Of a stretch of 54,342 nucleotides of DNA, positions 1-54,342 are shown one piece after another. This stretch comes from a bacterium (GTDB lineage: Bacteria; Patescibacteriota; Dojkabacteria; JAKAPS01; JAJZLI01), in contig DAIDGT010000002.1 in the NCBI GenBank assembly GCA_027459825.1, forward strand, positions 18,288 through 72,629. The letters are read 5' to 3'. The position numbers and the translations under genes were made by a program. The notes under the pieces are model-generated. The model had not been told where the DNA came from and did not search any database. It saw only the letters and a list, made by a program, of their open reading frames with translations. Numbering within the stretch: position 1 is the first letter of the stretch; each line of letters begins with the position of its first letter.

Positions 1-352
1 GAGTACCTATATCATCATTCAAGCTTCGCGAAATCATAGTAACTTTCGCAATCGAAATAATGGAAGGAAGAGCCTCTCCCCTAAAACCAAATGTAGCTAT
101 TTCCATCAAATCTTTTTCCGTGTTTATTTTCGAAGTAGCAAACCTCTTTGCAGAGAGAACCATATCATCTCTAGACATACCAATACCATCGTCATCAATT
201 CGAATATTTATTCCATCAATGCTGACAACAATATTTTTAGCATTGGCATCAAGTGAATTTTCTATCAACTCTTTCAGAATTGAAGATGGTCGCTCTACAA
301 CTTCTCCCGCAGCAATTTTATTTGCAACTTCAATAGGCAAAACACGTATCAT
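1..352 (-). CDS. mutL: DNA mismatch repair protein MutL, N-terminal part (cut by window edge)
   Basis: GHKL-ATPase domain of MutL, the ATP-dependent partner of MutS in mismatch repair. The first ~117 residues are visible. They begin MIRVLPIEVANKIAAGEVVE and carry ATPase motif I (ELIENSLDA, with the catalytic Glu and Mg-binding Asn), motif II (DDDGIG), the TSKI segment and motif III (FGFRGEAL). These are diagnostic of MutL. The rest of the gene lies before base 1. The ATG at 352 is supported by an extended -10 (TGGTATCAT) ending 7 nt upstream. mutS lies upstream on the same strand, one gene away. Confidence 0.95.
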   Translation of the reverse strand, partial: MIRVLPIEVANKIAAGEVVERPSSILKELIENSLDANAKNIVVSIDGINIRIDDDGIGMSRDDMVLSAKRFATSKINTEKDLMEIATFGFRGEALPSIISIAKVTMISRSLNDDIGT

Positions 353-359
353 AATATGG

Positions 360-368
360 ATGATACCA
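360..368 (-). promoter_or_regulatory. Extended -10 promoter element for mutL
   Basis: Minus-strand TGG-TATCAT; the hexamer (365-360) ends 7 nt before the mutL ATG, so the mRNA would be leaderless or nearly so. Confidence 0.55.
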
Positions 369-391
369 TAAAATAGAGTATAAATTTGAAA

Positions 392-1234
392 TTAAATCCA
401 CCCTTTAATAACCAAAAAGCTTACAATAAAAGCTACAAACACGAGTAATACTCCAACTGTTGCAATAGAGTAAAATCCCCTCAATATATCTGATTTGGCA
501 AGGGGATTTCTCCCAATTGATATAGTAGAATTTTTTGCAGATCTGAATATAATTATACCTGCAAAAATAATTGAAGTCATAATAATTATAAAGACAACTA
601 TAAGCTGAGCTAAAGAAATAGGTTTTCCCGAAATAGGAACACCTATTGCAGTAAGAATGGAATTAATAGGACCAGAGGAATTAGCACTAGATATATATTG
701 AACATTAATATCAACAGATATTTCACCTACATATACTGTCGTCTTTCCTCCATTTACAGAATTTACACTATATGAAGAAGCATTCTTACTACTTGAATTA
801 AAATTATCCAAAGCTCTTCCTACTGTATAACCTGATTCACAATACATTCCAACTCCATTAATAGGAGAAGGACAAATATAATCACCTGAGGTAATATTTC
901 CATTTACAGTTGAAACATATGTAAGAACAGTTCCTGATGAAGAAACATAATCAACATTCCCAGTACCATTACTTTGAGTTAAAAAACTAGAATTATCGAC
1001 AACCCCCAGAACTTGCCTATTATTTGAAAGATTTGCTTTCTCTATATATTGACTACCATTTTGAGAATTTACTGAAACCAAGTTTCCAGAAACAATACTA
1101 TTATCTTTATATAAATAACCTACAGCAGTACTAAATGCGAAAACTGGTGATACTAAAAATGCAACATAAACACAAAAAGCTACAAGGAATATAATAATAT
1201 ATAAGATATATGATTTATACTGGATAGTATCCAT
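392..1234 (-). CDS. Membrane-anchored protein of unknown function with a peptidase-G2-like segment
   Basis: Unrecognised gene of about 280 residues between mutS and mutL. An N-terminal membrane segment (about residues 8-30 from this start) precedes a Ser/Asn/Gly-rich extracellular-type region. Two further membrane helices lie near the C-terminus (LIVVFIIIMTSIIFAGIIIF and a second ending VSFLVIKG). The segment around GDYICPSPINGVGMY...GYTVGRALD resembles the turn-rich pattern of peptidase_G2 autoproteolytic or tail-fibre-like domains; I recall this pattern, no search supports it. An ATG at 1276 would add 14 residues. I prefer 1234 because a -10-like TACAAT ends 9 nt before it and the membrane anchor then starts close to the N-terminus. 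Function unknown; a role in DNA repair is not implied. Confidence 0.75.
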   Translation of the reverse strand: MDTIQYKSYILYIIIFLVAFCVYVAFLVSPVFAFSTAVGYLYKDNSIVSGNLVSVNSQNGSQYIEKANLSNNRQVLGVVDNSSFLTQSNGTGNVDYVSSSGTVLTYVSTVNGNITSGDYICPSPINGVGMYCESGYTVGRALDNFNSSSKNASSYSVNSVNGGKTTVYVGEISVDINVQYISSANSSGPINSILTAIGVPISGKPISLAQLIVVFIIIMTSIIFAGIIIFRSAKNSTISIGRNPLAKSDILRGFYSIATVGVLLVFVAFIVSFLVIKGWI

Positions 1235-1243
1235 ATCATCATC

Positions 1244-1249
1244 ATTGTA
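1244..1249 (-). promoter_or_regulatory. -10 element before the membrane protein gene
   Basis: TACAAT on the minus strand, 9 nt before the ATG at 1234. It lies downstream of the alternative ATG at 1276, so it favours the shorter protein. Confidence 0.4.
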
Positions 1250-1292
1250 ATGAATACAATTGTCATTTGCAAACATTTACAGTAATTCTGTT

Positions 1293-3812
1293 TTAATTTA
1301 ATTTAGATTTTAATTCAAGTAATTTATTAAATGCATCAATAGGAGACAAGCTATTTATATCGAGACTATGAAGTTCTTTTTCAATAGAAGAATCATAATG
1401 TTCACCAGAAAATAGATCGTTCTGAACAGAGCTTACTTTATATCCACCTTGCTTTTCAATAAAATTTTTTAATATTTCATTTGCCCGAGATATTACAGCA
1501 TCTGGCACTCCTGATATTTTTGCTACATATATACCATAACTTTTATCAGTCCCACCTTTAACAAGATTACGAAGAAAAATAACTTTTCCTCCTTTTTCCC
1601 GAACATCAACATTAAAATTTTTAATTTTAGGAAACAACTCTTCTAACTTCACAAGTTCATGATAATGAGTAGCAAAAATTGTCTTTGCACCTATTCTTTC
1701 ATATATGTATTCAATAATTGCCCAAGCAATAGAAACACCATCAAATGTTGAAGTACCTCTACCAATCTCGTCAAGAATAATTAAACTCTTAGAAGTTGCA
1801 TTATTCAAAATATTAGCAGTTTCCGTCATTTCAACCATAAAAGTACTCTCTCCTTTGGATAAATCATCTGAAGCGCCAACCCGAGTAAAAATCCTATCAA
1901 TAATAGGAACAACTGCATTTTTTGCAGGAACGAAAGACCCCATTTGTGCCAGTATTGATATAATTGCAGTTTGTCTTAATATACTACTTTTTCCTGACAT
2001 ATTAGGACCTGTTATTACAATAATCCTTTGATCAGAAGAAAATTCAATATCATTTGGAATATACTGATCAGGAAAAATAACATTTTCTATTACAGGATGT
2101 CTACCACCCTCAATTTTCATATTATCATCATCTGTATTAATCTTAGGTTTGTGAAAATTGAGGTATTTTGCAGATATCGCAAAGGACAAAAGTACATCCA
2201 ATGTACCTACAGCATCAGCTACAAATTGAATATATGGTATATATTCTTGAAGCTCTACTTTTAAATTATTATATATATCATTTTCCAATGTAGATATTCT
2301 ACCCTGAGCATTAATAATTAAATCTTCATATTCTTTAAGTTTAGGAGAGATAAATCTCTCAGCATTAACTAAGGTTTGTTTCCTAATATAATCAGAAGGA
2401 ATTTTAGATTTATGTGTATGTGAAACTTCTATATAATATCCAAACACTTTATTATAGTGAACTTTTAAGGAAGGAATACCAAGCTTTTCAATTTCTTCTT
2501 TCTGGAAATTTGTAATCCAACTCTTACCTTGTTCAATTGCATCCTTATATTTATCAAGTTCTACATTAATTCCTTTTTTTATATATCCTCCATCTTTAAG
2601 GAGCATGGGAGAACTTTCATCTATATATTTCCTAATAACCTCTAGTAACTCAAAAAATTTATTCTGAGAAGATATACTATTACTCAAATCTTTTAATACT
2701 CTAGATTGAAATTCCTTCATTTTTGGTAGCAAATTTGCTATTGCATCAATTGATGATGCCAAGGAAAGGAGATCTCTAGGCATTACAGATAATGTTCCTA
2801 TCTTTGCAGATATACGATACATATCAGAAACTAAAGACAGATTTTCGGTGAAAGATTCTCCTGTATTAAGCTTTAAGATTTCCCCAACTCCTTCCAATCT
2901 TTTTTCTATTTCAATGGGATCTAATAAAGGATGAGATAATAAAAACCTTAATTTTCTGGCACCAAGAGAACTAGAAGTCTTATCAATAACAGATATTAAA
3001 GATCCTTTATATGAAAAATCTCTATAAGTTTCAAACAACTCTAAACTTCTTATACAATTTTCGTCTAAAATCATGTAATCAAAAGACTTGAATATTTTTG
3101 GTGGCTTTATATGTAATATTTCGTTTCTTTGGTTATCTTTCACATACTTAATAATTGCCCCTGCAGAATTCAGGGATAAATGAATATCCGGAATACCAAA
3201 ACCTTTTGATGTAGACACTTTGAAATGTGAAAATAAATAGTCTTTATTAAAATAAGGAAATAATGAAGAGCTACTACCTATATTTAGATCAAAACTATCG
3301 TCAACAATAATTTCTTTTGGAGATATAGATGATACAAAGGTTATAAAATCGTCTTTCGATAAAGGGTCATGAATGTAAAAATCACCAGAGGAAAAATCTA
3401 TAAAGGAAGATAGGTAAAAGTCTTTTTTTTTGAATACAGCAAGTAAATAATTACTTTCTCTATTATCATTATCAAGTAAGGAAGTGGATGGAGTGACAAC
3501 CTTAACAATATCTCTCTTAACAACACCTTTTGTAAGTTTTGGATCTTCAAGTTGTTCACATACAGCAACCTTATATCCTGCATCCAGTAGCTTAGCAAGA
3601 TAAGAATCTAAAGCATGATATGGAAAACCTGCCATTGGAGTTTTTTTCTCAGTTCTATCCCTTGATGTCAAAGTAATATTCAAAACCTTAGATGCAACTA
3701 CTGCATCCTTATCAAACATTTCATAGAAATCTCCCATTCTAAAAAGCAAAATAGAATCAGGATTATCTTTTTTTAAAGAGTAATATTGCCCCATTGCCTT
3801 TGTATCTTGCAT
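1293..3812 (-). CDS. mutS: DNA mismatch repair protein MutS
   Basis: 839 residues, normal for MutS1. The N-terminal mismatch-binding domain has the Phe-X-Glu motif (LLFRMGDFYEMF, about residues 23-34), whose Phe stacks on the mispair. The C-terminal ABC-type ATPase has Walker A GPNMSGKSS and the Walker B/signature stretch LIILDEIGRGTSTFDG. MutS recognises mispairs and recruits MutL. The start is fixed by both the usual MutS N-terminus and a TATAAT ending 8 nt upstream. It is divergent from the glycosyltransferase gene across 63 nt. Confidence 0.98.
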   Translation of the reverse strand: MQDTKAMGQYYSLKKDNPDSILLFRMGDFYEMFDKDAVVASKVLNITLTSRDRTEKKTPMAGFPYHALDSYLAKLLDAGYKVAVCEQLEDPKLTKGVVKRDIVKVVTPSTSLLDNDNRESNYLLAVFKKKDFYLSSFIDFSSGDFYIHDPLSKDDFITFVSSISPKEIIVDDSFDLNIGSSSSLFPYFNKDYLFSHFKVSTSKGFGIPDIHLSLNSAGAIIKYVKDNQRNEILHIKPPKIFKSFDYMILDENCIRSLELFETYRDFSYKGSLISVIDKTSSSLGARKLRFLLSHPLLDPIEIEKRLEGVGEILKLNTGESFTENLSLVSDMYRISAKIGTLSVMPRDLLSLASSIDAIANLLPKMKEFQSRVLKDLSNSISSQNKFFELLEVIRKYIDESSPMLLKDGGYIKKGINVELDKYKDAIEQGKSWITNFQKEEIEKLGIPSLKVHYNKVFGYYIEVSHTHKSKIPSDYIRKQTLVNAERFISPKLKEYEDLIINAQGRISTLENDIYNNLKVELQEYIPYIQFVADAVGTLDVLLSFAISAKYLNFHKPKINTDDDNMKIEGGRHPVIENVIFPDQYIPNDIEFSSDQRIIVITGPNMSGKSSILRQTAIISILAQMGSFVPAKNAVVPIIDRIFTRVGASDDLSKGESTFMVEMTETANILNNATSKSLIILDEIGRGTSTFDGVSIAWAIIEYIYERIGAKTIFATHYHELVKLEELFPKIKNFNVDVREKGGKVIFLRNLVKGGTDKSYGIYVAKISGVPDAVISRANEILKNFIEKQGGYKVSSVQNDLFSGEHYDSSIEKELHSLDINSLSPIDAFNKLLELKSKLN

Positions 3813-3820
3813 AATTTAGG

Positions 3821-3826
3821 ATTATA
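3821..3826 (-). promoter_or_regulatory. -10 element for mutS
   Basis: Minus-strand TATAAT, 8 nt before the mutS ATG. A weak -35 (TTGTAA, 3850-3845) lies 18 bp upstream of it. Confidence 0.6.
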
Positions 3827-3832
3827 TCGTAA

Positions 3833-3846
3833 AAGTAAATTTACTT
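3833..3846. repeat. 14-bp perfect palindrome between divergent promoters
   Basis: AAGTAAATTTACTT reads the same on both strands. It sits between the outward-facing -10 elements of mutS and the glycosyltransferase gene. It could be an operator or a chance AT-rich palindrome. Confidence 0.35.
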
Positions 3847-3855
3847 ACAAACTTA

Positions 3856-3864
3856 TGTTATAAT
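3856..3864 (+). promoter_or_regulatory. Extended -10 for the GT2 gene
   Basis: TGT-TATAAT; the hexamer ends 11 nt before the ATG at 3876, predicting a leader of only a few nucleotides. Confidence 0.6.
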
Positions 3865-3875
3865 TTGGGCATCTT

Positions 3876-5360
3876 ATGTCAAACATTTCTATGAATAGGC
3901 TAAAAAGGCGTGATAGGATATATCAAATGATCCCAGGACTTATGCTATGGGGAGGTATTTTTATTATGTTTTTTCTATCATTCACATACCCAACTGTACT
4001 AATATATCTTGTTATACTTTACATAACATACTTTGTATATCAATCTATTAGTACATTAATACTAGTATTTAAAGCCAATAAAAAGATATTGGAGGTAAAA
4101 TCTACTGACTGGGAAACAAAGTTAACTGAAGAATTTGGGAATGCGTGGAAAGATTATTACCAGGCCTTATTAATTCCTATTGCAAATGAAGGAGAAGACA
4201 TTGTACTCCCAACAGTTGAGGCGGCATCTAAAATTGCATATCCCAAGGATAGAAAAATAATAATATTCGCAACTGAGAAAAAATATGAGAATGGAGCAAA
4301 AATGGCAGACAAGTTAAAAAAAGAATATTCTCAAAGTTTTGGAAAGATAATAATCAGCACACACACACTAAAAGAAGGAGAAATCCCTGGGAAAGCATCA
4401 AATGAAAACTACGCTGCCAGAGAAGTATACGATGTACTGACCAAGGATAATATAGATACAAGCAAAGTTATACTTACAAGTAATGACGCTGATTATAGAC
4501 ATGAGAAGAATTATTTTGCTTACTTAACCTATACTTACCTTAAAACAGAAAACAGTAGATCAACTATCTTTCAACCAATTCCAATTTTTTATAACAATAT
4601 ATGGAAAGTATCTATAGTCTCAAGAATTATTGCTACATTTGCTGCACAGTGGCAAATGGCGATTACATTTAAACCAGAAAGATTTATCAATTTTTCATGT
4701 TATGCTCTAAATTTAGAATCATTAAGACAAATAGGATATTGGGACGCAAATATCATACCAGAAGATGAGAGGTTATTTTGGAAAGCTATTATAGCATTTG
4801 GTGATGACACACAAGTTATACCTCTTTACATACCGGTTTATGGGGATGCAGTTCTAACAGATACTTTTTGGGGAAGTATTAAAGAGCAATACAAACAACT
4901 TAGAAGATGGGCATGGGGAGCATCAGAAATGTCATTTAGTATTCCAAATGTAGTAACACATAAAAAGATATCCAAGAGTAGAAAATTTTCACTTATATCT
5001 CAACAACTAAGAAATTCATTTGAAAGGGCAATGACACCAATAATCATCACTTTTGGTGATATACTTCCACTACTAAATTCTCATTTTCAAAAATTATCAC
5101 TATCATACACCATTCCAACATTCATAAGTCGCCTAATGACAATAACAACACTAGCAATTATAATTATATTAATATTTGAAGCAAGATTAGCACCACACAA
5201 GAATGATAAAAATATATTAAAAAGATCATTTTCATATATGGGATGGATAACATATCCATTAGTTAGTATAATATTTTCATCAATTCCTGCAATTGATGCG
5301 CAAACAAGACTTTTATTTGGGAAAAATATACAATATGTACCTACAGTAAAAAAGACTTAA
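3876..5360 (+). CDS. Membrane glycosyltransferase, GT2-like (processive-synthase type)
   Basis: 494 residues. Two N-terminal membrane helices (about residues 20-65) are followed by a cytoplasmic catalytic domain and more helices at the C-terminus. Motifs fit GT2 enzymes of the cellulose/hyaluronan-synthase group: an Asp-X-Asp (SNDADYRHEKNYF) for nucleotide-sugar/metal binding, PEDERLFWKAI as the catalytic acid region, and QLRRWAWG as the Q-x-x-R-W motif. It probably makes or modifies a surface polysaccharide; substrate unknown. The convergent neighbour makes GDP-mannose, so a mannosyl donor is conceivable (inference). Its TAA overlaps the neighbour's stop codon. Confidence 0.85.
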   Translation: MSNISMNRLKRRDRIYQMIPGLMLWGGIFIMFFLSFTYPTVLIYLVILYITYFVYQSISTLILVFKANKKILEVKSTDWETKLTEEFGNAWKDYYQALLIPIANEGEDIVLPTVEAASKIAYPKDRKIIIFATEKKYENGAKMADKLKKEYSQSFGKIIISTHTLKEGEIPGKASNENYAAREVYDVLTKDNIDTSKVILTSNDADYRHEKNYFAYLTYTYLKTENSRSTIFQPIPIFYNNIWKVSIVSRIIATFAAQWQMAITFKPERFINFSCYALNLESLRQIGYWDANIIPEDERLFWKAIIAFGDDTQVIPLYIPVYGDAVLTDTFWGSIKEQYKQLRRWAWGASEMSFSIPNVVTHKKISKSRKFSLISQQLRNSFERAMTPIIITFGDILPLLNSHFQKLSLSYTIPTFISRLMTITTLAIIIILIFEARLAPHKNDKNILKRSFSYMGWITYPLVSIIFSSIPAIDAQTRLLFGKNIQYVPTVKKT

Positions 5361-6430
5361 AGTAGAGAATCCTTTTTCTTCGATTTTAATTCAGCAATAA
5401 CATCTTTTAATTTGTGAGCAACATCAAGTGAACATACAAGTAGTGCATCATCAGTATCTATCACAGCAATATCAGAAACCCCAACAGTACAAATAATTTT
5501 ATCCTTAGAACTTGAAAGTATAAGAGTATTTTTAGTATCAATAGTAATAGAATCAGAAATAACAACATTAGACTCATTAGTATCCTCTAATACTTCTTTA
5601 AAAGAAGCCCAATTACCTATATCAGACCATCCAAGATCAGCAGGAATATCTACAACTTCATCGGAACTTACTTTCTCAAGAATTGCATAATCAATTGAAA
5701 TTTTATCTATTGAAGAGTATAGAGATGCAAAATCTTCATCTTTAAAATATTTTTCAGTGATCTTTTCTAAAATATCTGCTACATGGGGCATGTACTCTTT
5801 ATATAACTCAGGTAATTTTCCTTTTGGAAAAACTTTATAACCTGTATGCCATAAATATTCAAAACTTTCTATAAAAGTTTTAGCTGTCTTAAGATCAGGC
5901 TTTTCTATATGTTTTACAAATTTATAAATACCAAAATCATCTAATGTTTCTATTTGCTCCCCAATTTTTATATACCCTAAATTAACATTTGGAGAAGTAG
6001 GGTTTACATCTATCTGTACAATTTTATTGTGTTCAGTAGCATACCTGTCTGCAACAATATATGCTTTCAAAAAGATATCTTCATATTTTATTAAATGATC
6101 AGACCATAAAATTGCTATATTTTCATCAGGAAATTTTTTATTTAATACATATGCGCCAAATCCAACACAAGCTAAGGTATCTCTAGTTTCTGCTTCAATA
6201 AGAATATTACTATTTGAAATTCCAGGAAATTCTTCTTTTATAATAGAAACATATTCCTTAGGAGAAACGACATAAAGATCTTCTTTTGAAAATTTCTTTA
6301 GAAGCCTTTCAACAGTCATTTGAAATAAGGATTTTCCTTTTATAAATTTTTGAAATTGTTTAGGATGGCTTTTTCTTGATACAGGCCAAAGTCTTGTACC
6401 ATTACCACCTGCAAATATTAAAAATTTCAT
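5357..6430 (-). CDS. Mannose-1-phosphate guanylyltransferase (GDP-mannose pyrophosphorylase)
   Basis: 357 residues. It carries the nucleotidyltransferase signature FAGGNGTRLWPVSRKSHPKQF at the N-terminus, VKHIEKPD, and WHTGYKVF in the sugar-binding region. It converts mannose-1-phosphate and GTP to GDP-mannose for glycan synthesis. It lacks the C-terminal phosphomannose isomerase domain of the ~470-residue bifunctional ManC/AlgA, so the isomerase must be encoded elsewhere. The start follows directly from the canonical N-terminal loop. A possible -10 (TAAACT with upstream TG) lies 15 nt before the ATG. Convergent with the GT2 gene and sharing a TTAA stop overlap. Confidence 0.93.
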   Translation of the reverse strand: MKFLIFAGGNGTRLWPVSRKSHPKQFQKFIKGKSLFQMTVERLLKKFSKEDLYVVSPKEYVSIIKEEFPGISNSNILIEAETRDTLACVGFGAYVLNKKFPDENIAILWSDHLIKYEDIFLKAYIVADRYATEHNKIVQIDVNPTSPNVNLGYIKIGEQIETLDDFGIYKFVKHIEKPDLKTAKTFIESFEYLWHTGYKVFPKGKLPELYKEYMPHVADILEKITEKYFKDEDFASLYSSIDKISIDYAILEKVSSDEVVDIPADLGWSDIGNWASFKEVLEDTNESNVVISDSITIDTKNTLILSSSKDKIICTVGVSDIAVIDTDDALLVCSLDVAHKLKDVIAELKSKKKDSLL

Positions 6431-6579
6431 AGAGAATAAGTTTTAAGTTTATCACTACAGATAATATATTACAACATTAAAAAAACAACACATATAACCT
6501 AGAGTATAAAACATGATATTTATTCAGATACTTATTTCCTAAACATTAAAAATCATTTGAAAATAACAACTTATTATTA

Positions 6580-6585
6580 TAGAAT
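6580..6585 (+). promoter_or_regulatory. -10 element for ileS
   Basis: TAGAAT ending 7 nt before the ATG at 6593. It overlaps the upstream in-frame ATG at 6584, which would therefore not be on the transcript. Confidence 0.5.
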
Positions 6586-6592
6586 GTGTCAT

Positions 6593-9478
6593 ATGAAATT
6601 CAAAAGCATGGAGTCCATTCCTGACTTCAAAAAAATTGAAGAAGAAACATTAAAGTTTTGGAAGGACAACAAGATTTTCCAGAAAAGTTTAGACAACCGA
6701 AAAGATAGTGATAAGTACGTTTTCTATGATGGACCACCATTTGCAACAGGGTTACCACATTATGGACATCTTACACAAGGAACAATCAAAGACATTATTC
6801 CCAGATATCATACGATGAAAGGAAAATATGTAGAAAGAAGGTTTGGATGGGACTGTCATGGACTTCCAGTAGAGTATGAACTTGAAAAGGTCAAAGGAAT
6901 AAAAAATAAAAAAGAAATAGAGGATATGGGCATAGACATATTTAATGAATCATGCAGAAGCATTGTTCAAAAATATGTTGAAGAATGGAGGATATTTGTA
7001 GAAAGGATGGGTAGGTGGGTAGACATGGAAAATGATTACAAAACCATGGATTTACCTTTTATGGAAAGCGTATGGTATGTATTTAAAACACTCTATGACA
7101 AGGGACTTATATATGAAGGTTACAAAAGTATCCATATATGCCCAAGGTGTGCAACCCCACTTTCTAATACAGAAGTACAAATGGGATACAAAGATCTTGA
7201 AGATTCATCCGTTATAGTAAAATTTAAACTTGAAGATGAAAATAAATATATGCTCGCATGGACAACAACTCCATGGACCCTACCTGCAAATGTATTACTA
7301 GCAGTATCTAAAAATATAAAATACTCAGAAGTAGAGCACAATGGGGAAGCGTATATTGTCGCTAAAAGTAGGATAGAATATATATTCGAAAACCTCGAAT
7401 ACAGAGTCATTAAAGATATCAACATAAATGATTATATAGGTAAAAAGTACACACCTATGTTTGATATCTCAAAGCTAGAAGATATAGATAGTACAAAAGG
7501 ATGGTTTATTGCCGAAGCAAATTTTGTAGAAGAAAATGAAGGAACAGGAATAGTACATATAGCCCCTGCATTCGGAGAAGAAGACATGCTTGTTGGGAAA
7601 AAGTTGGAGGCTCCTGTCATAAGACATATAGATATACAAGGAAAATTTGGAGAATACCCAATGATGGAGTGGGCAGCTGGAGAAGCAAGATTACTCAACA
7701 AAGACATTATTGAATTTCTACAGAATCAAAATATACTACTTAAAGTTTTAAAAATAGTACATTCATACCCCCACTGTTGGAGGTGCGATACACCACTACT
7801 AAACTATTCAATGGAGTCTTGGTTTGTAAATGTACAAAAAATAAAGTCAGAAACACTAAAAAATAACGAAAAAATATACTGGTTTCCAAAACATTTAAAA
7901 GAAGGACGATTTAAAAACGGATTAGAAAATGCACCTGACTGGGCAATCTCACGAAACAGGTACTGGGGAACACCTATTCCTGTATGGAAGTGTAATAGTT
8001 GTTCAAATGTTAAAGTTATAGGATCTAAGAATGAGTTAGAAGAGTTGTCATCCAAAAAAAACATTACTGATATACATAGGCACTTTATTGATAAATTAGA
8101 GATAAAGTGTGACAAGTGTGAAAAAGGAATAATGCATAGAATACCAGAGGTATTAGACTGTTGGTTTGAGTCAGGGTCTATGCCATATGCGCAAAAACAT
8201 TATCCATTTGAAAATAAAGAAGAGTTTGAAAAGAATTTTCCAGCAAATTTTATAGCCGAAGCAATAGATCAAACAAGAGGATGGTTCTATGTATTACATA
8301 CAATATCAACAGCACTACATGGGACAGCAGCATTTCAAAATGTAATAGTAACAGGGCTAGTCCTAGCAGCTGATGGACAAAAAATGTCAAAGTCAAAAAA
8401 GAATTATACCGATCCTATGGATATTATAAATACATATGGAGCAGAAGCACTCCGTATCTATTTAATAAAATCTCCTCTAGTAAAAGGAGAAGATTTAATG
8501 TTTAAAAATGAAGGGATAAGGGAAGTTGTTAAGGAAATAATGGTTCCTTTCTACAATATAGTAAAGTACTTCACCATATATGCAAATCTATTTAATTTTA
8601 AAGAAAGTGAGAAAGAAAGCGACCATTTACTCGATCAATGGATTATTTCTAAAACAGAAAATTTTGTCATACAACTTGAAGAGTATTTACAATCGTATGA
8701 CCTAATGGGGGCAACATCCATTATTCAACCATACATACAAACCTTGTCAACAGAGTACATAAGAAGATCAAGAAATAGATTTGTAAATGGAGATAAGGAA
8801 GCATTATCCACATTATATAAGGTTTTATTAAAGTTTACTCTTTCAATTGCGCCTGTAATGCCTTTTATATCAGAATATGTATATAAAGAATTGAATGGTA
8901 ATAAAGAAAGTGTACATTTAGAAGATTACCCTAAAACATCAAGTAACCTTTACAATAAAGACCTTGAAGAAATAATGGAAATTGCTCAAATTGCAATTAC
9001 AGATATACAGAATATAAGGGTGGAAAATTCTATTAAATTAAAACAACCAGTAAAAGAAGTATTTATAAACTATGACAAGATAAATAAATCTGAACTAAAA
9101 CAAGATATTTTATATATAATTAAAGATGAGGTAAATGCTAGAAAAATCTCTACAACAACAAATAAGACATTTAAATCAAAAGATAATATCCATGGATCAA
9201 CAGGAGTTGATATATCAATAGATGAGGACATATTACAAGATACAACAAAAAGAGAAATAATCAGAGCAATTCAGACAATAAGAAAAGAATCTGGTTATAA
9301 TATAGAAGATATAGTTGATTGTACGATTTCATCGCCAAGTGATAACATCAAAGCTGTGTTAGAAAAATTTAAAGATGAAATTTCAAAAGCGACAAAATTA
9401 AAAAACTTAATAATTTCAGATAATACAGGAAAAAAGGTTATTATAGATAACCAAGAAGCTACTATCTCTATAAAATGA
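6593..9478 (+). CDS. ileS: Isoleucyl-tRNA synthetase, eukaryote/archaea-like (type 2)
   Basis: About 961 residues. Class Ia synthetase charging tRNA-Ile. The HIGH motif appears as HYGH in PPFATGLPHYGHLTQGT and is followed by RRFGWDCHGLPVEYE, the arrangement of the eukaryotic-type IleRS2 rather than the usual bacterial type. The KMSKS loop is intact (DGQKMSKSKKNY). The central editing domain (WTTTPWTLPAN) and anticodon-binding C-terminus are present. In-frame starts also exist at 6557 (TTG), 6584 and 6608; I chose 6593 because of the -10 at 6580. The stop TGA overlaps the next gene's ATG, so translation is likely coupled. Confidence 0.95.
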   Translation: MKFKSMESIPDFKKIEEETLKFWKDNKIFQKSLDNRKDSDKYVFYDGPPFATGLPHYGHLTQGTIKDIIPRYHTMKGKYVERRFGWDCHGLPVEYELEKVKGIKNKKEIEDMGIDIFNESCRSIVQKYVEEWRIFVERMGRWVDMENDYKTMDLPFMESVWYVFKTLYDKGLIYEGYKSIHICPRCATPLSNTEVQMGYKDLEDSSVIVKFKLEDENKYMLAWTTTPWTLPANVLLAVSKNIKYSEVEHNGEAYIVAKSRIEYIFENLEYRVIKDININDYIGKKYTPMFDISKLEDIDSTKGWFIAEANFVEENEGTGIVHIAPAFGEEDMLVGKKLEAPVIRHIDIQGKFGEYPMMEWAAGEARLLNKDIIEFLQNQNILLKVLKIVHSYPHCWRCDTPLLNYSMESWFVNVQKIKSETLKNNEKIYWFPKHLKEGRFKNGLENAPDWAISRNRYWGTPIPVWKCNSCSNVKVIGSKNELEELSSKKNITDIHRHFIDKLEIKCDKCEKGIMHRIPEVLDCWFESGSMPYAQKHYPFENKEEFEKNFPANFIAEAIDQTRGWFYVLHTISTALHGTAAFQNVIVTGLVLAADGQKMSKSKKNYTDPMDIINTYGAEALRIYLIKSPLVKGEDLMFKNEGIREVVKEIMVPFYNIVKYFTIYANLFNFKESEKESDHLLDQWIISKTENFVIQLEEYLQSYDLMGATSIIQPYIQTLSTEYIRRSRNRFVNGDKEALSTLYKVLLKFTLSIAPVMPFISEYVYKELNGNKESVHLEDYPKTSSNLYNKDLEEIMEIAQIAITDIQNIRVENSIKLKQPVKEVFINYDKINKSELKQDILYIIKDEVNARKISTTTNKTFKSKDNIHGSTGVDISIDEDILQDTTKREIIRAIQTIRKESGYNIEDIVDCTISSPSDNIKAVLEKFKDEISKATKLKNLIISDNTGKKVIIDNQEATISIK

Positions 9479-10758
9479 TCAAATCCCTTCTAAAACAAGA
9501 CATAATACTAACAATTGTTACATTCATACTAATTGCCATTGGAATAGTCACAGTATATTCAACAACTCAATATAGTTCAGGAATTAGAGAATTAATCTTT
9601 GCAATAGCAGGGATAGGAATATACTTTTTTATTATGAATCTTGACTACAGAATATATAAATTAAGGCTATTTCAAGTTTTAATCTTTGCAGGAATACTAT
9701 TTCTTCTTATTGCAGTATTTTTACTTAGTAAAAAACTTAACAATACACATAGATGGTTTGCATTAGGAGGAATAGATATACAACCAGCAGAATTTGCAAA
9801 AATCGTAGTAATATTACTCTCTTCTAGTTTTTTTTCAATATTTCTAAAAACAGAAAATTTTTTGAAAAAAGTTGGAGTCGGGTTAGCAATGATTCTTCCA
9901 ATAATTTTACTTGTCTATAAGCAACCTGCGCTTGGAACATCAATTATACTATTTTTTATATTCTTTATGATTCTTTTTGCATCATACTATGATCAACATA
10001 AATTCTTACTAGCAACAATTACTTTTATATTTTCAACTCTACTCACAACTTCATTTTTAGGAAGTAATCTTTTTGGAGCCAACATAAATTTCATCATTAT
10101 CAATATAAATATTGCAATACTAGGAATACTAATTGTCGGACTTTATATATTATATAAATTAATAAGAAATAAAATGCACACAACAACATTTCTGGTAATT
10201 ATAGGGATAGGGTTATTATTTGGTTCATCATTTAAATTGGTTATATGGGATCATATGTTAAAAAGTTATCAAAAAAACAGAATTATTGGGTTTTTAAATA
10301 ATTCAAATAGTAATCTAAGTAATTCAACAAACTTTCAGACAACACAATCTAAAATTGCGATAGGATCTGGAGGTTTTTGGGGAAAAGGATATGGAGAAGG
10401 CACACAAAGTAGATTAGATTTCCTTCCAGAGTCTACTACAGATTTTATTTATGCAACATTTACAGAAGAATTTGGATTTCTAGGAAATATGGTATTACTC
10501 TTACTATATATAATATTCCTTTCGAGAATAATTCTAATAATGTCTGAAACAAAAAACAGATACGCATTTCTAATTATTGTAGGAATAATATCTATGATAC
10601 TAATACAACTATTAATAAATGTAGGTATGAACTTGGGAATAATGCCAGTAACGGGAATACCACTGCCATTAATTAGTTACGGAGGAAGCTCTCTTATTAC
10701 AACACTCATTGCAATTGGAATAGCTCAGAATATACATATAAATAGAGATCTAAACTAA
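9475..10758 (+). CDS. rodA: SEDS peptidoglycan polymerase, RodA-like
   Basis: 427 residues with about ten membrane helices. SEDS-family glycosyltransferase polymerising lipid II. Visible family motifs are RWFALGGIDIQPAEFAKI, the catalytic-loop STTDFIYATFTEEFG with its Asp, and the C-terminal GIPLPLISYGGSSL. GMNLGIMPVTGIPLP is RodA-type, as opposed to the FtsW-like paralogue that follows. ATGA overlap with ileS indicates one operon. RodA normally works with a class B PBP, which is not in this window. The RodA rather than FtsW assignment is moderately secure. Confidence 0.85.
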   Translation: MIKSLLKQDIILTIVTFILIAIGIVTVYSTTQYSSGIRELIFAIAGIGIYFFIMNLDYRIYKLRLFQVLIFAGILFLLIAVFLLSKKLNNTHRWFALGGIDIQPAEFAKIVVILLSSSFFSIFLKTENFLKKVGVGLAMILPIILLVYKQPALGTSIILFFIFFMILFASYYDQHKFLLATITFIFSTLLTTSFLGSNLFGANINFIIININIAILGILIVGLYILYKLIRNKMHTTTFLVIIGIGLLFGSSFKLVIWDHMLKSYQKNRIIGFLNNSNSNLSNSTNFQTTQSKIAIGSGGFWGKGYGEGTQSRLDFLPESTTDFIYATFTEEFGFLGNMVLLLLYIIFLSRIILIMSETKNRYAFLIIVGIISMILIQLLINVGMNLGIMPVTGIPLPLISYGGSSLITTLIAIGIAQNIHINRDLN

Positions 10759-10762
10759 TATC

Positions 10763-10771
10763 TGATATAAA
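10763..10771 (+). promoter_or_regulatory. Extended -10 within the operon, before the FtsW-like gene
   Basis: TGA-TATAAA; the hexamer ends 6 nt before the GTG at 10778, which would be exactly leaderless. It may give an internal transcript for division genes. Confidence 0.45.
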
Positions 10772-10777
10772 TTAAGA

Positions 10778-11902
10778 GTGGAATCAGAACAAAAAACAGT
10801 ACAGAAACATTTACTCATTACAATAGCAATTCTATCTGTATTTGGACTGATTATGGTATTTGATGGATCACTAGGATTGTATGCATATAAATATCACTAT
10901 ATAAAACTACAGGCAATATGGGTACTTATAGGAGGTAGTTTATGTTACATAATGTACCGTATTAACTACAAAGTACTACAAAGGTATGCAAAATTTTTAA
11001 TGGTAGCAATAATTGGTATGTTAATGGTGGTAATAGCTCTATCACATAAAGTTAATGGCTCAGCTAGATGGATTAACTTACTAGGTTTCGTAAATTTCCA
11101 ACCATCTGAATTTGCCAAAATTATATTCATAATATATCTATCTGCCTGGATAGTAAAAATGCAACCAATAATATCTCAAGTAAAAAGCTATAAAGAAAAT
11201 ATAGTAAAATATTTACTTCCTTTTATTGCAATCACACTTATTGTTACAATATTAGTAGTACTAGAAAAAGATTTTGGAAGTACAATTATCATTGCATCAA
11301 TAGCTATTGCTTTATTTTTTATATCTAATACAAATGTATACTCAAAGATAAATGTCTTCACAATAGGTGTATTTTTCTTTATATTAGGCATCATTGGTGT
11401 AGTTGTGGAACCATACAGGCTTCAAAGGATATTAACATTTCTAAATAATAGTGGGTCAACTAAGCAATTATCATCAGGGTATCAAGTTCATCAAATATTA
11501 ATAGCTATAGGTTCAGGAGGTATTTTTGGGGTAGGGTTCACTCAATCAATACAAAAAAACCAGTACTTAGTAGGAAATACATCTATAACTGATTCCATAT
11601 TTGCAGTTATTGCAGAAGAATTAGGACTTATTGGTTCCATTGCTATAATAGCAATTTATGTATATTTAGTATGGCAAATTTACAAAATAGCAATCAGAGT
11701 AGAGGACCCATTTGGTAAATTTGTTGCAGCGGGAATAGGAACTTGGATAATAGTTCAAGTATTCGTTAACATATCTGCCAATATTGGATTAATACCCCTT
11801 ACAGGAATTACACTCCCTTTTATAAGTTACGGAGGAAGTTCTATAATATCAATCTTAATAGGAATGGGTATAATATTAAGCATAAATAAAAGTGAGAAAT
11901 AG
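10778..11902 (+). CDS. ftsW: SEDS peptidoglycan polymerase, FtsW-like
   Basis: 374 residues, polytopic, GTG start. SEDS motifs: KVNGSARWINLLGFVNFQPSEFAKI, SITDSIFAVIAEELG (catalytic Asp kept), and GITLPFISYGGSS. KVNGSARW and the position directly before murG favour FtsW, the septal polymerase. The segment before the catalytic Asp reads VGNTSITDS, whereas LPE-x-x-TDF is usual (as in the RodA-like paralogue), so it is somewhat divergent. The GTG is preferred because no other start precedes the first helix and a -10 lies 6 nt upstream. Confidence 0.85.
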   Translation: MESEQKTVQKHLLITIAILSVFGLIMVFDGSLGLYAYKYHYIKLQAIWVLIGGSLCYIMYRINYKVLQRYAKFLMVAIIGMLMVVIALSHKVNGSARWINLLGFVNFQPSEFAKIIFIIYLSAWIVKMQPIISQVKSYKENIVKYLLPFIAITLIVTILVVLEKDFGSTIIIASIAIALFFISNTNVYSKINVFTIGVFFFILGIIGVVVEPYRLQRILTFLNNSGSTKQLSSGYQVHQILIAIGSGGIFGVGFTQSIQKNQYLVGNTSITDSIFAVIAEELGLIGSIAIIAIYVYLVWQIYKIAIRVEDPFGKFVAAGIGTWIIVQVFVNISANIGLIPLTGITLPFISYGGSSIISILIGMGIILSINKSEK

Positions 11903-12986
11903 AATTTTTATTATTGGAGGACATTTTACTCCAGCAAAAGCAATATACGAAAAACTGAAAGATAATAAATCTCTGGATATATATTTCGTGGGGATAAAAC
12001 ATACTATGTTATTCGACAGATCTTTATCATCCGAATACAAATTTGCAAAAGAAAATAACATAAAATTTATAAGTGTCAACACAGGAAAACTTTACAGATT
12101 CTTCTCACTAAAAGGAATACTTTCCTTAATATTAATACCAATAGGGTTTATACAATCTTTTATATATCTAATTAAATATAAACCAAAATTATTAATAGGG
12201 TTTGGATCATACATAGATGTACCCATTATTCTTACTGGAAATTTACTAAATATAAAAAGCATAATACATACACAAGCTTCAATACCAGGACTAGCAACAA
12301 GATTAACAGCAAAAAAGGCACAAAAAATTTGTGTTTCTTTTGAAGACTCACGACAATATTTTGATAGAAAAAAAACATTATTTACTGGTAATATACTAAG
12401 AAAAGAAATATTTACCAACAATAGTAATGATTTCTATTTTAAATATAATCTCCCGATTATATATATAACAGGGGGCAATCAAGGATCACATTTCATAAAT
12501 CAATTAATTTTTGATTGCCTAGATACGCTACTAGAGAGCTATAATATTATCCATCAAACAGGATCTAATACCATATACAATGATTATAGAAAATCTATAG
12601 AATTAAAAGATAAACTTTCAAATCTAAAAAAACAAAGATACATATCGAAAGAAGGTATATGGAATAACCAGATAGGCGAAGTATTTTCAAAAGCATCCCT
12701 TATTATTAGTAGAGCAGGGGCAAATTCTGTAAGTGAGATACTTTATTTATCGAAAAGAGCAATTTTAATACCAATTAAAAATAGTTCATATAACGAACAG
12801 GGAAATAATGCCTATATAGCAAAAAAGCTTGGCAGAGTTACTGTCCTAGATCAAGATAAGGTCACAAAAGAGCACCTAATAGAGGAAATACGAGTCATAT
12901 TAAACCTACCAGAAAAAAAGTATACTTTAGAAACATTAGATGCATCCAGTCTAATGTATAATGAAATTATGAAACTATTGAATTAA
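11892..12986 (+). CDS. murG: UDP-N-acetylglucosamine transferase MurG, divergent
   Basis: 364 residues, GTG start overlapping the end of ftsW by 11 nt. MurG adds GlcNAc to lipid I to give lipid II, the substrate of the two SEDS enzymes just upstream. Two-domain GT-B features are visible but eroded: IIGGHFTPA in place of the GGTGGH loop, GFGSYIDVP for GFGGYxSxP, HTQASIPG for HEQN, then GGNQGSH, SRAGANSVSE and NEQGNNA, which match the donor-site motifs. Order ftsW-murG matches the classic division and cell-wall cluster. The name rests on motifs plus context. Confidence 0.85.
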   Translation: MRNRIFIIGGHFTPAKAIYEKLKDNKSLDIYFVGIKHTMLFDRSLSSEYKFAKENNIKFISVNTGKLYRFFSLKGILSLILIPIGFIQSFIYLIKYKPKLLIGFGSYIDVPIILTGNLLNIKSIIHTQASIPGLATRLTAKKAQKICVSFEDSRQYFDRKKTLFTGNILRKEIFTNNSNDFYFKYNLPIIYITGGNQGSHFINQLIFDCLDTLLESYNIIHQTGSNTIYNDYRKSIELKDKLSNLKKQRYISKEGIWNNQIGEVFSKASLIISRAGANSVSEILYLSKRAILIPIKNSSYNEQGNNAYIAKKLGRVTVLDQDKVTKEHLIEEIRVILNLPEKKYTLETLDASSLMYNEIMKLLN

Positions 12987-12993
12987 GTTTATC

Positions 12994-13002
12994 TGGTATA
13001 AT
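12994..13002 (+). promoter_or_regulatory. Extended -10 for trhO
   Basis: TGG-TATAAT ending 12 nt before the ATG at 13015; predicts a leader of about 5 nt. Confidence 0.6.
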
Positions 13003-13014
13003 ATCATTCATATT

Positions 13015-13884
13015 ATGTATAAAGTATTACTTTTTTATAAATTTGTAGATATCAAATATCCAGAAAGGGAACAAAAGACCCAAATTAGGTTGTGCCAATC
13101 ACTTAACTTAAAAGGGAGGACAATCATTGCAAGAGAAGGAATTAATGCAACTGTAGCAGGAAGAGAAGAAGATATAGAAAGGTATAAAAAGGAAATGTGG
13201 GATAACCCTCTTTTTAGTGATATAGAATTTAAAGAAAGCGCATCAGAAAATTTACCTTTTAAAAAGTTGAGTGTTAAAGTAAGAGACGAAATAATAACAT
13301 TAAAATATAAAAAATTGAAATTATCAAAAAAAGCAAAATATATTGAACCCGAAGAATTATACGAAATTATAGATAAAAGTGGAGAAGACTACTACATTAT
13401 AGATATGAGAAATAATTATGAAACAGATATTGGAAAATTTAAAGCTTCAATTCCAATAAACACAGATAATTTCAGAGACCTACCTAAAAAAATTAAAGAT
13501 ATTAAAAATTTAAAGAACAAAAAATTAATTACAGTCTGTACAGGGGGAATAAGATGCGAGAAAGCATCAGCATTACTGATACAAAATGGATTTAAAAATG
13601 TATATCAACTACATGGAGGTATAATAAAATATGGACAAAAATACCCAGATAAAGGATTTGAGGGGAAGTGTTATGTATTCGATGGTAGGATATCTATAGA
13701 CATAAATTCAAAAGATAGGAAAAAAATTATATCCAAATGTCATCATTGTGGAAATTTAGAAGATACATATATAAATTGCGCAAATGTAGAATGTAATAAA
13801 CAGATCATATGCTGTAGTAAATGCATAGAAGAACATAAACATTGTTGCTCAGATGAGTGTGTAAAAATAAAAGTAAAAGCTTAG
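13015..13884 (+). CDS. trhO: tRNA uridine-34 hydroxylase TrhO (rhodanese family)
   Basis: 289 residues, shorter than E. coli TrhO (350) but with the same layout. An N-terminal alpha/beta domain (about 1-90) precedes a rhodanese domain with active-site Cys175 in VCTGGIRCEKA, then a C-terminal Cys cluster (CHHCG, INCANVEC, CCSKC, CCSDEC). Known TrhO hydroxylates U34 of certain tRNAs in an oxygen-dependent reaction. It lies downstream of murG but with its own promoter. Its TAG overlaps the folD stop codon on the other strand. Confidence 0.9.
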   Translation: MYKVLLFYKFVDIKYPEREQKTQIRLCQSLNLKGRTIIAREGINATVAGREEDIERYKKEMWDNPLFSDIEFKESASENLPFKKLSVKVRDEIITLKYKKLKLSKKAKYIEPEELYEIIDKSGEDYYIIDMRNNYETDIGKFKASIPINTDNFRDLPKKIKDIKNLKNKKLITVCTGGIRCEKASALLIQNGFKNVYQLHGGIIKYGQKYPDKGFEGKCYVFDGRISIDINSKDRKKIISKCHHCGNLEDTYINCANVECNKQIICCSKCIEEHKHCCSDECVKIKVKA

Positions 13885-14696
13885 ATTTTAGTTCTGATTA
13901 AATTTTCAAAAAGCATTGCAACAGTCAGAGGACCAACACCACCAATTGATGGAACAAAAAACCTAGCATTTGAAGCAGCATTATCAGAAATCCCCCCAGA
14001 GATGGATCCATCAAAATTTGCCGATGCTCCTATATTGATAAGAAAAGCACCATTTTTAACATCATCTTTACTAATCAAATTTGATACCCCAGCTGTAAAG
14101 ATTATTATATCAGCTCCAGAAGAATAGTTTTTCAAATCGTTAGTATTGTTTTTATCAATAACATCCACTTTGTATCCAATATTTTGAAGGTAGTATAGAA
14201 TAGGTTTTCCTACAAAACCTTTTCCAACAAGTAATACTTTCATGTCAGAATTTACATTTAAATTTTCGAATATATGTGTAAATGCAAGAAAAACACCAGG
14301 TATAAATTTAGGATTTGGTAAAAATAATTTTTTATAATTCTCTTCAGTAAGACAATCAATATCTTTTGATGTATTAATTCTATTCAAAAAGTATTTTTCA
14401 TTAAGTCCAACTATTGGCAACTGTATAAGATAACCGTCAATGTTGGGATCTAAGTTAAACTCATCAATAACATCAGCTAGATAAGGGTAAGATTCAGGAA
14501 ATTTCTTATATACAACATTAACATTAACATCATATGCAAACTGAATCTTAGATTTTATAAATTTGAAAGACATTGCATCATTTCCAATTTGAATAATGCC
14601 TAAAGTTAGTTTATATTTATGCCATTGAATAGTATCCCTGATCTTCTCTTTCAATTGCAAACTAATTTTTTTACCGTCAAATACACCCTCATACAT
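13881..14696 (-). CDS. folD: Bifunctional methylene-THF dehydrogenase/cyclohydrolase FolD, divergent
   Basis: 271 residues. It interconverts methylene-, methenyl- and formyl-THF. Family features: IDGYLIQLPI, KDIDC, VGKGFVGKP in the Rossmann domain and GGVGPLTVAML near the C-terminus. The catalytic Lys is kept (Lys50 in SFKFIKSK), but the Tyr four residues before it in characterised FolD is Phe46. KDVDG has become KDIDC, and the PCTP motif is absent. Cyclohydrolase activity may be altered (inference). Its start overlaps the glyA stop by 8 nt, so the pair is translationally coupled. Confidence 0.88.
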   Translation of the reverse strand: MYEGVFDGKKISLQLKEKIRDTIQWHKYKLTLGIIQIGNDAMSFKFIKSKIQFAYDVNVNVVYKKFPESYPYLADVIDEFNLDPNIDGYLIQLPIVGLNEKYFLNRINTSKDIDCLTEENYKKLFLPNPKFIPGVFLAFTHIFENLNVNSDMKVLLVGKGFVGKPILYYLQNIGYKVDVIDKNNTNDLKNYSSGADIIIFTAGVSNLISKDDVKNGAFLINIGASANFDGSISGGISDNAASNARFFVPSIGGVGPLTVAMLFENLIRTKI

Positions 14697-15921
14697 AAGA
14701 TTTAGGTATAGGAAATTTAGAAATAAAGGTTAAAACTTCTTTGCGTATAGAGTCAAGTTTTGTATTGTCATGTCTATATAAATATATTGATGATATAAAA
14801 TCAGCAATTTGTTCCATTTCTCTTTCTGACATATTCCTGGAGGTAATAGCAGGTGTTCCAATACGCATACCACTAGATATATATGGAGGTTTAGGATCAT
14901 TTGGAATAGCAGATCTTGACACTGCAATAAAACAAGAATCTAGAAGATCTTGAAAAGCTTTTCCACTAATTCCTTTTTTTAATAGGTTAACAACAAACAT
15001 ATGGTTATCTGTACCATTAGTTAGAACCTCAAAACCTCTAGCAATCAAAGCGCTAGCTAACGCCTTTGCATTAATAACTATATTCTTTTGATATATTTTA
15101 AATTGAGGGAAAGATGCTTCGTAAAAGGCAACAGCTTTAGCTGCAATAATATGCATTAGAGGTCCCCCTTGTGTCAGAGGAAAAACACCTTTTTGTATTT
15201 TTTCAAAAATATTATGATCGTTTGTCATTATTATTGCTCCTCTAGGGCCACGAAGAGTCTTATGGGTTGTTGTTGTTACAACATGAGCAAATTCAATAGG
15301 GGAAGGGTGTTCACCAGCAACAACAAGACCAGAGATATGTGAAATATCTGCCATAAGAATTGCACCTACACTATCAGCGATACTACGAAATCTCTCAAAA
15401 TCTATAAGTCTTGAATAAGCAGATGAACCACAAACAATCATCTTTGGTCTGACCTTACTTGCAATTTTCTGAACATCATCATAATTTATATATCCTGTAT
15501 TACGATCAACACCATAGGAAAAAAATTTAAAAAGTTGTCCAGAAAAATTAACATTTGATCCATGAGTTAAATGCCCCCCAGAAGAAAGATCCATTCCAAG
15601 TATCTTATCTCCAATCTTCAGAAGAGAGAGATAAACAGACAAATTTGCAGAAGAACCACTATGTGGTTGTACATTAACAAACTGTACCCCAAAAAGACTC
15701 TTTGCTCTTTCAATAGCAATATTTTCTATTTCATCAACAAATTCACAACCTCCATAATACCTTTTTCTTGGATATCCCTCTGCGTACTTATTAGTAAGAA
15801 TAGACCCTTGGGCAACAAGGACTTCAGATGATACATAATTTTCAGAAGCAATAAGTTCAATAACGCTACTTTCACGCTTAGTTTCCTTTCCAATAACATC
15901 AAAAATAACTTTATCCTTCAT
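14689..15921 (-). CDS. glyA: Serine hydroxymethyltransferase
   Basis: 410 residues, typical length. PLP enzyme converting serine and THF to glycine and methylene-THF. Visible: IELIASENYVS near the N-terminus, GYPRKRYYGGCEFVDEIE, the HISGLV region, and the PLP-lysine motif TTTTHKTLRGPRGA. Directly upstream of folD, which uses the methylene-THF produced. A TATAAT 9 nt upstream fixes the start and gives it a promoter separate from dcd. Confidence 0.97.
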   Translation of the reverse strand: MKDKVIFDVIGKETKRESSVIELIASENYVSSEVLVAQGSILTNKYAEGYPRKRYYGGCEFVDEIENIAIERAKSLFGVQFVNVQPHSGSSANLSVYLSLLKIGDKILGMDLSSGGHLTHGSNVNFSGQLFKFFSYGVDRNTGYINYDDVQKIASKVRPKMIVCGSSAYSRLIDFERFRSIADSVGAILMADISHISGLVVAGEHPSPIEFAHVVTTTTHKTLRGPRGAIIMTNDHNIFEKIQKGVFPLTQGGPLMHIIAAKAVAFYEASFPQFKIYQKNIVINAKALASALIARGFEVLTNGTDNHMFVVNLLKKGISGKAFQDLLDSCFIAVSRSAIPNDPKPPYISSGMRIGTPAITSRNMSEREMEQIADFISSIYLYRHDNTKLDSIRKEVLTFISKFPIPKSYV

Positions 15922-15930
15922 TAATTAAGG

Positions 15931-15936
15931 ATTATA
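15931..15936 (-). promoter_or_regulatory. -10 element for glyA-folD
   Basis: Minus-strand TATAAT, 9 nt before the glyA ATG. The sequence from the -10 to the start closely resembles that of mutS (TATAATCCT followed by an AT-rich run). Confidence 0.6.
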
Positions 15937-15938
15937 TC

Positions 15939-16496
15939 TTAACTGGTAAAATCTTTCCAAATACGGCTTTGAGTTGGACCTTCTTGTCCCTTATATTTAT
16001 TCCCAGAATCTCCATATAATCTACTTGGAGTGGATTTCATTTCAAAAAATGCAAGTTGGGCAATCTTCATTCCTGGATATATCTTTATAGGAATATTTAA
16101 AAGATTGGTCATCTCTAAAGTAAGGTTACCTGAGAAACCGGGGTCAACATAACCAGCGGTTGCATGAACAATAAGACCTATCCTGCCAATAGAAGATTTA
16201 CCTTCAATTCTAGAAACTAAATTGGCAGGGATAGAGACTTTTTCCAAGGTAGAACCCAATATAAATTCCCCAGGATGAATAATAAAAAATCCATCAGAAG
16301 AAACATCTACAAGCTCATTAATATCATTTTTTTCTTTAACATCATAAACACCTAGTTTATAATTTTTAAATAATAAAAACTTACAATCTAGATGTAAATC
16401 ATAAGAGGATGGCTGAACTGATTTTTCATCATAAGGGTCAATTCCAATATGTCCCTTTTTTACTTCTTTTTTTATGTCATCGTCAGATAAGACCAT
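15939..16496 (-). CDS. dcd: dCTP deaminase
   Basis: 185 residues. Trimeric deaminase of the dUTPase fold. Motifs: VQPSSYDLHLD near the N-terminus, EGKSSIGRIGL, and HATAGYVDPGFSGNLTLEM with the catalytic Glu at the end. It makes dUTP from dCTP; some members also release dUMP, which I cannot decide from motifs alone. It begins 4 nt after pyrG and lies just before glyA-folD, a grouping that would supply deoxyuridylate and methylene-THF for thymidylate synthesis. Confidence 0.93.
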   Translation of the reverse strand: MVLSDDDIKKEVKKGHIGIDPYDEKSVQPSSYDLHLDCKFLLFKNYKLGVYDVKEKNDINELVDVSSDGFFIIHPGEFILGSTLEKVSIPANLVSRIEGKSSIGRIGLIVHATAGYVDPGFSGNLTLEMTNLLNIPIKIYPGMKIAQLAFFEMKSTPSRLYGDSGNKYKGQEGPTQSRIWKDFTS

Positions 16497-16500
16497 AATT

Positions 16501-18099
16501 TTACTTTATAGCAGATTTAATTAATGAAGAAAACAGGGGGTGAGGTAATAATGCGCGAGATTTGAATTCAGGATGAAACTGTACACCAACAAAAAATTTA
16601 TGATTAGGTATTTCTATAATTTCCACCAAATTTCCATTTTCACTTTCACCTGCAACTATCATACCAGCATTCTCTAGTTGTGATCTATATAAATTATTGA
16701 ATTCGTACCTATGCCTATGTCTCTCACTAATCAACGTCTTTTTATAGCTCTGAAATGTTTTTGTTCCTTTTTTTACTTTACAATCCCAACTACCCAATCT
16801 CATCGATCCACCATAATCTTTAGATAATAATTTTTTTTCCTGAGATGACATAATGTGAACGACGGGACTCTTAGTTTTAGGATTAATCTCTGTAGTATTT
16901 GCATCTTTTAATCCTAAAACATTCTGAGCATATTCAACTACAGCAAGTTGCATACCGTAACAAAGACCTAAAAACGGGATATTATGTTCTCTTGCATATT
17001 TAATTGCTTCAATTTTTCCATCAATACCTCGACTACCAAAACCACCAGGAACAATAATACAATCGCACGAAGCAAGCTTCTCTTGAATATTTTTTTCAGA
17101 ATCTATCCATACAATATTAAAGCAAACATTGTTGTACCAACATGCAATCTTTATTGATTCAATAACTGAGATATATGAATCTTCAAGAGAAAAATTACCA
17201 CTTGTATAATACTTACCAACAATACCTACATTAATAGTATTAGCAAATTTGGTATCAATTTTATTAACAAGATTTTTCCATGATTTTAAATCAATAGGAT
17301 TAACCTTTAACTTCAAAAATTTTAATACTTTTATATCAAGTTTCTGTTCGTAAAATTGAATAGGGACCTTATAAATACTATTAATATCTGTATTAGAAAA
17401 AACAAGATCTTCGGAAACACCTGCATTTACAGCAATTTTTCTGATTCTAGATTTATCTATAGGGAGTTCTGATCTACCAATAATAAGATCGGGAAAAATA
17501 CCTCTTTCATGAAGTAACATTACAGATTGTTGCAAAGGTTTTGTTTTCATCTCACCAATACTTTTAGGAACAGGTAAGTAAGCAATATGGATATGCATAA
17601 GATCATCTCCATATTTTCGCTTCATAAACCTTTCTGCTTCATAGTAAATATCATTTTGAAATTCTCCTATAGTACCTCCAATTTCAACAAACAATATATC
17701 TATGTTCTTTTTATTAAATTCTTCAATTCTTCTTACAATTTCATCTCTAATATGAGGAATAACTTCAACACATTCACCATCATACTTTAAGCTTCTTTCA
17801 TTTTGAATAACAGTTGAGTATAGTTGACCAGTAGTTATGGAGTTATTTCTAGAAAGAGGAATTTCAGTAAATCTTTCATAATGACCTCCGTCCATATCTA
17901 CTTCATAACCATCATCAGTAACAAATACTTCCCCATGTTCGATTGGGTTCATTGTCCCAGCATCAACATTTATATATGGATCACACTTCATAAAAGAAAT
18001 ACGAAAACCTCTTTTTGAGAGTAGGAGACCAATAGAAGCAGCAGATATTCCTTTACCGACACCAGATATAACTCCACCGGAGACAAAAATAAATTTCAT
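16501..18099 (-). CDS. pyrG: CTP synthase
   Basis: About 532 residues. It aminates UTP to CTP with glutamine-derived ammonia. The N-terminal synthetase domain starts MKFIFVSGGVISGVGKGI (P-loop) and includes the DPYINVDAGTMNPIEHGEVFVTDDG signature region. The C-terminal glutamine amidotransferase has the nucleophile Cys in FLGLCYGMQ and the His-Glu pair in FHPEF. An in-frame ATG at 18132 would add 11 residues, but the canonical N-terminus and a promoter with both -35 and -10 place the start at 18099. Confidence 0.97.
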   Translation of the reverse strand: MKFIFVSGGVISGVGKGISAASIGLLLSKRGFRISFMKCDPYINVDAGTMNPIEHGEVFVTDDGYEVDMDGGHYERFTEIPLSRNNSITTGQLYSTVIQNERSLKYDGECVEVIPHIRDEIVRRIEEFNKKNIDILFVEIGGTIGEFQNDIYYEAERFMKRKYGDDLMHIHIAYLPVPKSIGEMKTKPLQQSVMLLHERGIFPDLIIGRSELPIDKSRIRKIAVNAGVSEDLVFSNTDINSIYKVPIQFYEQKLDIKVLKFLKLKVNPIDLKSWKNLVNKIDTKFANTINVGIVGKYYTSGNFSLEDSYISVIESIKIACWYNNVCFNIVWIDSEKNIQEKLASCDCIIVPGGFGSRGIDGKIEAIKYAREHNIPFLGLCYGMQLAVVEYAQNVLGLKDANTTEINPKTKSPVVHIMSSQEKKLLSKDYGGSMRLGSWDCKVKKGTKTFQSYKKTLISERHRHRYEFNNLYRSQLENAGMIVAGESENGNLVEIIEIPNHKFFVGVQFHPEFKSRALLPHPLFSSLIKSAIK

Positions 18100-18111
18100 A
18101 CTTAGAAAAAG

Positions 18112-18140
18112 AGAATAGGAAAATTCAGACAAAAAGTCAA
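18112..18140 (-). promoter_or_regulatory. Promoter for pyrG with -35 and -10
   Basis: Minus-strand -35 TTGACT (18140-18135), 17-bp spacer, -10 TATTCT (18117-18112), ending 12 nt before the pyrG ATG. It is the best two-box promoter I found here. Confidence 0.6.
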
Positions 18141-18162
18141 ATCTATAAAATTATCATCATTG

Positions 18163-18171
18163 TGATAGGAT
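18163..18171 (+). promoter_or_regulatory. Extended -10 for the DUF192 gene
   Basis: TGA-TAGGAT ending 6 nt before the GTG at 18178. Confidence 0.45.
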
Positions 18172-18177
18172 AGTGAT

Positions 18178-18759
18178 GTGTATTTAAAAGAGGTTTTAAA
18201 ATATTACAAATATTTAGCAATACCAACAATAATAACAATAGTGGTAATATTTTACATATATAACAAAAATATAAGACCAATAAATGCACCAGAAACCAAG
18301 TTAATAAATGGGCTTGTGTATGAAAACACAGACATGTCAATCATAACAAATCAATCTGAGGCAAATAAAATAAGGAACAGGGAAGCTCAAACACATGTAA
18401 AAATACTTACAACTAATAATAATACAATAACATTACTAGATACCAGAGAAGCTACGACAGAAAAGGAACAAGAAATAGGGCTTATGTATACAAAAGCATT
18501 AGAAGTTTATGAGTCTGAGTTATTTATTTACAAACAACCAATAATTCAATCATTTTGGATGGCACATACTTTAATTCCTCTTGATATTCTATACATAAAC
18601 AGTAATATGGACATCTTACAGATCATAAAAGCATCACCTTGCATAACTCAATATTGTAGAATATATTTTTCAAATACAAATGCAAAGTATGTATTAGAAG
18701 TAAACCCTATTTTAATATCCAAATATAACATATCAACACAGGACAAAATACAAATTTAA
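18178..18759 (+). CDS. DUF192 protein, membrane-anchored
   Basis: 193 residues, GTG start. One N-terminal membrane anchor (about residues 12-28) is followed by an outer-face domain. That domain matches DUF192: KEQEIGLMYTK, then FWMAHTLIPLDILYI, ASPC...YCRIYF, and a closing KYVLEVN. DUF192 proteins are small exported or anchored beta-rich proteins of unknown biochemical function. It is divergent from pyrG and followed by two tRNA genes. Confidence 0.85.
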   Translation: MYLKEVLKYYKYLAIPTIITIVVIFYIYNKNIRPINAPETKLINGLVYENTDMSIITNQSEANKIRNREAQTHVKILTTNNNTITLLDTREATTEKEQEIGLMYTKALEVYESELFIYKQPIIQSFWMAHTLIPLDILYINSNMDILQIIKASPCITQYCRIYFSNTNAKYVLEVNPILISKYNISTQDKIQI

Positions 18760-18775
18760 TATTTACTATCAAGTG

Positions 18776-18784
18776 TGATAAAAT
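18776..18784 (+). promoter_or_regulatory. Extended -10 for the tRNA-His/tRNA-Arg pair
   Basis: TGA-TAAAAT, hexamer ending 14 nt before the mature tRNA-His 5' end. The tRNA-Arg(TCG) promoter has the same sequence type and the same 14-nt spacing. Confidence 0.5.
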
Positions 18785-18798
18785 GCCTTTATTATAAT

Positions 18799-18872
18799 GG
18801 TAAATGTAGCTCAATCGGTAGAGCGGCTGCCTGTGGAGCAGTAGGTCGTGGGTTCGATCCCCACCATTTACC
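18799..18872 (+). tRNA. tRNA-His (anticodon GTG)
   Basis: Cloverleaf with acceptor GTAAATG/CATTTAC preceded by an encoded G-1 that pairs with C73, the histidine identity pair. Anticodon loop CTGTGGA; T arm GTGGG-TTCGATC-CCCAC. CCA is not encoded. Confidence 0.95.
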
Positions 18873-18889
18873 CCATAAATGTCACATTT

Positions 18890-18963
18890 GCCCTCGTAGC
18901 TTAATTGGATAAAGCGACTCCCTTCTAAGGAGAAGAGTGTGGGTTCGAGTCCCGCCGAGAGCA
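18890..18963 (+). tRNA. tRNA-Arg (anticodon TCT)
   Basis: Acceptor GCCCTCG/CGAGAGC has a C3-A70 mismatch. Anticodon loop CTTCTAA; T arm GTGGG-TTCGAGT-CCCGC; A73. CCA is not encoded. It lies 17 nt after tRNA-His and is probably co-transcribed. Confidence 0.93.
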
Positions 18964-19090
18964 ATACATAATAAATTAGTTGTATTAAAAATATACAAAA
19001 AATATAGTTAATATAGAAATTAATATTAACTACTAAAAACTATTTCCTTCAAAATAAAGTACCCCATAATATTCAAAACACAAGAATTAA

Positions 19091-19099
19091 TGGTATAAT
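19091..19099 (+). promoter_or_regulatory. Extended -10 for the gene at 19109
   Basis: TGG-TATAAT ending 9 nt before the ATG. Confidence 0.6.
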
Positions 19100-19108
19100 T
19101 CAAATATT

Positions 19109-19657
19109 ATGGAAGAAACTTTATCCACCCCATTAAATATAACAAAAGAAACAGAAAATATCGACAGATGTACACATAATATATACGAATTCATATATAA
19201 TAAATACCCCAAAGAGGACAGGACAGGAAAACCTATAAGTTCAAAAGAATCACAAATCAAAATAGTTTATAAATTTGGATCTTATTATTTAGAATTATAC
19301 ACAGATAATAAAGGTAAAATTAGAAGGAAAAACAATAAGTCAAGCGATTTGACTGAGTACCACTTAGATTTTATAGGATTTATTCCATCAGAAGATATGA
19401 CAACAAATTACTACTGGAGCCTATACACTAAGGATAAAGTTACTGGAGATTACACTGAATATACAAACGCAGGAGGAGTTTTAGAAAAACAGATATATAC
19501 TAAATCAGAGTGGGAAGACCTTGAAGGAAACCCATTTGTTAATACTGGAGTTAGTTCAGAAAATTGGCCTAGCCGTCAAAAATCACAAATTAAAGAGGAA
19601 GATATTCTTTTCTTAAAAGAGTTTTTTAATACACTAAAAGAAGCAATTACAATATAA
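19109..19657 (+). CDS. Hypothetical soluble protein
   Basis: 182 residues, not recognised. No signal peptide or membrane helix is visible. It is charged and rich in Lys, Glu, Thr and aromatic residues, with a predicted beta-type middle (IKIVYKFGSYYLELYTDNKG) and a helical C-terminus (DILFLKEFFNTLKEAITI). A strong extended -10 and intact reading frame support it being real. Flanked by tRNA genes on both sides, which may mean a lineage-specific insertion at tRNA loci (inference). Confidence 0.7.
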   Translation: MEETLSTPLNITKETENIDRCTHNIYEFIYNKYPKEDRTGKPISSKESQIKIVYKFGSYYLELYTDNKGKIRRKNNKSSDLTEYHLDFIGFIPSEDMTTNYYWSLYTKDKVTGDYTEYTNAGGVLEKQIYTKSEWEDLEGNPFVNTGVSSENWPSRQKSQIKEEDILFLKEFFNTLKEAITI

Positions 19658-19683
19658 TATACATTAAACTATTTTAAAATATT

Positions 19684-19692
19684 TGGTAAAAT
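19684..19692 (+). promoter_or_regulatory. Extended -10 for tRNA-Arg(TCG)
   Basis: TGG-TAAAAT ending 14 nt before the tRNA 5' end. Confidence 0.5.
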
Positions 19693-19706
19693 CATGATAA
19701 ATTTGG

Positions 19707-19781
19707 GCACCTATAGCTCAGTCCGGATAGAGCAACTCGCTTCGAACGAGAAGACCGCAAGTTCAAATCTTGCTAGGTGCT
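19707..19781 (+). tRNA. tRNA-Arg (anticodon TCG)
   Basis: Acceptor GCACCTA/TAGGTGC, anticodon loop CTTCGAA, T arm GCAAG-TTCAAAT-CTTGC. The discriminator base is T, unusual for arginine tRNAs. CCA is not encoded. Confidence 0.93.
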
Positions 19782-19789
19782 TATAAAAA

Positions 19790-19861
19790 TGAGGGCACTG
19801 GGATTCGAACCCAGAACCAACAGCTTAAGAGGCTGATGCTCTACCATTGAGCTATACCCCC
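19790..19861 (-). tRNA. tRNA-Lys (anticodon CTT)
   Basis: Minus strand. Acceptor GGGGGTA/TGCCCTC with two G-U pairs, anticodon loop CTCTTAA, T arm CTGGG-TTCGAAT-CCCAG, A73. CCA is not encoded. Its 3' end is only 8 nt from the 3' end of the convergent tRNA-Arg. Confidence 0.93.
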
Positions 19862-19890
19862 ATGATAAATTGCTGTAATTATTACATAAA

Positions 19891-20973
19891 ATGGACAAAA
19901 AATACAAAATTGGCATAATAGTAAAAGATTTTTTATCAAAAGAAAAAACAGGTATAGAGAATTATTTAGTGAATCTACTGAAAACATTACCAAAATATAA
20001 TTCGCAAGGATATACTCTTTACCTATATACAACAGATAAAAATTTAAAAGTCAAAAATAAAAATTATATTGTAAGGTATGTAAAACCTACAATCAGTTGG
20101 ATGCATACAGATCTTCCTATAGCAATCTTCAAGGACAAATTAGACCTCATATTCTCCCCAATACCTTCATTACCTTTACTATCAAACAAAATAAAGAAAG
20201 TAATAACTGTACATGATTTATCTTTTAACTATATGGATAATAGTAAGAAGAAGATATTGTCAAAATATTTTATTATGAAAGCTATAAAAAGTGCAGACAA
20301 AATAATAGCTGTATCAAATTTCACAAAAGATCAAATACTACAAAACTATAAAATTAGCAAAGATAAAATTGAAGTAATATATGAAGCTTTTAATAAAAAT
20401 ATTTTTAAACAGAAGAAAGTAAAAAAGGATACAGATTTTTTTAAAATACTTTGCGTAGGGACATTAACAAAACGAAAAAATTTTACTCATATAATAAAAA
20501 CTTTACCTATAATTGAAGATAAAATTGGAGACACAAGAATTACTATTGCAGGAAAGAAAGGGGATGACCTTCAACATATCAAATCAACAATAGAGGATTT
20601 AAAAGCAAACAACAAAATTAAAATAACAGGATACGTATCAGACAACAGATTAACAACCCTATACAACAGTAATGATGTGTTTGTATATGCGTCAAAAGAA
20701 GAAGGGTTTGGAATACCAATATTAGAAGCATTCAATTGTAAAATTCCTGTAGTAACCTCTTCAACATCGGCGACAAAAGAAATTGCGGAAAATGCTGCAA
20801 TATTTGTAGATCCTAATAATATCTTCGAAATAGCAAAAGGCATTATTATGGCAAATAAAACAAAAGACATTCTAATTGAAAAAGGATATAAAGTTGCAAA
20901 GAAATATTCATGGGATAAGATGACAAAACAAACGATAGATCTTTTTCACAAAGTACTTAATCCTTACGTCTAA
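19891..20973 (+). CDS. GT4-family glycosyltransferase (GT-B fold)
   Basis: 360 residues. N-terminal acceptor domain with GIENYLVNLLKTLP; C-terminal GT1/GT4 donor domain beginning near LCVGTLTKRKNF, with the E-x7-E signature in SKEEGFGIPILEAFNCKIPVV. No membrane helices, so likely a peripheral cytoplasmic mannosyl- or glucosyltransferase acting on a lipid-linked or surface glycan. The acceptor cannot be told. The start follows a weak TG-containing -10 region that overlaps the tRNA-Lys upstream sequence. Its end overlaps the convergent DedA gene by 17 nt. Confidence 0.88.
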   Translation: MDKKYKIGIIVKDFLSKEKTGIENYLVNLLKTLPKYNSQGYTLYLYTTDKNLKVKNKNYIVRYVKPTISWMHTDLPIAIFKDKLDLIFSPIPSLPLLSNKIKKVITVHDLSFNYMDNSKKKILSKYFIMKAIKSADKIIAVSNFTKDQILQNYKISKDKIEVIYEAFNKNIFKQKKVKKDTDFFKILCVGTLTKRKNFTHIIKTLPIIEDKIGDTRITIAGKKGDDLQHIKSTIEDLKANNKIKITGYVSDNRLTTLYNSNDVFVYASKEEGFGIPILEAFNCKIPVVTSSTSATKEIAENAAIFVDPNNIFEIAKGIIMANKTKDILIEKGYKVAKKYSWDKMTKQTIDLFHKVLNPYV

Positions 20974-21580
20974 AACTAATAATGTGCCTTAGTATATAAA
21001 ATACTAAAGCTAATATAATTAATACTAAAATATAATTTGATAAAGACTGGATCAGACCACTAAACGCCTTCCATTTATACCCAAAATAAAATCCAACAAT
21101 TGCAAGAAAAGATGTCCATATAAGTGACCCAAGAAGAGAGAACCCAATAAATTTAGACATCCTCATTTTTAATATGCCAGCAGGCAAGGAAATAAAAGTT
21201 CTAATAATAGGAAAAATACGTGATAAAAAAACAACAAAATCTCCATATTTACCAATCCAACTAACTCCAGAAATTAAATCTTTATGAGATACAAAAAAAT
21301 ATTTTCCATATTTATTAACAATAGGGTACCCTCCATAATATCCAATATAATAGGAGATAATACTACCAAACAAATTACCTAATCCTCCCATTATTATTAC
21401 TCCTATTAAATTCATATGACCTTCAAAACTCAGGAATCCAGCAAAAGTCATTATTACCTCCGAAGGAATCGGAATATTACAACTTTCTAAGGACATTAAA
21501 ATAAATATTCCCAAATATGAGAACTTTAATATAAAGGAAATAATAGATGAAGACAAGAAAGATATAATACTTATTGACAT
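20957..21580 (-). CDS. DedA-family membrane protein (SNARE-associated/VTT domain)
   Basis: 207 residues. Hydrophobic, with the DedA core: SLESCNIPIPSEVIMTFAGFL near residue 35, GNLFGSIISYYIGYYGG, and FLSRIFPIIRTFISLPAGILKM, in which the Arg residues are conserved. DedA proteins are membrane transporters or scramblases; known members move undecaprenyl phosphate or phosphatidylethanolamine. A -10-like TAGTAT ends 6 nt before the ATG. A second paralogue lies at 23723. Substrate not determinable. Confidence 0.9.
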   Translation of the reverse strand: MSISIISFLSSSIISFILKFSYLGIFILMSLESCNIPIPSEVIMTFAGFLSFEGHMNLIGVIIMGGLGNLFGSIISYYIGYYGGYPIVNKYGKYFFVSHKDLISGVSWIGKYGDFVVFLSRIFPIIRTFISLPAGILKMRMSKFIGFSLLGSLIWTSFLAIVGFYFGYKWKAFSGLIQSLSNYILVLIILALVFYILRHIISFRRKD

Positions 21581-21586
21581 AATTTA

Positions 21587-21592
21587 ATACTA
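21587..21592 (-). promoter_or_regulatory. -10 element for the first DedA gene
   Basis: Minus-strand TAGTAT, 6 nt before the ATG at 21580. Confidence 0.35.
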
Positions 21593-21642
21593 CCTATATA
21601 AAAGAATGGAATTGTATAATAATACAACATTTTATATAAATT

Positions 21643-21651
21643 TGATATAAT
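21643..21651 (+). promoter_or_regulatory. Extended -10 for the zinc-ribbon/tig/clpP operon
   Basis: TGA-TATAAT. It overlaps the ATG at 21650, which therefore cannot be the start of this transcript; the next in-frame ATG is 21665, 13 nt after the hexamer. Confidence 0.6.
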
Positions 21652-21664
21652 GCATAAAAATTTT

Positions 21665-22126
21665 ATGAAAACAAAGCAAAAGAAAGCAAAACAGATTGAT
21701 GCACTTGAAGACAATGTTATAATAGACCCTAGCGAAGATATAGATATTCAAGATATCGAAGATGAAGAGATTGAGGAACCAGAGGACTTAGATGATATTC
21801 AAGATCCTGAGGTTATTGATACACTAGATAGTGTATCTGCAGAAGAAGATGATGACGAAGATGAAGACGAGGAAGAAGAAAATGATCGGGGGAGTATGTC
21901 TTCTAGGTCTGATATTAAAGTGGTTAAATGCCCAAATTGCAAAGAAGATGTCCTGGAATCAGAGTATTGTCCAATTTGTGGAAAGTCTCTAAAAAGGAAG
22001 GTAAAAGAAAAATCAAAAGTAATTGAAAATGAAGGGGTACATTCTGATCCTGATGTATACGCAGATACAGACGATTATAATGATCCATCAAAAGACATAG
22101 AAAACACTGGATATGACGATGAATAA
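21665..22126 (+). CDS. Acidic zinc-ribbon protein of unknown function
   Basis: About 153 residues. A basic N-terminal tip (MKTKQKKAKQ) is followed by a long Asp/Glu-rich, probably disordered region ending in an almost unbroken acidic run. Next is a four-Cys zinc ribbon (CPNCKEDVLESEYCPICG) and another acidic tail. I do not recognise a named family. The gene overlaps trigger factor by 14 nt and leads an operon with trigger factor and ClpP, so a link to nascent-chain or protein quality control is possible (inference). An ATG at 21650 would add five residues but overlaps the -10. Confidence 0.75.
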   Translation: MKTKQKKAKQIDALEDNVIIDPSEDIDIQDIEDEEIEEPEDLDDIQDPEVIDTLDSVSAEEDDDEDEDEEEENDRGSMSSRSDIKVVKCPNCKEDVLESEYCPICGKSLKRKVKEKSKVIENEGVHSDPDVYADTDDYNDPSKDIENTGYDDE

Positions 22127-23048
22127 AGAAGATAAAGGAATACAAATAATAAAAAAAAATTCTAAAGGAAAAACTCAAGTAGAGTTTGATATAAAGATTA
22201 CTTCTCCATATATAACAAAAAAAATGGATGAAGTTATTTCCTTATACAACCAAATAACCAATATAAATGGATTTAGAAAGGGGAAAGCTCCAAAAGAGTT
22301 AGTATACAGAAAACAATTACACAATATACTTAAGGAAACATATCAACAAATAACAAGTGATGTTTCTAAAATTATAAAAAAAGAAATTCCTGAAATTGTA
22401 AGGATAACAATAGACAAAGATTTTCACCATGAATTAGAAGAAAAAAAAGATATTGAAGTTAAAATAATTACAGATAGAATATCAAAGATTCAATTTCCTG
22501 ATATCAAAAAAATTAAAGTAAAAATAGATGAAGCAAAAGAACAGTTTGAAAAATCTCTTGAAGAGATAAAAAGTGATAAAAAGAGAGAAGATGAATATAA
22601 TTATTTAAAAGATCACTCCAAGGAGTATATAGATCATTACCATGAAGATTTAATAATGAAAAAAATAATAGATAGCATAAAACTAACAAAGGAAGATATC
22701 CCAAAACATATAATAGAAAACTATATAAATGAATCAGTAGAAAGAATAAACGAATATGCAAAAAAAATGAACCTTGATTACAAAACATACCTAGAAAAGA
22801 TTCATCAAAGTGAAGAAAAATTACATAAAGAGTTGGAGGATGAAGTAATAAATAAGATTAAACTTGAGCTTTTAGTTGATTCAGCACCAGAAGAATATAA
22901 ACCTCAACTAAAACAAGATGATATACAAAAGGAACTCGAATATATAAAACACAATCATTTAGACAACAAGGAAGCATCTGATATAATATATAGCACTATA
23001 AGGAACAAAACTATACAAAATTTAATTAGTCAAATAAAAGAACAATAA
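22113..23048 (+). CDS. tig: Trigger factor-like chaperone lacking the PPIase domain
   Basis: 311 residues against about 430 in E. coli. The ribosome-binding N-domain is complete, with the signature loop GFRKGKAP at residues 53-60 that docks on ribosomal protein L23. The sequence then passes into a highly charged helical C-domain (about residues 145-311) resembling the trigger factor/SurA chaperone body. The FKBP-type prolyl isomerase domain that normally sits between them is absent. Starts at 22113 or 22119 are both possible. Followed after 2 nt by clpP, the usual neighbour of tig. Confidence 0.88.
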
Positions 23049-23050
23049 AA

Positions 23051-23626
23051 ATGACAATAATACCAACTATTATAGAAAGAGGACCTCAAGGTGAAAGAGC
23101 ATATGATATATATTCAAGGTTACTTAAGGAAAGAATAATTTTCTTAGGGGGACCAATTGATGATGATGTCGCAAATTTAGTTATAGCAGAATTACTATTT
23201 TTACAAAAAGAAGATAACCAGAAAGATATATTTATGTATATCAACTCACCAGGAGGTTCTATAGATGCAGGTATGGCAATTTATGACACCATGAACTATA
23301 TAAAACCTGACGTATCTACTGTTGCAGTAGGAATAGCGGCATCTATGGGAGCATTCCTCTTATCATCAGGCACAAAAGGAAAAAGAATGTCACTACCTTA
23401 TTCATCGATATTGATTCACCAACCATCTGGAGGGACTGAAGGACAGGCTAGCGACATAGAAATATCTGCAAAAAGGATCATCAAGGCAAAGGATATCCTT
23501 AACACAATACTTGCAAAAAACACTGGCCAAAAGAAATCAAAAGTAGAAAAAGATGCAGATAGAGATTTCTGGATGAGTTCAAAAGAAGCTTTAGATTACG
23601 GAATTATTGATAAAATAATATCCTAA
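23051..23626 (+). CDS. clpP: ATP-dependent Clp protease proteolytic subunit
   Basis: 191 residues. Serine protease forming the ClpP barrel. The catalytic triad is visible: Ser98 in GIAASMGAF, His123 in LIHQPSGG, Asp172 in DADRDFWMS. The hydrophobic [20 protein letters not shown] oxyanion region is also present. It requires a Clp ATPase such as ClpX, not present in this window. It has no Shine-Dalgarno and follows tig closely. tRNA-Val starts 3 nt after its stop, so the tRNA is probably cut from the same transcript. Confidence 0.97.
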
Positions 23627-23629
23627 CTA

Positions 23630-23703
23630 GGGTTCGTAGCTCAGGTGGTTAGAGCGCAACATTGACATTGTTGAGGTCACAGGTTCGAGTCCTGTCGGAC
23701 CCA
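23630..23703 (+). tRNA. tRNA-Val (anticodon GAC)
   Basis: Acceptor GGGTTCG/CGGACCC, anticodon stem-loop CAACA-TTGACAT-TGTTG, T arm ACAGG-TTCGAGT-CCTGT, A73. CCA is not encoded. It begins 3 nt after the clpP stop. Confidence 0.95.
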
Positions 23704-23709
23704 TTTTAT

Positions 23710-23715
23710 TAAAAT
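23710..23715 (+). promoter_or_regulatory. -10 element for the second DedA gene
   Basis: TAAAAT starting 6 nt after the tRNA-Val 3' end and ending 7 nt before the ATG at 23723. Confidence 0.45.
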
Positions 23716-23722
23716 TATCTTT

Positions 23723-24322
23723 ATGTTAATCGTAATAACCCATCTAATCAACAGATATGGATATATAGCCATAACAATTTTGGTTATGATGGAAAGTCTA
23801 GGTCTACCAGTACCAGGAGAAACATCTCTTATAGCAGGATCAATATATTCAGCACTACATCCCCATTTTAGAATATCTATAGTTATATCATCTGCAATCA
23901 TAGGATCAATTATTGGAGATAATTTAGGCTATATTATTGGAGCTACTGCGGGAATAAAATTTTTACAAAGAAAACCTAATGAAAAAAATTTCATAAAAAG
24001 AGTAATGATATATACAAATAATTATTTTAAAAAATATGGAATGAAAACAATATTATTTGGTAAATTTATAACAATATTAAGGTTATTTATACCTATATCA
24101 GCAGGAATACATAAATTCCACAGGATAAAATTTATTATATATGATGCAATAGGAGCTATTGTATGGGCAGTATTTTATGGAGTATTGTCATATCTACTAG
24201 GGCAAAATATACCACTATTATTAAAAGTACTAAATGGACTTACTATATTGATTATTGTTATAATTATAATGGCTATTATAGTAATAAGATACAAACTTAT
24301 AATCCATGAAAGAAACAAATAA
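23723..24322 (+). CDS. DedA-family membrane protein, second copy
   Basis: 199 residues, polytopic. DedA/VTT core: MMESLGLPVPGETSLIAGSIY near the N-terminus, GSIIGDNLGYIIG in the middle, and FGKFITILRLFIPISAGIHKF with the conserved Arg. It differs from the copy at 20957 in having PGE rather than PSE in the re-entrant loop, which may mean another substrate (inference). Its 3' end overlaps the thrS start by 17 nt. Confidence 0.88.
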   Translation: MLIVITHLINRYGYIAITILVMMESLGLPVPGETSLIAGSIYSALHPHFRISIVISSAIIGSIIGDNLGYIIGATAGIKFLQRKPNEKNFIKRVMIYTNNYFKKYGMKTILFGKFITILRLFIPISAGIHKFHRIKFIIYDAIGAIVWAVFYGVLSYLLGQNIPLLLKVLNGLTILIIVIIIMAIIVIRYKLIIHERNK

Positions 24323-26105
24323 GAATTTAGAACAAATGCGTCACTCAGGAGCACATTTACTTGCTGCTGCAGTACAAAAATTATATCCAAATGTTAAGTT
24401 AGCAATAGGACCTGCCATAGATTATGGATTCTATTACGATTTTGATTTCGGAGAGTATAAAATTTCAGAAAATGACTTCGATAAGATAGAAAGTGAAATG
24501 CAGTCATTAAAAGAGAAGGGTTACAAGTTTGAAAAAATTGAAATGAGCATCAACGATGCAAAAACATTTTTAAAACAAACTAATCAACCTTACTCTCTAT
24601 CACTACTTGAGGATATAGAAAAATACGGAAGTACTAAAAAATCCCAAATGGATGAGGCAAATAAAAAAAAGGATAATGACATAGTAACATTATACAAATC
24701 AGGAGATTTTATCAATTTATGTAGAGGGGGACATGTTAACAGTTTTAAAGAGGTTGGTGCATTTAAAATTACTTCAATAGCTGGAGCATACTTCAGGGGA
24801 TCCGAAAAAAATCCAATGCTAACCAGAATCTATGTTGCATGTTTTCCAACAGAGGCAGAACTTAAAGACTATATTGAAAAAAAGGCACTTGCAGAGGAAA
24901 GAGACCATAAAAAGATAGGTAGAGAATTAGAATTATTTTTCTTCCATCCTACCGCACCAGGTATAGCATATTGGCTACCAAAGGGATTAAAAATAAGAAA
25001 TTTATTAATTGAATTTTGGAGAGGATACCATAAGGAAAAAGGGTATCAGGAAATATCTGCCCCATTAATTAATAAAAAAAGTTTATGGGAGCAATCAGGA
25101 CATTGGGATCATTACAAAGATGATATGTTTAAAACCAAAGCAAAAGGATCTGAGCAATGGGCGCTAAAACCAATGAATTGTCCTAATGCCATGAATATAT
25201 TTGCATTCAAACCCAGAAGTTATAGGGAATTACCTTTACGTTTATCAGATACAGATAATCTATTCCGAGATGAAATTCCAGGAGCACTAAATGGTCTTTT
25301 AAGAACAAGAAGTTTTATTCAAGATGACTCTCATAACTTTATTTCAGAAGACCAGATTGAGAATGAAATAAAAGACATATTGGATATAACCAACTATTTT
25401 TATGAAGTATTTGGACTTAAAGACAATGTAAAACTTTACCTTTCTACAAGGCCAGATGATTTTATGGGAGATATAAAATCATGGGATGAAGCAGAAAAAG
25501 GATTAAAGAATGCACTAGAAAATTCAAAGTTTGAATATGGAGTAAAAGAAAAAGATGGAGCATTTTATGGTCCTAAAATAGACATACATCTACAAGATGC
25601 ACTTGGAAGGGAGTGGCAATGTGGAACAATACAGTTAGATTTTCAACTTCCCCATAGATTTAACCTTGAATATACAGATAAAGATGGTAGCAAAAAAACA
25701 CCAATTGTAGTACACAGAGTTATATATGGATCATTAGAAAGATTTATAGGTATAGTTATTGAACATTTTGCAGGGGAACTACCTTTTTGGATTTCACCAG
25801 AACAAATCAGGATATTAACAATTGGGAGTGATGAAATATCAGATTATCTTAAAGAGATAGAAGGAATACTAGAACATATAGAACTTGAGAATCCAGTAAA
25901 ACATAATGGGTTAAGGTATAGTATAAATAGGGATCAAGAATCTTTATCTAAGAAAATAAAGGAGGCGCAAATCTCAAAAGTTCCAATAATGCTAATTGTA
26001 GGACCAAAAGATAAAGATAATAGAAGTATAAGTGTTAGGATAAAAAATGATCAAACTCAAATTAATATATCGGAATTAAAAAAATTCATTGAAACCCACA
26101 AATAG
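24306..26105 (+). CDS. thrS: Threonyl-tRNA synthetase without TGS domain
   Basis: 599 residues. It begins directly at the editing domain (MRHSGAHLLAAAVQKLYP), so the N-terminal TGS domain of the ~640-residue E. coli enzyme is missing. Editing-site residues are visible in RHSGAHL and CRGGHV. The class II catalytic core has the zinc ligands Cys (MNCPNAMN), His (QDDSHNF) and His (VVHRVIYGSLERF). A C-terminal anticodon-binding domain follows. The ATG at 24306 overlaps the dedA end; a start at 24336 would remove 10 residues but cut close to the editing motif. Confidence 0.96.
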   Translation: MKETNKNLEQMRHSGAHLLAAAVQKLYPNVKLAIGPAIDYGFYYDFDFGEYKISENDFDKIESEMQSLKEKGYKFEKIEMSINDAKTFLKQTNQPYSLSLLEDIEKYGSTKKSQMDEANKKKDNDIVTLYKSGDFINLCRGGHVNSFKEVGAFKITSIAGAYFRGSEKNPMLTRIYVACFPTEAELKDYIEKKALAEERDHKKIGRELELFFFHPTAPGIAYWLPKGLKIRNLLIEFWRGYHKEKGYQEISAPLINKKSLWEQSGHWDHYKDDMFKTKAKGSEQWALKPMNCPNAMNIFAFKPRSYRELPLRLSDTDNLFRDEIPGALNGLLRTRSFIQDDSHNFISEDQIENEIKDILDITNYFYEVFGLKDNVKLYLSTRPDDFMGDIKSWDEAEKGLKNALENSKFEYGVKEKDGAFYGPKIDIHLQDALGREWQCGTIQLDFQLPHRFNLEYTDKDGSKKTPIVVHRVIYGSLERFIGIVIEHFAGELPFWISPEQIRILTIGSDEISDYLKEIEGILEHIELENPVKHNGLRYSINRDQESLSKKIKEAQISKVPIMLIVGPKDKDNRSISVRIKNDQTQINISELKKFIETHK

Positions 26106-26136
26106 AAATTCATTTGTAAAGATATCCTTCAATATA

Positions 26137-26142
26137 TATAAT
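26137..26142 (+). promoter_or_regulatory. -10 element for the gene pair at 26151
   Basis: TATAAT ending 8 nt before the ATG at 26151. Confidence 0.55.
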
Positions 26143-26150
26143 AAATAATC

Positions 26151-26600
26151 ATGAGGGGAGAAAATTCTGTTAAGAGTAGTACTGAACAATTCATTATTAA
26201 AAGTGCAAAAAAATTTGAACATGTTAACTTACATAATAATATTTTAAATTTTAGATATTTGCTCTCAACTCCTCAAAAAAATATAAAGAATATTACACAA
26301 ATATCACATGGTATTCATAAAAATAAAACAGTATTTTTCAGAGAACCATTTAAAGGATATATTTCAATGGTTCCATCCCTACGATTTGTAATAAAAGATA
26401 AAGACGGTATATTTACACTAGAAATAGAGAGAAAAATGAAATCAGGATATAAGGTATTATTAGAAAAAAGATTAAAAATTAATGTTCTTTCTGGAATAAA
26501 TAAATATGCAGGATATTTAAAAAACATTGAAAACAATATGTTCCTTGAAAAAGAATATAATGAATTTGTAGATAACATCTCTTCTCAAAAGTATGAATGA
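26151..26600 (+). CDS. Hypothetical protein, first of a two-gene unit
   Basis: 149 residues, not recognised. Basic, soluble-looking, with a beta-rich middle (FRYLLSTPQ, KTVFFREPF, LRFVIKDKDGIFTLEIERKM) and a helical end. No signal peptide, helix anchor or metal motif. It overlaps the next gene by 8 nt, so the two are probably co-translated. Both sit between thrS and infC. Confidence 0.7.
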   Translation: MRGENSVKSSTEQFIIKSAKKFEHVNLHNNILNFRYLLSTPQKNIKNITQISHGIHKNKTVFFREPFKGYISMVPSLRFVIKDKDGIFTLEIERKMKSGYKVLLEKRLKINVLSGINKYAGYLKNIENNMFLEKEYNEFVDNISSQKYE

Positions 26601-27195
26601 AGAACAATTTGGCAAGTACTTAAAAGTACTGATGCAAACAAATATATCTGGACCATTTCAGGCTGAAAATAAAAAAATTTTCGATACCATAATGATGGCA
26701 ATAAAGGATGAGATAGTTTCCGAATTAAAATTCATTGAAAATATAGAAGGAAAAGATAGATATGCAATCAAGCTAATAGTATCATTATACTCCATAGTCA
26801 ATATATACAATGCAAACTATATTTACCTTGAAAATGAACTAGAAATCGAAAAAACATTAAAAACTAATGGGGAAGATTACACAACATTTAAAGTTAGAAC
26901 ACCTGATATAAATAACCAGCCAATATATACAATGGTAAGTGTAGACAAAAACAGGGGACTATTAACTTTCCTTGTTGAAAATAATTACGAAGATTTTACT
27001 AAAATTATTATATATACAGAAAACGGGGTATTGACAATAGAGCTATATTCACAAACGGAAATATTTCAAGATTCTTTTGGGAAACAGATAAAAACAATAA
27101 AATTAAAGGAGGAAGACTTCAAAAAATATATACAGGAAAATGAAACATTCCTATATAATCATAAAAAGAAGATAGAATTAGATGAAAATATCTAA
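26593..27195 (+). CDS. Hypothetical protein, second of a two-gene unit
   Basis: 200 residues, not recognised. The N-terminal half is helical (about residues 1-75, including MMAIKDEIVSELKFI). The rest alternates short beta strands (YTTFKVRTP, GLLTFLVENNY, GVLTIELYS) with an acidic/basic tail. No membrane segment. Coupled to the preceding gene by overlap. No promoter is visible at its own start. Confidence 0.7.
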   Translation: MNEEQFGKYLKVLMQTNISGPFQAENKKIFDTIMMAIKDEIVSELKFIENIEGKDRYAIKLIVSLYSIVNIYNANYIYLENELEIEKTLKTNGEDYTTFKVRTPDINNQPIYTMVSVDKNRGLLTFLVENNYEDFTKIIIYTENGVLTIELYSQTEIFQDSFGKQIKTIKLKEEDFKKYIQENETFLYNHKKKIELDENI

Positions 27196-27234
27196 AATTG
27201 GCATTATAAAGCACTTTACAAAGGGAATAATCTT

Positions 27235-27243
27235 TGATAACAT
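27235..27243 (+). promoter_or_regulatory. Possible extended -10 for infC, giving a ~40-nt leader
   Basis: TGA-TAACAT. Transcription from about 27250 would leave a leader containing GGTAATAATTATTAACC (27264-27280, a near-palindrome) and an AAGG just before the proposed AUU start. This contrasts with the leaderless genes. The leader may be regulatory; no known L20- or IF3-type element was recognised. Confidence 0.3.
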
Positions 27244-27291
27244 TGCTAAATATTAATTTAGTAGGTAATAATTATTAACCAACAAGGTAAA

Positions 27292-27798
27292 ATTCATTTC
27301 AGATATAGATATAATGACTATATTAGTAGCCCTGAACTAAGAGTAATAGCTGAGGATGGAAAGTTTTTAGGTATACTAAAAAGGGCAGAAGCACTACAGT
27401 TAGCAAGGGAGAAAGAGCTCGATTTAATTGAGATTTCTCCAAATGCAAACCCTCCTGTAGCAAAAATAATGTCATACTCTAAATTTAAGTATGAACAGAG
27501 CAAAAAGGAGAGAGAGGCTAACCAAAAGTCAAAACATAAAGAAATGAAAGAGATGAGATTTAAGCCATTCATTGGGTTGGGTGACTTTACTCATAAGATA
27601 AACCAGGTAAGACAATTTTTAGAAGAACAACATGGGGTAAAAATTGTTATACGATCAATTGGTAGAAGTACAAGACAACAAGAACAAGAATTAATTGACA
27701 GAATTATTGCAGGTACTTCAGATGTAGGTGGGGTAGAATCAACTCCAAGAAAGGAAGGAAGAAGCACAATATTTCAAATAAGACCAACAAAGAAATGA
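27292..27798 (+). CDS. infC: Translation initiation factor IF-3, non-canonical AUU start
   Basis: About 168 residues, the usual IF-3 length. The N-domain is evident (YNDYISSPELRVIAEDGKFLGIL, LDLIEISPNANPPVAKIMSYSKFKYE) and so is the C-domain (MRFKPFIGLGDFTHKINQV, IGRSTRQQEQE). The frame is open from 27265 and holds no ATG, GTG or TTG before 27469, which is inside the conserved domain. A non-canonical start is therefore needed. I propose ATT at 27292, preceded by AAGG; ATT at 27271, 27274 or 27322 are alternatives. E. coli infC also uses AUU, for autoregulation. ATGA overlap with rpmI. Confidence 0.88.
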   Translation: MHFRYRYNDYISSPELRVIAEDGKFLGILKRAEALQLAREKELDLIEISPNANPPVAKIMSYSKFKYEQSKKEREANQKSKHKEMKEMRFKPFIGLGDFTHKINQVRQFLEEQHGVKIVIRSIGRSTRQQEQELIDRIIAGTSDVGGVESTPRKEGRSTIFQIRPTKK

Positions 27799-27980
27799 AA
27801 GTAAGAACTAAAAAAATTTTAAAAAAAAGATTTAAAATAACTGCAAAGGGGAAGATTGTACATCAAACTAAAGGGGTTAACCATTTACTATCTAAAAGAG
27901 ATAGTAGTAGGAAAAATAGAGACAGGAAAAGTAGAATATTAAATAAAACATTTGCATCAAAAATAGTAAAAGGATTATGA
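27795..27980 (+). CDS. rpmI: Ribosomal protein L35
   Basis: 61 residues, very basic. MKVRTKKILKKRFKITAKGKI is the L35 N-terminus, followed by a LLSKRDSSRKNRDRK stretch. Component of the large subunit. ATGA overlaps at both ends tie it translationally to infC and rplT, the conserved infC-rpmI-rplT order. Confidence 0.95.
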   Translation: MKVRTKKILKKRFKITAKGKIVHQTKGVNHLLSKRDSSRKNRDRKSRILNKTFASKIVKGL

Positions 27981-28318
27981 GAGTAAAGAAAGGTTTTGCA
28001 AAACATCAAAAACACAATAAAGTCCACAAACTTACTAAGGGGTACAGGATGACAAAGAGTAACCTGATAAAGGTTGCTAAGGAGGCTATACTTCATGCAG
28101 GACAATACAGTTATAATGGAAGAAAAAAGAAAAAGAATGACATGAAAACATTATGGATTATTAGAATTAATGCTGCACTACACGAAAAAAACATTTCATA
28201 TTCTAAATTTCAAAAATTACTCAAAGATAAAAATATACAACTCAACAGGAAAGTTTTATCACATTTTGCTTCAGAGCAAAAAGATGTATTTGATAAAATT
28301 GTTGATAGCGTAAAATAA
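27977..28318 (+). CDS. rplT: Ribosomal protein L20
   Basis: 113 residues. It is recognised by GYRMTKSNLIKVAKEAILHAGQYSYNGRKKKK and DMKTLWIIRINAAL, matching L20's rRNA-binding helices. The N-terminus is somewhat diverged (MRVKKGFAKHQKHNKVHKLTKG). It is needed for early 50S assembly; in other bacteria L20 represses its own operon. ATGA overlap with rpmI; pheS starts 1 nt after its stop. Confidence 0.95.
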   Translation: MRVKKGFAKHQKHNKVHKLTKGYRMTKSNLIKVAKEAILHAGQYSYNGRKKKKNDMKTLWIIRINAALHEKNISYSKFQKLLKDKNIQLNRKVLSHFASEQKDVFDKIVDSVK

Positions 28319-28319
28319 A

Positions 28320-29360
28320 ATGCAAAATCTTACAGATGAAATACTAAAAGCTACTAAAGAGGCTTTAGATGATATTAAAAACTGTGACAATATACAATCA
28401 TTAAGAAAAGTATCTTCAGAATATAAAGGAAAAGAAAGTAATCTGTATAAGATCCTCACAAAAATATCCCAATTACAAGGAGAAGAAAAGAAACTTATAG
28501 GGTCTAGAATAAATGAAAGTAAGGCAAAAATAGATAATGCACTATCTCAAAAAGAACAGGAGTTAAAAATATCAGAATATGAAAAAGAAGAATCAGAGTA
28601 CTTAGACATAACACTAATCAAAGAAGTTAGAACCTTGGGAAGTACTCACCCAGTAACCCAAATGATACAAAAAATTGTTGATATTTTTGGTCTATATGGA
28701 TTTTCCCATGTAACAGATAGAGAAATAGAAACAGACTGGTTCTGTTTCCAAGCTTTAAATATGGATATTGACCATCCTGCAAGAGAAATGCAGGATACAT
28801 TCTACATCGAGGAGAATCACATACTACCTAGAACACATACATCATCGGTACAAATACGTACAATGCTCAAATCAAAACCACCCATAAGAATAATATCTGC
28901 AGGAAGAGTGTATAGAAATGAAAATCAAGACGCCAGACATTCATTTATGTTCTATCAGTATGAAGGGTTGATAATCGATAATAATATCACCATAGCAGAT
29001 TTAAAAAGTATACTTACTCAGGCTTTAAGAAAAATATTTGAAAATGATAAAATAGAATTAAGGCTCAGACATTCATACTTTCCATATACAGAACCAAGCT
29101 TTGAGGTAGATGCTACATGTATGTTATGTGAAGGTAAAGGATGTAAGGTCTGCGATTTTAAAGGTTGGCTAGAACTTTTAGGTGCAGGAATGGTACATCC
29201 ACAAGTACTACGTAATGTAGGAATAAATCCGAAAGAATATCAAGGTTTTGCATTTGGAGGTGGCCCAGAAAGATTAATTATGATAAAAAATGAAATAAAT
29301 GATACAAGGTTGTTTTATGAAAATGATCTTAGATTTTTATCTCAACTAAAGAAATTATGA
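28320..29360 (+). CDS. pheS: Phenylalanyl-tRNA synthetase alpha subunit
   Basis: 346 residues. An N-terminal coiled coil (about residues 1-100) contacts the tRNA. The class II core has HPVTQMIQKIVDIF, HPAREMQDTFY (motif 2 region), RTHTSSVQIRTM, GRVYRNENQDARHSF, and the C-terminal CKVCDFKGWLELLGAGMVHP with GGGPERL. It forms an alpha2-beta2 enzyme with PheT, whose gene overlaps it by 4 nt. Confidence 0.97.
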   Translation: MQNLTDEILKATKEALDDIKNCDNIQSLRKVSSEYKGKESNLYKILTKISQLQGEEKKLIGSRINESKAKIDNALSQKEQELKISEYEKEESEYLDITLIKEVRTLGSTHPVTQMIQKIVDIFGLYGFSHVTDREIETDWFCFQALNMDIDHPAREMQDTFYIEENHILPRTHTSSVQIRTMLKSKPPIRIISAGRVYRNENQDARHSFMFYQYEGLIIDNNITIADLKSILTQALRKIFENDKIELRLRHSYFPYTEPSFEVDATCMLCEGKGCKVCDFKGWLELLGAGMVHPQVLRNVGINPKEYQGFAFGGGPERLIMIKNEINDTRLFYENDLRFLSQLKKL

Positions 29361-31735
29361 AGATATCCTTAAGCTGGATCTCAAAGTATACAAAGATTCC
29401 AAATACAATTAAAGAAAAATATGATCTCGCAGATAAATTCGCAAGACAGATTGCTGACATAGATGGGATTACTCACTACGGAGAACATACTAAAGATATA
29501 ATAGTTGGGAAAATAATTAGGATACAAAATCATGGTAATGCAGATAAACTAAAAATTACTCAGATAGATATTGGGGAAAAGGAGTACTTACAAATAGTTA
29601 CAGGGGCTCCAAATATATATGAAGGAATGTATGTTCCCGTAGCTAAAATAGGCATAACACTCCCAGGTGGACTTACTATAGAAAAAAGAGACTTAAGAGG
29701 AGTTCCTTCATATGGGATGCTCTGCTCAGAAAAAGAACTCATGATTTCTGATAACCACGAAGGCATCATGGATCTAGGAGATATCAAAGACATCAAAGCA
29801 GGAGAGAATTTAATCTCATATATAGAAGATTTAATCTTTGACATTGATAACAAAGTTATATCAAATAGAGGGGATCTGTTCTCACATGAAGGAATAGCAA
29901 GGGAGATTGCTACACTACAAAGAACAGAATATATAAAAAATAAGATACAGGATATAAAGAGCAATGAGAATAAAAAGATAAATATAGATATTAATGCAAA
30001 AAATTTTTGTTTTAGATATACGGCAATAATTGTAAAAAATGTAAAAATAAAAGAATCTCCTATGTATATTAGAAGAAATTTGGAAAAATTAGGTATTCAA
30101 AGCATTAATAATATAGTCGATATAACAAATTACATAATGCTCGATACGGGACAACCACTACATGCATTTGACCTTGATAAAATAGGTGGAGAAGATACAG
30201 AAATAATTGTAAGAAAAGCAAAAAATGAAGAGAGAATAAAAACATTAGACCAAAAAGAAAGAGTGCTATCAGAAGAAAATTATCTGATTGCAACTAAGAG
30301 TGCTCCTATTGCAATAGCAGGAATTATGGGTGGATATGACTCTAAAGTTGACGAAAACACAAAAAACATTCTTATAGAATCCGCAACATTTAGTCCTAAA
30401 CTTATACGTAAAAGTTCTAAAAGTATAAATCTCAGAACAGATGCATCCTTAAGATACGAGAAAAGAGTAGATCCAAATAAAACAATGAGAGCTCTTCTTG
30501 AAACAGTTAATCTGATTCAAAAAGAAGGGATCGGAGAAATTGCCTCACAGGTAATAGATATTACTAATATACAAGATATCGGGAAAAAGGAAATATTATC
30601 TTTTGATTTCAATAGAATCGAAAAGGTTATTGGAATAAAAATTGAAAAGAGAACAGTACAAGACATATTAGAAAGATTAAATTTTGAAGTGAAAATATCA
30701 AAAGATAATATTATTTCTGTAAAAGTGCCTACAGAAAGGGATGACATAAAAGAAGATGTAGATTTAATTGAAGATATAGGAAGAATATATGGATATGACA
30801 AAATTCCTCTAAAAAATCCTATTTATGAAATAAAACCAGGGAGAGAAGATATAGTATATAAAACAAAACAAGCCATAAAAACAATAATATCTGCGTGTGG
30901 TGGATATGAGATAAAAACATATTCATTCATTAATGAAGATTTACTCAAGAAATCTATGCTTGATGATGTATCAAAAATCAAAATTATAAACCCAAACTCT
31001 GAAGACTACACGATACTAAGAAGCTCATTAATTCCATCAATACTAAAAACAGTTTCCATAAATCAAAAAAATTCTGATTCTTTCATATTCTATGAGATTG
31101 CAAATGTATATAAGGAAAATAGAGGAGAAGAGTTACCTAAAGAGGAATATGAACTTATAATAAGTGCATATAATAAAAAATTGGAAACATTCTTTAGTCT
31201 AAAAAATATAATAGAAGCAATAAAAGAATATCTTCCATTAAAAGGAGACATAATTTATCAAAACTTTTTAAAGATACCTTACTTAAAAAACAAAAGTTCA
31301 AAAATATATTTAAATGATGAATACATTGGTGATATTGGAAATATCCATCCAGAGATAAGAGAAAATTTCAACATAAATGGTAACCTAACAATATCAGTCA
31401 TACAGATTAAGAATATAATAAAATACATAGACCCATTCCAAAAAATAAAACCTATTTCAAAGTATCCAGAGATAAAAATAGACTTAAATATCACTATTGA
31501 TAATAGTATTAGTGCAAAATCTATTATTGATATTATCTATGATGAAAATCTACGTAGTAAAAATATAGTAGATGTGTACAAAGGGAAACCACTAAAAGAC
31601 AATCAGACAGGACTAACAATCAGGCTTGTTTTTGAAAACTTTGAAGAAACATTTAAAATAGAAGACATACACAAAAAGATAGAAAAGATAAAAGAATATG
31701 TAACAAAGAAATTTTCTAATGTACTATTTAGATAG
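29357..31735 (+). CDS. pheT: Phenylalanyl-tRNA synthetase beta subunit
   Basis: 792 residues, full length. Domain order: N-terminal tRNA-binding OB fold (GKIIRIQNHGNADKLKITQIDIG, about residues 50-75), B3/B4 editing domain, with B5 region (DLIEDIGRIYGYDKIP, ~470), catalytic-like core, and the C-terminal ferredoxin-fold anticodon-binding domain (ISKYPEIKIDLNITID to the end). It edits Tyr-tRNA-Phe and binds tRNA. Coupled to pheS by ATGA. Confidence 0.97.
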   Translation: MKISLSWISKYTKIPNTIKEKYDLADKFARQIADIDGITHYGEHTKDIIVGKIIRIQNHGNADKLKITQIDIGEKEYLQIVTGAPNIYEGMYVPVAKIGITLPGGLTIEKRDLRGVPSYGMLCSEKELMISDNHEGIMDLGDIKDIKAGENLISYIEDLIFDIDNKVISNRGDLFSHEGIAREIATLQRTEYIKNKIQDIKSNENKKINIDINAKNFCFRYTAIIVKNVKIKESPMYIRRNLEKLGIQSINNIVDITNYIMLDTGQPLHAFDLDKIGGEDTEIIVRKAKNEERIKTLDQKERVLSEENYLIATKSAPIAIAGIMGGYDSKVDENTKNILIESATFSPKLIRKSSKSINLRTDASLRYEKRVDPNKTMRALLETVNLIQKEGIGEIASQVIDITNIQDIGKKEILSFDFNRIEKVIGIKIEKRTVQDILERLNFEVKISKDNIISVKVPTERDDIKEDVDLIEDIGRIYGYDKIPLKNPIYEIKPGREDIVYKTKQAIKTIISACGGYEIKTYSFINEDLLKKSMLDDVSKIKIINPNSEDYTILRSSLIPSILKTVSINQKNSDSFIFYEIANVYKENRGEELPKEEYELIISAYNKKLETFFSLKNIIEAIKEYLPLKGDIIYQNFLKIPYLKNKSSKIYLNDEYIGDIGNIHPEIRENFNINGNLTISVIQIKNIIKYIDPFQKIKPISKYPEIKIDLNITIDNSISAKSIIDIIYDENLRSKNIVDVYKGKPLKDNQTGLTIRLVFENFEETFKIEDIHKKIEKIKEYVTKKFSNVLFR

Positions 31736-31798
31736 TTTATAAACCTCTTTGTGTATAATTATTGATAAAATATAAGGTATTTCAGAATCTAAAATCAC

Positions 31799-34417
31799 TT
31801 ACCCAGAAGTAGCAGTTACAGTTATAGGAACTGTAGATGTCTGTGTAGATCCAGAAGAGTCTGTAGCAGTAATTTGAACAGTATAGCTACCAGGAGATGT
31901 AGGAACTGAAAAGTTAATATTGAATAGAGGGTTATTATTTATGGTATCAGTATCTTGTTGCAATCCATCTTTCACAATATTACCTGAACTATCAAGTAAA
32001 GAAATTACTATTGAAGATATATTATTTGAAGATGATGCTGATCCGGAAACATTAATACTACCCTGTGGAGCAACTACACTGTATGTCTGATCATTTGTAG
32101 GACTTGTAACAGAAATAGAAACTCCATAACCAGTGCAATATTGCGTAGGAGGATTATACTGAGGTCCAGCAGTTTTTTCCCAAGCATCAAGAGCTGGTTG
32201 GAAAATAGGAGAATACTCTTTTAACTGTATGTATGTTGCTTCATGATAATCACCTGCTGCAATCTGTGAGGCAGTAGCCAATTCTGAAGGATTTTGATTA
32301 CACACTTTATACTGTATATTCTCATTGTCTGGTTGAGGAAGTTGATCCTGAGCAAAATTACCTAAAGTTTTTTGACAAGGGGTTGTGGGAGATGCAAGCA
32401 TACCATCATTGGTGCATACATATGCAGTAACAACACCAGAGGGCCTGGTAAATGTTTCTTTAGGAAACATAGGTAGCACTTCTTCCATATATGCATTCCA
32501 GAAAGGAGCAAGATCTTCTCCCCAAGAGTTGTATGTTGTTGGAGCATTATTATCATTTCCTGCCCACATTCCAGTTGCAAGAGTAGGTGTGTATCCCATC
32601 AATACCAGATCTTTGTTCTCATTGGTTGTACCAGTCTTTGCGCCAATGCCGTTTGCATATCCTGCATAAATTGGAGAAGGAGAATAGTACAGCGTAGGAT
32701 ACTGATCCAGTATTGTATCCATAAGATAGGTATATCTACTATCAATAACTCTTGTACCTTTAGGATTATATTGATATACTACCTTTCCTTGAGGATTTAC
32801 AATTTTTAAAATTGCAGTAGTTGGATATTTAATTCCTCCATTAGCAATAATTCCATATGCTTCTGTATGTTGTAGTAAAGTAGTATCAGCTGAACCAATG
32901 GCAATAGAAAGATCATTTTGATAAGAAGAAAGTCCTGTATAACCAAATTTATGTAGTTCATCTATAAATTTAGAAACTCCAAGAGCATATAAGGTTTTTA
33001 CTGCAGGTACATTTCTTGAACCCCTAGTAGCAACAGTAATATCTTCTGGACCTTCAAATGTATTATTCCAATCTGTAGGAGCATAACCATTGATATTAAT
33101 TGGTAAATCAGGCATTAGTGTAGTAGGAGCAAACCCTAGATCCTGAAAGGCAGTCATATATAAAAAAGGTTTTATGGAAGATCCTGGCTGTCTTTGCGCA
33201 ATTGCAGCATTATAATCTCCATTCATTTGACCTCCATATAAAGAAACTCCATATTGGTAAGAACCAACCATAGAAAGAATTTCACCATTATTTGGATTAA
33301 CAGAAACTAATGCTGCATTATGGGCATTAAGTCCATGACTAATAAGATAGTTAACCGCATCGGTTACAGTATTTTCTGCATCCTGTTCAATTTGCCAATT
33401 TAGCGTTGTATATACTTTCCACCCACTATTATCAACAACATTTACACCATATTCCTGTTCTAATAAATTCTTTACATAATATACAAACCAAGGAGCCTTT
33501 ATATTATTAGATAGACTAGCTGTGTTATATTGCATACTAGCAACCTCTTTTTTTGCAAGAGCAACTTGGGATGCAGTAACACCTGTTTCACTACTATCAG
33601 CAAGCATCTGATCAAGAACATAATCGGCTCTAGGAACCATAGATTGAGGATCAGTACCAAATAAAGGGGAGTAATACGAAGGAGCTTGAACCATACCTGC
33701 AAGTATTGCTGATTGCGCAAGATCAAGTTGCTTTGGAGAAACTCCAAAGTATGTATGAGCAGCAACATCTATACCATATACATTACCACCAAAAGGAAGT
33801 TCATTTAAATATGTCTGCAATATTTCTTTTTTTGAATATTTTTGTGATACTTCTACAGTCAATATCAACTCTTCTATTTTTCTAGAAATAGTTCTCTGGT
33901 CAGTTAGAACCGACAATTTTACTAGCTCTTGAGTAATGGTACTACCTCCCTGAAGTGCCCCTTTATGTAATATATAATCGTAAATAAATGCACGAATAAT
34001 ACCTCTAATAGATATACCCAAAGGCTCATGATAAAAATTTTTGTCTTCTGCTGCAATGACAGCCCATTGCATATATTTGGACACATCACTAAGGTTTACA
34101 GAATCTCGATTCTGAGCACCATGAAAAGTACTCAGAAGAACCCCTGAGCTAGAATATATACTTAAGGATTGTTGATATTTTTGAGTAAAGGGAGTACCAG
34201 GAGCTGGCAAATTTTTAGAATATATAAAAACAAGTACAGTTAAACCTATTGCTCCGACAACAATGACAGATGCAAAAGCTAAAATAAATATTTTAAATAG
34301 CTTTCCAATAAGAGACTTGTTTTGTTTATTAGAATTTTTACCCCCAACCCTTCTTAGGGCAACAGAGCCTGAATGCTTACGTCTTCTGTGCATAAGGTTA
34401 AAAAACCAGTCTTTCAT
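31799..34417 (-). CDS. Class A penicillin-binding protein (PBP1A-type) with C-terminal Ig-like domain
   Basis: 872 residues. A basic cytoplasmic tail and one membrane anchor (about residues 37-62) precede a GT51 glycosyltransferase domain with the catalytic Glu in VIAAEDKNFYHEPLG and GGSTITQELVKLS. The transpeptidase domain follows: SxxK in RQPGSSIKPFLYM, SxN in TRGSRNVPAVKTL, and KTGTTNENKD. After it, the last ~105 residues form a Ser/Thr-rich repeat-like sandwich (SVTSPTNDQTYS, GSINVSGSA, SYTVQITATDSSG), like bacterial Ig domains. It polymerises and crosslinks peptidoglycan outside the membrane. Divergent from tyrS. Confidence 0.95.
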   Translation of the reverse strand: MKDWFFNLMHRRRKHSGSVALRRVGGKNSNKQNKSLIGKLFKIFILAFASVIVVGAIGLTVLVFIYSKNLPAPGTPFTQKYQQSLSIYSSSGVLLSTFHGAQNRDSVNLSDVSKYMQWAVIAAEDKNFYHEPLGISIRGIIRAFIYDYILHKGALQGGSTITQELVKLSVLTDQRTISRKIEELILTVEVSQKYSKKEILQTYLNELPFGGNVYGIDVAAHTYFGVSPKQLDLAQSAILAGMVQAPSYYSPLFGTDPQSMVPRADYVLDQMLADSSETGVTASQVALAKKEVASMQYNTASLSNNIKAPWFVYYVKNLLEQEYGVNVVDNSGWKVYTTLNWQIEQDAENTVTDAVNYLISHGLNAHNAALVSVNPNNGEILSMVGSYQYGVSLYGGQMNGDYNAAIAQRQPGSSIKPFLYMTAFQDLGFAPTTLMPDLPININGYAPTDWNNTFEGPEDITVATRGSRNVPAVKTLYALGVSKFIDELHKFGYTGLSSYQNDLSIAIGSADTTLLQHTEAYGIIANGGIKYPTTAILKIVNPQGKVVYQYNPKGTRVIDSRYTYLMDTILDQYPTLYYSPSPIYAGYANGIGAKTGTTNENKDLVLMGYTPTLATGMWAGNDNNAPTTYNSWGEDLAPFWNAYMEEVLPMFPKETFTRPSGVVTAYVCTNDGMLASPTTPCQKTLGNFAQDQLPQPDNENIQYKVCNQNPSELATASQIAAGDYHEATYIQLKEYSPIFQPALDAWEKTAGPQYNPPTQYCTGYGVSISVTSPTNDQTYSVVAPQGSINVSGSASSSNNISSIVISLLDSSGNIVKDGLQQDTDTINNNPLFNINFSVPTSPGSYTVQITATDSSGSTQTSTVPITVTATSG

Positions 34418-34430
34418 GTAAATACCTAGA

Positions 34431-34463
34431 ATTGTATCATATATATGATATCATATATACAAT
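34431..34463. promoter_or_regulatory. Symmetric divergent promoter region, PBP gene and tyrS
   Basis: A perfect 20-bp palindrome (34440-34459, centre GATATC) lies between mirrored -10-like TACAAT hexamers at 34436-34431 (minus, with upstream TG) and 34458-34463 (plus). The minus hexamer ends 13 nt before the PBP ATG; the plus one is 26 nt before tyrS. It may be an operator shared by both genes, or an AT-rich coincidence. Confidence 0.4.
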
Positions 34464-34489
34464 ACATTAAATTTTAATTAGTAAAAGAA

Positions 34490-35689
34490 ATGTTTGAAGA
34501 AGAATCTGCAGAAACACTCATTCTAGAAAGAGGAACATATAAAATAATAGTAAAAGAAGATTTAGAAGAGAAATTAAGGAGTTCAAAAAAATTAAGAATA
34601 AAATTTGGAATCGATCCAACGGGATCCAAGATACATCTAGGAAGAGCCTCAACTATACAAAAATTAAAAGATTTCCAAAACTTAGGGCATCAAATAGTTC
34701 TTATAGTGGGTGATTTTACAGCCAGAGTAGGGGACAATTCGGATAAAACTGATCAAAGGCCAGGATTAACTATAACCCAGATAGAAGACAACCTTAAGGA
34801 GTATAAGACACAGATAGGTAAAATATTAGACCTGAATAAAATTGAATTTAGGTACAATTCAGAATGGCTACAGAAGCTTTCATTCAATGACATTATTGAA
34901 ATTGCTAAACAGTTTACTGTAGCACAAATGATAGAAAGAGATAATTTTATTGATAGGTTTAAAAGTCAAAAACCCATAGGGTTGCATGAATTTTTATATC
35001 CACTTATGCAGGGATACGATTCTTTTGCAATTAAGGCAGATGTAGAGCTTGGTGGGTCAGATCAATTATTCAACTTGCTCGCAGGAAGGGATATTCAAAG
35101 GTATTTTAAAATGCAAGAGCAGAATATTGTGACAAAAAAATTACTTTCAGGTACAGATGGCAGAAAAATGTCGACATCATGGGGAAATGTAATTAACATA
35201 ACCGACACGCCACAAGATATATACGGAAAAGTTATGAGTATCAGAGATGAAGTTATAATAGAATATTTTTATCTTACAACAAGGATAAAAACAGAGATAA
35301 TCCAAGGTTTTGAAAAAGATCTTAAAAAAGGAAAGAATCCTATGGAAATAAAAAAAATATTAGCATGGGAAATTGTAAAAATGTACAGTAGTAAAAAAGA
35401 GGCAGATTATGCTCAAGAGTACTTTAAAGATACAGTACAAAACAAAAGTGTAAGGCAGGACAATATCCTAAATGTAAAAACAGATATTGATAGCATTAAT
35501 ATAGTAGAACTTATATCAAACATTACAGGACAAATACCCTCAAAAGCAGAAGCAAGAAGAATAATATCTTCTGGGGGTGTGTCAATAGACGGAAATAAGG
35601 TAAATAGTATTGATGATATAATCGATATAAAGAACGGAATGATTATAAAAGCAGGGAAAAGAAGTTTTGTAAAAATAATAAAAAAATGA
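34490..35689 (+). CDS. tyrS: Tyrosyl-tRNA synthetase
   Basis: 399 residues. Class Ic synthetase. HIGH-type motif KIHLGRAS in FGIDPTGSKIHLGRAS, tyrosine-site region GDFTARVGD, and a KMSKS variant KMSTS in GRKMSTSWGN. The C-terminal S4 RNA-binding domain is present (KAEARRIISSGGVSIDGNKV). An overlapping ATGA at its end starts a 35-codon membrane ORF. Confidence 0.97.
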   Translation: MFEEESAETLILERGTYKIIVKEDLEEKLRSSKKLRIKFGIDPTGSKIHLGRASTIQKLKDFQNLGHQIVLIVGDFTARVGDNSDKTDQRPGLTITQIEDNLKEYKTQIGKILDLNKIEFRYNSEWLQKLSFNDIIEIAKQFTVAQMIERDNFIDRFKSQKPIGLHEFLYPLMQGYDSFAIKADVELGGSDQLFNLLAGRDIQRYFKMQEQNIVTKKLLSGTDGRKMSTSWGNVINITDTPQDIYGKVMSIRDEVIIEYFYLTTRIKTEIIQGFEKDLKKGKNPMEIKKILAWEIVKMYSSKKEADYAQEYFKDTVQNKSVRQDNILNVKTDIDSINIVELISNITGQIPSKAEARRIISSGGVSIDGNKVNSIDDIIDIKNGMIIKAGKRSFVKIIKK

Positions 35690-35793
35690 GCAGAAGAAGA
35701 TTTTTTAGCAAACATGGAAATAAGATATTTTTCATAATAATGGGGTTGACCATATTAGCACTTCTATTATCAAGCTTACTGGCAATTCTATAA
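35686..35793 (+). CDS. 35-residue single-pass membrane microprotein
   Basis: MSRRRFFSKHGNKIFFIIMG is followed by one hydrophobic helix ending LLSSLLAIL. The basic N-terminus predicts an N-in orientation. The ATG overlaps the tyrS TGA as ATGA, the same coupling seen at ileS-rodA, infC-rpmI, rpmI-rplT and pheS-pheT. recG starts 6 nt after its stop. No family recognised with confidence. Arguments for reality are the tight coupling and the sensible topology; the argument against is its small size. Confidence 0.6.
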   Translation: MSRRRFFSKHGNKIFFIIMGLTILALLLSSLLAIL

Positions 35794-35799
35794 AATTTT

Positions 35800-37788
35800 A
35801 TGGATTTTTTGTCTCTACCCGTACAAAACGCATATTATATAGGAGAAAAATATGCAAAATTACTATCAAAATTAGATATTTTCACAATAAAAGACCTCAT
35901 ATACTACTACCCAGTAAAGTATGCAGATTCAAGGGATATTAAAAGAATTCTTGATGTAGAAATTTCAAATAATAATATAATTCAGGGAACTGTCTCTAGT
36001 ATTAAAAATATATATACACGATCACGAAAAGTTATAACAAAAGCCAATGTTTATGATGAAAGTGGAATGGCAGAAATAATCTGGTTTGGACAGGAGTATA
36101 TACCAAGTGCAATTAAAGAAGGTAATAATGTTATTTTTTCTGGAAAGGTATACCTTGAGAGAGGAAAAATAGTTTTCAAATCTCCACAATTTGAAGTGTT
36201 AAAAGAAAACATAGATCCCATACATTTTTCAAGAATTACACCTATATACTCACAAACTAAGGGTATATCCTCAAAATGGCTACGAGCTAAAATAAAAAAT
36301 ATATTGGACAAAATTGTAATAGAAGATTATATACCAACAGAAATAAGAGACAAATATAATTTACTGGAGATAAATGAAGCACTTCAAAAACTCCATTTTC
36401 CAAAAGAGTTTAGTGATATAGAAAGCGCAAAAAGAAGACTAGGATTTGAAGAAATACTTTATATACAAGTACTATTTCATATAAGGAATGAAGAAAGAAA
36501 AAAAAGATCATCATACAGAATTGAAGTTGATAAAATTAGAATAAATGAATTTATAAAAGATTTGAATTTTTCACTTACTAAATCTCAAGTCAGAAGTATT
36601 AGAGAAATATATAATGATATAAAAAAAGGAATCCCAATGAATAGGTTACTTGAGGGGGATGTTGGTTCAGGAAAAACAATAGTCGCTGCGGTAGCAACAT
36701 ATGCAACATATCTTAATCACCTACAAACCGCAATAATGGTACCAACTTCTATCCTTGCAAACCAACATTATAATACTCTAAAAAAGCTATTTGATAAGTT
36801 TAGAATTCCAATACAGTTAATAACTGCAAACACATCAAAAGTAAATAGAAACGCACAAATAATAGTAGGAACACATGCACTGTTATATAAAAATGACATA
36901 TTTAATAATTTGGGACTAGTTATAATAGATGAGCAACATAGATTTGGAATTAAACAAAGAGAAGATATTGTAAGTAAAGGAATATACCCACACATTCTCT
37001 CAATGACAGCAACTCCAATTCCACGAACTTTAGCATTAGGAATATATGGGGATTTAGATATATCAACTTTAGATGAAATGCCAAAAAATAGAATATCCAC
37101 AAAGACTTATATTGTACCTAATAGTAAAAGGAATGATGCTTACGAATTTATAAAGACAAGAGTAGAAAAAGGAGAGCAAGCATATATTATATATCCAGTT
37201 ATAAAGGAGTCAGAAAATTCAGAACTGAAAGCGGCAGAAAAGGAATATGAATTATTAAAAAATGAAATCTTTCCATCACTTAGGGTAGAAATAATACATG
37301 GCAAGGTAAAAAATAAAGACAAAATATTAGAAGACTTTGCAAATAAAAAAATTGATATACTAATATCAACCTCTGTCATTGAAGTAGGGATAGATGTAAA
37401 AGACGCAACAGTAATGGTAATAGAGAATCCTGAAAGGTTTGGACTGTCACAATTGCACCAGTTAAGAGGAAGAATAGGTAGATCAGATAAACAGTCATAT
37501 TGTTTACTTTTTACCCCAAACACTGACAATGAAAGAATTACATACTTCTGTAAGCATAATAATGGCCTAGAACTAGCAGAATATGACCTAAAGATGCGTG
37601 GCCCAGGAGAAATATTTGGTGTAAATCAGTCAGGACGACCTGATTTAAAAATGGCATCTTTACTTGATCCAGAAATAATCAAATTAGCAAGAATGGCAGC
37701 ACCTGATATAATAGAGAACTTGAGCAAATATCCAAAACTTCAAGAAAAAGTAGTAGAAGCACAAGAAAAGGTATTAACAATTAATTAA
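35800..37788 (+). CDS. recG: ATP-dependent DNA helicase RecG
   Basis: 662 residues, slightly shorter than E. coli RecG (693). N-terminal wedge/OB region (about 1-240, with IQGTVSSIKNIYTRSRK) is followed by a superfamily 2 helicase. Walker A is GDVGSGKTIVAA, the DExH box is IIDEQHRFG, motif III SMTATPIPRTL, and motif VI QLHQLRGRIGRS. It regresses and rescues stalled replication forks. The rsmD-like gene follows after 3 nt, a frequent recG neighbour. Confidence 0.97.
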   Translation: MDFLSLPVQNAYYIGEKYAKLLSKLDIFTIKDLIYYYPVKYADSRDIKRILDVEISNNNIIQGTVSSIKNIYTRSRKVITKANVYDESGMAEIIWFGQEYIPSAIKEGNNVIFSGKVYLERGKIVFKSPQFEVLKENIDPIHFSRITPIYSQTKGISSKWLRAKIKNILDKIVIEDYIPTEIRDKYNLLEINEALQKLHFPKEFSDIESAKRRLGFEEILYIQVLFHIRNEERKKRSSYRIEVDKIRINEFIKDLNFSLTKSQVRSIREIYNDIKKGIPMNRLLEGDVGSGKTIVAAVATYATYLNHLQTAIMVPTSILANQHYNTLKKLFDKFRIPIQLITANTSKVNRNAQIIVGTHALLYKNDIFNNLGLVIIDEQHRFGIKQREDIVSKGIYPHILSMTATPIPRTLALGIYGDLDISTLDEMPKNRISTKTYIVPNSKRNDAYEFIKTRVEKGEQAYIIYPVIKESENSELKAAEKEYELLKNEIFPSLRVEIIHGKVKNKDKILEDFANKKIDILISTSVIEVGIDVKDATVMVIENPERFGLSQLHQLRGRIGRSDKQSYCLLFTPNTDNERITYFCKHNNGLELAEYDLKMRGPGEIFGVNQSGRPDLKMASLLDPEIIKLARMAAPDIIENLSKYPKLQEKVVEAQEKVLTIN

Positions 37789-37791
37789 AGT

Positions 37792-38337
37792 ATGTTAAGA
37801 ATACAATCAGGAATAGCAAAAAAAGCAAAAATTAAAGTCAATAGGGAAACAACTAGACCACTAACAAATATTGCAAAATCAGCAATATTTTCCATACTAG
37901 GAGACAAGATAGTAGGAAGTGAAATACTAGATTTATATGCAGGCTCAGGTGCATTAGGGATAGAATCTTTGTCGAGAGGAGCAAAATCAGTAGAATTTGT
38001 AGAATTTTCTAAGAAAGCTGCCGATATTATAAAAGAAAATGTATTTAAACTAAGATTTAATGAAAATTCCCAAGTACACAATATGCCGGCAGAAATATAT
38101 ATAAGAAGAAACAAACATAAGAAAAAGTTTGATCTTATATATATTTTCCAACCATATGAAATAACAAACGAAGAGATAGCATCACAATCATCAAAACTAT
38201 TAAAAGAGAAGGGGGTCGTAATATTTGAAAGAGAAAGTAAGCGACCACCAAAAGAGGTAAAAAATCTTAAAATAGTAGATACAAGGAAATATGGAAAGGT
38301 AGGATTAACTTTCTACGTTAAAACAACCATTGTATAA
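37792..38337 (+). CDS. rsmD: RsmD-like rRNA methyltransferase with altered catalytic motif
   Basis: 181 residues. Family layout of RsmD, which methylates G966 of 16S rRNA: RPLTNIAKSAIFSIL at the N-terminus and the SAM-binding motif I ILDLYAGSGALGIESLSRGA, followed by VEFVEFSKKA. The catalytic motif IV, normally (D/N)PP(Y/F), reads FQPY at residues 119-122, so the acidic/amide residue and first Pro are lost. It may be inactive, or act differently. Downstream of recG after 3 nt. Its 3' end overlaps the opposite-strand gene by 33 nt. Confidence 0.8.
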   Translation: MLRIQSGIAKKAKIKVNRETTRPLTNIAKSAIFSILGDKIVGSEILDLYAGSGALGIESLSRGAKSVEFVEFSKKAADIIKENVFKLRFNENSQVHNMPAEIYIRRNKHKKKFDLIYIFQPYEITNEEIASQSSKLLKEKGVVIFERESKRPPKEVKNLKIVDTRKYGKVGLTFYVKTTIV

Positions 38338-38733
38338 TGGTTCTACATGAGTATCTACAAGATGTCTCATACGACGAAAATACATTTCTGCATCATCTTC
38401 TGTACGAAATACAGATATACCCATCCTAAGTGTACTTGAACTTCCAGATATCCGAATAACATTTCCTCCCTCTCTTTCTATCTCCCTTACATTCACACGA
38501 GGCAGACGAGATAACAATGGACGAATATTACTTCCTTTTAAGGCACCAACAAAATCAACTCTCTCTTGTAATGAATCTGAAACTTTACGACAAGTAAAAT
38601 ATCCTACTGGCAAGATTCCAGATTCACGCATTGCACCAATAATATCAGGAACACCTAATTCACCTTGATAAGGTTCTGGAAATGCTTCTTTAAGAAAAGG
38701 GAAATAAGGATCTTTTAAAAATTCTCCTAGCAT
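38305..38733 (-). CDS. Hypothetical protein, less AT-rich than its neighbours
   Basis: 142 residues, not recognised. Soluble, no metal site. Mixed alpha/beta, with PDIIGAMRESGILPVGYF, a REIEREGGNVIRISG stretch, and a helical C-terminal part FRTEDDAEMYFRRMRHLVD. By eye the DNA is near 40% GC, against roughly 30% around it, and Arg is often encoded by CGN codons while neighbours prefer AGA/AGG. This suggests recent acquisition or strong codon constraint. No convincing -10 near its ATG. A real gene is likely because the frame is clean and the composition is protein-like. Confidence 0.65.
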   Translation of the reverse strand: MLGEFLKDPYFPFLKEAFPEPYQGELGVPDIIGAMRESGILPVGYFTCRKVSDSLQERVDFVGALKGSNIRPLLSRLPRVNVREIEREGGNVIRISGSSSTLRMGISVFRTEDDAEMYFRRMRHLVDTHVEPLYNGCFNVES

Positions 38734-38811
38734 AAAATATTACTAATAAAATTAAGAAACAGTAGGATTATAACAAAACTGTGTATATTTGCAAAATAAC
38801 AAATTCTAGAA

Positions 38812-38817
38812 TATAAT
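38812..38817 (+). promoter_or_regulatory. -10 element for rpmF
   Basis: TATAAT immediately before an in-frame ATG at 38818, which it excludes as the start; it ends 9 nt before the ATG at 38827. Confidence 0.6.
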
Positions 38818-38826
38818 ATGAGGGTT

Positions 38827-39003
38827 ATGAGTGCACTTCCAAAAAGAAGAATTTCACATTCAAGAAAAAATAATAGAAGATCTCACCATTCTTTGAAACC
38901 AATTAATTTGGTTTCATGCCCTAATTGTAGTGCAAAAATGTTGCCACATAATGCATGTAATAACTGTGGACAATACAATGGAAAAACCGTGCTACCTATA
39001 TAA
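38827..39003 (+). CDS. rpmF: Ribosomal protein L32
   Basis: 58 residues from MSALPKRRISHSRKNNRRSHH, the characteristic L32 N-terminus, with a zinc ribbon CPNCSAKMLPHNACNNCG that keeps all four Cys. A start at 38818 (MRVMSAL) is possible in frame but directly abuts the -10 and would not be transcribed. First gene of an rpmF-nusB-rnc-rpsP run. Confidence 0.95.
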   Translation: MSALPKRRISHSRKNNRRSHHSLKPINLVSCPNCSAKMLPHNACNNCGQYNGKTVLPI

Positions 39004-39004
39004 T
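38999..39004 (+). promoter_or_regulatory. -10 element for nusB
   Basis: TATAAT overlapping the rpmF stop codon and ending 8 nt before the nusB ATG. Confidence 0.45.
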
Positions 39005-39012
39005 AAAGAATT

Positions 39013-39420
39013 ATGAAATCAGGACAAGATCCTAGGCATCTTGCAAGAATACTTGCACTACAAACCTTATTTAATAATATATTTCAACAAACATCAAATT
39101 TTCCTGTAAAAGAAATTGCAGATATAGATAAAATACAAAGTTATAACGAAGAGTTATTTTCACAAATACTAGAAGGAGTAGGGAAGAATACAGACGAAAT
39201 ACAGAGAATAATAGTAAAAGCGAGCTTAGACAGACCATTAAATAAGATTAATAACCTTGATATGCAAATACTAAGAATTGCTATTTTTGAAGGGTTTGTT
39301 GGAAAAATTACACCTCCAAAAGTAGCAATAGACGAGGCAATCGAGATTGCTAAAATTTTTGGAGGGCCATCAAGTAATAAATTTGTAAGCGGGGTATTAG
39401 GTAATTTAATGAAAGAATAA
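39013..39420 (+). CDS. nusB: Transcription antitermination factor NusB
   Basis: 135 residues. It begins with DPRHLARILALQTLFNN (NusB signature is R-x-x-A-x-x-x-L-x-x-L-Y/F), continues with SLDRPLNKINNLDMQILRIAIFE, and ends with the helix PPKVAIDEAIEIAKIFGG...FVSGVLGNL. It binds boxA RNA with S10 and supports rRNA transcription. Its own TATAAT lies 8 nt upstream. rnc follows after 7 nt. Confidence 0.95.
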   Translation: MKSGQDPRHLARILALQTLFNNIFQQTSNFPVKEIADIDKIQSYNEELFSQILEGVGKNTDEIQRIIVKASLDRPLNKINNLDMQILRIAIFEGFVGKITPPKVAIDEAIEIAKIFGGPSSNKFVSGVLGNLMKE

Positions 39421-39427
39421 AAAATTC

Positions 39428-40126
39428 ATGAATTTAGAAGAATTACAAACAAAATTAAATATATATTTTAAAAATATTGAGCTTTTAGAAACTGCATTAA
39501 CCCATAGGTCTTTTTCTCAAAATAATAATGAAAGGCTAGAATTTCTGGGAGACACGGTTCTAGAATTATTAGTATCTAAATATCTTTTTAAAAAATTTCC
39601 TAGTGCAGATGAAGGTATATTAACAAGATACAGATCATCCATGGTTAAGGCGGATACATTAGCAGATGTAGCACAAAATAAATTATCTTTGGGGAATTAT
39701 TTAAAAATGAGTAAGGGAGAAGAAGATTCAGGTGGCAGAAACAGAAAAAACATTTTAGCAGACGCAACAGAAGCGTTAATTGGAGCAATATACATAGAAA
39801 AAGGGCTTGAATATGCAAACAATTTCTTGTATACTAACCTATATCCTGTTTTAGACAGTATTATAGAGAACGAATCTTATGTTGACCATAAATCTAAACT
39901 ACAAGAGATTTGTCAGCTAAGATATAAGACTATGCCTAAATATAAGATTGTCAAAACAGAGGGACCTGCACACAATAGGTTTTTTACTGCACAAGCATAT
40001 ATAAATAAAAAACCATTTGGTACAGGACAAGGTCAAAGTAAGAGAGAGGCAGAAGAGAATGCTGCTCAATATGTATTAGATAATTTAGACAAATATGATC
40101 AAGATCAGATTAACAAGAAAGGGTAA
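39428..40126 (+). CDS. rnc: Ribonuclease III
   Basis: 232 residues. Catalytic domain with the signature NERLEFLGDTVLELL and the second acidic site DATEALIGAIYIEKG; a C-terminal dsRNA-binding domain from about residue 155 (DHKSKLQEICQLRYKTMPKYKIV and REAEENAAQYVLDNL). It processes rRNA precursors and structured mRNAs. Its last 32 nt overlap rpsP in another frame. Confidence 0.97.
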   Translation: MNLEELQTKLNIYFKNIELLETALTHRSFSQNNNERLEFLGDTVLELLVSKYLFKKFPSADEGILTRYRSSMVKADTLADVAQNKLSLGNYLKMSKGEEDSGGRNRKNILADATEALIGAIYIEKGLEYANNFLYTNLYPVLDSIIENESYVDHKSKLQEICQLRYKTMPKYKIVKTEGPAHNRFFTAQAYINKKPFGTGQGQSKREAEENAAQYVLDNLDKYDQDQINKKG

Positions 40127-40316
40127 AATTCATCAACCAAGTTATAGAATTGTAGCTACCGAATCTACTGTAAAAAGAGATGGCAAATACATAGAAAAAT
40201 TAGGAAATTATGATCCTATATCAAAAAAGATAGAATTTAATAAGGAAAGAATTGAATACTGGATATCAAAAGGAGCTGTTCCTACAGACACAGTAAAAAG
40301 ACTCATAAAAAATTAA
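40095..40316 (+). CDS. rpsP: Ribosomal protein S16
   Basis: 73 residues. MIKIRLTRKGKIHQPSYRIV is the S16 N-terminus; RDGKYIEKLGNYDP and VPTDTVKRLIK also match. Small-subunit assembly protein. The ATG is inside the end of rnc, a 32-nt overlap. Convergent with pilO, leaving only 9 nt between their stops. Confidence 0.96.
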   Translation: MIKIRLTRKGKIHQPSYRIVATESTVKRDGKYIEKLGNYDPISKKIEFNKERIEYWISKGAVPTDTVKRLIKN

Positions 40317-40325
40317 CTCTAATTA

Positions 40326-41009
40326 TTAGAAGGAATTTAACATCTGATCCAATAATTTAGTATTAACAAGAGGATTTGCGTATATAGAATTACTTTCATC
40401 AGGCATTGAAAAGAAAACTACAGTAGCCAATACAGTAGGATTATTTACATCATTTACTCCAGAAGAGTTTCCATAAAACACACCACTATAAGCTAGGTTT
40501 TCTACTACAAACAGGATATTTTGTTTCTCCAATGAATTAATAAAAGATTGTAACTGAGAATAAGTTCCAAGAAAATCTACATTTACAGGATTTGATGTCA
40601 TATTAGAGGATAATCCAGAAACATTAACATTACTGGTAAAATTCTTTGGTTGTTGTCCAGAAGACAGGTTATTAAAATTTAATCCAGCATTTATACCAAG
40701 AGTCTGTACAAATCCAGATGTCACAGAAAATTGTAAATTCGATGGGATTAAAGAGTTAAATGTGGATAAATATTTATCCAACATTGCAATTTTCGACTTA
40801 CTACTATAAGAATTTAAATATTCAATCTCTTTATTTAATGCCTGACTCTTATTATTATACAAAGTAATACTTTGCTCATCAGAAGTAATCTGTCTATATT
40901 TTGGAATGAAAATGAAAATAACACTTAGTATAAGAATCGAACCTGCAAATACAGGTATGATGTATAAGGTTACTATTTTAAATAACTTTTTCTTCAAAGT
41001 GATATTCAT
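40326..41009 (-). CDS. pilO: Type IV pilus inner-membrane protein PilO-like
   Basis: 227 residues. One N-terminal membrane helix (about residues 12-33) is followed by a coiled-coil stretch (DEQSITLYNNKSQALNKEIEYLN) and a ferredoxin-like periplasmic-type domain (DFLGTYSQLQSFINSLEKQNILFVVENLAYS), the PilO arrangement. It would pair with PilN and link to PilM. Last gene of the pilus locus, starting immediately after pilN. Confidence 0.85.
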   Translation of the reverse strand: MNITLKKKLFKIVTLYIIPVFAGSILILSVIFIFIPKYRQITSDEQSITLYNNKSQALNKEIEYLNSYSSKSKIAMLDKYLSTFNSLIPSNLQFSVTSGFVQTLGINAGLNFNNLSSGQQPKNFTSNVNVSGLSSNMTSNPVNVDFLGTYSQLQSFINSLEKQNILFVVENLAYSGVFYGNSSGVNDVNNPTVLATVVFFSMPDESNSIYANPLVNTKLLDQMLNSF

Positions 41010-41567
41010 TTATTTATTATACTGAGTAGACAAACTAAAGTTAACATTCTTAGTTCCATCTGGATTATAAGTAATACCTACTGACTGAATTTGTGTATTT
41101 GTAAAGTATTTATCTTTAGGGTTAGCTGATGTAAATACCTGGATTAAGTCAGCAACATTTAAAACTTCGTTAGACTGTGCTGTAAATGTAATATTTCCTA
41201 AATAATTATACGAGAAATCAGAAAAAACAATATTAGAAGGTGCCAATGCTTCAAACTTTTGCAGAACATCGATTGGGTTTGGAAAAGAACTTTGTATCAA
41301 CTGAATATCATTGTAGCGTTGGTTAATATTATTTATTGTAGAAATAGTATTTTTGAATTTTCCAATATTTTGAGTATCTGTTTGATAAGTTTTATAAGCA
41401 TTTTGTTTCTGCATATTGATATTTTTTGAAGCCCCAATAACAACAACCGTAGCAATTTCAACCAATACAATTATTACTGCAGCGATGATATCTAAGGTGT
41501 ATGCCCTAGACTCAATTTGTAATTCTTCTTTACTTTTCTTTGGTAATAAGTTAATCTCATTTTTCAT
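41010..41567 (-). CDS. pilN: Type IV pilus inner-membrane protein PilN-like
   Basis: 185 residues. The N-terminal MKNEINLLPKKSK is the INLLP motif by which PilN binds PilM. A membrane helix (about residues 27-48), coiled coil and small C-terminal domain follow. Between pilM (6 nt upstream) and pilO (abutting). Confidence 0.9.
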   Translation of the reverse strand: MKNEINLLPKKSKEELQIESRAYTLDIIAAVIIVLVEIATVVVIGASKNINMQKQNAYKTYQTDTQNIGKFKNTISTINNINQRYNDIQLIQSSFPNPIDVLQKFEALAPSNIVFSDFSYNYLGNITFTAQSNEVLNVADLIQVFTSANPKDKYFTNTQIQSVGITYNPDGTKNVNFSLSTQYNK

Positions 41568-41573
41568 GGTAGA

Positions 41574-42626
41574 TTATTGAACTTTTAATGCGAGCCCCAT
41601 TGCTACAGCATACCCAGGGAGTAGAGCAGGCATTTTATTTTTAACATCTGGATCTATATATACCTTAGATGCAGGATTACCGACCTCAACTTCTACATTT
41701 AAGTTCCTTGCCATATAAAGTACAAGACCAGGAAGCATAGAACCATTACCTACAAGTATAATCTTTGTAGGCATTTCTGCAACATTAGTTGCTTTATATG
41801 CATTAATAATTCTCCTCAATTCATTTATAATTGAATCCATAATAGGTCCAATTGTTCTATATATCTTACCATCAAGCTGAGAGGGCTCTAGTCCATAACT
41901 TTTCTTATACTCCTCTGCCTGTATTTCTTCTAAATTAAACTCTTGAGCAATTGCTTTAGTCAGGATATATGAACCAGTAGAAATTGTTTGAGTAAAAAGA
42001 AGTTTTCCTTTAAACTCTATTACTATTTCAATATCAGAATGACCAAAATCCATAATAACACTTGGAGATGCCTCATTTTCAGATGAAATACTACGAGTTA
42101 ATGATAAAGACTCTGTTTCTATTAAAACAGGATTCAAATCAGCTATATTGAGAATATCTATATATCTACTTATTAAAAGCTTTGGAGCAGCAACAAGTAG
42201 AATATCATATTGCACAACATCATCAGACTGGTTATGAGTTTCATTAACAATAGACCAATCTACTTGCACCTCATCAGGGGGAATTGGGACATTTCTCTTA
42301 GTTGCCCAAAATACAGCTTCTTCAAGATCACTCTCTTTCTTTGCGGGTATTCTTATTATACGTGAAAAAATTGAACTATCAGGAAGAGATATTGCAACAT
42401 TATTAGTTTTAAGGTCTAGCTCTGCAACTAAGGATTTAATAGACTCAGCAAGGCTTTTTTTATGTTCCTCATTTTCACTGCCATTAACACCAAATGGAGT
42501 AGCAGCAGACCCAAAAGCTACAAGTGAAGGATTTCTATTAGCATAATTAAGTTTTACAATCTTTATTGTGCTACCACCAAAATCCAATGCAAAAAAATTT
42601 GAATTATCCTTCTTCTTGCCCCACAT
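41574..42626 (-). CDS. pilM: Type IV pilus actin-like ATPase PilM
   Basis: 350 residues. Actin-like fold: phosphate loop ALDFGGSTIKIVKL at the N-terminus, second phosphate motif PSVIMDFGHSDIEIVIE, and IILVGNGSMLPGL. It is cytoplasmic and binds the PilN INLLP tail to connect the motor to the envelope complex. It starts 3 nt after the CheY-like gene. Confidence 0.93.
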   Translation of the reverse strand: MWGKKKDNSNFFALDFGGSTIKIVKLNYANRNPSLVAFGSAATPFGVNGSENEEHKKSLAESIKSLVAELDLKTNNVAISLPDSSIFSRIIRIPAKKESDLEEAVFWATKRNVPIPPDEVQVDWSIVNETHNQSDDVVQYDILLVAAPKLLISRYIDILNIADLNPVLIETESLSLTRSISSENEASPSVIMDFGHSDIEIVIEFKGKLLFTQTISTGSYILTKAIAQEFNLEEIQAEEYKKSYGLEPSQLDGKIYRTIGPIMDSIINELRRIINAYKATNVAEMPTKIILVGNGSMLPGLVLYMARNLNVEVEVGNPASKVYIDPDVKNKMPALLPGYAVAMGLALKVQ

Positions 42627-42629
42627 ATA

Positions 42630-43010
42630 TTATTTATCTAAGTAATTTTTAACTTCTTTTAAAATTTGTGCAGGAGTGAGTTCTGTTTTCATCAAAAATC
42701 CATCGGCTTTTTGTTCAAACATATCCTTAATAACAACATCACTAGTTAGATTAGTTAATACAAGGACATAAGGAGTGCCATATTTTTCAGGATCAGACTT
42801 AACAGTTTGCAAGACATTTGAACCATTTATAGTTCCAGTTGGAAGCATTAAATCTAATAAAACTAAATTTGGCTTTTCTTTTTCAATAAGACCTAATCCT
42901 TCTTCACCATTATATGCATAAACAACCTGATAACCAGCATCTGATAAAATTTCTTTATAAAGTTCAACTAAATAAACTTCATCCTCAATTATTAATATTT
43001 TTTTATTCAT
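42630..43010 (-). CDS. Stand-alone CheY-like receiver domain protein
   Basis: 126 residues, a receiver domain only, with no output domain. Acidic pocket Glu9-Asp10 (LIIEDE), phosphoacceptor Asp53 (LVLLDLMLP), the switch Thr in VLVLTNLTS, and the conserved Lys in GFLMKTEL are all present, so it should be phosphorylatable. It leads a unit with pilM-pilN-pilO and has its own extended -10. I infer that phosphorylation modulates the pilus assembly platform. No histidine kinase is in the window. Confidence 0.93.
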   Translation of the reverse strand: MNKKILIIEDEVYLVELYKEILSDAGYQVVYAYNGEEGLGLIEKEKPNLVLLDLMLPTGTINGSNVLQTVKSDPEKYGTPYVLVLTNLTSDVVIKDMFEQKADGFLMKTELTPAQILKEVKNYLDK

Positions 43011-43018
43011 ATAGCACT

Positions 43019-43027
43019 ATTATAACA
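43019..43027 (-). promoter_or_regulatory. Extended -10 for cheY-like-pilMNO
   Basis: Minus-strand TGT-TATAAT, hexamer ending 8 nt before the ATG at 43010; separates this unit from the upstream pilus genes. Confidence 0.6.
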
Positions 43028-43035
43028 AAATTAAA

Positions 43036-45648
43036 TTATTCCACAATAATATTACTCATAGAAACCAGGAATGCATCAATAACATCATAACCTGAACCAC
43101 TTGAATGCAATGTACCATCTTCATTTAAAATATTGTCTCCTGTAGTATTTGGATTACTATTTTCTATAGTTATATTTCCACTTGCAATAATAACAAGTCC
43201 ATAGCATGACTGAATACTTGCATAAGGATTAGAAACAGAAAAACTACAATTGCTAGGGTATAGAGGAGGAGTAATATCTACATTTCCATTTACAAGTAAT
43301 ATACCATTCCCTGCATATGAATAACCAGAAGAACTGTTTATTGACATATTACCTTGATAAAAATACCAATCACTACTAGAAGAAGATGAGGTAATATTGG
43401 AAACAGAACTAATAGTACTATTTATTTTACTTAAATTTATACTCCCATCTGTATTGTATAATTGAGGGTTATTGCACTGCCCACTAATCTCACAATACAA
43501 AGTTACATAAAAGTTAAAATTATACACAGGAGTTGAGTCAGAATTCGTTGTACCAATACCCCCAGAATATGAAAGGTTAGATGAAGTACCAGAACCATTT
43601 TCAAAAGTATTATTAGAAGAAGATTGTTCTAAAACCGCATTATTGAAATCACCTGCAGGAGAATTTATTCCTGGAATAGCATCAGCAGATATGACACTAC
43701 CATTATGATTTGGATATTCATTATCGGCAGCAAGTCCATTAAAAGAACAATCATTATAGTTTGGTAAACTTCCAGTGTTTATAGTAGGAGGGATAGTTAT
43801 ATTATAACCATTATTCGAATATGAATTTCCACCATATGTCCAAATCCAAGGAGCATAAATATTCAAATAGTCCGTTAGATTATCATTTTTTATTCCATTT
43901 CCACCACAAGATCGGGTACTGGAACTAACAATATTGTTGTAATTAGATATTGAAATCTCCTCTGAATAAGAGACATTAGAAGGAAGAGTCTGATTTTGAG
44001 TTTCTGCCTGAGCATAAAAACATTCATAGTGAACACAATCAATCACGGGATTATTAGTACTACTACTTTGACAATCTATACCAATACTATTACTATGAGG
44101 ACCAGGATCAAAAGGATATAAACCATTAACATGTTTATTATTATTATTACAGTATATGTATAAAGTACCAGGAGCAGGAGCAGAGTTGCCATGAGAAACA
44201 GCATATAATTGTAACCAATTTCCACCTGATGCATTTAACCCCCAATAACCATCTAAATTATTATTTTGACAATCATTAGGATTAACAGAAACACCTTGAG
44301 AATTCTGGCACTGAGTATAAATTGTATAAACTATCTCTCCAAGAGGGTTACCCCCATATTGTTCTGTATTAAAAGGAAGGTTGCTACTTGCCTGAAGAAT
44401 TAATCCATACGGATTTTGATCAAGGTCAGGGGTTGCACATAACTGAACCATCCCTGTAACGGGACATGAAGCTACAGATTCATCGCTATCGTTAGAGTTG
44501 GGAGTACCAGGAGAAGTAGAGAAGTGCACTTGAGAAGTATTACAACCAACACTATTTATAATATACCCTATTGGAGAAACATTCATAGGACTCTCAGGAG
44601 CATATCCTTGTGGATGCTGTTTTACAGCACTATCATCGACTACAAGATAGAAAGTACTAGAATTTCCTTCAATTGAACAATTAAGGGTCGCAGAATTAAG
44701 TGGAGATTGAGTTCCATTAGTATTTGAAGTTATATACAAAAGTTGATTAGAATTAACAGAGTTGTTTGGTAAAGGAACCATATTAAAAGTACCATTTACA
44801 TTTGTATTACTACATTCAACCCATCCTCCAGGACAAGAAGTAGATACATAATAATATTGAGCTTCAGTAGAATTATTACTTGGACCAGCTTGAAACCCCT
44901 GAGTTAAAGTAGCTGTAACCGTAGAATCCTCCAAGTCAGGATATACTGTTTGTGCAGAAGCACTACCACATAAATTCCCTCCCGAAGTGTATGCAGAAAA
45001 TGACACACCTGATAATGCACTACCAGAAGTATTATCATTATAGTTTTTCACAGCAGAATTGTTTACCGAAACAGGGTAACTATAACTACCAGGACATGAT
45101 TCTTGAACATTACTAACAAGTCCATTTAGATAAGCAGAGCTTGTTGGGGAAGTAGAGAAGTATATAGTTCCGGAACCACATGAAGCAGAATCGTTAACAC
45201 CATTCCAACTGTTACTATATGTGGTAGGACAATTCACAGTATCAGTGAATGTTTTAGTACTATACGAAGAGGGACCATCCGTTGTACTGTTACAAACAGT
45301 ATAACCATAAAAAGTACCATATCCAGTACAATATACTCCATAGGTATCACAGTTTTCAGGATAGGATACATGAAGCTGTGGAGCAGTATTACTAACATTT
45401 ACATTATATGAATTATAACTACCACTACCTGGAGAATATGAAATACTGGACTGACCAGATGAAGTAGAGGAAGTCATAGGACCGGACTGAGAACAACTGG
45501 TATTAGAATATTCATAATTACATATAGTTGTACCTCCGCAAGGATTAGTTGAAGCAAAAACATTCAAATTTTGAAAAAAATGCAATCCAAACAACAAAAC
45601 AAAGGAAAAGATTCCTAAGAAAATTTTATAAAATTTATTCCTTGACAT
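43036..45648 (-). CDS. Large exported Ser/Asn/Cys-rich surface protein of the pilus locus
   Basis: 870 residues. An N-terminal signal peptide (basic MSRNKFYK, a hydrophobic core, then NVFAS at about residue 33) precedes an extracellular region rich in Ser, Asn, Thr, Gly and Tyr. Many Cys residues probably form disulphides. The end contains strand repeats resembling PilX-type pilus assembly domains: GNGILLVNGNVDITPP, GLVIIASGNITIENS, IDAFLVS. No membrane anchor at the C-terminus. It may be a tip adhesin or PilX/PilY1 counterpart (inference from position and composition). It has its own promoter with -35. Confidence 0.8.
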   Translation of the reverse strand: MSRNKFYKIFLGIFSFVLLFGLHFFQNLNVFASTNPCGGTTICNYEYSNTSCSQSGPMTSSTSSGQSSISYSPGSGSYNSYNVNVSNTAPQLHVSYPENCDTYGVYCTGYGTFYGYTVCNSTTDGPSSYSTKTFTDTVNCPTTYSNSWNGVNDSASCGSGTIYFSTSPTSSAYLNGLVSNVQESCPGSYSYPVSVNNSAVKNYNDNTSGSALSGVSFSAYTSGGNLCGSASAQTVYPDLEDSTVTATLTQGFQAGPSNNSTEAQYYYVSTSCPGGWVECSNTNVNGTFNMVPLPNNSVNSNQLLYITSNTNGTQSPLNSATLNCSIEGNSSTFYLVVDDSAVKQHPQGYAPESPMNVSPIGYIINSVGCNTSQVHFSTSPGTPNSNDSDESVASCPVTGMVQLCATPDLDQNPYGLILQASSNLPFNTEQYGGNPLGEIVYTIYTQCQNSQGVSVNPNDCQNNNLDGYWGLNASGGNWLQLYAVSHGNSAPAPGTLYIYCNNNNKHVNGLYPFDPGPHSNSIGIDCQSSSTNNPVIDCVHYECFYAQAETQNQTLPSNVSYSEEISISNYNNIVSSSTRSCGGNGIKNDNLTDYLNIYAPWIWTYGGNSYSNNGYNITIPPTINTGSLPNYNDCSFNGLAADNEYPNHNGSVISADAIPGINSPAGDFNNAVLEQSSSNNTFENGSGTSSNLSYSGGIGTTNSDSTPVYNFNFYVTLYCEISGQCNNPQLYNTDGSINLSKINSTISSVSNITSSSSSSDWYFYQGNMSINSSSGYSYAGNGILLVNGNVDITPPLYPSNCSFSVSNPYASIQSCYGLVIIASGNITIENSNPNTTGDNILNEDGTLHSSGSGYDVIDAFLVSMSNIIVE

Positions 45649-45658
45649 ACTTCTATTT

Positions 45659-45686
45659 ATTATATACTTGACTACAAAAAAATCAA
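45659..45686 (-). promoter_or_regulatory. Promoter for the 870-residue surface protein
   Basis: Minus-strand -35 TTGATT (45686-45681), 16-bp spacer, -10 TATAAT (45664-45659), ending 10 nt before the ATG at 45648. It lies just past the previous gene's stop. Confidence 0.5.
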
Positions 45687-45687
45687 A

Positions 45688-46350
45688 TTATGGGGCATTA
45701 TTTGCACCATAAGAATAGTTTTCAATAGTAGCCTGATTTATCAAATTAATACATATAGGCTTATTATTAGGATACATAGGTTTTGAGGTACAAGCTTCTA
45801 AAGCTATAGTAAGATATGGGATTGTATATACTTTAGGCGATGGAGAAGGAACATTTCCTGTACTATCAAAGTTATCATACAAAAATTTTACCTGGACAAT
45901 ATTCATTATAGGTGAATTTGTCAAAGATACAGAAGGCTGAGAATTTGCATCATATTGAATACTGTAAATAGGCATATTAAGAGAATTCACTCCAGTTTGT
46001 GAAACTAAAATATTCGCATAATTTACTCCTTGAGAATTATACAAACTTAATGGAGTTGATGAAAAAGATAATACACTGTCTGGGCAGCCTGAAGTACATA
46101 TTGCCTGATTTACTTTTGTAAGATTTAAATAAGAAGAATTTCGGACTACTTTGATTATATAGTCCATAGTGTACTGCATCTGAGAACCTAATGTAGCCTC
46201 CTCACTTATGGCATTAGCATATAGTATTGTATCTGTAAAAGATTTCACTATAAGTAAAGATAAAAATGCAAATATTGCCATAGAGACTAATATTTCTATT
46301 AATGTAAAACCTTTTATGCCTTTATTTTTTACTTTTTTATTTATGAACAT
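45688..46350 (-). CDS. Type IV prepilin, PilW/GspJ-like minor pilin
   Basis: 220 residues. Class III prepilin leader MFINKKVKNKGIKG, cleaved before FTLIEILVSMAIFAFLSLLIV with Glu5 present. A long, mostly beta globular C-domain contains a CTSGC pair and other Cys. Length and the helix sequence point to a J/W-type minor pilin. It overlaps the preceding prepilin gene by 10 nt. Confidence 0.85.
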   Translation of the reverse strand: MFINKKVKNKGIKGFTLIEILVSMAIFAFLSLLIVKSFTDTILYANAISEEATLGSQMQYTMDYIIKVVRNSSYLNLTKVNQAICTSGCPDSVLSFSSTPLSLYNSQGVNYANILVSQTGVNSLNMPIYSIQYDANSQPSVSLTNSPIMNIVQVKFLYDNFDSTGNVPSPSPKVYTIPYLTIALEACTSKPMYPNNKPICINLINQATIENYSYGANNAP

Positions 46351-47051
46351 CCTATATTTGTAATAATATCTGTAGTGTGAAGGTAATTATTCAATCCAGC
46401 AATATCACTATTTAACTGAGTAGTTGGCTGAGAATATGGATAGTAATTCCCCAAAACACTTATTGTAGGTATTACTTCGCTATTACTACTATCACCTACA
46501 AGGTTATAATACCAAAATACATAGGCTTCAATCTCCATTTGACATGAGTAGGAAGAATTATTTCCACAAACAGTACTACCACCATTTGAAGAACAAGGAA
46601 CATAGCCCCCACTAGTAAAATTAGTAATAGGGTGTATATATAAAAAAATTTGCATAGGCTTTTGTGAATTACTACCATTGTACAAAGTATCTACTTCTCC
46701 ATTAGGCACATTCAATGCTGAAAATATTTGTGACAAACCCAGACAATCATTGGTCACTGGCCCTTCAAACTTAGTGCTAAATGGACCTGGAACACTATCT
46801 AACTTAGGAGTACACGAGATTTCCTGAGAATTACCTGTACCCCAATGTACATTCCCCTTATTTGCCCATGAATGTGCATAAGCAACCTCATAATCAAGAA
46901 CCTGTTCAGCTACCAAACCATCTGTATTCAAATATTCCTGATGTATTGCTATAGTCTCAGCATATATTGCAGCAAGAAGTAAAAATCCAAAAAAAACTAA
47001 CGCAATAATTGTTTCTACCAATGTAAATCCTTTTTTATTAACTCTTATCAT
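46341..47051 (-). CDS. Type IV prepilin, PilV/GspI-like minor pilin
   Basis: About 236 residues from MIRVNKKG^FTLVETIIALVFFGFLLL; prepilin cleavage site and Glu5 present. An ATG at 47078 would add nine hydrophobic residues before the leader and overlap the previous gene, so 47051 is preferred. The globular domain has several Cys. The FTLVETIIAL helix is the I/V type. Part of a tandem set of four minor prepilins. Confidence 0.85.
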   Translation of the reverse strand: MIRVNKKGFTLVETIIALVFFGFLLLAAIYAETIAIHQEYLNTDGLVAEQVLDYEVAYAHSWANKGNVHWGTGNSQEISCTPKLDSVPGPFSTKFEGPVTNDCLGLSQIFSALNVPNGEVDTLYNGSNSQKPMQIFLYIHPITNFTSGGYVPCSSNGGSTVCGNNSSYSCQMEIEAYVFWYYNLVGDSSNSEVIPTISVLGNYYPYSQPTTQLNSDIAGLNNYLHTTDIITNIGCS

Positions 47052-47055
47052 AAAA

Positions 47056-47862
47056 TTAATCTGTAGAAATAGGACCAATTACAAAAGAATTAGCACTACT
47101 TCCACTATTCAGATCATAAAAAGTAACAGATTGTCTAAAATTGTTATAACCAAAAGTAAATGTTACAGACTTTCCAACACCATCAGGCACAGAAGAAACA
47201 TTTTCAACACTTCCTTGACTTGGACTTCCTGTATATACATATATATTTCCAGATATCTCTTGAATAAAAGGAATATCACATGAGGATGAGGAGCACGAAG
47301 GATTTGTTATATAAACTCCATGAGGCAAAGAAGCCATATATGTATATGGACTAGGAAAAGCAGATGAATACTGATAATCATATGTACAATTGTATAAACT
47401 TACACCATACATAGAGTTACTTATCTGATTAGGAACTGATGGAGCACTAATATTATCAGTTGAGTAGCTACTATCAGGTAACTTATCCTGACAAACACCC
47501 CCATTTGCAGGAGTCAAATACTTTACTGCCATAACAACGGTATATCTATAACAATAAGTTGTTTGACAAGAGTTCGCATAAATATTAGATGGCTCTATAT
47601 AAAACCCATATATCCAGTTGTGTATACAAGCTCCAGATGCACTAGTTTTAACACAACCAAGATTAACACCATTCACTTTATTTGAACCAGATATGGCTGC
47701 ATTACGAACATAAGTAACTTCAGAAACAAAATCATTCACTGCTGAGGTTAAAACAGTTGTATCTCTTCCAGACCTTGAACCAAAAATAGCAAGGAGAAGT
47801 AATATAACAGCAATGGCCATTACAATAAGAAGCTCTATTAGTGTAAATCCATTTTTTTTCAT
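47056..47862 (-). CDS. Type IV prepilin, FimT/GspH-like minor pilin
   Basis: 268 residues. MKKNG^FTLIELLIVMAIAVILLLLA prepilin signal, then a long region with FVSEVTYVRNAAISGSNKVNGVNLGC, typical of FimT/GspH. The end, SVTFTFGYNNFRQSVTFYD, resembles GspH strands. Eight or more Cys. The region before its ATG (TATATGAT and following bases) resembles that before the next prepilin at 48553, suggesting duplicated 5' ends. Confidence 0.85.
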   Translation of the reverse strand: MKKNGFTLIELLIVMAIAVILLLLAIFGSRSGRDTTVLTSAVNDFVSEVTYVRNAAISGSNKVNGVNLGCVKTSASGACIHNWIYGFYIEPSNIYANSCQTTYCYRYTVVMAVKYLTPANGGVCQDKLPDSSYSTDNISAPSVPNQISNSMYGVSLYNCTYDYQYSSAFPSPYTYMASLPHGVYITNPSCSSSSCDIPFIQEISGNIYVYTGSPSQGSVENVSSVPDGVGKSVTFTFGYNNFRQSVTFYDLNSGSSANSFVIGPISTD

Positions 47863-47896
47863 TTATATCATTGAAATCATATAAAAATTTAAAATC

Positions 47897-48553
47897 TTAT
47901 GAAACTTCACAAGTAACACTGTATTGACTATTACTACCATAAGTAATTTTATTACCTGTATGTATCATATTAGATAAAGCTTTACTATTAGTATAAGCAA
48001 AAATAGCATTATTTTCCAAACATGCACCAATAATATATGTATTTACATTATTAGTGTAATAGGAGTTAACGGGAGTAGACCCAGAAAGAGGAATATAAAA
48101 GTATTGAGTAGAATTACCAGGAGTAGAAGTACTATTAAAATAATCATTTCCAACTCCAATAGATGAATATATTCTATTAGTACCTCCTGGTGTACCAAGC
48201 CCAGGATCTGCATGTTGACTACAAACCTGAGTACCAACATCATACCCAGAATCCACAGGGTCAATAGGTATACTACATAAATTAGCAGTAGAGATCCATT
48301 TAGGTCTATATGCAATATTAAATGTTAATACGCCGGCAGACTGATCAAAGTCCCAATCAACTGGATATGATTGGTTAAAATTTCCATAAAAAGTAGATAA
48401 AACACCGGCAATTCCCTTAACAGCAGTTTCTCTTGCATTATTTCTTGCATCAGCTTGTGCTGCTCCAAGACCAATAATTGCAACTGCCATAAGAACACCT
48501 ATTATCACCATTACAATCAAAAGCTCTACTAGCGTAAATCCATTTTTTTTCAT
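47897..48553 (-). CDS. Type IV pilin paralogue (second major-like pilin)
   Basis: 218 residues. MKKNG^FTLVELLIVMVIIGVLMAVAI leader and helix with Glu5. Clearly a paralogue of the pilin at 49488: the helix region continues AAQADARNNARETAVKG in both, and both C-domains share NSTQYFYIP and GACLENN-x-IFAYT. The 5' coding DNA contains an 82-bp block identical to that gene. It could be an alternative subunit or a donor for gene conversion. Confidence 0.9.
   Translation of the reverse strand: MKKNGFTLVELLIVMVIIGVLMAVAIIGLGAAQADARNNARETAVKGIAGVLSTFYGNFNQSYPVDWDFDQSAGVLTFNIAYRPKWISTANLCSIPIDPVDSGYDVGTQVCSQHADPGLGTPGGTNRIYSSIGVGNDYFNSTSTPGNSTQYFYIPLSGSTPVNSYYTNNVNTYIIGACLENNAIFAYTNSKALSNMIHTGNKITYGSNSQYSVTCEVS
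48414..48495 (-). repeat. 82-bp identical block shared by two pilin genes (copy 1)
   Basis: Identical base for base to 49999-50080; after one mismatch, 14 more identical bases follow. It encodes the end of the pilin helix region. Synonymous sites are identical although the rest of the genes has diverged. Confidence 0.9.
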
Positions 48554-48567
48554 TTATATTACCAATA

Positions 48568-49386
48568 TCATATAAAAAATATTGTATACACCAAATGTTG
48601 CAAGTATTGATAAAAAATTATATATAAAATAACTCCACAAGACAAGAAAGGACCAAAGGGAATCATAGATTTCATACTCTTTATTTTTAAAGATACTAGT
48701 AAAAGACCAACAACTGCCCCTACCAAGAAAGCAATAAATAGAACAAATATACTGGCAGGGTAACCAAAGATAAAACCAATAAGAAATGCAAGTTTCATAT
48801 CTCCTCCACCCATACCCTTGCCTTTAGTAATAATTATAACCCCAAGAAAAAAGAGAAAAGCTAGGATACCAATAAATAAATGCGATAATATTAATCCAAA
48901 AGGAATAACCCTTAGAGCTAATAGCAATATGAAGTAAATTAATGTAATTATACTTGAAATAATAATTAATCTATCAGATATTTCATAATACAAATAATCA
49001 TATAGGGCAATATATAAAAATATGCCAATAAATACGACAGAGTAGAGTAGATGTATAAAATTCACTGTTGAGAAATTGAATATCTGAGCAACCCCTACAA
49101 AATAGAAGTATGCAAAAAATACAATTGCAGATATTAGCTCTACAACAATATATTGATAAGATATTCTTTCTTTGCAATACCTACATCTACCCCTGAGGAA
49201 TAAAAAACTAAAAATAGGAATTAAATCCACAAAACCTAATACATGACCACATTTCGGACATGAAGACCTGCTCTTAATATAATCTTTTTTAATATTTACC
49301 CTATATGCAACAGCATTAATAAAACTACCTATACCAGCTCCAAATAAAAATGCAAGAACCAATATCTCAAAATATAATATAAACAT
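48568..49386 (-). CDS. pilD: Prepilin peptidase/methyltransferase PilD
   Basis: About 272 residues, polytopic. The N-terminal methyltransferase domain has two CxxC pairs (CPKCGHVLG and CRYCKERI). The aspartic peptidase sites are Asp in ALYDYLYYEISDRL and GGGDMKL in the second conserved motif. It cuts the G^F site of the five prepilins in this locus and N-methylates them. An ATG at 49404 would add six residues; 49386 is preferred because an extended -10 (TGTTATTCT) overlaps that ATG and ends 8 nt before 49386. Confidence 0.92.
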   Translation of the reverse strand: MFILYFEILVLAFLFGAGIGSFINAVAYRVNIKKDYIKSRSSCPKCGHVLGFVDLIPIFSFLFLRGRCRYCKERISYQYIVVELISAIVFFAYFYFVGVAQIFNFSTVNFIHLLYSVVFIGIFLYIALYDYLYYEISDRLIIISSIITLIYFILLLALRVIPFGLILSHLFIGILAFLFFLGVIIITKGKGMGGGDMKLAFLIGFIFGYPASIFVLFIAFLVGAVVGLLLVSLKIKSMKSMIPFGPFLSCGVILYIIFYQYLQHLVYTIFFI

Positions 49387-49394
49387 ACTACCTA

Positions 49395-49403
49395 AGAATA
49401 ACA
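49395..49403 (-). promoter_or_regulatory. Extended -10 for pilD
   Basis: Minus-strand TGT-TATTCT just downstream of the pilin terminator and 8 nt before the ATG at 49386, restarting transcription for pilD. Confidence 0.45.
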
Positions 49404-49422
49404 TATAAAAATAGAAATATAT

Positions 49423-49456
49423 ATAAAAAACAAGGGCTACAAAATGTAACCCTTTG
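49423..49456 (-). terminator. Intrinsic terminator after the major pilin gene
   Basis: Minus strand: stem CAAAGGGTTACA / TGTAGCCCTTG (one bulged A, one G-U) with a short T/A loop, followed directly by TTTTTTATAT. It lies 32 nt after the pilin stop and is the only convincing terminator I found in the window. Confidence 0.8.
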
Positions 49457-49487
49457 TCTATTTACTAAATAGTCTAAACACATCCTG

Positions 49488-50147
49488 TTAAAACCCAGTA
49501 CATGTTATAGTGTCACCTCCTGCAAATGTAATAGAATTACCACTTTGAGTAAAATTTGCATCAGTACTATTTGCAGTATATGCAAAAATTCCATTATTTT
49601 CCAAACATGCACCTACGATATAGGCATCAACAGCAGAAGGACTAGTCTTGTTAGGAGTTGTCCCTACAAATGGAATATAGAAATACTGTGTTGAATTACT
49701 AATAGATGAACTTCCAGTCATAATAGAACTAGCATTATAGGAAGTAGTCGTATCAGTAACAGACAACCCTGCTGGAGTTTGAGTACTATTACATGAAGTT
49801 GCTCCAACAGAAGGATTATAACCAGATCCTGCAGGATCAATTGTTGCGGCACAAATAATAGAATTTGTCGATTGAGCATTAACAATTGTCTTTCCAGGAG
49901 CAATTAATGATAAATACCCATTAGCAGTATCAAGAGACCAATTATTAGGATAAGTTTGGCCATTATTACCGTAAAATGTTTCAAACAGTCCAGCCATACC
50001 CTTAACAGCAGTTTCTCTTGCATTATTTCTTGCATCAGCTTGTGCTGCTCCAAGACCAATAATTGCAACTGCCATAAGAATACCTATTATCACCATAACG
50101 ATTAAAAGTTCTACAAGAGTAAAACCTTTCTTATTTTTTACCATCAT
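49488..50147 (-). CDS. Major type IV pilin
   Basis: 219 residues. MMVKNKKG^FTLVELLIVMVIIGILMAVAI with Glu5; conserved N-terminal helix and a Ser/Thr-rich globular domain ending with a Cys pair (GACLENN and TITCTGF) as in pilin D-regions. Inferred to be the major subunit because the gene has the only full Shine-Dalgarno seen here, a likely own promoter, and a terminator after it. It sits between pilC and pilD. Either of the first two ATGs can serve; 50147 is 7 nt from the SD. Confidence 0.92.
   Translation of the reverse strand: MMVKNKKGFTLVELLIVMVIIGILMAVAIIGLGAAQADARNNARETAVKGMAGLFETFYGNNGQTYPNNWSLDTANGYLSLIAPGKTIVNAQSTNSIICAATIDPAGSGYNPSVGATSCNSTQTPAGLSVTDTTTSYNASSIMTGSSSISNSTQYFYIPFVGTTPNKTSPSAVDAYIVGACLENNGIFAYTANSTDANFTQSGNSITFAGGDTITCTGF
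49999..50080 (-). repeat. 82-bp identical block shared by two pilin genes (copy 2)
   Basis: Second copy of the block at 48414-48495, within the major pilin gene. Confidence 0.9.
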
Positions 50148-50154
50148 ATTTATT

Positions 50155-50162
50155 CACCTCCT
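50155..50162 (-). promoter_or_regulatory. Strong Shine-Dalgarno for the major pilin
   Basis: AGGAGGTG on the minus strand, 7 nt before the ATG. It would pair over its full length with the usual 16S rRNA 3' end. No other gene start here has a comparable site. Confidence 0.9.
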
Positions 50163-50183
50163 ATTTACAGATACACTATATAA

Positions 50184-51401
50184 CTATTTTATAACATTTC
50201 CAAGCGTATATATTGGAAGATATACAGATATCCCAATAAATCCAACAACAACACCCAAAAATATAGTTATTATAGGTTCCATAATTTTAGATAAATTGTC
50301 TATTAGGCTTGCAGTCTCAGATTGATAATATTCAATAACCTTACCAACAACTTCTTCCATTTTACCTGTTTGTTCTCCAATAGCAACCATCCTCCATAAT
50401 AGAGGAGGGAAGTATTCTATCTGAGACATAACAGAAGAAATTGATCTACCCTTTTCAACCTCACCTGCTATATACCTAATACTTTCTTTAAAAACAACAT
50501 TTCCCATAGAATCTGCTATCATATTTAATCCACGAACAAGGGGCACACCAGATTTAACAAGTAGTATAAATGTTCTACCGAAACTAATTATTTGTAACTT
50601 CTGGAGTAGAGAACCTATTATAGGGATTTTTAAAAATATTTTATCTGTTACTTCTCTTCCCTTTGGAGTACTTCTATACCATATAGCAAGTATTGCTATC
50701 ACGACTAAAGCTATAACTATATATACCCAATATGCAATAACGAAATTACTAAAATTAATTAATATCTGGGTTGGTGCAGGAAGGTTAGCATTAAAACTAG
50801 CATATAACCCCTTCATAGGAGGGATCATTTTAGTTAAAACAATCGCAATTGCAACAATAGCAACACTAATAACAATAATAGGATACATCATCGCACTTTT
50901 AAACTTAGAGATTAAATCACTGGCTCTCTCTGTTTCGGTTGCAATCCTATCCAGGATATAATCCAGAGATCCTGATGCCTCAGCCGTTCTAATTAGCTGA
51001 ATTTGCATTTCAGAAAAAAGTTGAGTGTGGGGTGCAAAAGAATCCGAGAGGCTCTTACCAGATTCAACAGAAAACCCAACCTCTTTTAATATACTTTTTA
51101 AACCTCCATTAGTAACCTGAGCTTGAGCTATATTAATTGCTTCAACAATTGGAATACCGGAAGAAATTAAAACTGAAAGCTCCCTAAAAAAGATTACTTT
51201 GTCCTTGATAGGAACTTTACCAATATTTATATTATTTAAATTCGAGAAATTGAAATTAAAGGCAAAACCTTGCCTTATCTTCAAGGGAGACAACCCCTGA
51301 GATATAAGCATATTTGCAACAGTATCTCTATCTGCCGCACTAAAATTTCCTTTTACAATCTTACCATCTTTATCAGTTGCAGTATAAGTAAAATTTGCCA
51401 T
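50184..51401 (-). CDS. pilC: Type IV pilus inner-membrane platform protein PilC
   Basis: 405 residues. T2SS protein F family. N-terminal MANFTYTATDKDGKIVKGNF is typical, then two repeated GspF domains: FRELSVLISSGIPIVEAI with SGSLDYILDRIA, and GRTFILLVKSGVPLVRGLNMI with GEQTGKMEEVVGKV. Three membrane helices, the last near the C-terminus. It couples the PilB/PilT motors to pilin polymerisation. Two bases separate it from pilT. Confidence 0.95.
   Translation of the reverse strand: MANFTYTATDKDGKIVKGNFSAADRDTVANMLISQGLSPLKIRQGFAFNFNFSNLNNINIGKVPIKDKVIFFRELSVLISSGIPIVEAINIAQAQVTNGGLKSILKEVGFSVESGKSLSDSFAPHTQLFSEMQIQLIRTAEASGSLDYILDRIATETERASDLISKFKSAMMYPIIVISVAIVAIAIVLTKMIPPMKGLYASFNANLPAPTQILINFSNFVIAYWVYIVIALVVIAILAIWYRSTPKGREVTDKIFLKIPIIGSLLQKLQIISFGRTFILLVKSGVPLVRGLNMIADSMGNVVFKESIRYIAGEVEKGRSISSVMSQIEYFPPLLWRMVAIGEQTGKMEEVVGKVIEYYQSETASLIDNLSKIMEPIITIFLGVVVGFIGISVYLPIYTLGNVIK
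50188..50196 (-). promoter_or_regulatory. Candidate extended -10 for the major pilin
   Basis: TGT-TATAAA within the last codons of pilC. Transcription from about 50181 would give a ~34-nt leader carrying the Shine-Dalgarno. Confidence 0.45.
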
Positions 51402-51403
51402 TT

Positions 51404-52468
51404 TTATTCCGTTCTACCTCTAAATAACCTCAAAACTTCATCAGGATGAGAAGAATAACCTTGAGCATCATCTATTGTAATCTTACCTTCCCTAACAAGA
51501 GAAACCAATGACTTCTCAAGAGAAATCATTCCAAGATCACCACTAGTCTGAATCACATTATCCAATTGATATGTTTTACCCTCTCTTATCATATTTTTAA
51601 CTGCACCAGAGGCAAGAAGTACTTCATAAGCTAACCTTCTACCTCCACCGATAACAGGCAAAAGTCTCTGGGAAACAATTCCTTCAAGTATATCTGCAAG
51701 CTGCATTCTAATTTGAGCCTGCTGTATATCAGGAAAAACATCAATAATCCTATCTATAGTTTGTGCAGCACTATTTGTATGCAAGGTAGCAAATACCAAG
51801 TGACCTGTTTCTGCAATAGTGATAGTTGAAGCTATAGTTTCAAAATCTCTCATTTCTCCAACTAGAACTACTTCAGGATCCTCTCTTAATGCACTTCGTA
51901 GAGCAATATCCCAAGAGTGTGTATCTTCACCGACTTCCCTTTGCTCTATAAGAGATTTACCCTGTGGATATACATATTCAATTGGATCTTCGATAGTAAT
52001 AATATGTTTCGCATCTATAGCATTAATTTCTTGTATTAGAGCTGCAAGAGTAGTTGATTTACCATGTCCAGTTGGCCCAGTCACCAAAACAAGCCCTTGA
52101 GGAAGCTTGGTAAACCGATGCATTATATCAGGGAGCATCAAATCTTCTATTGATCTAATTTTTGAAGGAATTAACCTTAAGGCAAAAGATAAATGACCTT
52201 TCTGATGAAAAACATTTATTCTGAACCTATCCTGAGACTCTTTATATTCATATGAAAAATCTATTTCTTTGTTAACATCTAGAAATTCTTTCTGAGCAGG
52301 AGATAGAAGGGTATCAACAAAACCCTTCAATGTATTTTCATCCAATATATTATTAGATGCATTAACCAAATTACCATCAACTCTAATTAATGGGGGATAA
52401 CCAAACACAAGATGTAAGTCAGAGGCTTTTCTTGAAATAGTTAATTTGAGTAATTCCTGTATATCCAT
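51404..52468 (-). CDS. pilT: Pilus retraction ATPase PilT
   Basis: 354 residues. Hexameric secretion ATPase. Walker A GPTGHGKSTTLAAL, Asp box TIEDPIEYVY, Walker B VVLVGEMRDFETI, His box FATLHTNSAAQTIDRIIDVFP. The C-terminal NMIREGKTYQLDNVIQTS corresponds to the AIRNLIRE retraction motif, which separates it from PilB. It powers pilus retraction and twitching motility. It starts 9 nt after pilB. Confidence 0.95.
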   Translation of the reverse strand: MDIQELLKLTISRKASDLHLVFGYPPLIRVDGNLVNASNNILDENTLKGFVDTLLSPAQKEFLDVNKEIDFSYEYKESQDRFRINVFHQKGHLSFALRLIPSKIRSIEDLMLPDIMHRFTKLPQGLVLVTGPTGHGKSTTLAALIQEINAIDAKHIITIEDPIEYVYPQGKSLIEQREVGEDTHSWDIALRSALREDPEVVLVGEMRDFETIASTITIAETGHLVFATLHTNSAAQTIDRIIDVFPDIQQAQIRMQLADILEGIVSQRLLPVIGGGRRLAYEVLLASGAVKNMIREGKTYQLDNVIQTSGDLGMISLEKSLVSLVREGKITIDDAQGYSSHPDEVLRLFRGRTE

Positions 52469-52477
52469 ATAATCTAA

Positions 52478-54223
52478 CTAAATTTCTTCTTTTGCTACAC
52501 GATAAACTTCTTCAATAGTAGTAACTTGATTCAAAACTTTAAAAAATCCATCTTGAACCAGAGATAACATTCCATTCTTTTTTGCTACTGCATCAATTTC
52601 ATCTGCAGAAGATTTCTTTAAAATAAGGGATCGTATTTCTTCATTAACTACCAAAACCTCAAAAATACCAATTCTACCGAAATATCCAGTATTACCACAA
52701 ACATCACATCCCTTACCTTTGTATAAATATAGCATTTCCTTTTTGCTTTGTGAAGATTCAAAATATTTTGAGATATCTATATTACTACCTTTAAAAGAAT
52801 TTTTAATCTCAGAAATTATAGATTCAGGCACTTCATACTTTTCTTTACACGCAGAACATATTTTTCTAACAAGTCTTTGGGCTACAATAACCTCAACAGT
52901 TGATGAAATCAGAAATGCTTCAATACCCATATCAAGAAGTCTAGGAAGTGCACCTGAAGCAGATGTAGTATGTATTGTAGATAAAACCAAATGACCGGTT
53001 AAGGAAGCTTGCGTAGCAAGCCTTGCAGTCTCTTCATCTCTAATCTCTCCTACCATTATTATATTAGGATCTTGTCTTAAAAAAGCTCTAAGACCAGAAG
53101 CAAAAGTTAAACCAACTTCATCATTAATTTGTACCTGATTAACACCATCTATTTCAATCTCAACAGGATCCTCTAAAGTAACAATATTAACTTCAGGACT
53201 ATTTAAAAATGATAGAGCAGAAGCCAAGGTTTGAGTTTTTCCTGACCCTGTAGGCCCAGTAATTAAAATTATACCTTTAGTTAAACCTAGACTCTTCTTA
53301 AACTCATCATATGCACTCCCCATCATACCCAAATCCTCAAGCTTTGAAATACCTGTTGTTTTACGTAACAGTCTAATAACAATTTTTTCACCATATACAA
53401 CGGGGAGTGAAGAGACTCTTAGGTCAACAATCTCTTGACCAACTTTGATACCAAATCTACCATCCTGAGGAATTCTTTTTTCATCAATTTTCAATTTAGA
53501 CAATATTTTAATCCTAGATACAACAGCAGGAGATAAAGCGACAGGAACCTCTAGTTTTTCAAGAAGAATTCCATCAATTCTATACCTAAATTTTAAAGTA
53601 TTCTTTGTAGGTTCTATATGAACATCAGAAGCTCTAAACTTTACAGCATACTCAAGAACAGTATTTACGATTTTTACTATTGGGGCATTTTTTATTTCAG
53701 AATTCAATGTACTTCCTAAATCCTGCATACTACCAGTAACATCTTCAATATTAAAATCCTGATTAGCCTCTTGCACATCTTCAATAACATTAGTTTCAAT
53801 CTGAGAAGATGTATTTGTGTCTATTATTGAGATAATTTGGTCAGGAATAGATAAAAAAGGTGAAATTATTATTTTATATTTCTGCTGTAGATAATTTACA
53901 AGCTGAATATCAAAAGGATTCTTCATTGCAAGAAGAATTTTGTTATCTTCTCTGCCAAAAGGAAGTACTATGTGTTCTTTAAGTTCTGTTACGGGGATAG
54001 TATTAAAAATATCCCTTGAAATATTAACTCCAGCTAGATCCTTAAACTGAACATTTTCAGCTACAGCCTTAGCCTTAAAAAAATCTATTTGAGATACAAT
54101 CTTGGATTTTTGTAATATAGATTCAACATCAGTGTTACTAGTAATAGCATCAATTCTAATCTGATTAACACTTTTCTGATCAATCTTTCCTTGAGAGAGA
54201 AGTACATCTAATAAATCCATCAC
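52478..54223 (-). CDS. pilB: Pilus extension ATPase PilB
   Basis: 581 residues. N-terminal MshEN-like domain (about residues 1-150), then the GspE/PilB ATPase: DVHIEPTKNTLKFRYRIDGIL, Walker A GPTGSGKTQTL, Walker B IIMVGEIRDEETA, and the zinc-binding CSACKEKY...CDVCGNTG that marks assembly ATPases. It drives pilus polymerisation. First gene of the locus. GTG at 54223 or ATG at 54220 can start it; a TATAAA ends 6 nt before the GTG. Confidence 0.95.
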   Translation of the reverse strand: MMDLLDVLLSQGKIDQKSVNQIRIDAITSNTDVESILQKSKIVSQIDFFKAKAVAENVQFKDLAGVNISRDIFNTIPVTELKEHIVLPFGREDNKILLAMKNPFDIQLVNYLQQKYKIIISPFLSIPDQIISIIDTNTSSQIETNVIEDVQEANQDFNIEDVTGSMQDLGSTLNSEIKNAPIVKIVNTVLEYAVKFRASDVHIEPTKNTLKFRYRIDGILLEKLEVPVALSPAVVSRIKILSKLKIDEKRIPQDGRFGIKVGQEIVDLRVSSLPVVYGEKIVIRLLRKTTGISKLEDLGMMGSAYDEFKKSLGLTKGIILITGPTGSGKTQTLASALSFLNSPEVNIVTLEDPVEIEIDGVNQVQINDEVGLTFASGLRAFLRQDPNIIMVGEIRDEETARLATQASLTGHLVLSTIHTTSASGALPRLLDMGIEAFLISSTVEVIVAQRLVRKICSACKEKYEVPESIISEIKNSFKGSNIDISKYFESSQSKKEMLYLYKGKGCDVCGNTGYFGRIGIFEVLVVNEEIRSLILKKSSADEIDAVAKKNGMLSLVQDGFFKVLNQVTTIEEVYRVAKEEI

Positions 54224-54229
54224 TCTAAA

Positions 54230-54235
54230 TTTATA
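54230..54235 (-). promoter_or_regulatory. -10 element for pilB
   Basis: Minus-strand TATAAA, 6 nt before the GTG at 54223; the -10-to-start sequence closely resembles that before ftsW (TATAAATT followed by AGAGTG). Confidence 0.45.
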
Positions 54236-54276
54236 CTACAAATTTATACTTTTTTAAACACCAAACTTTTCTAATA

Positions 54277-54285
54277 TGATAGAAT
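54277..54285 (+). promoter_or_regulatory. Extended -10 for the gene at the right edge
   Basis: TGA-TAGAAT ending 8 nt before the ATG at 54294; divergent from pilB. Confidence 0.45.
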
Positions 54286-54293
54286 AACAAAAG

Positions 54294-54342
54294 ATGTCAC
54301 AAAGTATAATTTTTCAAACACAAAATGAAGCTGATTTGGATA
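54294..54342 (+). CDS. Start of an unidentified gene, cut by the window edge
   Basis: Open frame reading MSQSIIFQTQNEADLD at the window end. Supported by an extended -10 at 54277 with the spacing seen at other genes here. Too short to identify. Confidence 0.5.
   Translation, partial: MSQSIIFQTQNEADLD

Follow-up and report, generated by a model that had tools for sequence, protein, structure and literature searches.

Promoter boxes at a leaderless or near-leaderless distance from the start codon form, as the genome-wide counts support, the largest detectable promoter class for the genes that stand first in their transcription units in the bacterium studied here. We propose, with a probability of roughly 85%, that these boxes are genuine sigma-70-type extended -10 promoters, from which transcription would start at the start codon or 1-7 nt before it, the 5' ends being deduced from the DNA sequence. 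The window referred to below is the whole stretch of DNA that was analysed, 54,342 nt in length. The host is probably a CPR-type bacterium (CPR/Patescibacteria) and not an actinobacterium, a Deinococcus or an archaeon; its genome measures 0.76 Mb, gives no match to bL9 and contains uL1, reduced genomes and lineage-specific loss of bL9 or uL1 being traits of CPR. Very small genomes characterize its phylum.

According to this proposal, the first base transcribed by RNA polymerase would be the A of the ATG, or else a purine shortly before it, some 6-8 nt past the box, and the resulting mRNAs would be leaderless or near-leaderless. The 5'-terminal AUG would be recognised by the ribosome through the initiator tRNA, without a Shine-Dalgarno (SD) sequence, and operon-internal genes would mostly be translated through coupling to the stop codon of the gene before. 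SD pairing, in turn, may act as a special booster reserved for about a dozen genes, mostly encoding abundant proteins.

Enrichment and position of the boxes across the genome

Exact TATAAT lies 5-13 nt upstream of 64 of the 385 unit-first starts of the 764-kb genome, against 15.2 in composition-matched shuffles (maximum 27 in 500 shuffles), and the effect thus stands against base composition. With starts defined as the longest ATG ORF, it is found at 94 of 684, against 18.6, and at only 7 of 629 next in-frame ATGs. Relative to every other class of ATG, starts carry the box some 10-20 times as often, and this excess is seen only at 6-14 nt. Since a free-parameter EM on 200-kb samples also fits shuffles, the figures used are only those from fixed models or calibrated on shuffles. 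A mixture fit assigns an extended -10 motif (TaTGaTATAAT) at a gap of 4-14 nt to about 48% of unit-first starts, 11% of operon-internal starts and 3% of shuffles, and for exact boxes the difference between unit-first and other starts is significant (Fisher p = 2e-4). The box share of unit-first genes is 0.48 at gaps of 4-14 nt, 0.08 at 15-25 nt, 0.13 at 26-36 nt and about 0.02 or less further out. The window-wide leaderless architecture described in the initial annotation therefore holds for about half of the unit-first genes; the other half show no confident start-proximal box at the sensitivity of the model (a posterior of at least 0.8 is reached by only 112 of the 385), and operon-internal genes largely escape it.

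The flank of the start-proximal boxes carries T in 59% and G in 40%, compared with 31% and 15% for TATAAT inside genes, and a -35 element with at least 4/6 matches shows a modest excess (39 vs 23). The gap to the start codon is broad, 4-14 nt and mostly 6-10 nt, so some messages would carry a short leader rather than none; among confident boxes, 6-8 nt is the commonest spacing (51 of 112). The leaders of 0-7 nt predicted earlier agree with boxes at this distance, with the amendment that, at gaps mainly of 5-14 nt, many leaders would be 1-7 nt long and not zero. Where the intergenic gap exceeds 150 nt, the box is still near the start (0.41-0.43), and genome compaction is therefore no explanation.

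Operon-internal genes are mostly boxless, and their starts overlap the upstream stop by 4 nt or lie at most 10 nt away from it, which points to coupled re-initiation. T at -1 is preferred at these starts too; consequently, this base alone is no proof that +1 falls on the ATG.

Sites in the window and conservation among relatives

All 22 hexamers listed in the initial annotation are present at their described gaps; 11 are exact TATAAT and 10 have TGn directly 5' of the hexamer. Under a loose criterion (TAnnnT with at most two mismatches, or TATAAA, 6-13 nt upstream of the start), matches precede 26 of the 51 window starts that were called blind to the motif, compared with 14.8±2.9 in shuffles, and part of the list is thus explicable by chance; exact TATAAT precedes 10 of the 51, against 1.46 (maximum 4 in 200 shuffles). 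The listed start differs from the choice of the motif-blind caller in 7 of 22 cases. Four of these, 1234, 18099, 21665 and 49386, are alternatives to motif-blind calls and could reflect a choice guided by the motif; the other three are 6593, 38827 and 54294. A genome-trained model assigns a posterior above 0.8 to 13 sites, 0.66-0.76 to four and weak values to five.

Among the 13 strong sites, exact TATAAT boxes on the plus strand occur at 3859..3864 (extended, TGT; 11 nt to start 3876; posterior 0.99), 12997..13002 (extended, TGG; 12 nt to start 13015 of a UPF0176 rhodanese, by Pfam; 0.98), 19094..19099 (extended, TGG; 9 nt to start 19109; 0.99), 21646..21651 (extended, TGA; 13 nt to ATG 21665, alternative to 21650; 0.98) and 38812..38817 (9 nt to 38827, which opens a 61-aa ORF uncalled as a gene; 0.95). 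On the minus strand they occur at 3821..3826 (8 nt to the start of mutS at 3812, MutS by Pfam; 0.98), 15931..15936 (9 nt to the glyA start 15921, SHMT by Pfam; 0.97) and 43019..43024 (extended, TGT; 8 nt to start 43010 of a gene that is response-regulator-like from its translation; 0.96). The boxes of mutS and of the 3876 gene make up a divergent promoter pair in a 63-nt gap, and that of glyA sits in the 17-nt gap separating glyA from the gene upstream. The remaining strong sites are tatcat at 360..365 (minus; extended, TGG; 7 nt to start 352; 0.98), tagaat at 6580..6585 (plus; 7 nt to the ileS start 6593, IleRS from its translation; 0.94), taggat at 18166..18171 (plus; extended, TGA; 6 nt to GTG 18178; 0.83), tattct at 49395..49400 (minus; extended, TGT; 8 nt to ATG 49386, alternative to 49404; 0.89) and tagaat at 54280..54285 (plus; extended, TGA; 8 nt to ATG 54294, in an ORF truncated where the contig ends; 0.99). 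The choice of 6593 is plausible, since the ATG upstream of it (6584) shares bases with the box.

Intermediate posteriors belong to tataaa at 10766..10771 (plus; extended, TGA; 6 nt to GTG 10778; 0.70), taaaat at 23710..23715 (plus; 7 nt to start 23723; 0.68), a tataat -10 box at 45659..45664 (minus; 10 nt to start 45648; 0.76) and tataaa at 54230..54235 (minus; 6 nt to GTG 54223; 0.66). The weak sites comprise tacaat at 1244..1249 (minus; 9 nt to 1234, an internal ATG of ORF 392-1276; 0.25) and tattct at 18112..18117 (minus; 12 nt to 18099, pyrG; 0.13), both probably chance, together with tagtat at 21587..21592 (minus; 6 nt to 21580; 0.22), which has a better box 30 nt upstream, tataat with a poor flank at 26137..26142 (plus; 8 nt to start 26151; 0.28) and tataat at 38999..39004 (plus; 8 nt to the start of nusB at 39013, NusB by Pfam; 0.37).

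Same-genus orthologs of boxed genes keep the box in 20 of 23 cases, against 6.3 expected, and those of boxless genes have one in 3 of 27. At 55% protein identity (genome G005) the signal is weak (8 of 20 vs 4.4). Class relatives and genome G042 show the same pattern, and a phylum survey of 117 genomes yielded 1949 box matches against 336 for the control, with 69 of the 117 individually significant; the pattern extends over much of the host phylum. The outgroup, 80 loci from a MutS scan of genome contigs and none of them CPR, is SD-positive and box-negative. Genome G123 has its commonest gap at 6 nt (59 of 99), with a pyrimidine at -1 in 56 of these 59, as expected if the A of the ATG is +1.

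Shine-Dalgarno usage and alternative explanations

The scarcity of SD sequences noted earlier is confirmed: SD pairing energy in G000 is at chance (0.06 vs 0.06) in a test that does pick up SD in G085 (0.48 vs 0.19), and a survey of SD patterns gave a 1.13-fold excess in the host's class against 4-6 fold in SD-using relatives. Of 11 genes whose box lies 20-40 nt upstream, checked as classical leadered genes, only 1 has an SD. The 16S 3' end nevertheless bears an intact anti-SD (CCUCC; GAATCACCTCCTTT). The idea that SD-independent initiation is the default agrees with SD being at chance genome-wide, and has to accommodate about 12 genes, mostly for abundant proteins, that keep a near-perfect SD, including HU, AtpE, bL12, bS21, Hsp20 and pilins. 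In the window, a counter-example to the leaderless pattern is the near-perfect AGGAGGTGA (50154..50162, minus strand) preceding a pilin-like gene (49488-50147, N_methyl by Pfam), among the few SD-led genes. The SD of HU is conserved across families, and the extended SD TTTAGGAGGTGA precedes rpsU in both genus members (G000 and G001), with a spacing from GGAGG that is long, 14 nt. Over the whole genome, extended-SD runs show no excess (140 vs 143-219 for control words), and therefore only those before intergenic starts are meaningful. The genome encodes IF3, bS21 and an S1-like protein, so the ribosome has no visible specialisation for leaderless messages. A Bacteroidia-like bS21 finds no clear support in the sequence; the match to 7jil ends at residue 46.

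An AT-rich genome could yield TATAAT-like words near any start, to which the listed starts were then fitted, and several of those starts are indeed alternative ATGs, with 5 of 22 at low posterior and about 15 of 51 window starts matching the loose motif in shuffles. However, exact TATAAT exceeds shuffles 4-7 fold with motif-blind starts, confined to 6-14 nt, it is rare at the next in-frame ATG, and the box is conserved in orthologs; chance, to which we give almost no credence overall, is refuted genome-wide and survives only for individual weak sites. We consider it improbable that the element is instead a translation signal within a leader (for S1, or a ribosome-binding element of the Bacteroidota type), transcription starting further upstream. 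AT-rich start regions lacking SD are known in Bacteroidota, this genome encodes an S1 homolog, and operon-internal starts also show T at -1 and A-richness; but the motif has the base-specific form of an extended -10, more than mere AT-richness, it is four times commoner at unit-first than at operon-internal starts, unexpected for a translation signal, and a second box further upstream is uncommon. The boxes could also be promoters whose messages mostly carry functional leaders of 3-7 nt and not exact AUG starts. The breadth of the gap distribution favors this view, as does the occurrence of ATT as the three bases before the ATG in 12 of 23 cases at gaps of 11-12 nt, as if A(-3) were the start; the prevalence of gaps of 6-8 nt among confident boxes and the sharp gap of 5-6 nt in G010 and G123 nonetheless make it unlikely.

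A Bacteroidia-like sequestration of the anti-SD on the 30S platform, in which bS21 would control its own synthesis via the extended SD of rpsU and the loss of usable SDs would have driven a leaderless shift, is compatible with the leaderless-promoter explanation, and both can be true. The intact anti-SD, SD pairing at chance, the presence of bS21 and the rpsU extended SD in both genus members are in line with it, and in Flavobacterium sequestration by bS21/bS18/bS6 and the rpsU extended SD co-occur (PMC9976891). Against it, the best alignments of this bS21 are to E. coli-type chains, the Flavobacterium chain 7jil matching only residues 3-46, and HU, AtpE and bL12 keep SDs too, while in F. johnsoniae only rpsU does (PMC9976891); we regard sequestration as rather doubtful. 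Equally tentative is a scheme in which leaderless initiation would be the default of the class, the anti-SD would persist, though normally out of reach, and an extended-SD regulon of a few genes (HU, AtpE, bL12, bS21, Hsp20, pilins) might be switched by ribosome composition, for instance by ribosomes lacking bS21.

Comparison with known systems

Leaderless genes are already known; what appears new here is their putative near-default use together with scarce SD and a retained anti-SD. If the leaderless-promoter reading is correct, a large part of a vast bacterial radiation, nearly all of it uncultured, would initiate translation outside the models of SD-tuned gene finders, and many annotated starts may consequently be wrong. 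The host would likewise offer a natural case of a single small cell in which some genes use leaderless initiation and others SD pairing, and its defined SD-retaining gene set makes it possible to study the purpose of SD where it is not the default.

In Deinococcus-Thermus, a -10 motif lying a few nt before ORFs has been described as a leaderless-mRNA promoter for about a third of genes (Zheng 2011, PMC3160421; Zhong 2025, PMC12340547). The host resembles them in this placement, but they show TAnnnT at 6-7 nt with abundant GGAG ribosome-binding motifs, whereas in the host the extended -10 is complete and lies at 4-14 nt, and SD is at chance over the genome. Leaderless genomes as defined by GeneMarkS-2 make up 21.6% of bacterial species (as cited in PMC9581028); these genomes and Actinobacteria also mix leaderless unit-first genes with other starts, but use SD for the remaining genes, unlike the host. 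The literature on leaderless genes cited here makes no mention of Patescibacteria in this context. Bacteroidota and some Mollicutes share with the host an intact anti-SD, SD at chance and the rpsU extended SD (PMC10783764, PMC9976891), but the host has a promoter box in the leader's place and SDs also on HU, AtpE, bL12, Hsp20 and pilins. Lactococcus and Mycoplasma, with leaderless genes carrying TG before the box (PMC3160421), are similar in low GC and in an extended -10 near the start; Mycoplasma averages 18.3% leaderless genes (PMC3160421), and both belong to phyla other than the host's. Within CPR, the lineages SR1, Campbellbacteria, Wolfebacteria and Peribacter are tabled without CCUCC (survey in PMC10783764, PMC9976891), whereas the host has it.

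Promoter boxes beside translation starts

All 22 hexamers that the initial annotation had listed 6-13 nt upstream of starts are present in the window; 11 are exact TATAAT, 10 are preceded by TGn, and a model trained on the genome scores 13 as strong, 4 as intermediate and 5 as weak. The loose motif matches 26/51 window starts, yet about 15/51 are expected by chance, and only part of that density is thus specific; exact TATAAT precedes 10 window starts versus 1.5 by chance.

The window covers bases 18,288-72,629 of contig 2 of a 763,742-base draft genome (32 contigs, 89.75% complete, 30.6% GC), on the whole of which genes were called with a dicodon model blind to upstream sequence. Against dinucleotide-preserving shuffles of the upstream regions, the proposed enrichment clearly holds: exact TATAAT lies 5-13 nt before 64/385 starts that open a transcription unit (shuffle mean 15.2, maximum 27 in 500 shuffles). 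A plain longest-ATG rule gives 94/684 for all starts versus 18.6 in shuffles, the next in-frame ATG is preceded by TATAAT in 7/629, and distances of 6-14 are the sole range in which the box exceeds its level at other ATGs of the genome. Because alignment on the box reveals T59 G40 at -3/-2 (31 and 15 for intragenic TATAAT) and T57 at -5, together with a modest -35 excess, the box near starts is an extended -10 promoter element.

In a member of the same genus (median protein identity of orthologs 89%), the box at 4-14 nt is kept in 20/23 orthologs (shuffles 6.3), and 3/27 box-less genes have an ortholog with a box. Orthologs at 55% protein identity give a weak signal (8/20 vs 4.4), individual pairs retaining the box with an altered gap.

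Leader length and ribosome recruitment

According to a mixture model with a fitted matrix, a box at gap 4-14 (nt between box and start codon) occurs in 48% of unit-first genes versus 3% of shuffles, in 70% of genes that follow a neighbour on the same strand by 26-60 nt, and in 11% of operon-internal genes. Occupancy is 8% at gaps of 15-25, 13% at 26-36 and ~2% or less further away. It is still 41-43% in intergenic gaps >150 nt and, therefore, compaction is not its cause. Since the box usually lies 6-8 nt from +1, the predicted leaders are of 0-7 nt.

Base preferences were also seen next to the start codon. Boxed genes with a gap of 11-12 have ATT directly before ATG in 12/23 cases (56/385 overall), as if transcription started at A(-3). 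Unit-first starts carry T at -1 in ~65% and G in ~4%; the T preference is also strong (73%) at operon-internal starts 1-10 nt past a stop.

The 16S 3' end is GAATCACCTCCTTT, and the anti-Shine-Dalgarno (anti-SD) is therefore intact. In agreement with the scarcity of good SDs first remarked on, good pairing energy is found at 0.06 of unit-first starts and 0.06 of shuffles. Neither operon-internal starts (0.11 vs 0.14) nor five relatives in the same class rise above shuffles. Applied unchanged to G085, which belongs to the phylum, uses SD and has no box, the test yields 0.48 vs 0.19. SD tetramers at operon-internal starts (33 vs 23.6±4.3) leave room for a slight excess. These starts cluster at the 4-nt overlap (68) and ≤10 nt from the upstream stop, positions that fit coupled re-initiation.

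Leaderless or near-leaderless transcription is the best-supported reading of how transcription units are most commonly started. The box would set the mRNA 5' end at or near the start codon, the ribosome would recognise the 5'-proximal AUG, translation would be coupled within operons, and SD would be retained for a small gene set. The earlier suggestion of SD-independent initiation as the default is partly supported: SD is at chance and 48% of unit-first genes are boxed, but operon-internal genes mostly lack the box (11%) and a small gene set keeps an SD. Leaderless genes with adjacent -10 boxes (PMC3160421, PMC12340547, PMC9581028) and SD-scarce bacteria with an intact anti-SD (PMC10783764, PMC9976891) are already known; for this phylum, in literature mostly outside subscription journals, we found no report of their combination or of a leaderless default, which is not proof of novelty.

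IF3, bS21 and an S1-like protein are all encoded, and the standard initiation apparatus is therefore there. uL1 is present and no match was found for bL9; the genome probably belongs to a Patescibacteria (CPR) lineage, a group in which both proteins are known to be lost lineage by lineage (PMC12641178). The IF3 gene infC (window 27230-27798, + strand) has no ATG, GTG or TTG upstream of its conserved N-terminus and is therefore cut short at position 27469 in the ORF list; its start is likely AUU (or AUA), as in other bacteria.

Genes that keep a Shine-Dalgarno

SD pairing is kept on a small gene set rather than lost. Near-perfect SDs precede 5 starts of the called set (0.4 expected). Two of these starts belong to pilin-like proteins, of which one lies in the window (50147), and the other three to ATP synthase subunit c, bL12 and HU. 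Scanning for the extended 16S-tail complement added bS21, Hsp20 and others, among them a protein that looks secreted, one of 91 aa with a cysteine motif and a membrane-like one of 66 aa. Within the genus, the SD is conserved for AtpE, bS21, one pilin and the 66-aa protein. GGAGGT-N4-9-ATG precedes HU in 22/54 class genomes with HU (family f1 5/5, f6 16/21), and HU makes up 22/51 class matches of this pattern. Other bacteria require several of these products in large numbers and, by analogy, they may be abundant here.

The bS21 gene rpsU (G000:C11:3077-3103 in this genome; L185:7396-7422) carries the genus-conserved TTTAGGAGGTGA, with an unusually long spacing of 14 nt from GGAGG to ATG; this extended SD recalls the bS21 autoregulation of Flavobacteriales. 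The 61-66 aa membrane-like protein (G000:C10:24340; G005:C2:99108 in a relative at 55% protein identity) has a near-perfect SD family-wide, in genomes otherwise without SDs, and a Pfam search of the G000 copy gave no match.

Breadth across the phylum

Among 117 phylum genomes (sizes 0.5-2.0 Mb among those drawn), TGnTATAAT-N5-9-ATG occurs 1949 times versus 336 for the reversed control, 69/117 genomes being individually significant and 0 in the opposite direction. SD usage varies independently of the box, with fold excesses of 1.13 in the window's class, 6.2 in G130 and 4.2 in G085. MutS loci of other phyla have an SD and no box.

G123 (family f18, whole genome ~0.7 Mb) bears by far the strongest leaderless signature of the 117 genomes, with 156 matches vs 4 in the control. 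Among the matches listed, the gap is 6 nt in 59/99 and a pyrimidine occupies -1 in 56/59 of these gap-6 cases, an arrangement that would be expected if the A of ATG were the first transcribed base. Its relatives are far weaker (G044, 35 vs 3; G134, 17 vs 3).

Follow-up and report, generated by a model that had tools for sequence, protein, structure and literature searches.

In the 54,342-nt stretch of patescibacterial DNA analyzed here (the window), a type IV prepilin gene located inside a pil cluster is preceded by a full Shine-Dalgarno (SD) sequence and followed by an intrinsic terminator, in a genome where SD use is at background level apart from about a dozen genes. We take this gene to be an expression cassette within the pil cluster and one of a small class of SD genes that encode mostly high-copy, small proteins, a reading to which we assign a probability of roughly 0.6. 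The sequence features themselves, their rarity, their conservation among relatives, and the co-occurrence of strong SDs with terminators are direct observations. In the proposed mechanism, an extended −10 promoter lying within the last pilC codons would probably drive transcription, supplemented by read-through, a short unstructured leader would present a full-length SD to the intact anti-SD, and the transcript would end at the terminator before pilD. Apart from the SD class, operon-leading genes would begin translation without an SD at the mRNA 5′ end or close to it, and the remaining genes would be SD-less internal cistrons; a cistron selectively equipped with a full SD would thus be initiated at a higher rate than those beside it. 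It is from sequence that we infer the start and end of the transcript, the higher synthesis rate, high expression, and the role as major pilin.

The pilin gene and its start signal

The pil genes are arranged on the minus strand in the order pilB (54223-52478), pilT, pilC, pilin, and pilD, followed by more prepilin-like genes. The pilin gene (49488..50147, minus strand) encodes a prepilin of 219 aa (Pfam N_methyl, 5.9e-10) and combines two features expected of a type IV major pilin, namely a class III signal (N_methyl) and a position beside pilC (50184..51401, minus strand; T2SSF platform protein, Pfam T2SSF, 6.1e-52) and the prepilin peptidase gene pilD (48568..49404, minus strand; Pfam A24_N_bact and Peptidase_A24). 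Judged from its SD and terminator, it is the probable major pilin of the locus; another SD-bearing type IV pilin is encoded on contig C1.

Read on the minus strand, the sequence before the pilin start is TAGGAGGTGAATAAAT-ATG, in which the SD AGGAGGTGA (50162-50154) is a 9-nt complement of the 16S 3′ end of the same genome, and AGGAGGTG is spaced 7 nt from the ATG at 50147. The 16S rRNA ends in ...GAATCACCTCCTTTT, which pairs perfectly with the pilin SD over 9 nt (ΔG −16.1), with the anti-SD intact. The leader reads ...GGAAATGTTATAAAATAGTTATATAGTGTATCTGTAAATAGGAGGTGAATAAATATG, and the start region is predicted to be unstructured (0 kcal/mol). The site is therefore a canonical SD in being purine-rich, complementary to the 16S 3′ tail, and placed 5-13 nt from the start, and it is kept in a second genome of the same genus (G001). 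No comparable SD was found at the neighboring genes: pilC and pilD lack a strong SD, and upstream of pilC there is only GAGGT at 14 nt. The preliminary description of this DNA, which had reported an SD 7 nt before the pilin ATG and none at its neighbors, was thus correct on this point. At the 16S 3′ end itself (contig C5:33957), the gene ends in GAATCACCTCC, the usual sequence being GGATCACCTCC.

Strong SDs are confined to about a dozen genes

The scan covered the genome in its 32 contigs (763,742 bp, 30% GC, about 90% complete), with gene starts taken from a simple coding-score caller and not from a trained gene finder; uL1 was found in this genome, and bL9 was not. For the 673 genes encoding 100 aa or more, an SD match of at least 5 nt is present upstream of 7.1% of starts versus 7.0% at positions 40 nt further up, and a pairing energy of −6 or below is reached by 7.3% of genes (positional control, 12.6%; shuffled sequences, 6.3%). 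The same pipeline applied to 100 kb of Escherichia coli as a positive control gave 43% versus 20%. The start regions are weaker than the positional control, and we discarded SD avoidance as the reason, since base composition explains the difference and the shuffled upstream mean is about equal. At the strong end of the distribution, only four genes of at least 100 aa reach −14 kcal/mol (those for bL12, the T4SS pilin, the window pilin, and the contig C1 pilin), with none in the control. When small ORFs are included, 15 ORFs have an SD match of at least 8 nt, compared with 1.4 ± 1.3 for permuted motifs; two matches with TTG starts were left out of the SD set. The whole-genome scan therefore did not turn up many other genes with an equally strong SD: near-full SDs are found at about a dozen of ~775 genes. 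One candidate, AAAGGAGG at contig C13:16608, was excluded because it is an arm of a terminator hairpin.

The near-full SD set comprises the window pilin, a second type IV pilin, the T4SS pilin, AtpE, bL12, bS21, HU, Hsp20, and a few small proteins; by Pfam name it contains AtpE, bL12, bS21, HU, Hsp20, T4SS_pilin, a zf_Tbcl protein, and a GreA-like protein. The claim that the SD serves bulk products holds insofar as most of these products are high-copy ones (AtpE, bL12, HU, bS21, Hsp20, and three pilins), and the richness of the class in multi-copy subunits counts in favor of the cassette. As a general rule it is too broad, given that the starts of EF-Tu, EF-G, GroEL, and DnaK were checked and lack an SD. 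It should also be borne in mind that the class was defined by sequence match and only then seen to be rich in high-copy proteins, "high-copy" being a judgment from known biology that was not blinded. Codon-usage bias, used as a proxy for expression, gave no signal for the SD set. The pilin itself scores at the 98.6th percentile, which is probably a regional effect, pilB and pilin2 scoring about as high. The SD-less starts of EF-Tu, EF-G, GroEL, and DnaK and the missing codon-usage bias both count against the cassette, as do a few SD ORFs for small proteins that may or may not be abundant.

The second type IV pilin gene (contig C1:111986-112411, plus strand) has a strong SD, AAAGGGGGTGG (ΔG −15.9), and a terminator, and its product may be the major pilin of another filament. 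The zf_Tbcl zinc-finger protein (contig C3:22791-23066, minus strand) was grouped with the abundant proteins because a near-full SD and a strong terminator are both present. As a separate observation, the SD-less genes for EF-Tu (contig C1), GroEL (contig C5), and DnaK (contig C1) share a leader rich in T and similar to TTTTATTTTAGTT, about 20 nt upstream of the ATG; other families of the class have comparable T-rich stretches in front of rplL, atpE, and pilin genes.

Terminators and their association with strong SDs

Behind the pilin gene, a stem-loop (49454-49432) followed by a T-run forms an intrinsic terminator (49425..49454, minus strand; AAGGGTTACATTTTGTAGCCCTT-GTTTTTT) with a predicted folding energy of −14.8 kcal/mol (z −4.2). 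In the sister genome G001, its stem is kept through base changes while the loop is new. The stem-loop and U-run described earlier behind this gene are borne out; the retention of both leader and terminator in the sister genome counts in favor of the cassette. A sub-threshold Rfam match to DapZ over the hairpin (E 0.006, 32 versus 56 bits) was taken as chance.

Across the genome, just 14 of 679 genes have a hairpin-T site that qualified and lies no more than 70 nt from the stop codon, compared with 4 in mid-gene controls, and strong terminators follow the genes for DnaK, GroEL, bL12, HU, the zf_Tbcl protein, the T4SS pilin, the contig C1 pilin, and the window pilin. Strong SDs and terminators co-occur, with five genes having both, nine an SD only, eight a terminator only, and 747 neither (odds ratio 52, p = 1e-6). 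Taken by itself, the pilin terminator is ordinary, since the pilin next to pilC commonly has a terminator behind it in this class, including in genomes where that pilin has no SD.

Start regions outside the SD class

Genes transcribed divergently show a TATAAT peak between −20 and −11 relative to the start codon. Alignment on these boxes places a TTGA at precisely 17-nt spacing in 15 cases, against ~1.7 expected, and a TGn in 50, against 2.3 expected, and this correct phasing with TATAAT makes the boxes look like real promoters. The leaders they imply are 0-8 nt long and fit the published description of leaderless genes (PMC3160421). A leaderless-type genome would be expected to have −10 boxes 10-14 bp before the starts of leading genes more often than by chance, and the TATAAT peak agrees with this. 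The sequences thus indicate that operon-leading genes are leaderless or nearly so. T occupies position −1 (UAUG) in 68% of divergent genes. Operon-internal genes have an A-rich stretch upstream and T at −1 in 57%; they are SD-less, and they cannot be leaderless. There are consequently at least three initiation situations, and the earlier picture of two modes with leaderless starts "by default" stands for the leading genes, with their boxes at −20 to −11 and phased −35 and TGn elements, and fails for the operon-internal ones. The two prepilin genes that follow pilD (window 48553 and 47862, minus strand) have near-identical upstream sequences with TTTTATATGAT at −19, which is a candidate leaderless-type promoter for each of them.

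A candidate promoter overlapping pilC

The last codons of pilC contain a candidate extended −10 element, TGTTATAAA (50188..50196, minus strand), whose putative function is read from its sequence and which is unchanged in the same-genus genome. The best −10 match, TGTTATAAA(AT), has p ~1e-3 per position as an extended −10 and is accompanied by a −35 box with 2/6 matches; the transcription start predicted from it is near 50181. The intergenic leader between pilC and the pilin gene (36 nt, 50148..50183, minus strand) and the last 21 nt of pilC show zero substitutions between the two same-genus genomes, the one change being an inserted A in the leader, whereas 118 of 406 third positions of pilC (29%) differ between the same two genomes. 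At comparable positions, −10 candidates are also found in some stand-alone SD genes: the T4SS pilin has one at −35 with 5/6 of a −35 box, Hsp20 has the promoter candidate TTGACA-17-TACAAT, and small SD ORFs have candidates at −38 to −40. The GTGTATCTG that the pilin and HU genes have in common upstream of their starts was dropped as a signal, there being 12 copies in the genome. Taken together, it appears reasonably probable that an internal promoter precedes the pilin gene. The promoter of its own that had been ascribed to the gene thus has a candidate in the end of pilC, and at p ~1e-3 with a 2/6 −35 box this candidate is suggestive only, a modest score that counts against the cassette.

This score also bears on the strongest competing explanation, according to which the pilin lacks a separate promoter and is transcribed as part of a longer pilB-T-C-A mRNA. 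The SD would then raise its translation and the terminator would limit transcription running on into pilD, in the manner of AtpE and bL12 within their operons. The −10 score is met by about 1 in 1,000 coding positions and comes with a poor −35, the gap behind pilC is short, and for atpE and rplL, which are SD genes inside operons, no strong promoter of their own was found just upstream. Conversely, the conserved block does not stop at the SD and extends back across the −10 candidate, and some stand-alone SD genes (T4SS pilin and Hsp20) have promoter candidates at similar distances. On balance, we consider a boost at the level of translation only a possible, though rather unlikely, account of the pilin locus.

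Conservation of the SD class among relatives

Gene by gene, the SD was looked for in relatives belonging to the same order (families f1 and f2) and is present at atpE (9/9 genomes), rplL (10/10, three of them with the G·U variant GGGGGTG), bS21 (10/10), HU (9/9, one with the weaker variant GGGGGCG), Hsp20 (9/9 loci read), the T4SS pilin (9/10), and the contig C1 pilin (8/8 loci read; orthologs in L291-L297 and L302), whose terminator is usually kept as well. Beyond the order, the loci read show no SD at atpE, rplL, Hsp20, or the T4SS pilin; HU retains its SD in family f6, and an SD is present at bS21 in G016. Genome-wide SD use is at background also in samples of G005, G009, and G010; the small sample from G009 did not show the leaderless-type TATAAT peak.

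That bS21 itself belongs to the class in all 10 genomes invites a second explanation, in which the SD genes form a regulon controlled by anti-SD availability, for example through a ribosome subpopulation without bS21, and the SD acts less as a signal of strength than as a regulatory tag. Selective translation of strong-SD mRNA by ribosomes that lack bS21 occurs in Flavobacterium johnsoniae (PMC9976891), and the lack of an SD at very abundant proteins such as EF-Tu would fit this idea. Against it, we see no evidence here of 16S tail sequestration, which in the Bacteroidia type involves bS21, bS18, and bS6, the bS21 of this genome aligns with that of F. johnsoniae only over residues 3-46 (E 0.002), the F. 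johnsoniae chain being covered over its first 47 residues and not in its C-terminal part, and the Flavobacteriales have a single SD gene, not a dozen. We regard co-regulation of this kind as decidedly unlikely. An extended version, in which this patescibacterial order has converted the SD from a general start signal to a selective mark on about a dozen subunits, mostly abundant ones, under joint control by anti-SD availability (e.g., via bS21), with new genes such as the pilin joining by gaining an SD, is a speculation that we hold to be unlikely as well.

The SD of the window pilin has a narrower distribution than the other members of the class. It is present in both genomes of the genus and at the pilC-adjacent pilin of the distant G009, and it is absent in six other genomes of the family, an absence that counts against the cassette; the simplest reading of these sequences would be a genus-level gain, the pilin being a recent recruit into an older SD class. 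The limitation to one genus of the family plus G009 could also suggest that the pilin arrived with its SD by recent transfer from an SD-using bacterium and has no special meaning here, which is very improbable considering that it occupies the same gene-order position as the pilins of its family, is ~50% identical to them, and is accompanied in the genome by a dozen further SD genes, whose conservation throughout the order in most cases shows that SDs are in native use.

Comparison with known systems

The cassette reading touches on the question of why SD-poor lineages retain a ribosomal anti-SD, for which the answer proposed in Bacteroidia is one or two self-regulating ribosomal genes. An order with strong SDs on a defined, mostly high-copy protein set would allow the SD to be studied as an on/off tag, as opposed to a graded, ubiquitous one, and ribosome density per mRNA on the SD set is a testable prediction. 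The SD might further serve as a sequence-only flag for abundant proteins in uncultured Patescibacteria, and gene finders that rely on SDs may misplace starts in such genomes. A literature search on SD use or leaderless mRNAs in Patescibacteria, with subscription journals largely outside its reach, found nothing on this pattern.

Regarding the pilus locus, Nanosynbacter lyticus TM7x (Saccharibacteria) is described as having two type IV pili, with pilA1, from a locus of the same make-up, and pilA2 as the most expressed pilins (PMC12206443). The likeness lies in a locus with pilB, pilT, pilC, pilD, pilM-like genes, and several pilins, together with a second pilC elsewhere in the genome; the difference is that expression was measured there and is only inferred here, and that no initiation-site pattern was seen in the passages of that study consulted here. 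Regarding initiation, Actinobacteria and Deinococcus-Thermus are mixed leaderless/SD bacteria (PMC3160421) that resemble the present genome in having a TATAAT-type box ~12 bp upstream of many starts, taken as leaderless, and SD genes besides. There, however, the SD genes are a large class, whereas the present genome is at background SD level except for about a dozen genes, and its operon-internal genes are SD-less as well.

The nearest known case is that of the Bacteroidia, and of the Flavobacteriales within them, whose SD-less genomes keep an SD essentially only on rpsU and/or rpsR (PMC9976891, PMC8710568). The genome studied here shares with them an SD level at chance genome-wide, an intact 16S anti-SD, and a strong SD on rpsU (bS21). 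It differs in that the SD is not restricted to rpsU and/or rpsR and extends to about a dozen genes, mostly for high-copy structural and ribosomal subunits plus a chaperone, and in that most transcripts of F. johnsoniae are leadered (PMC6847099), whereas the leading genes here look leaderless.
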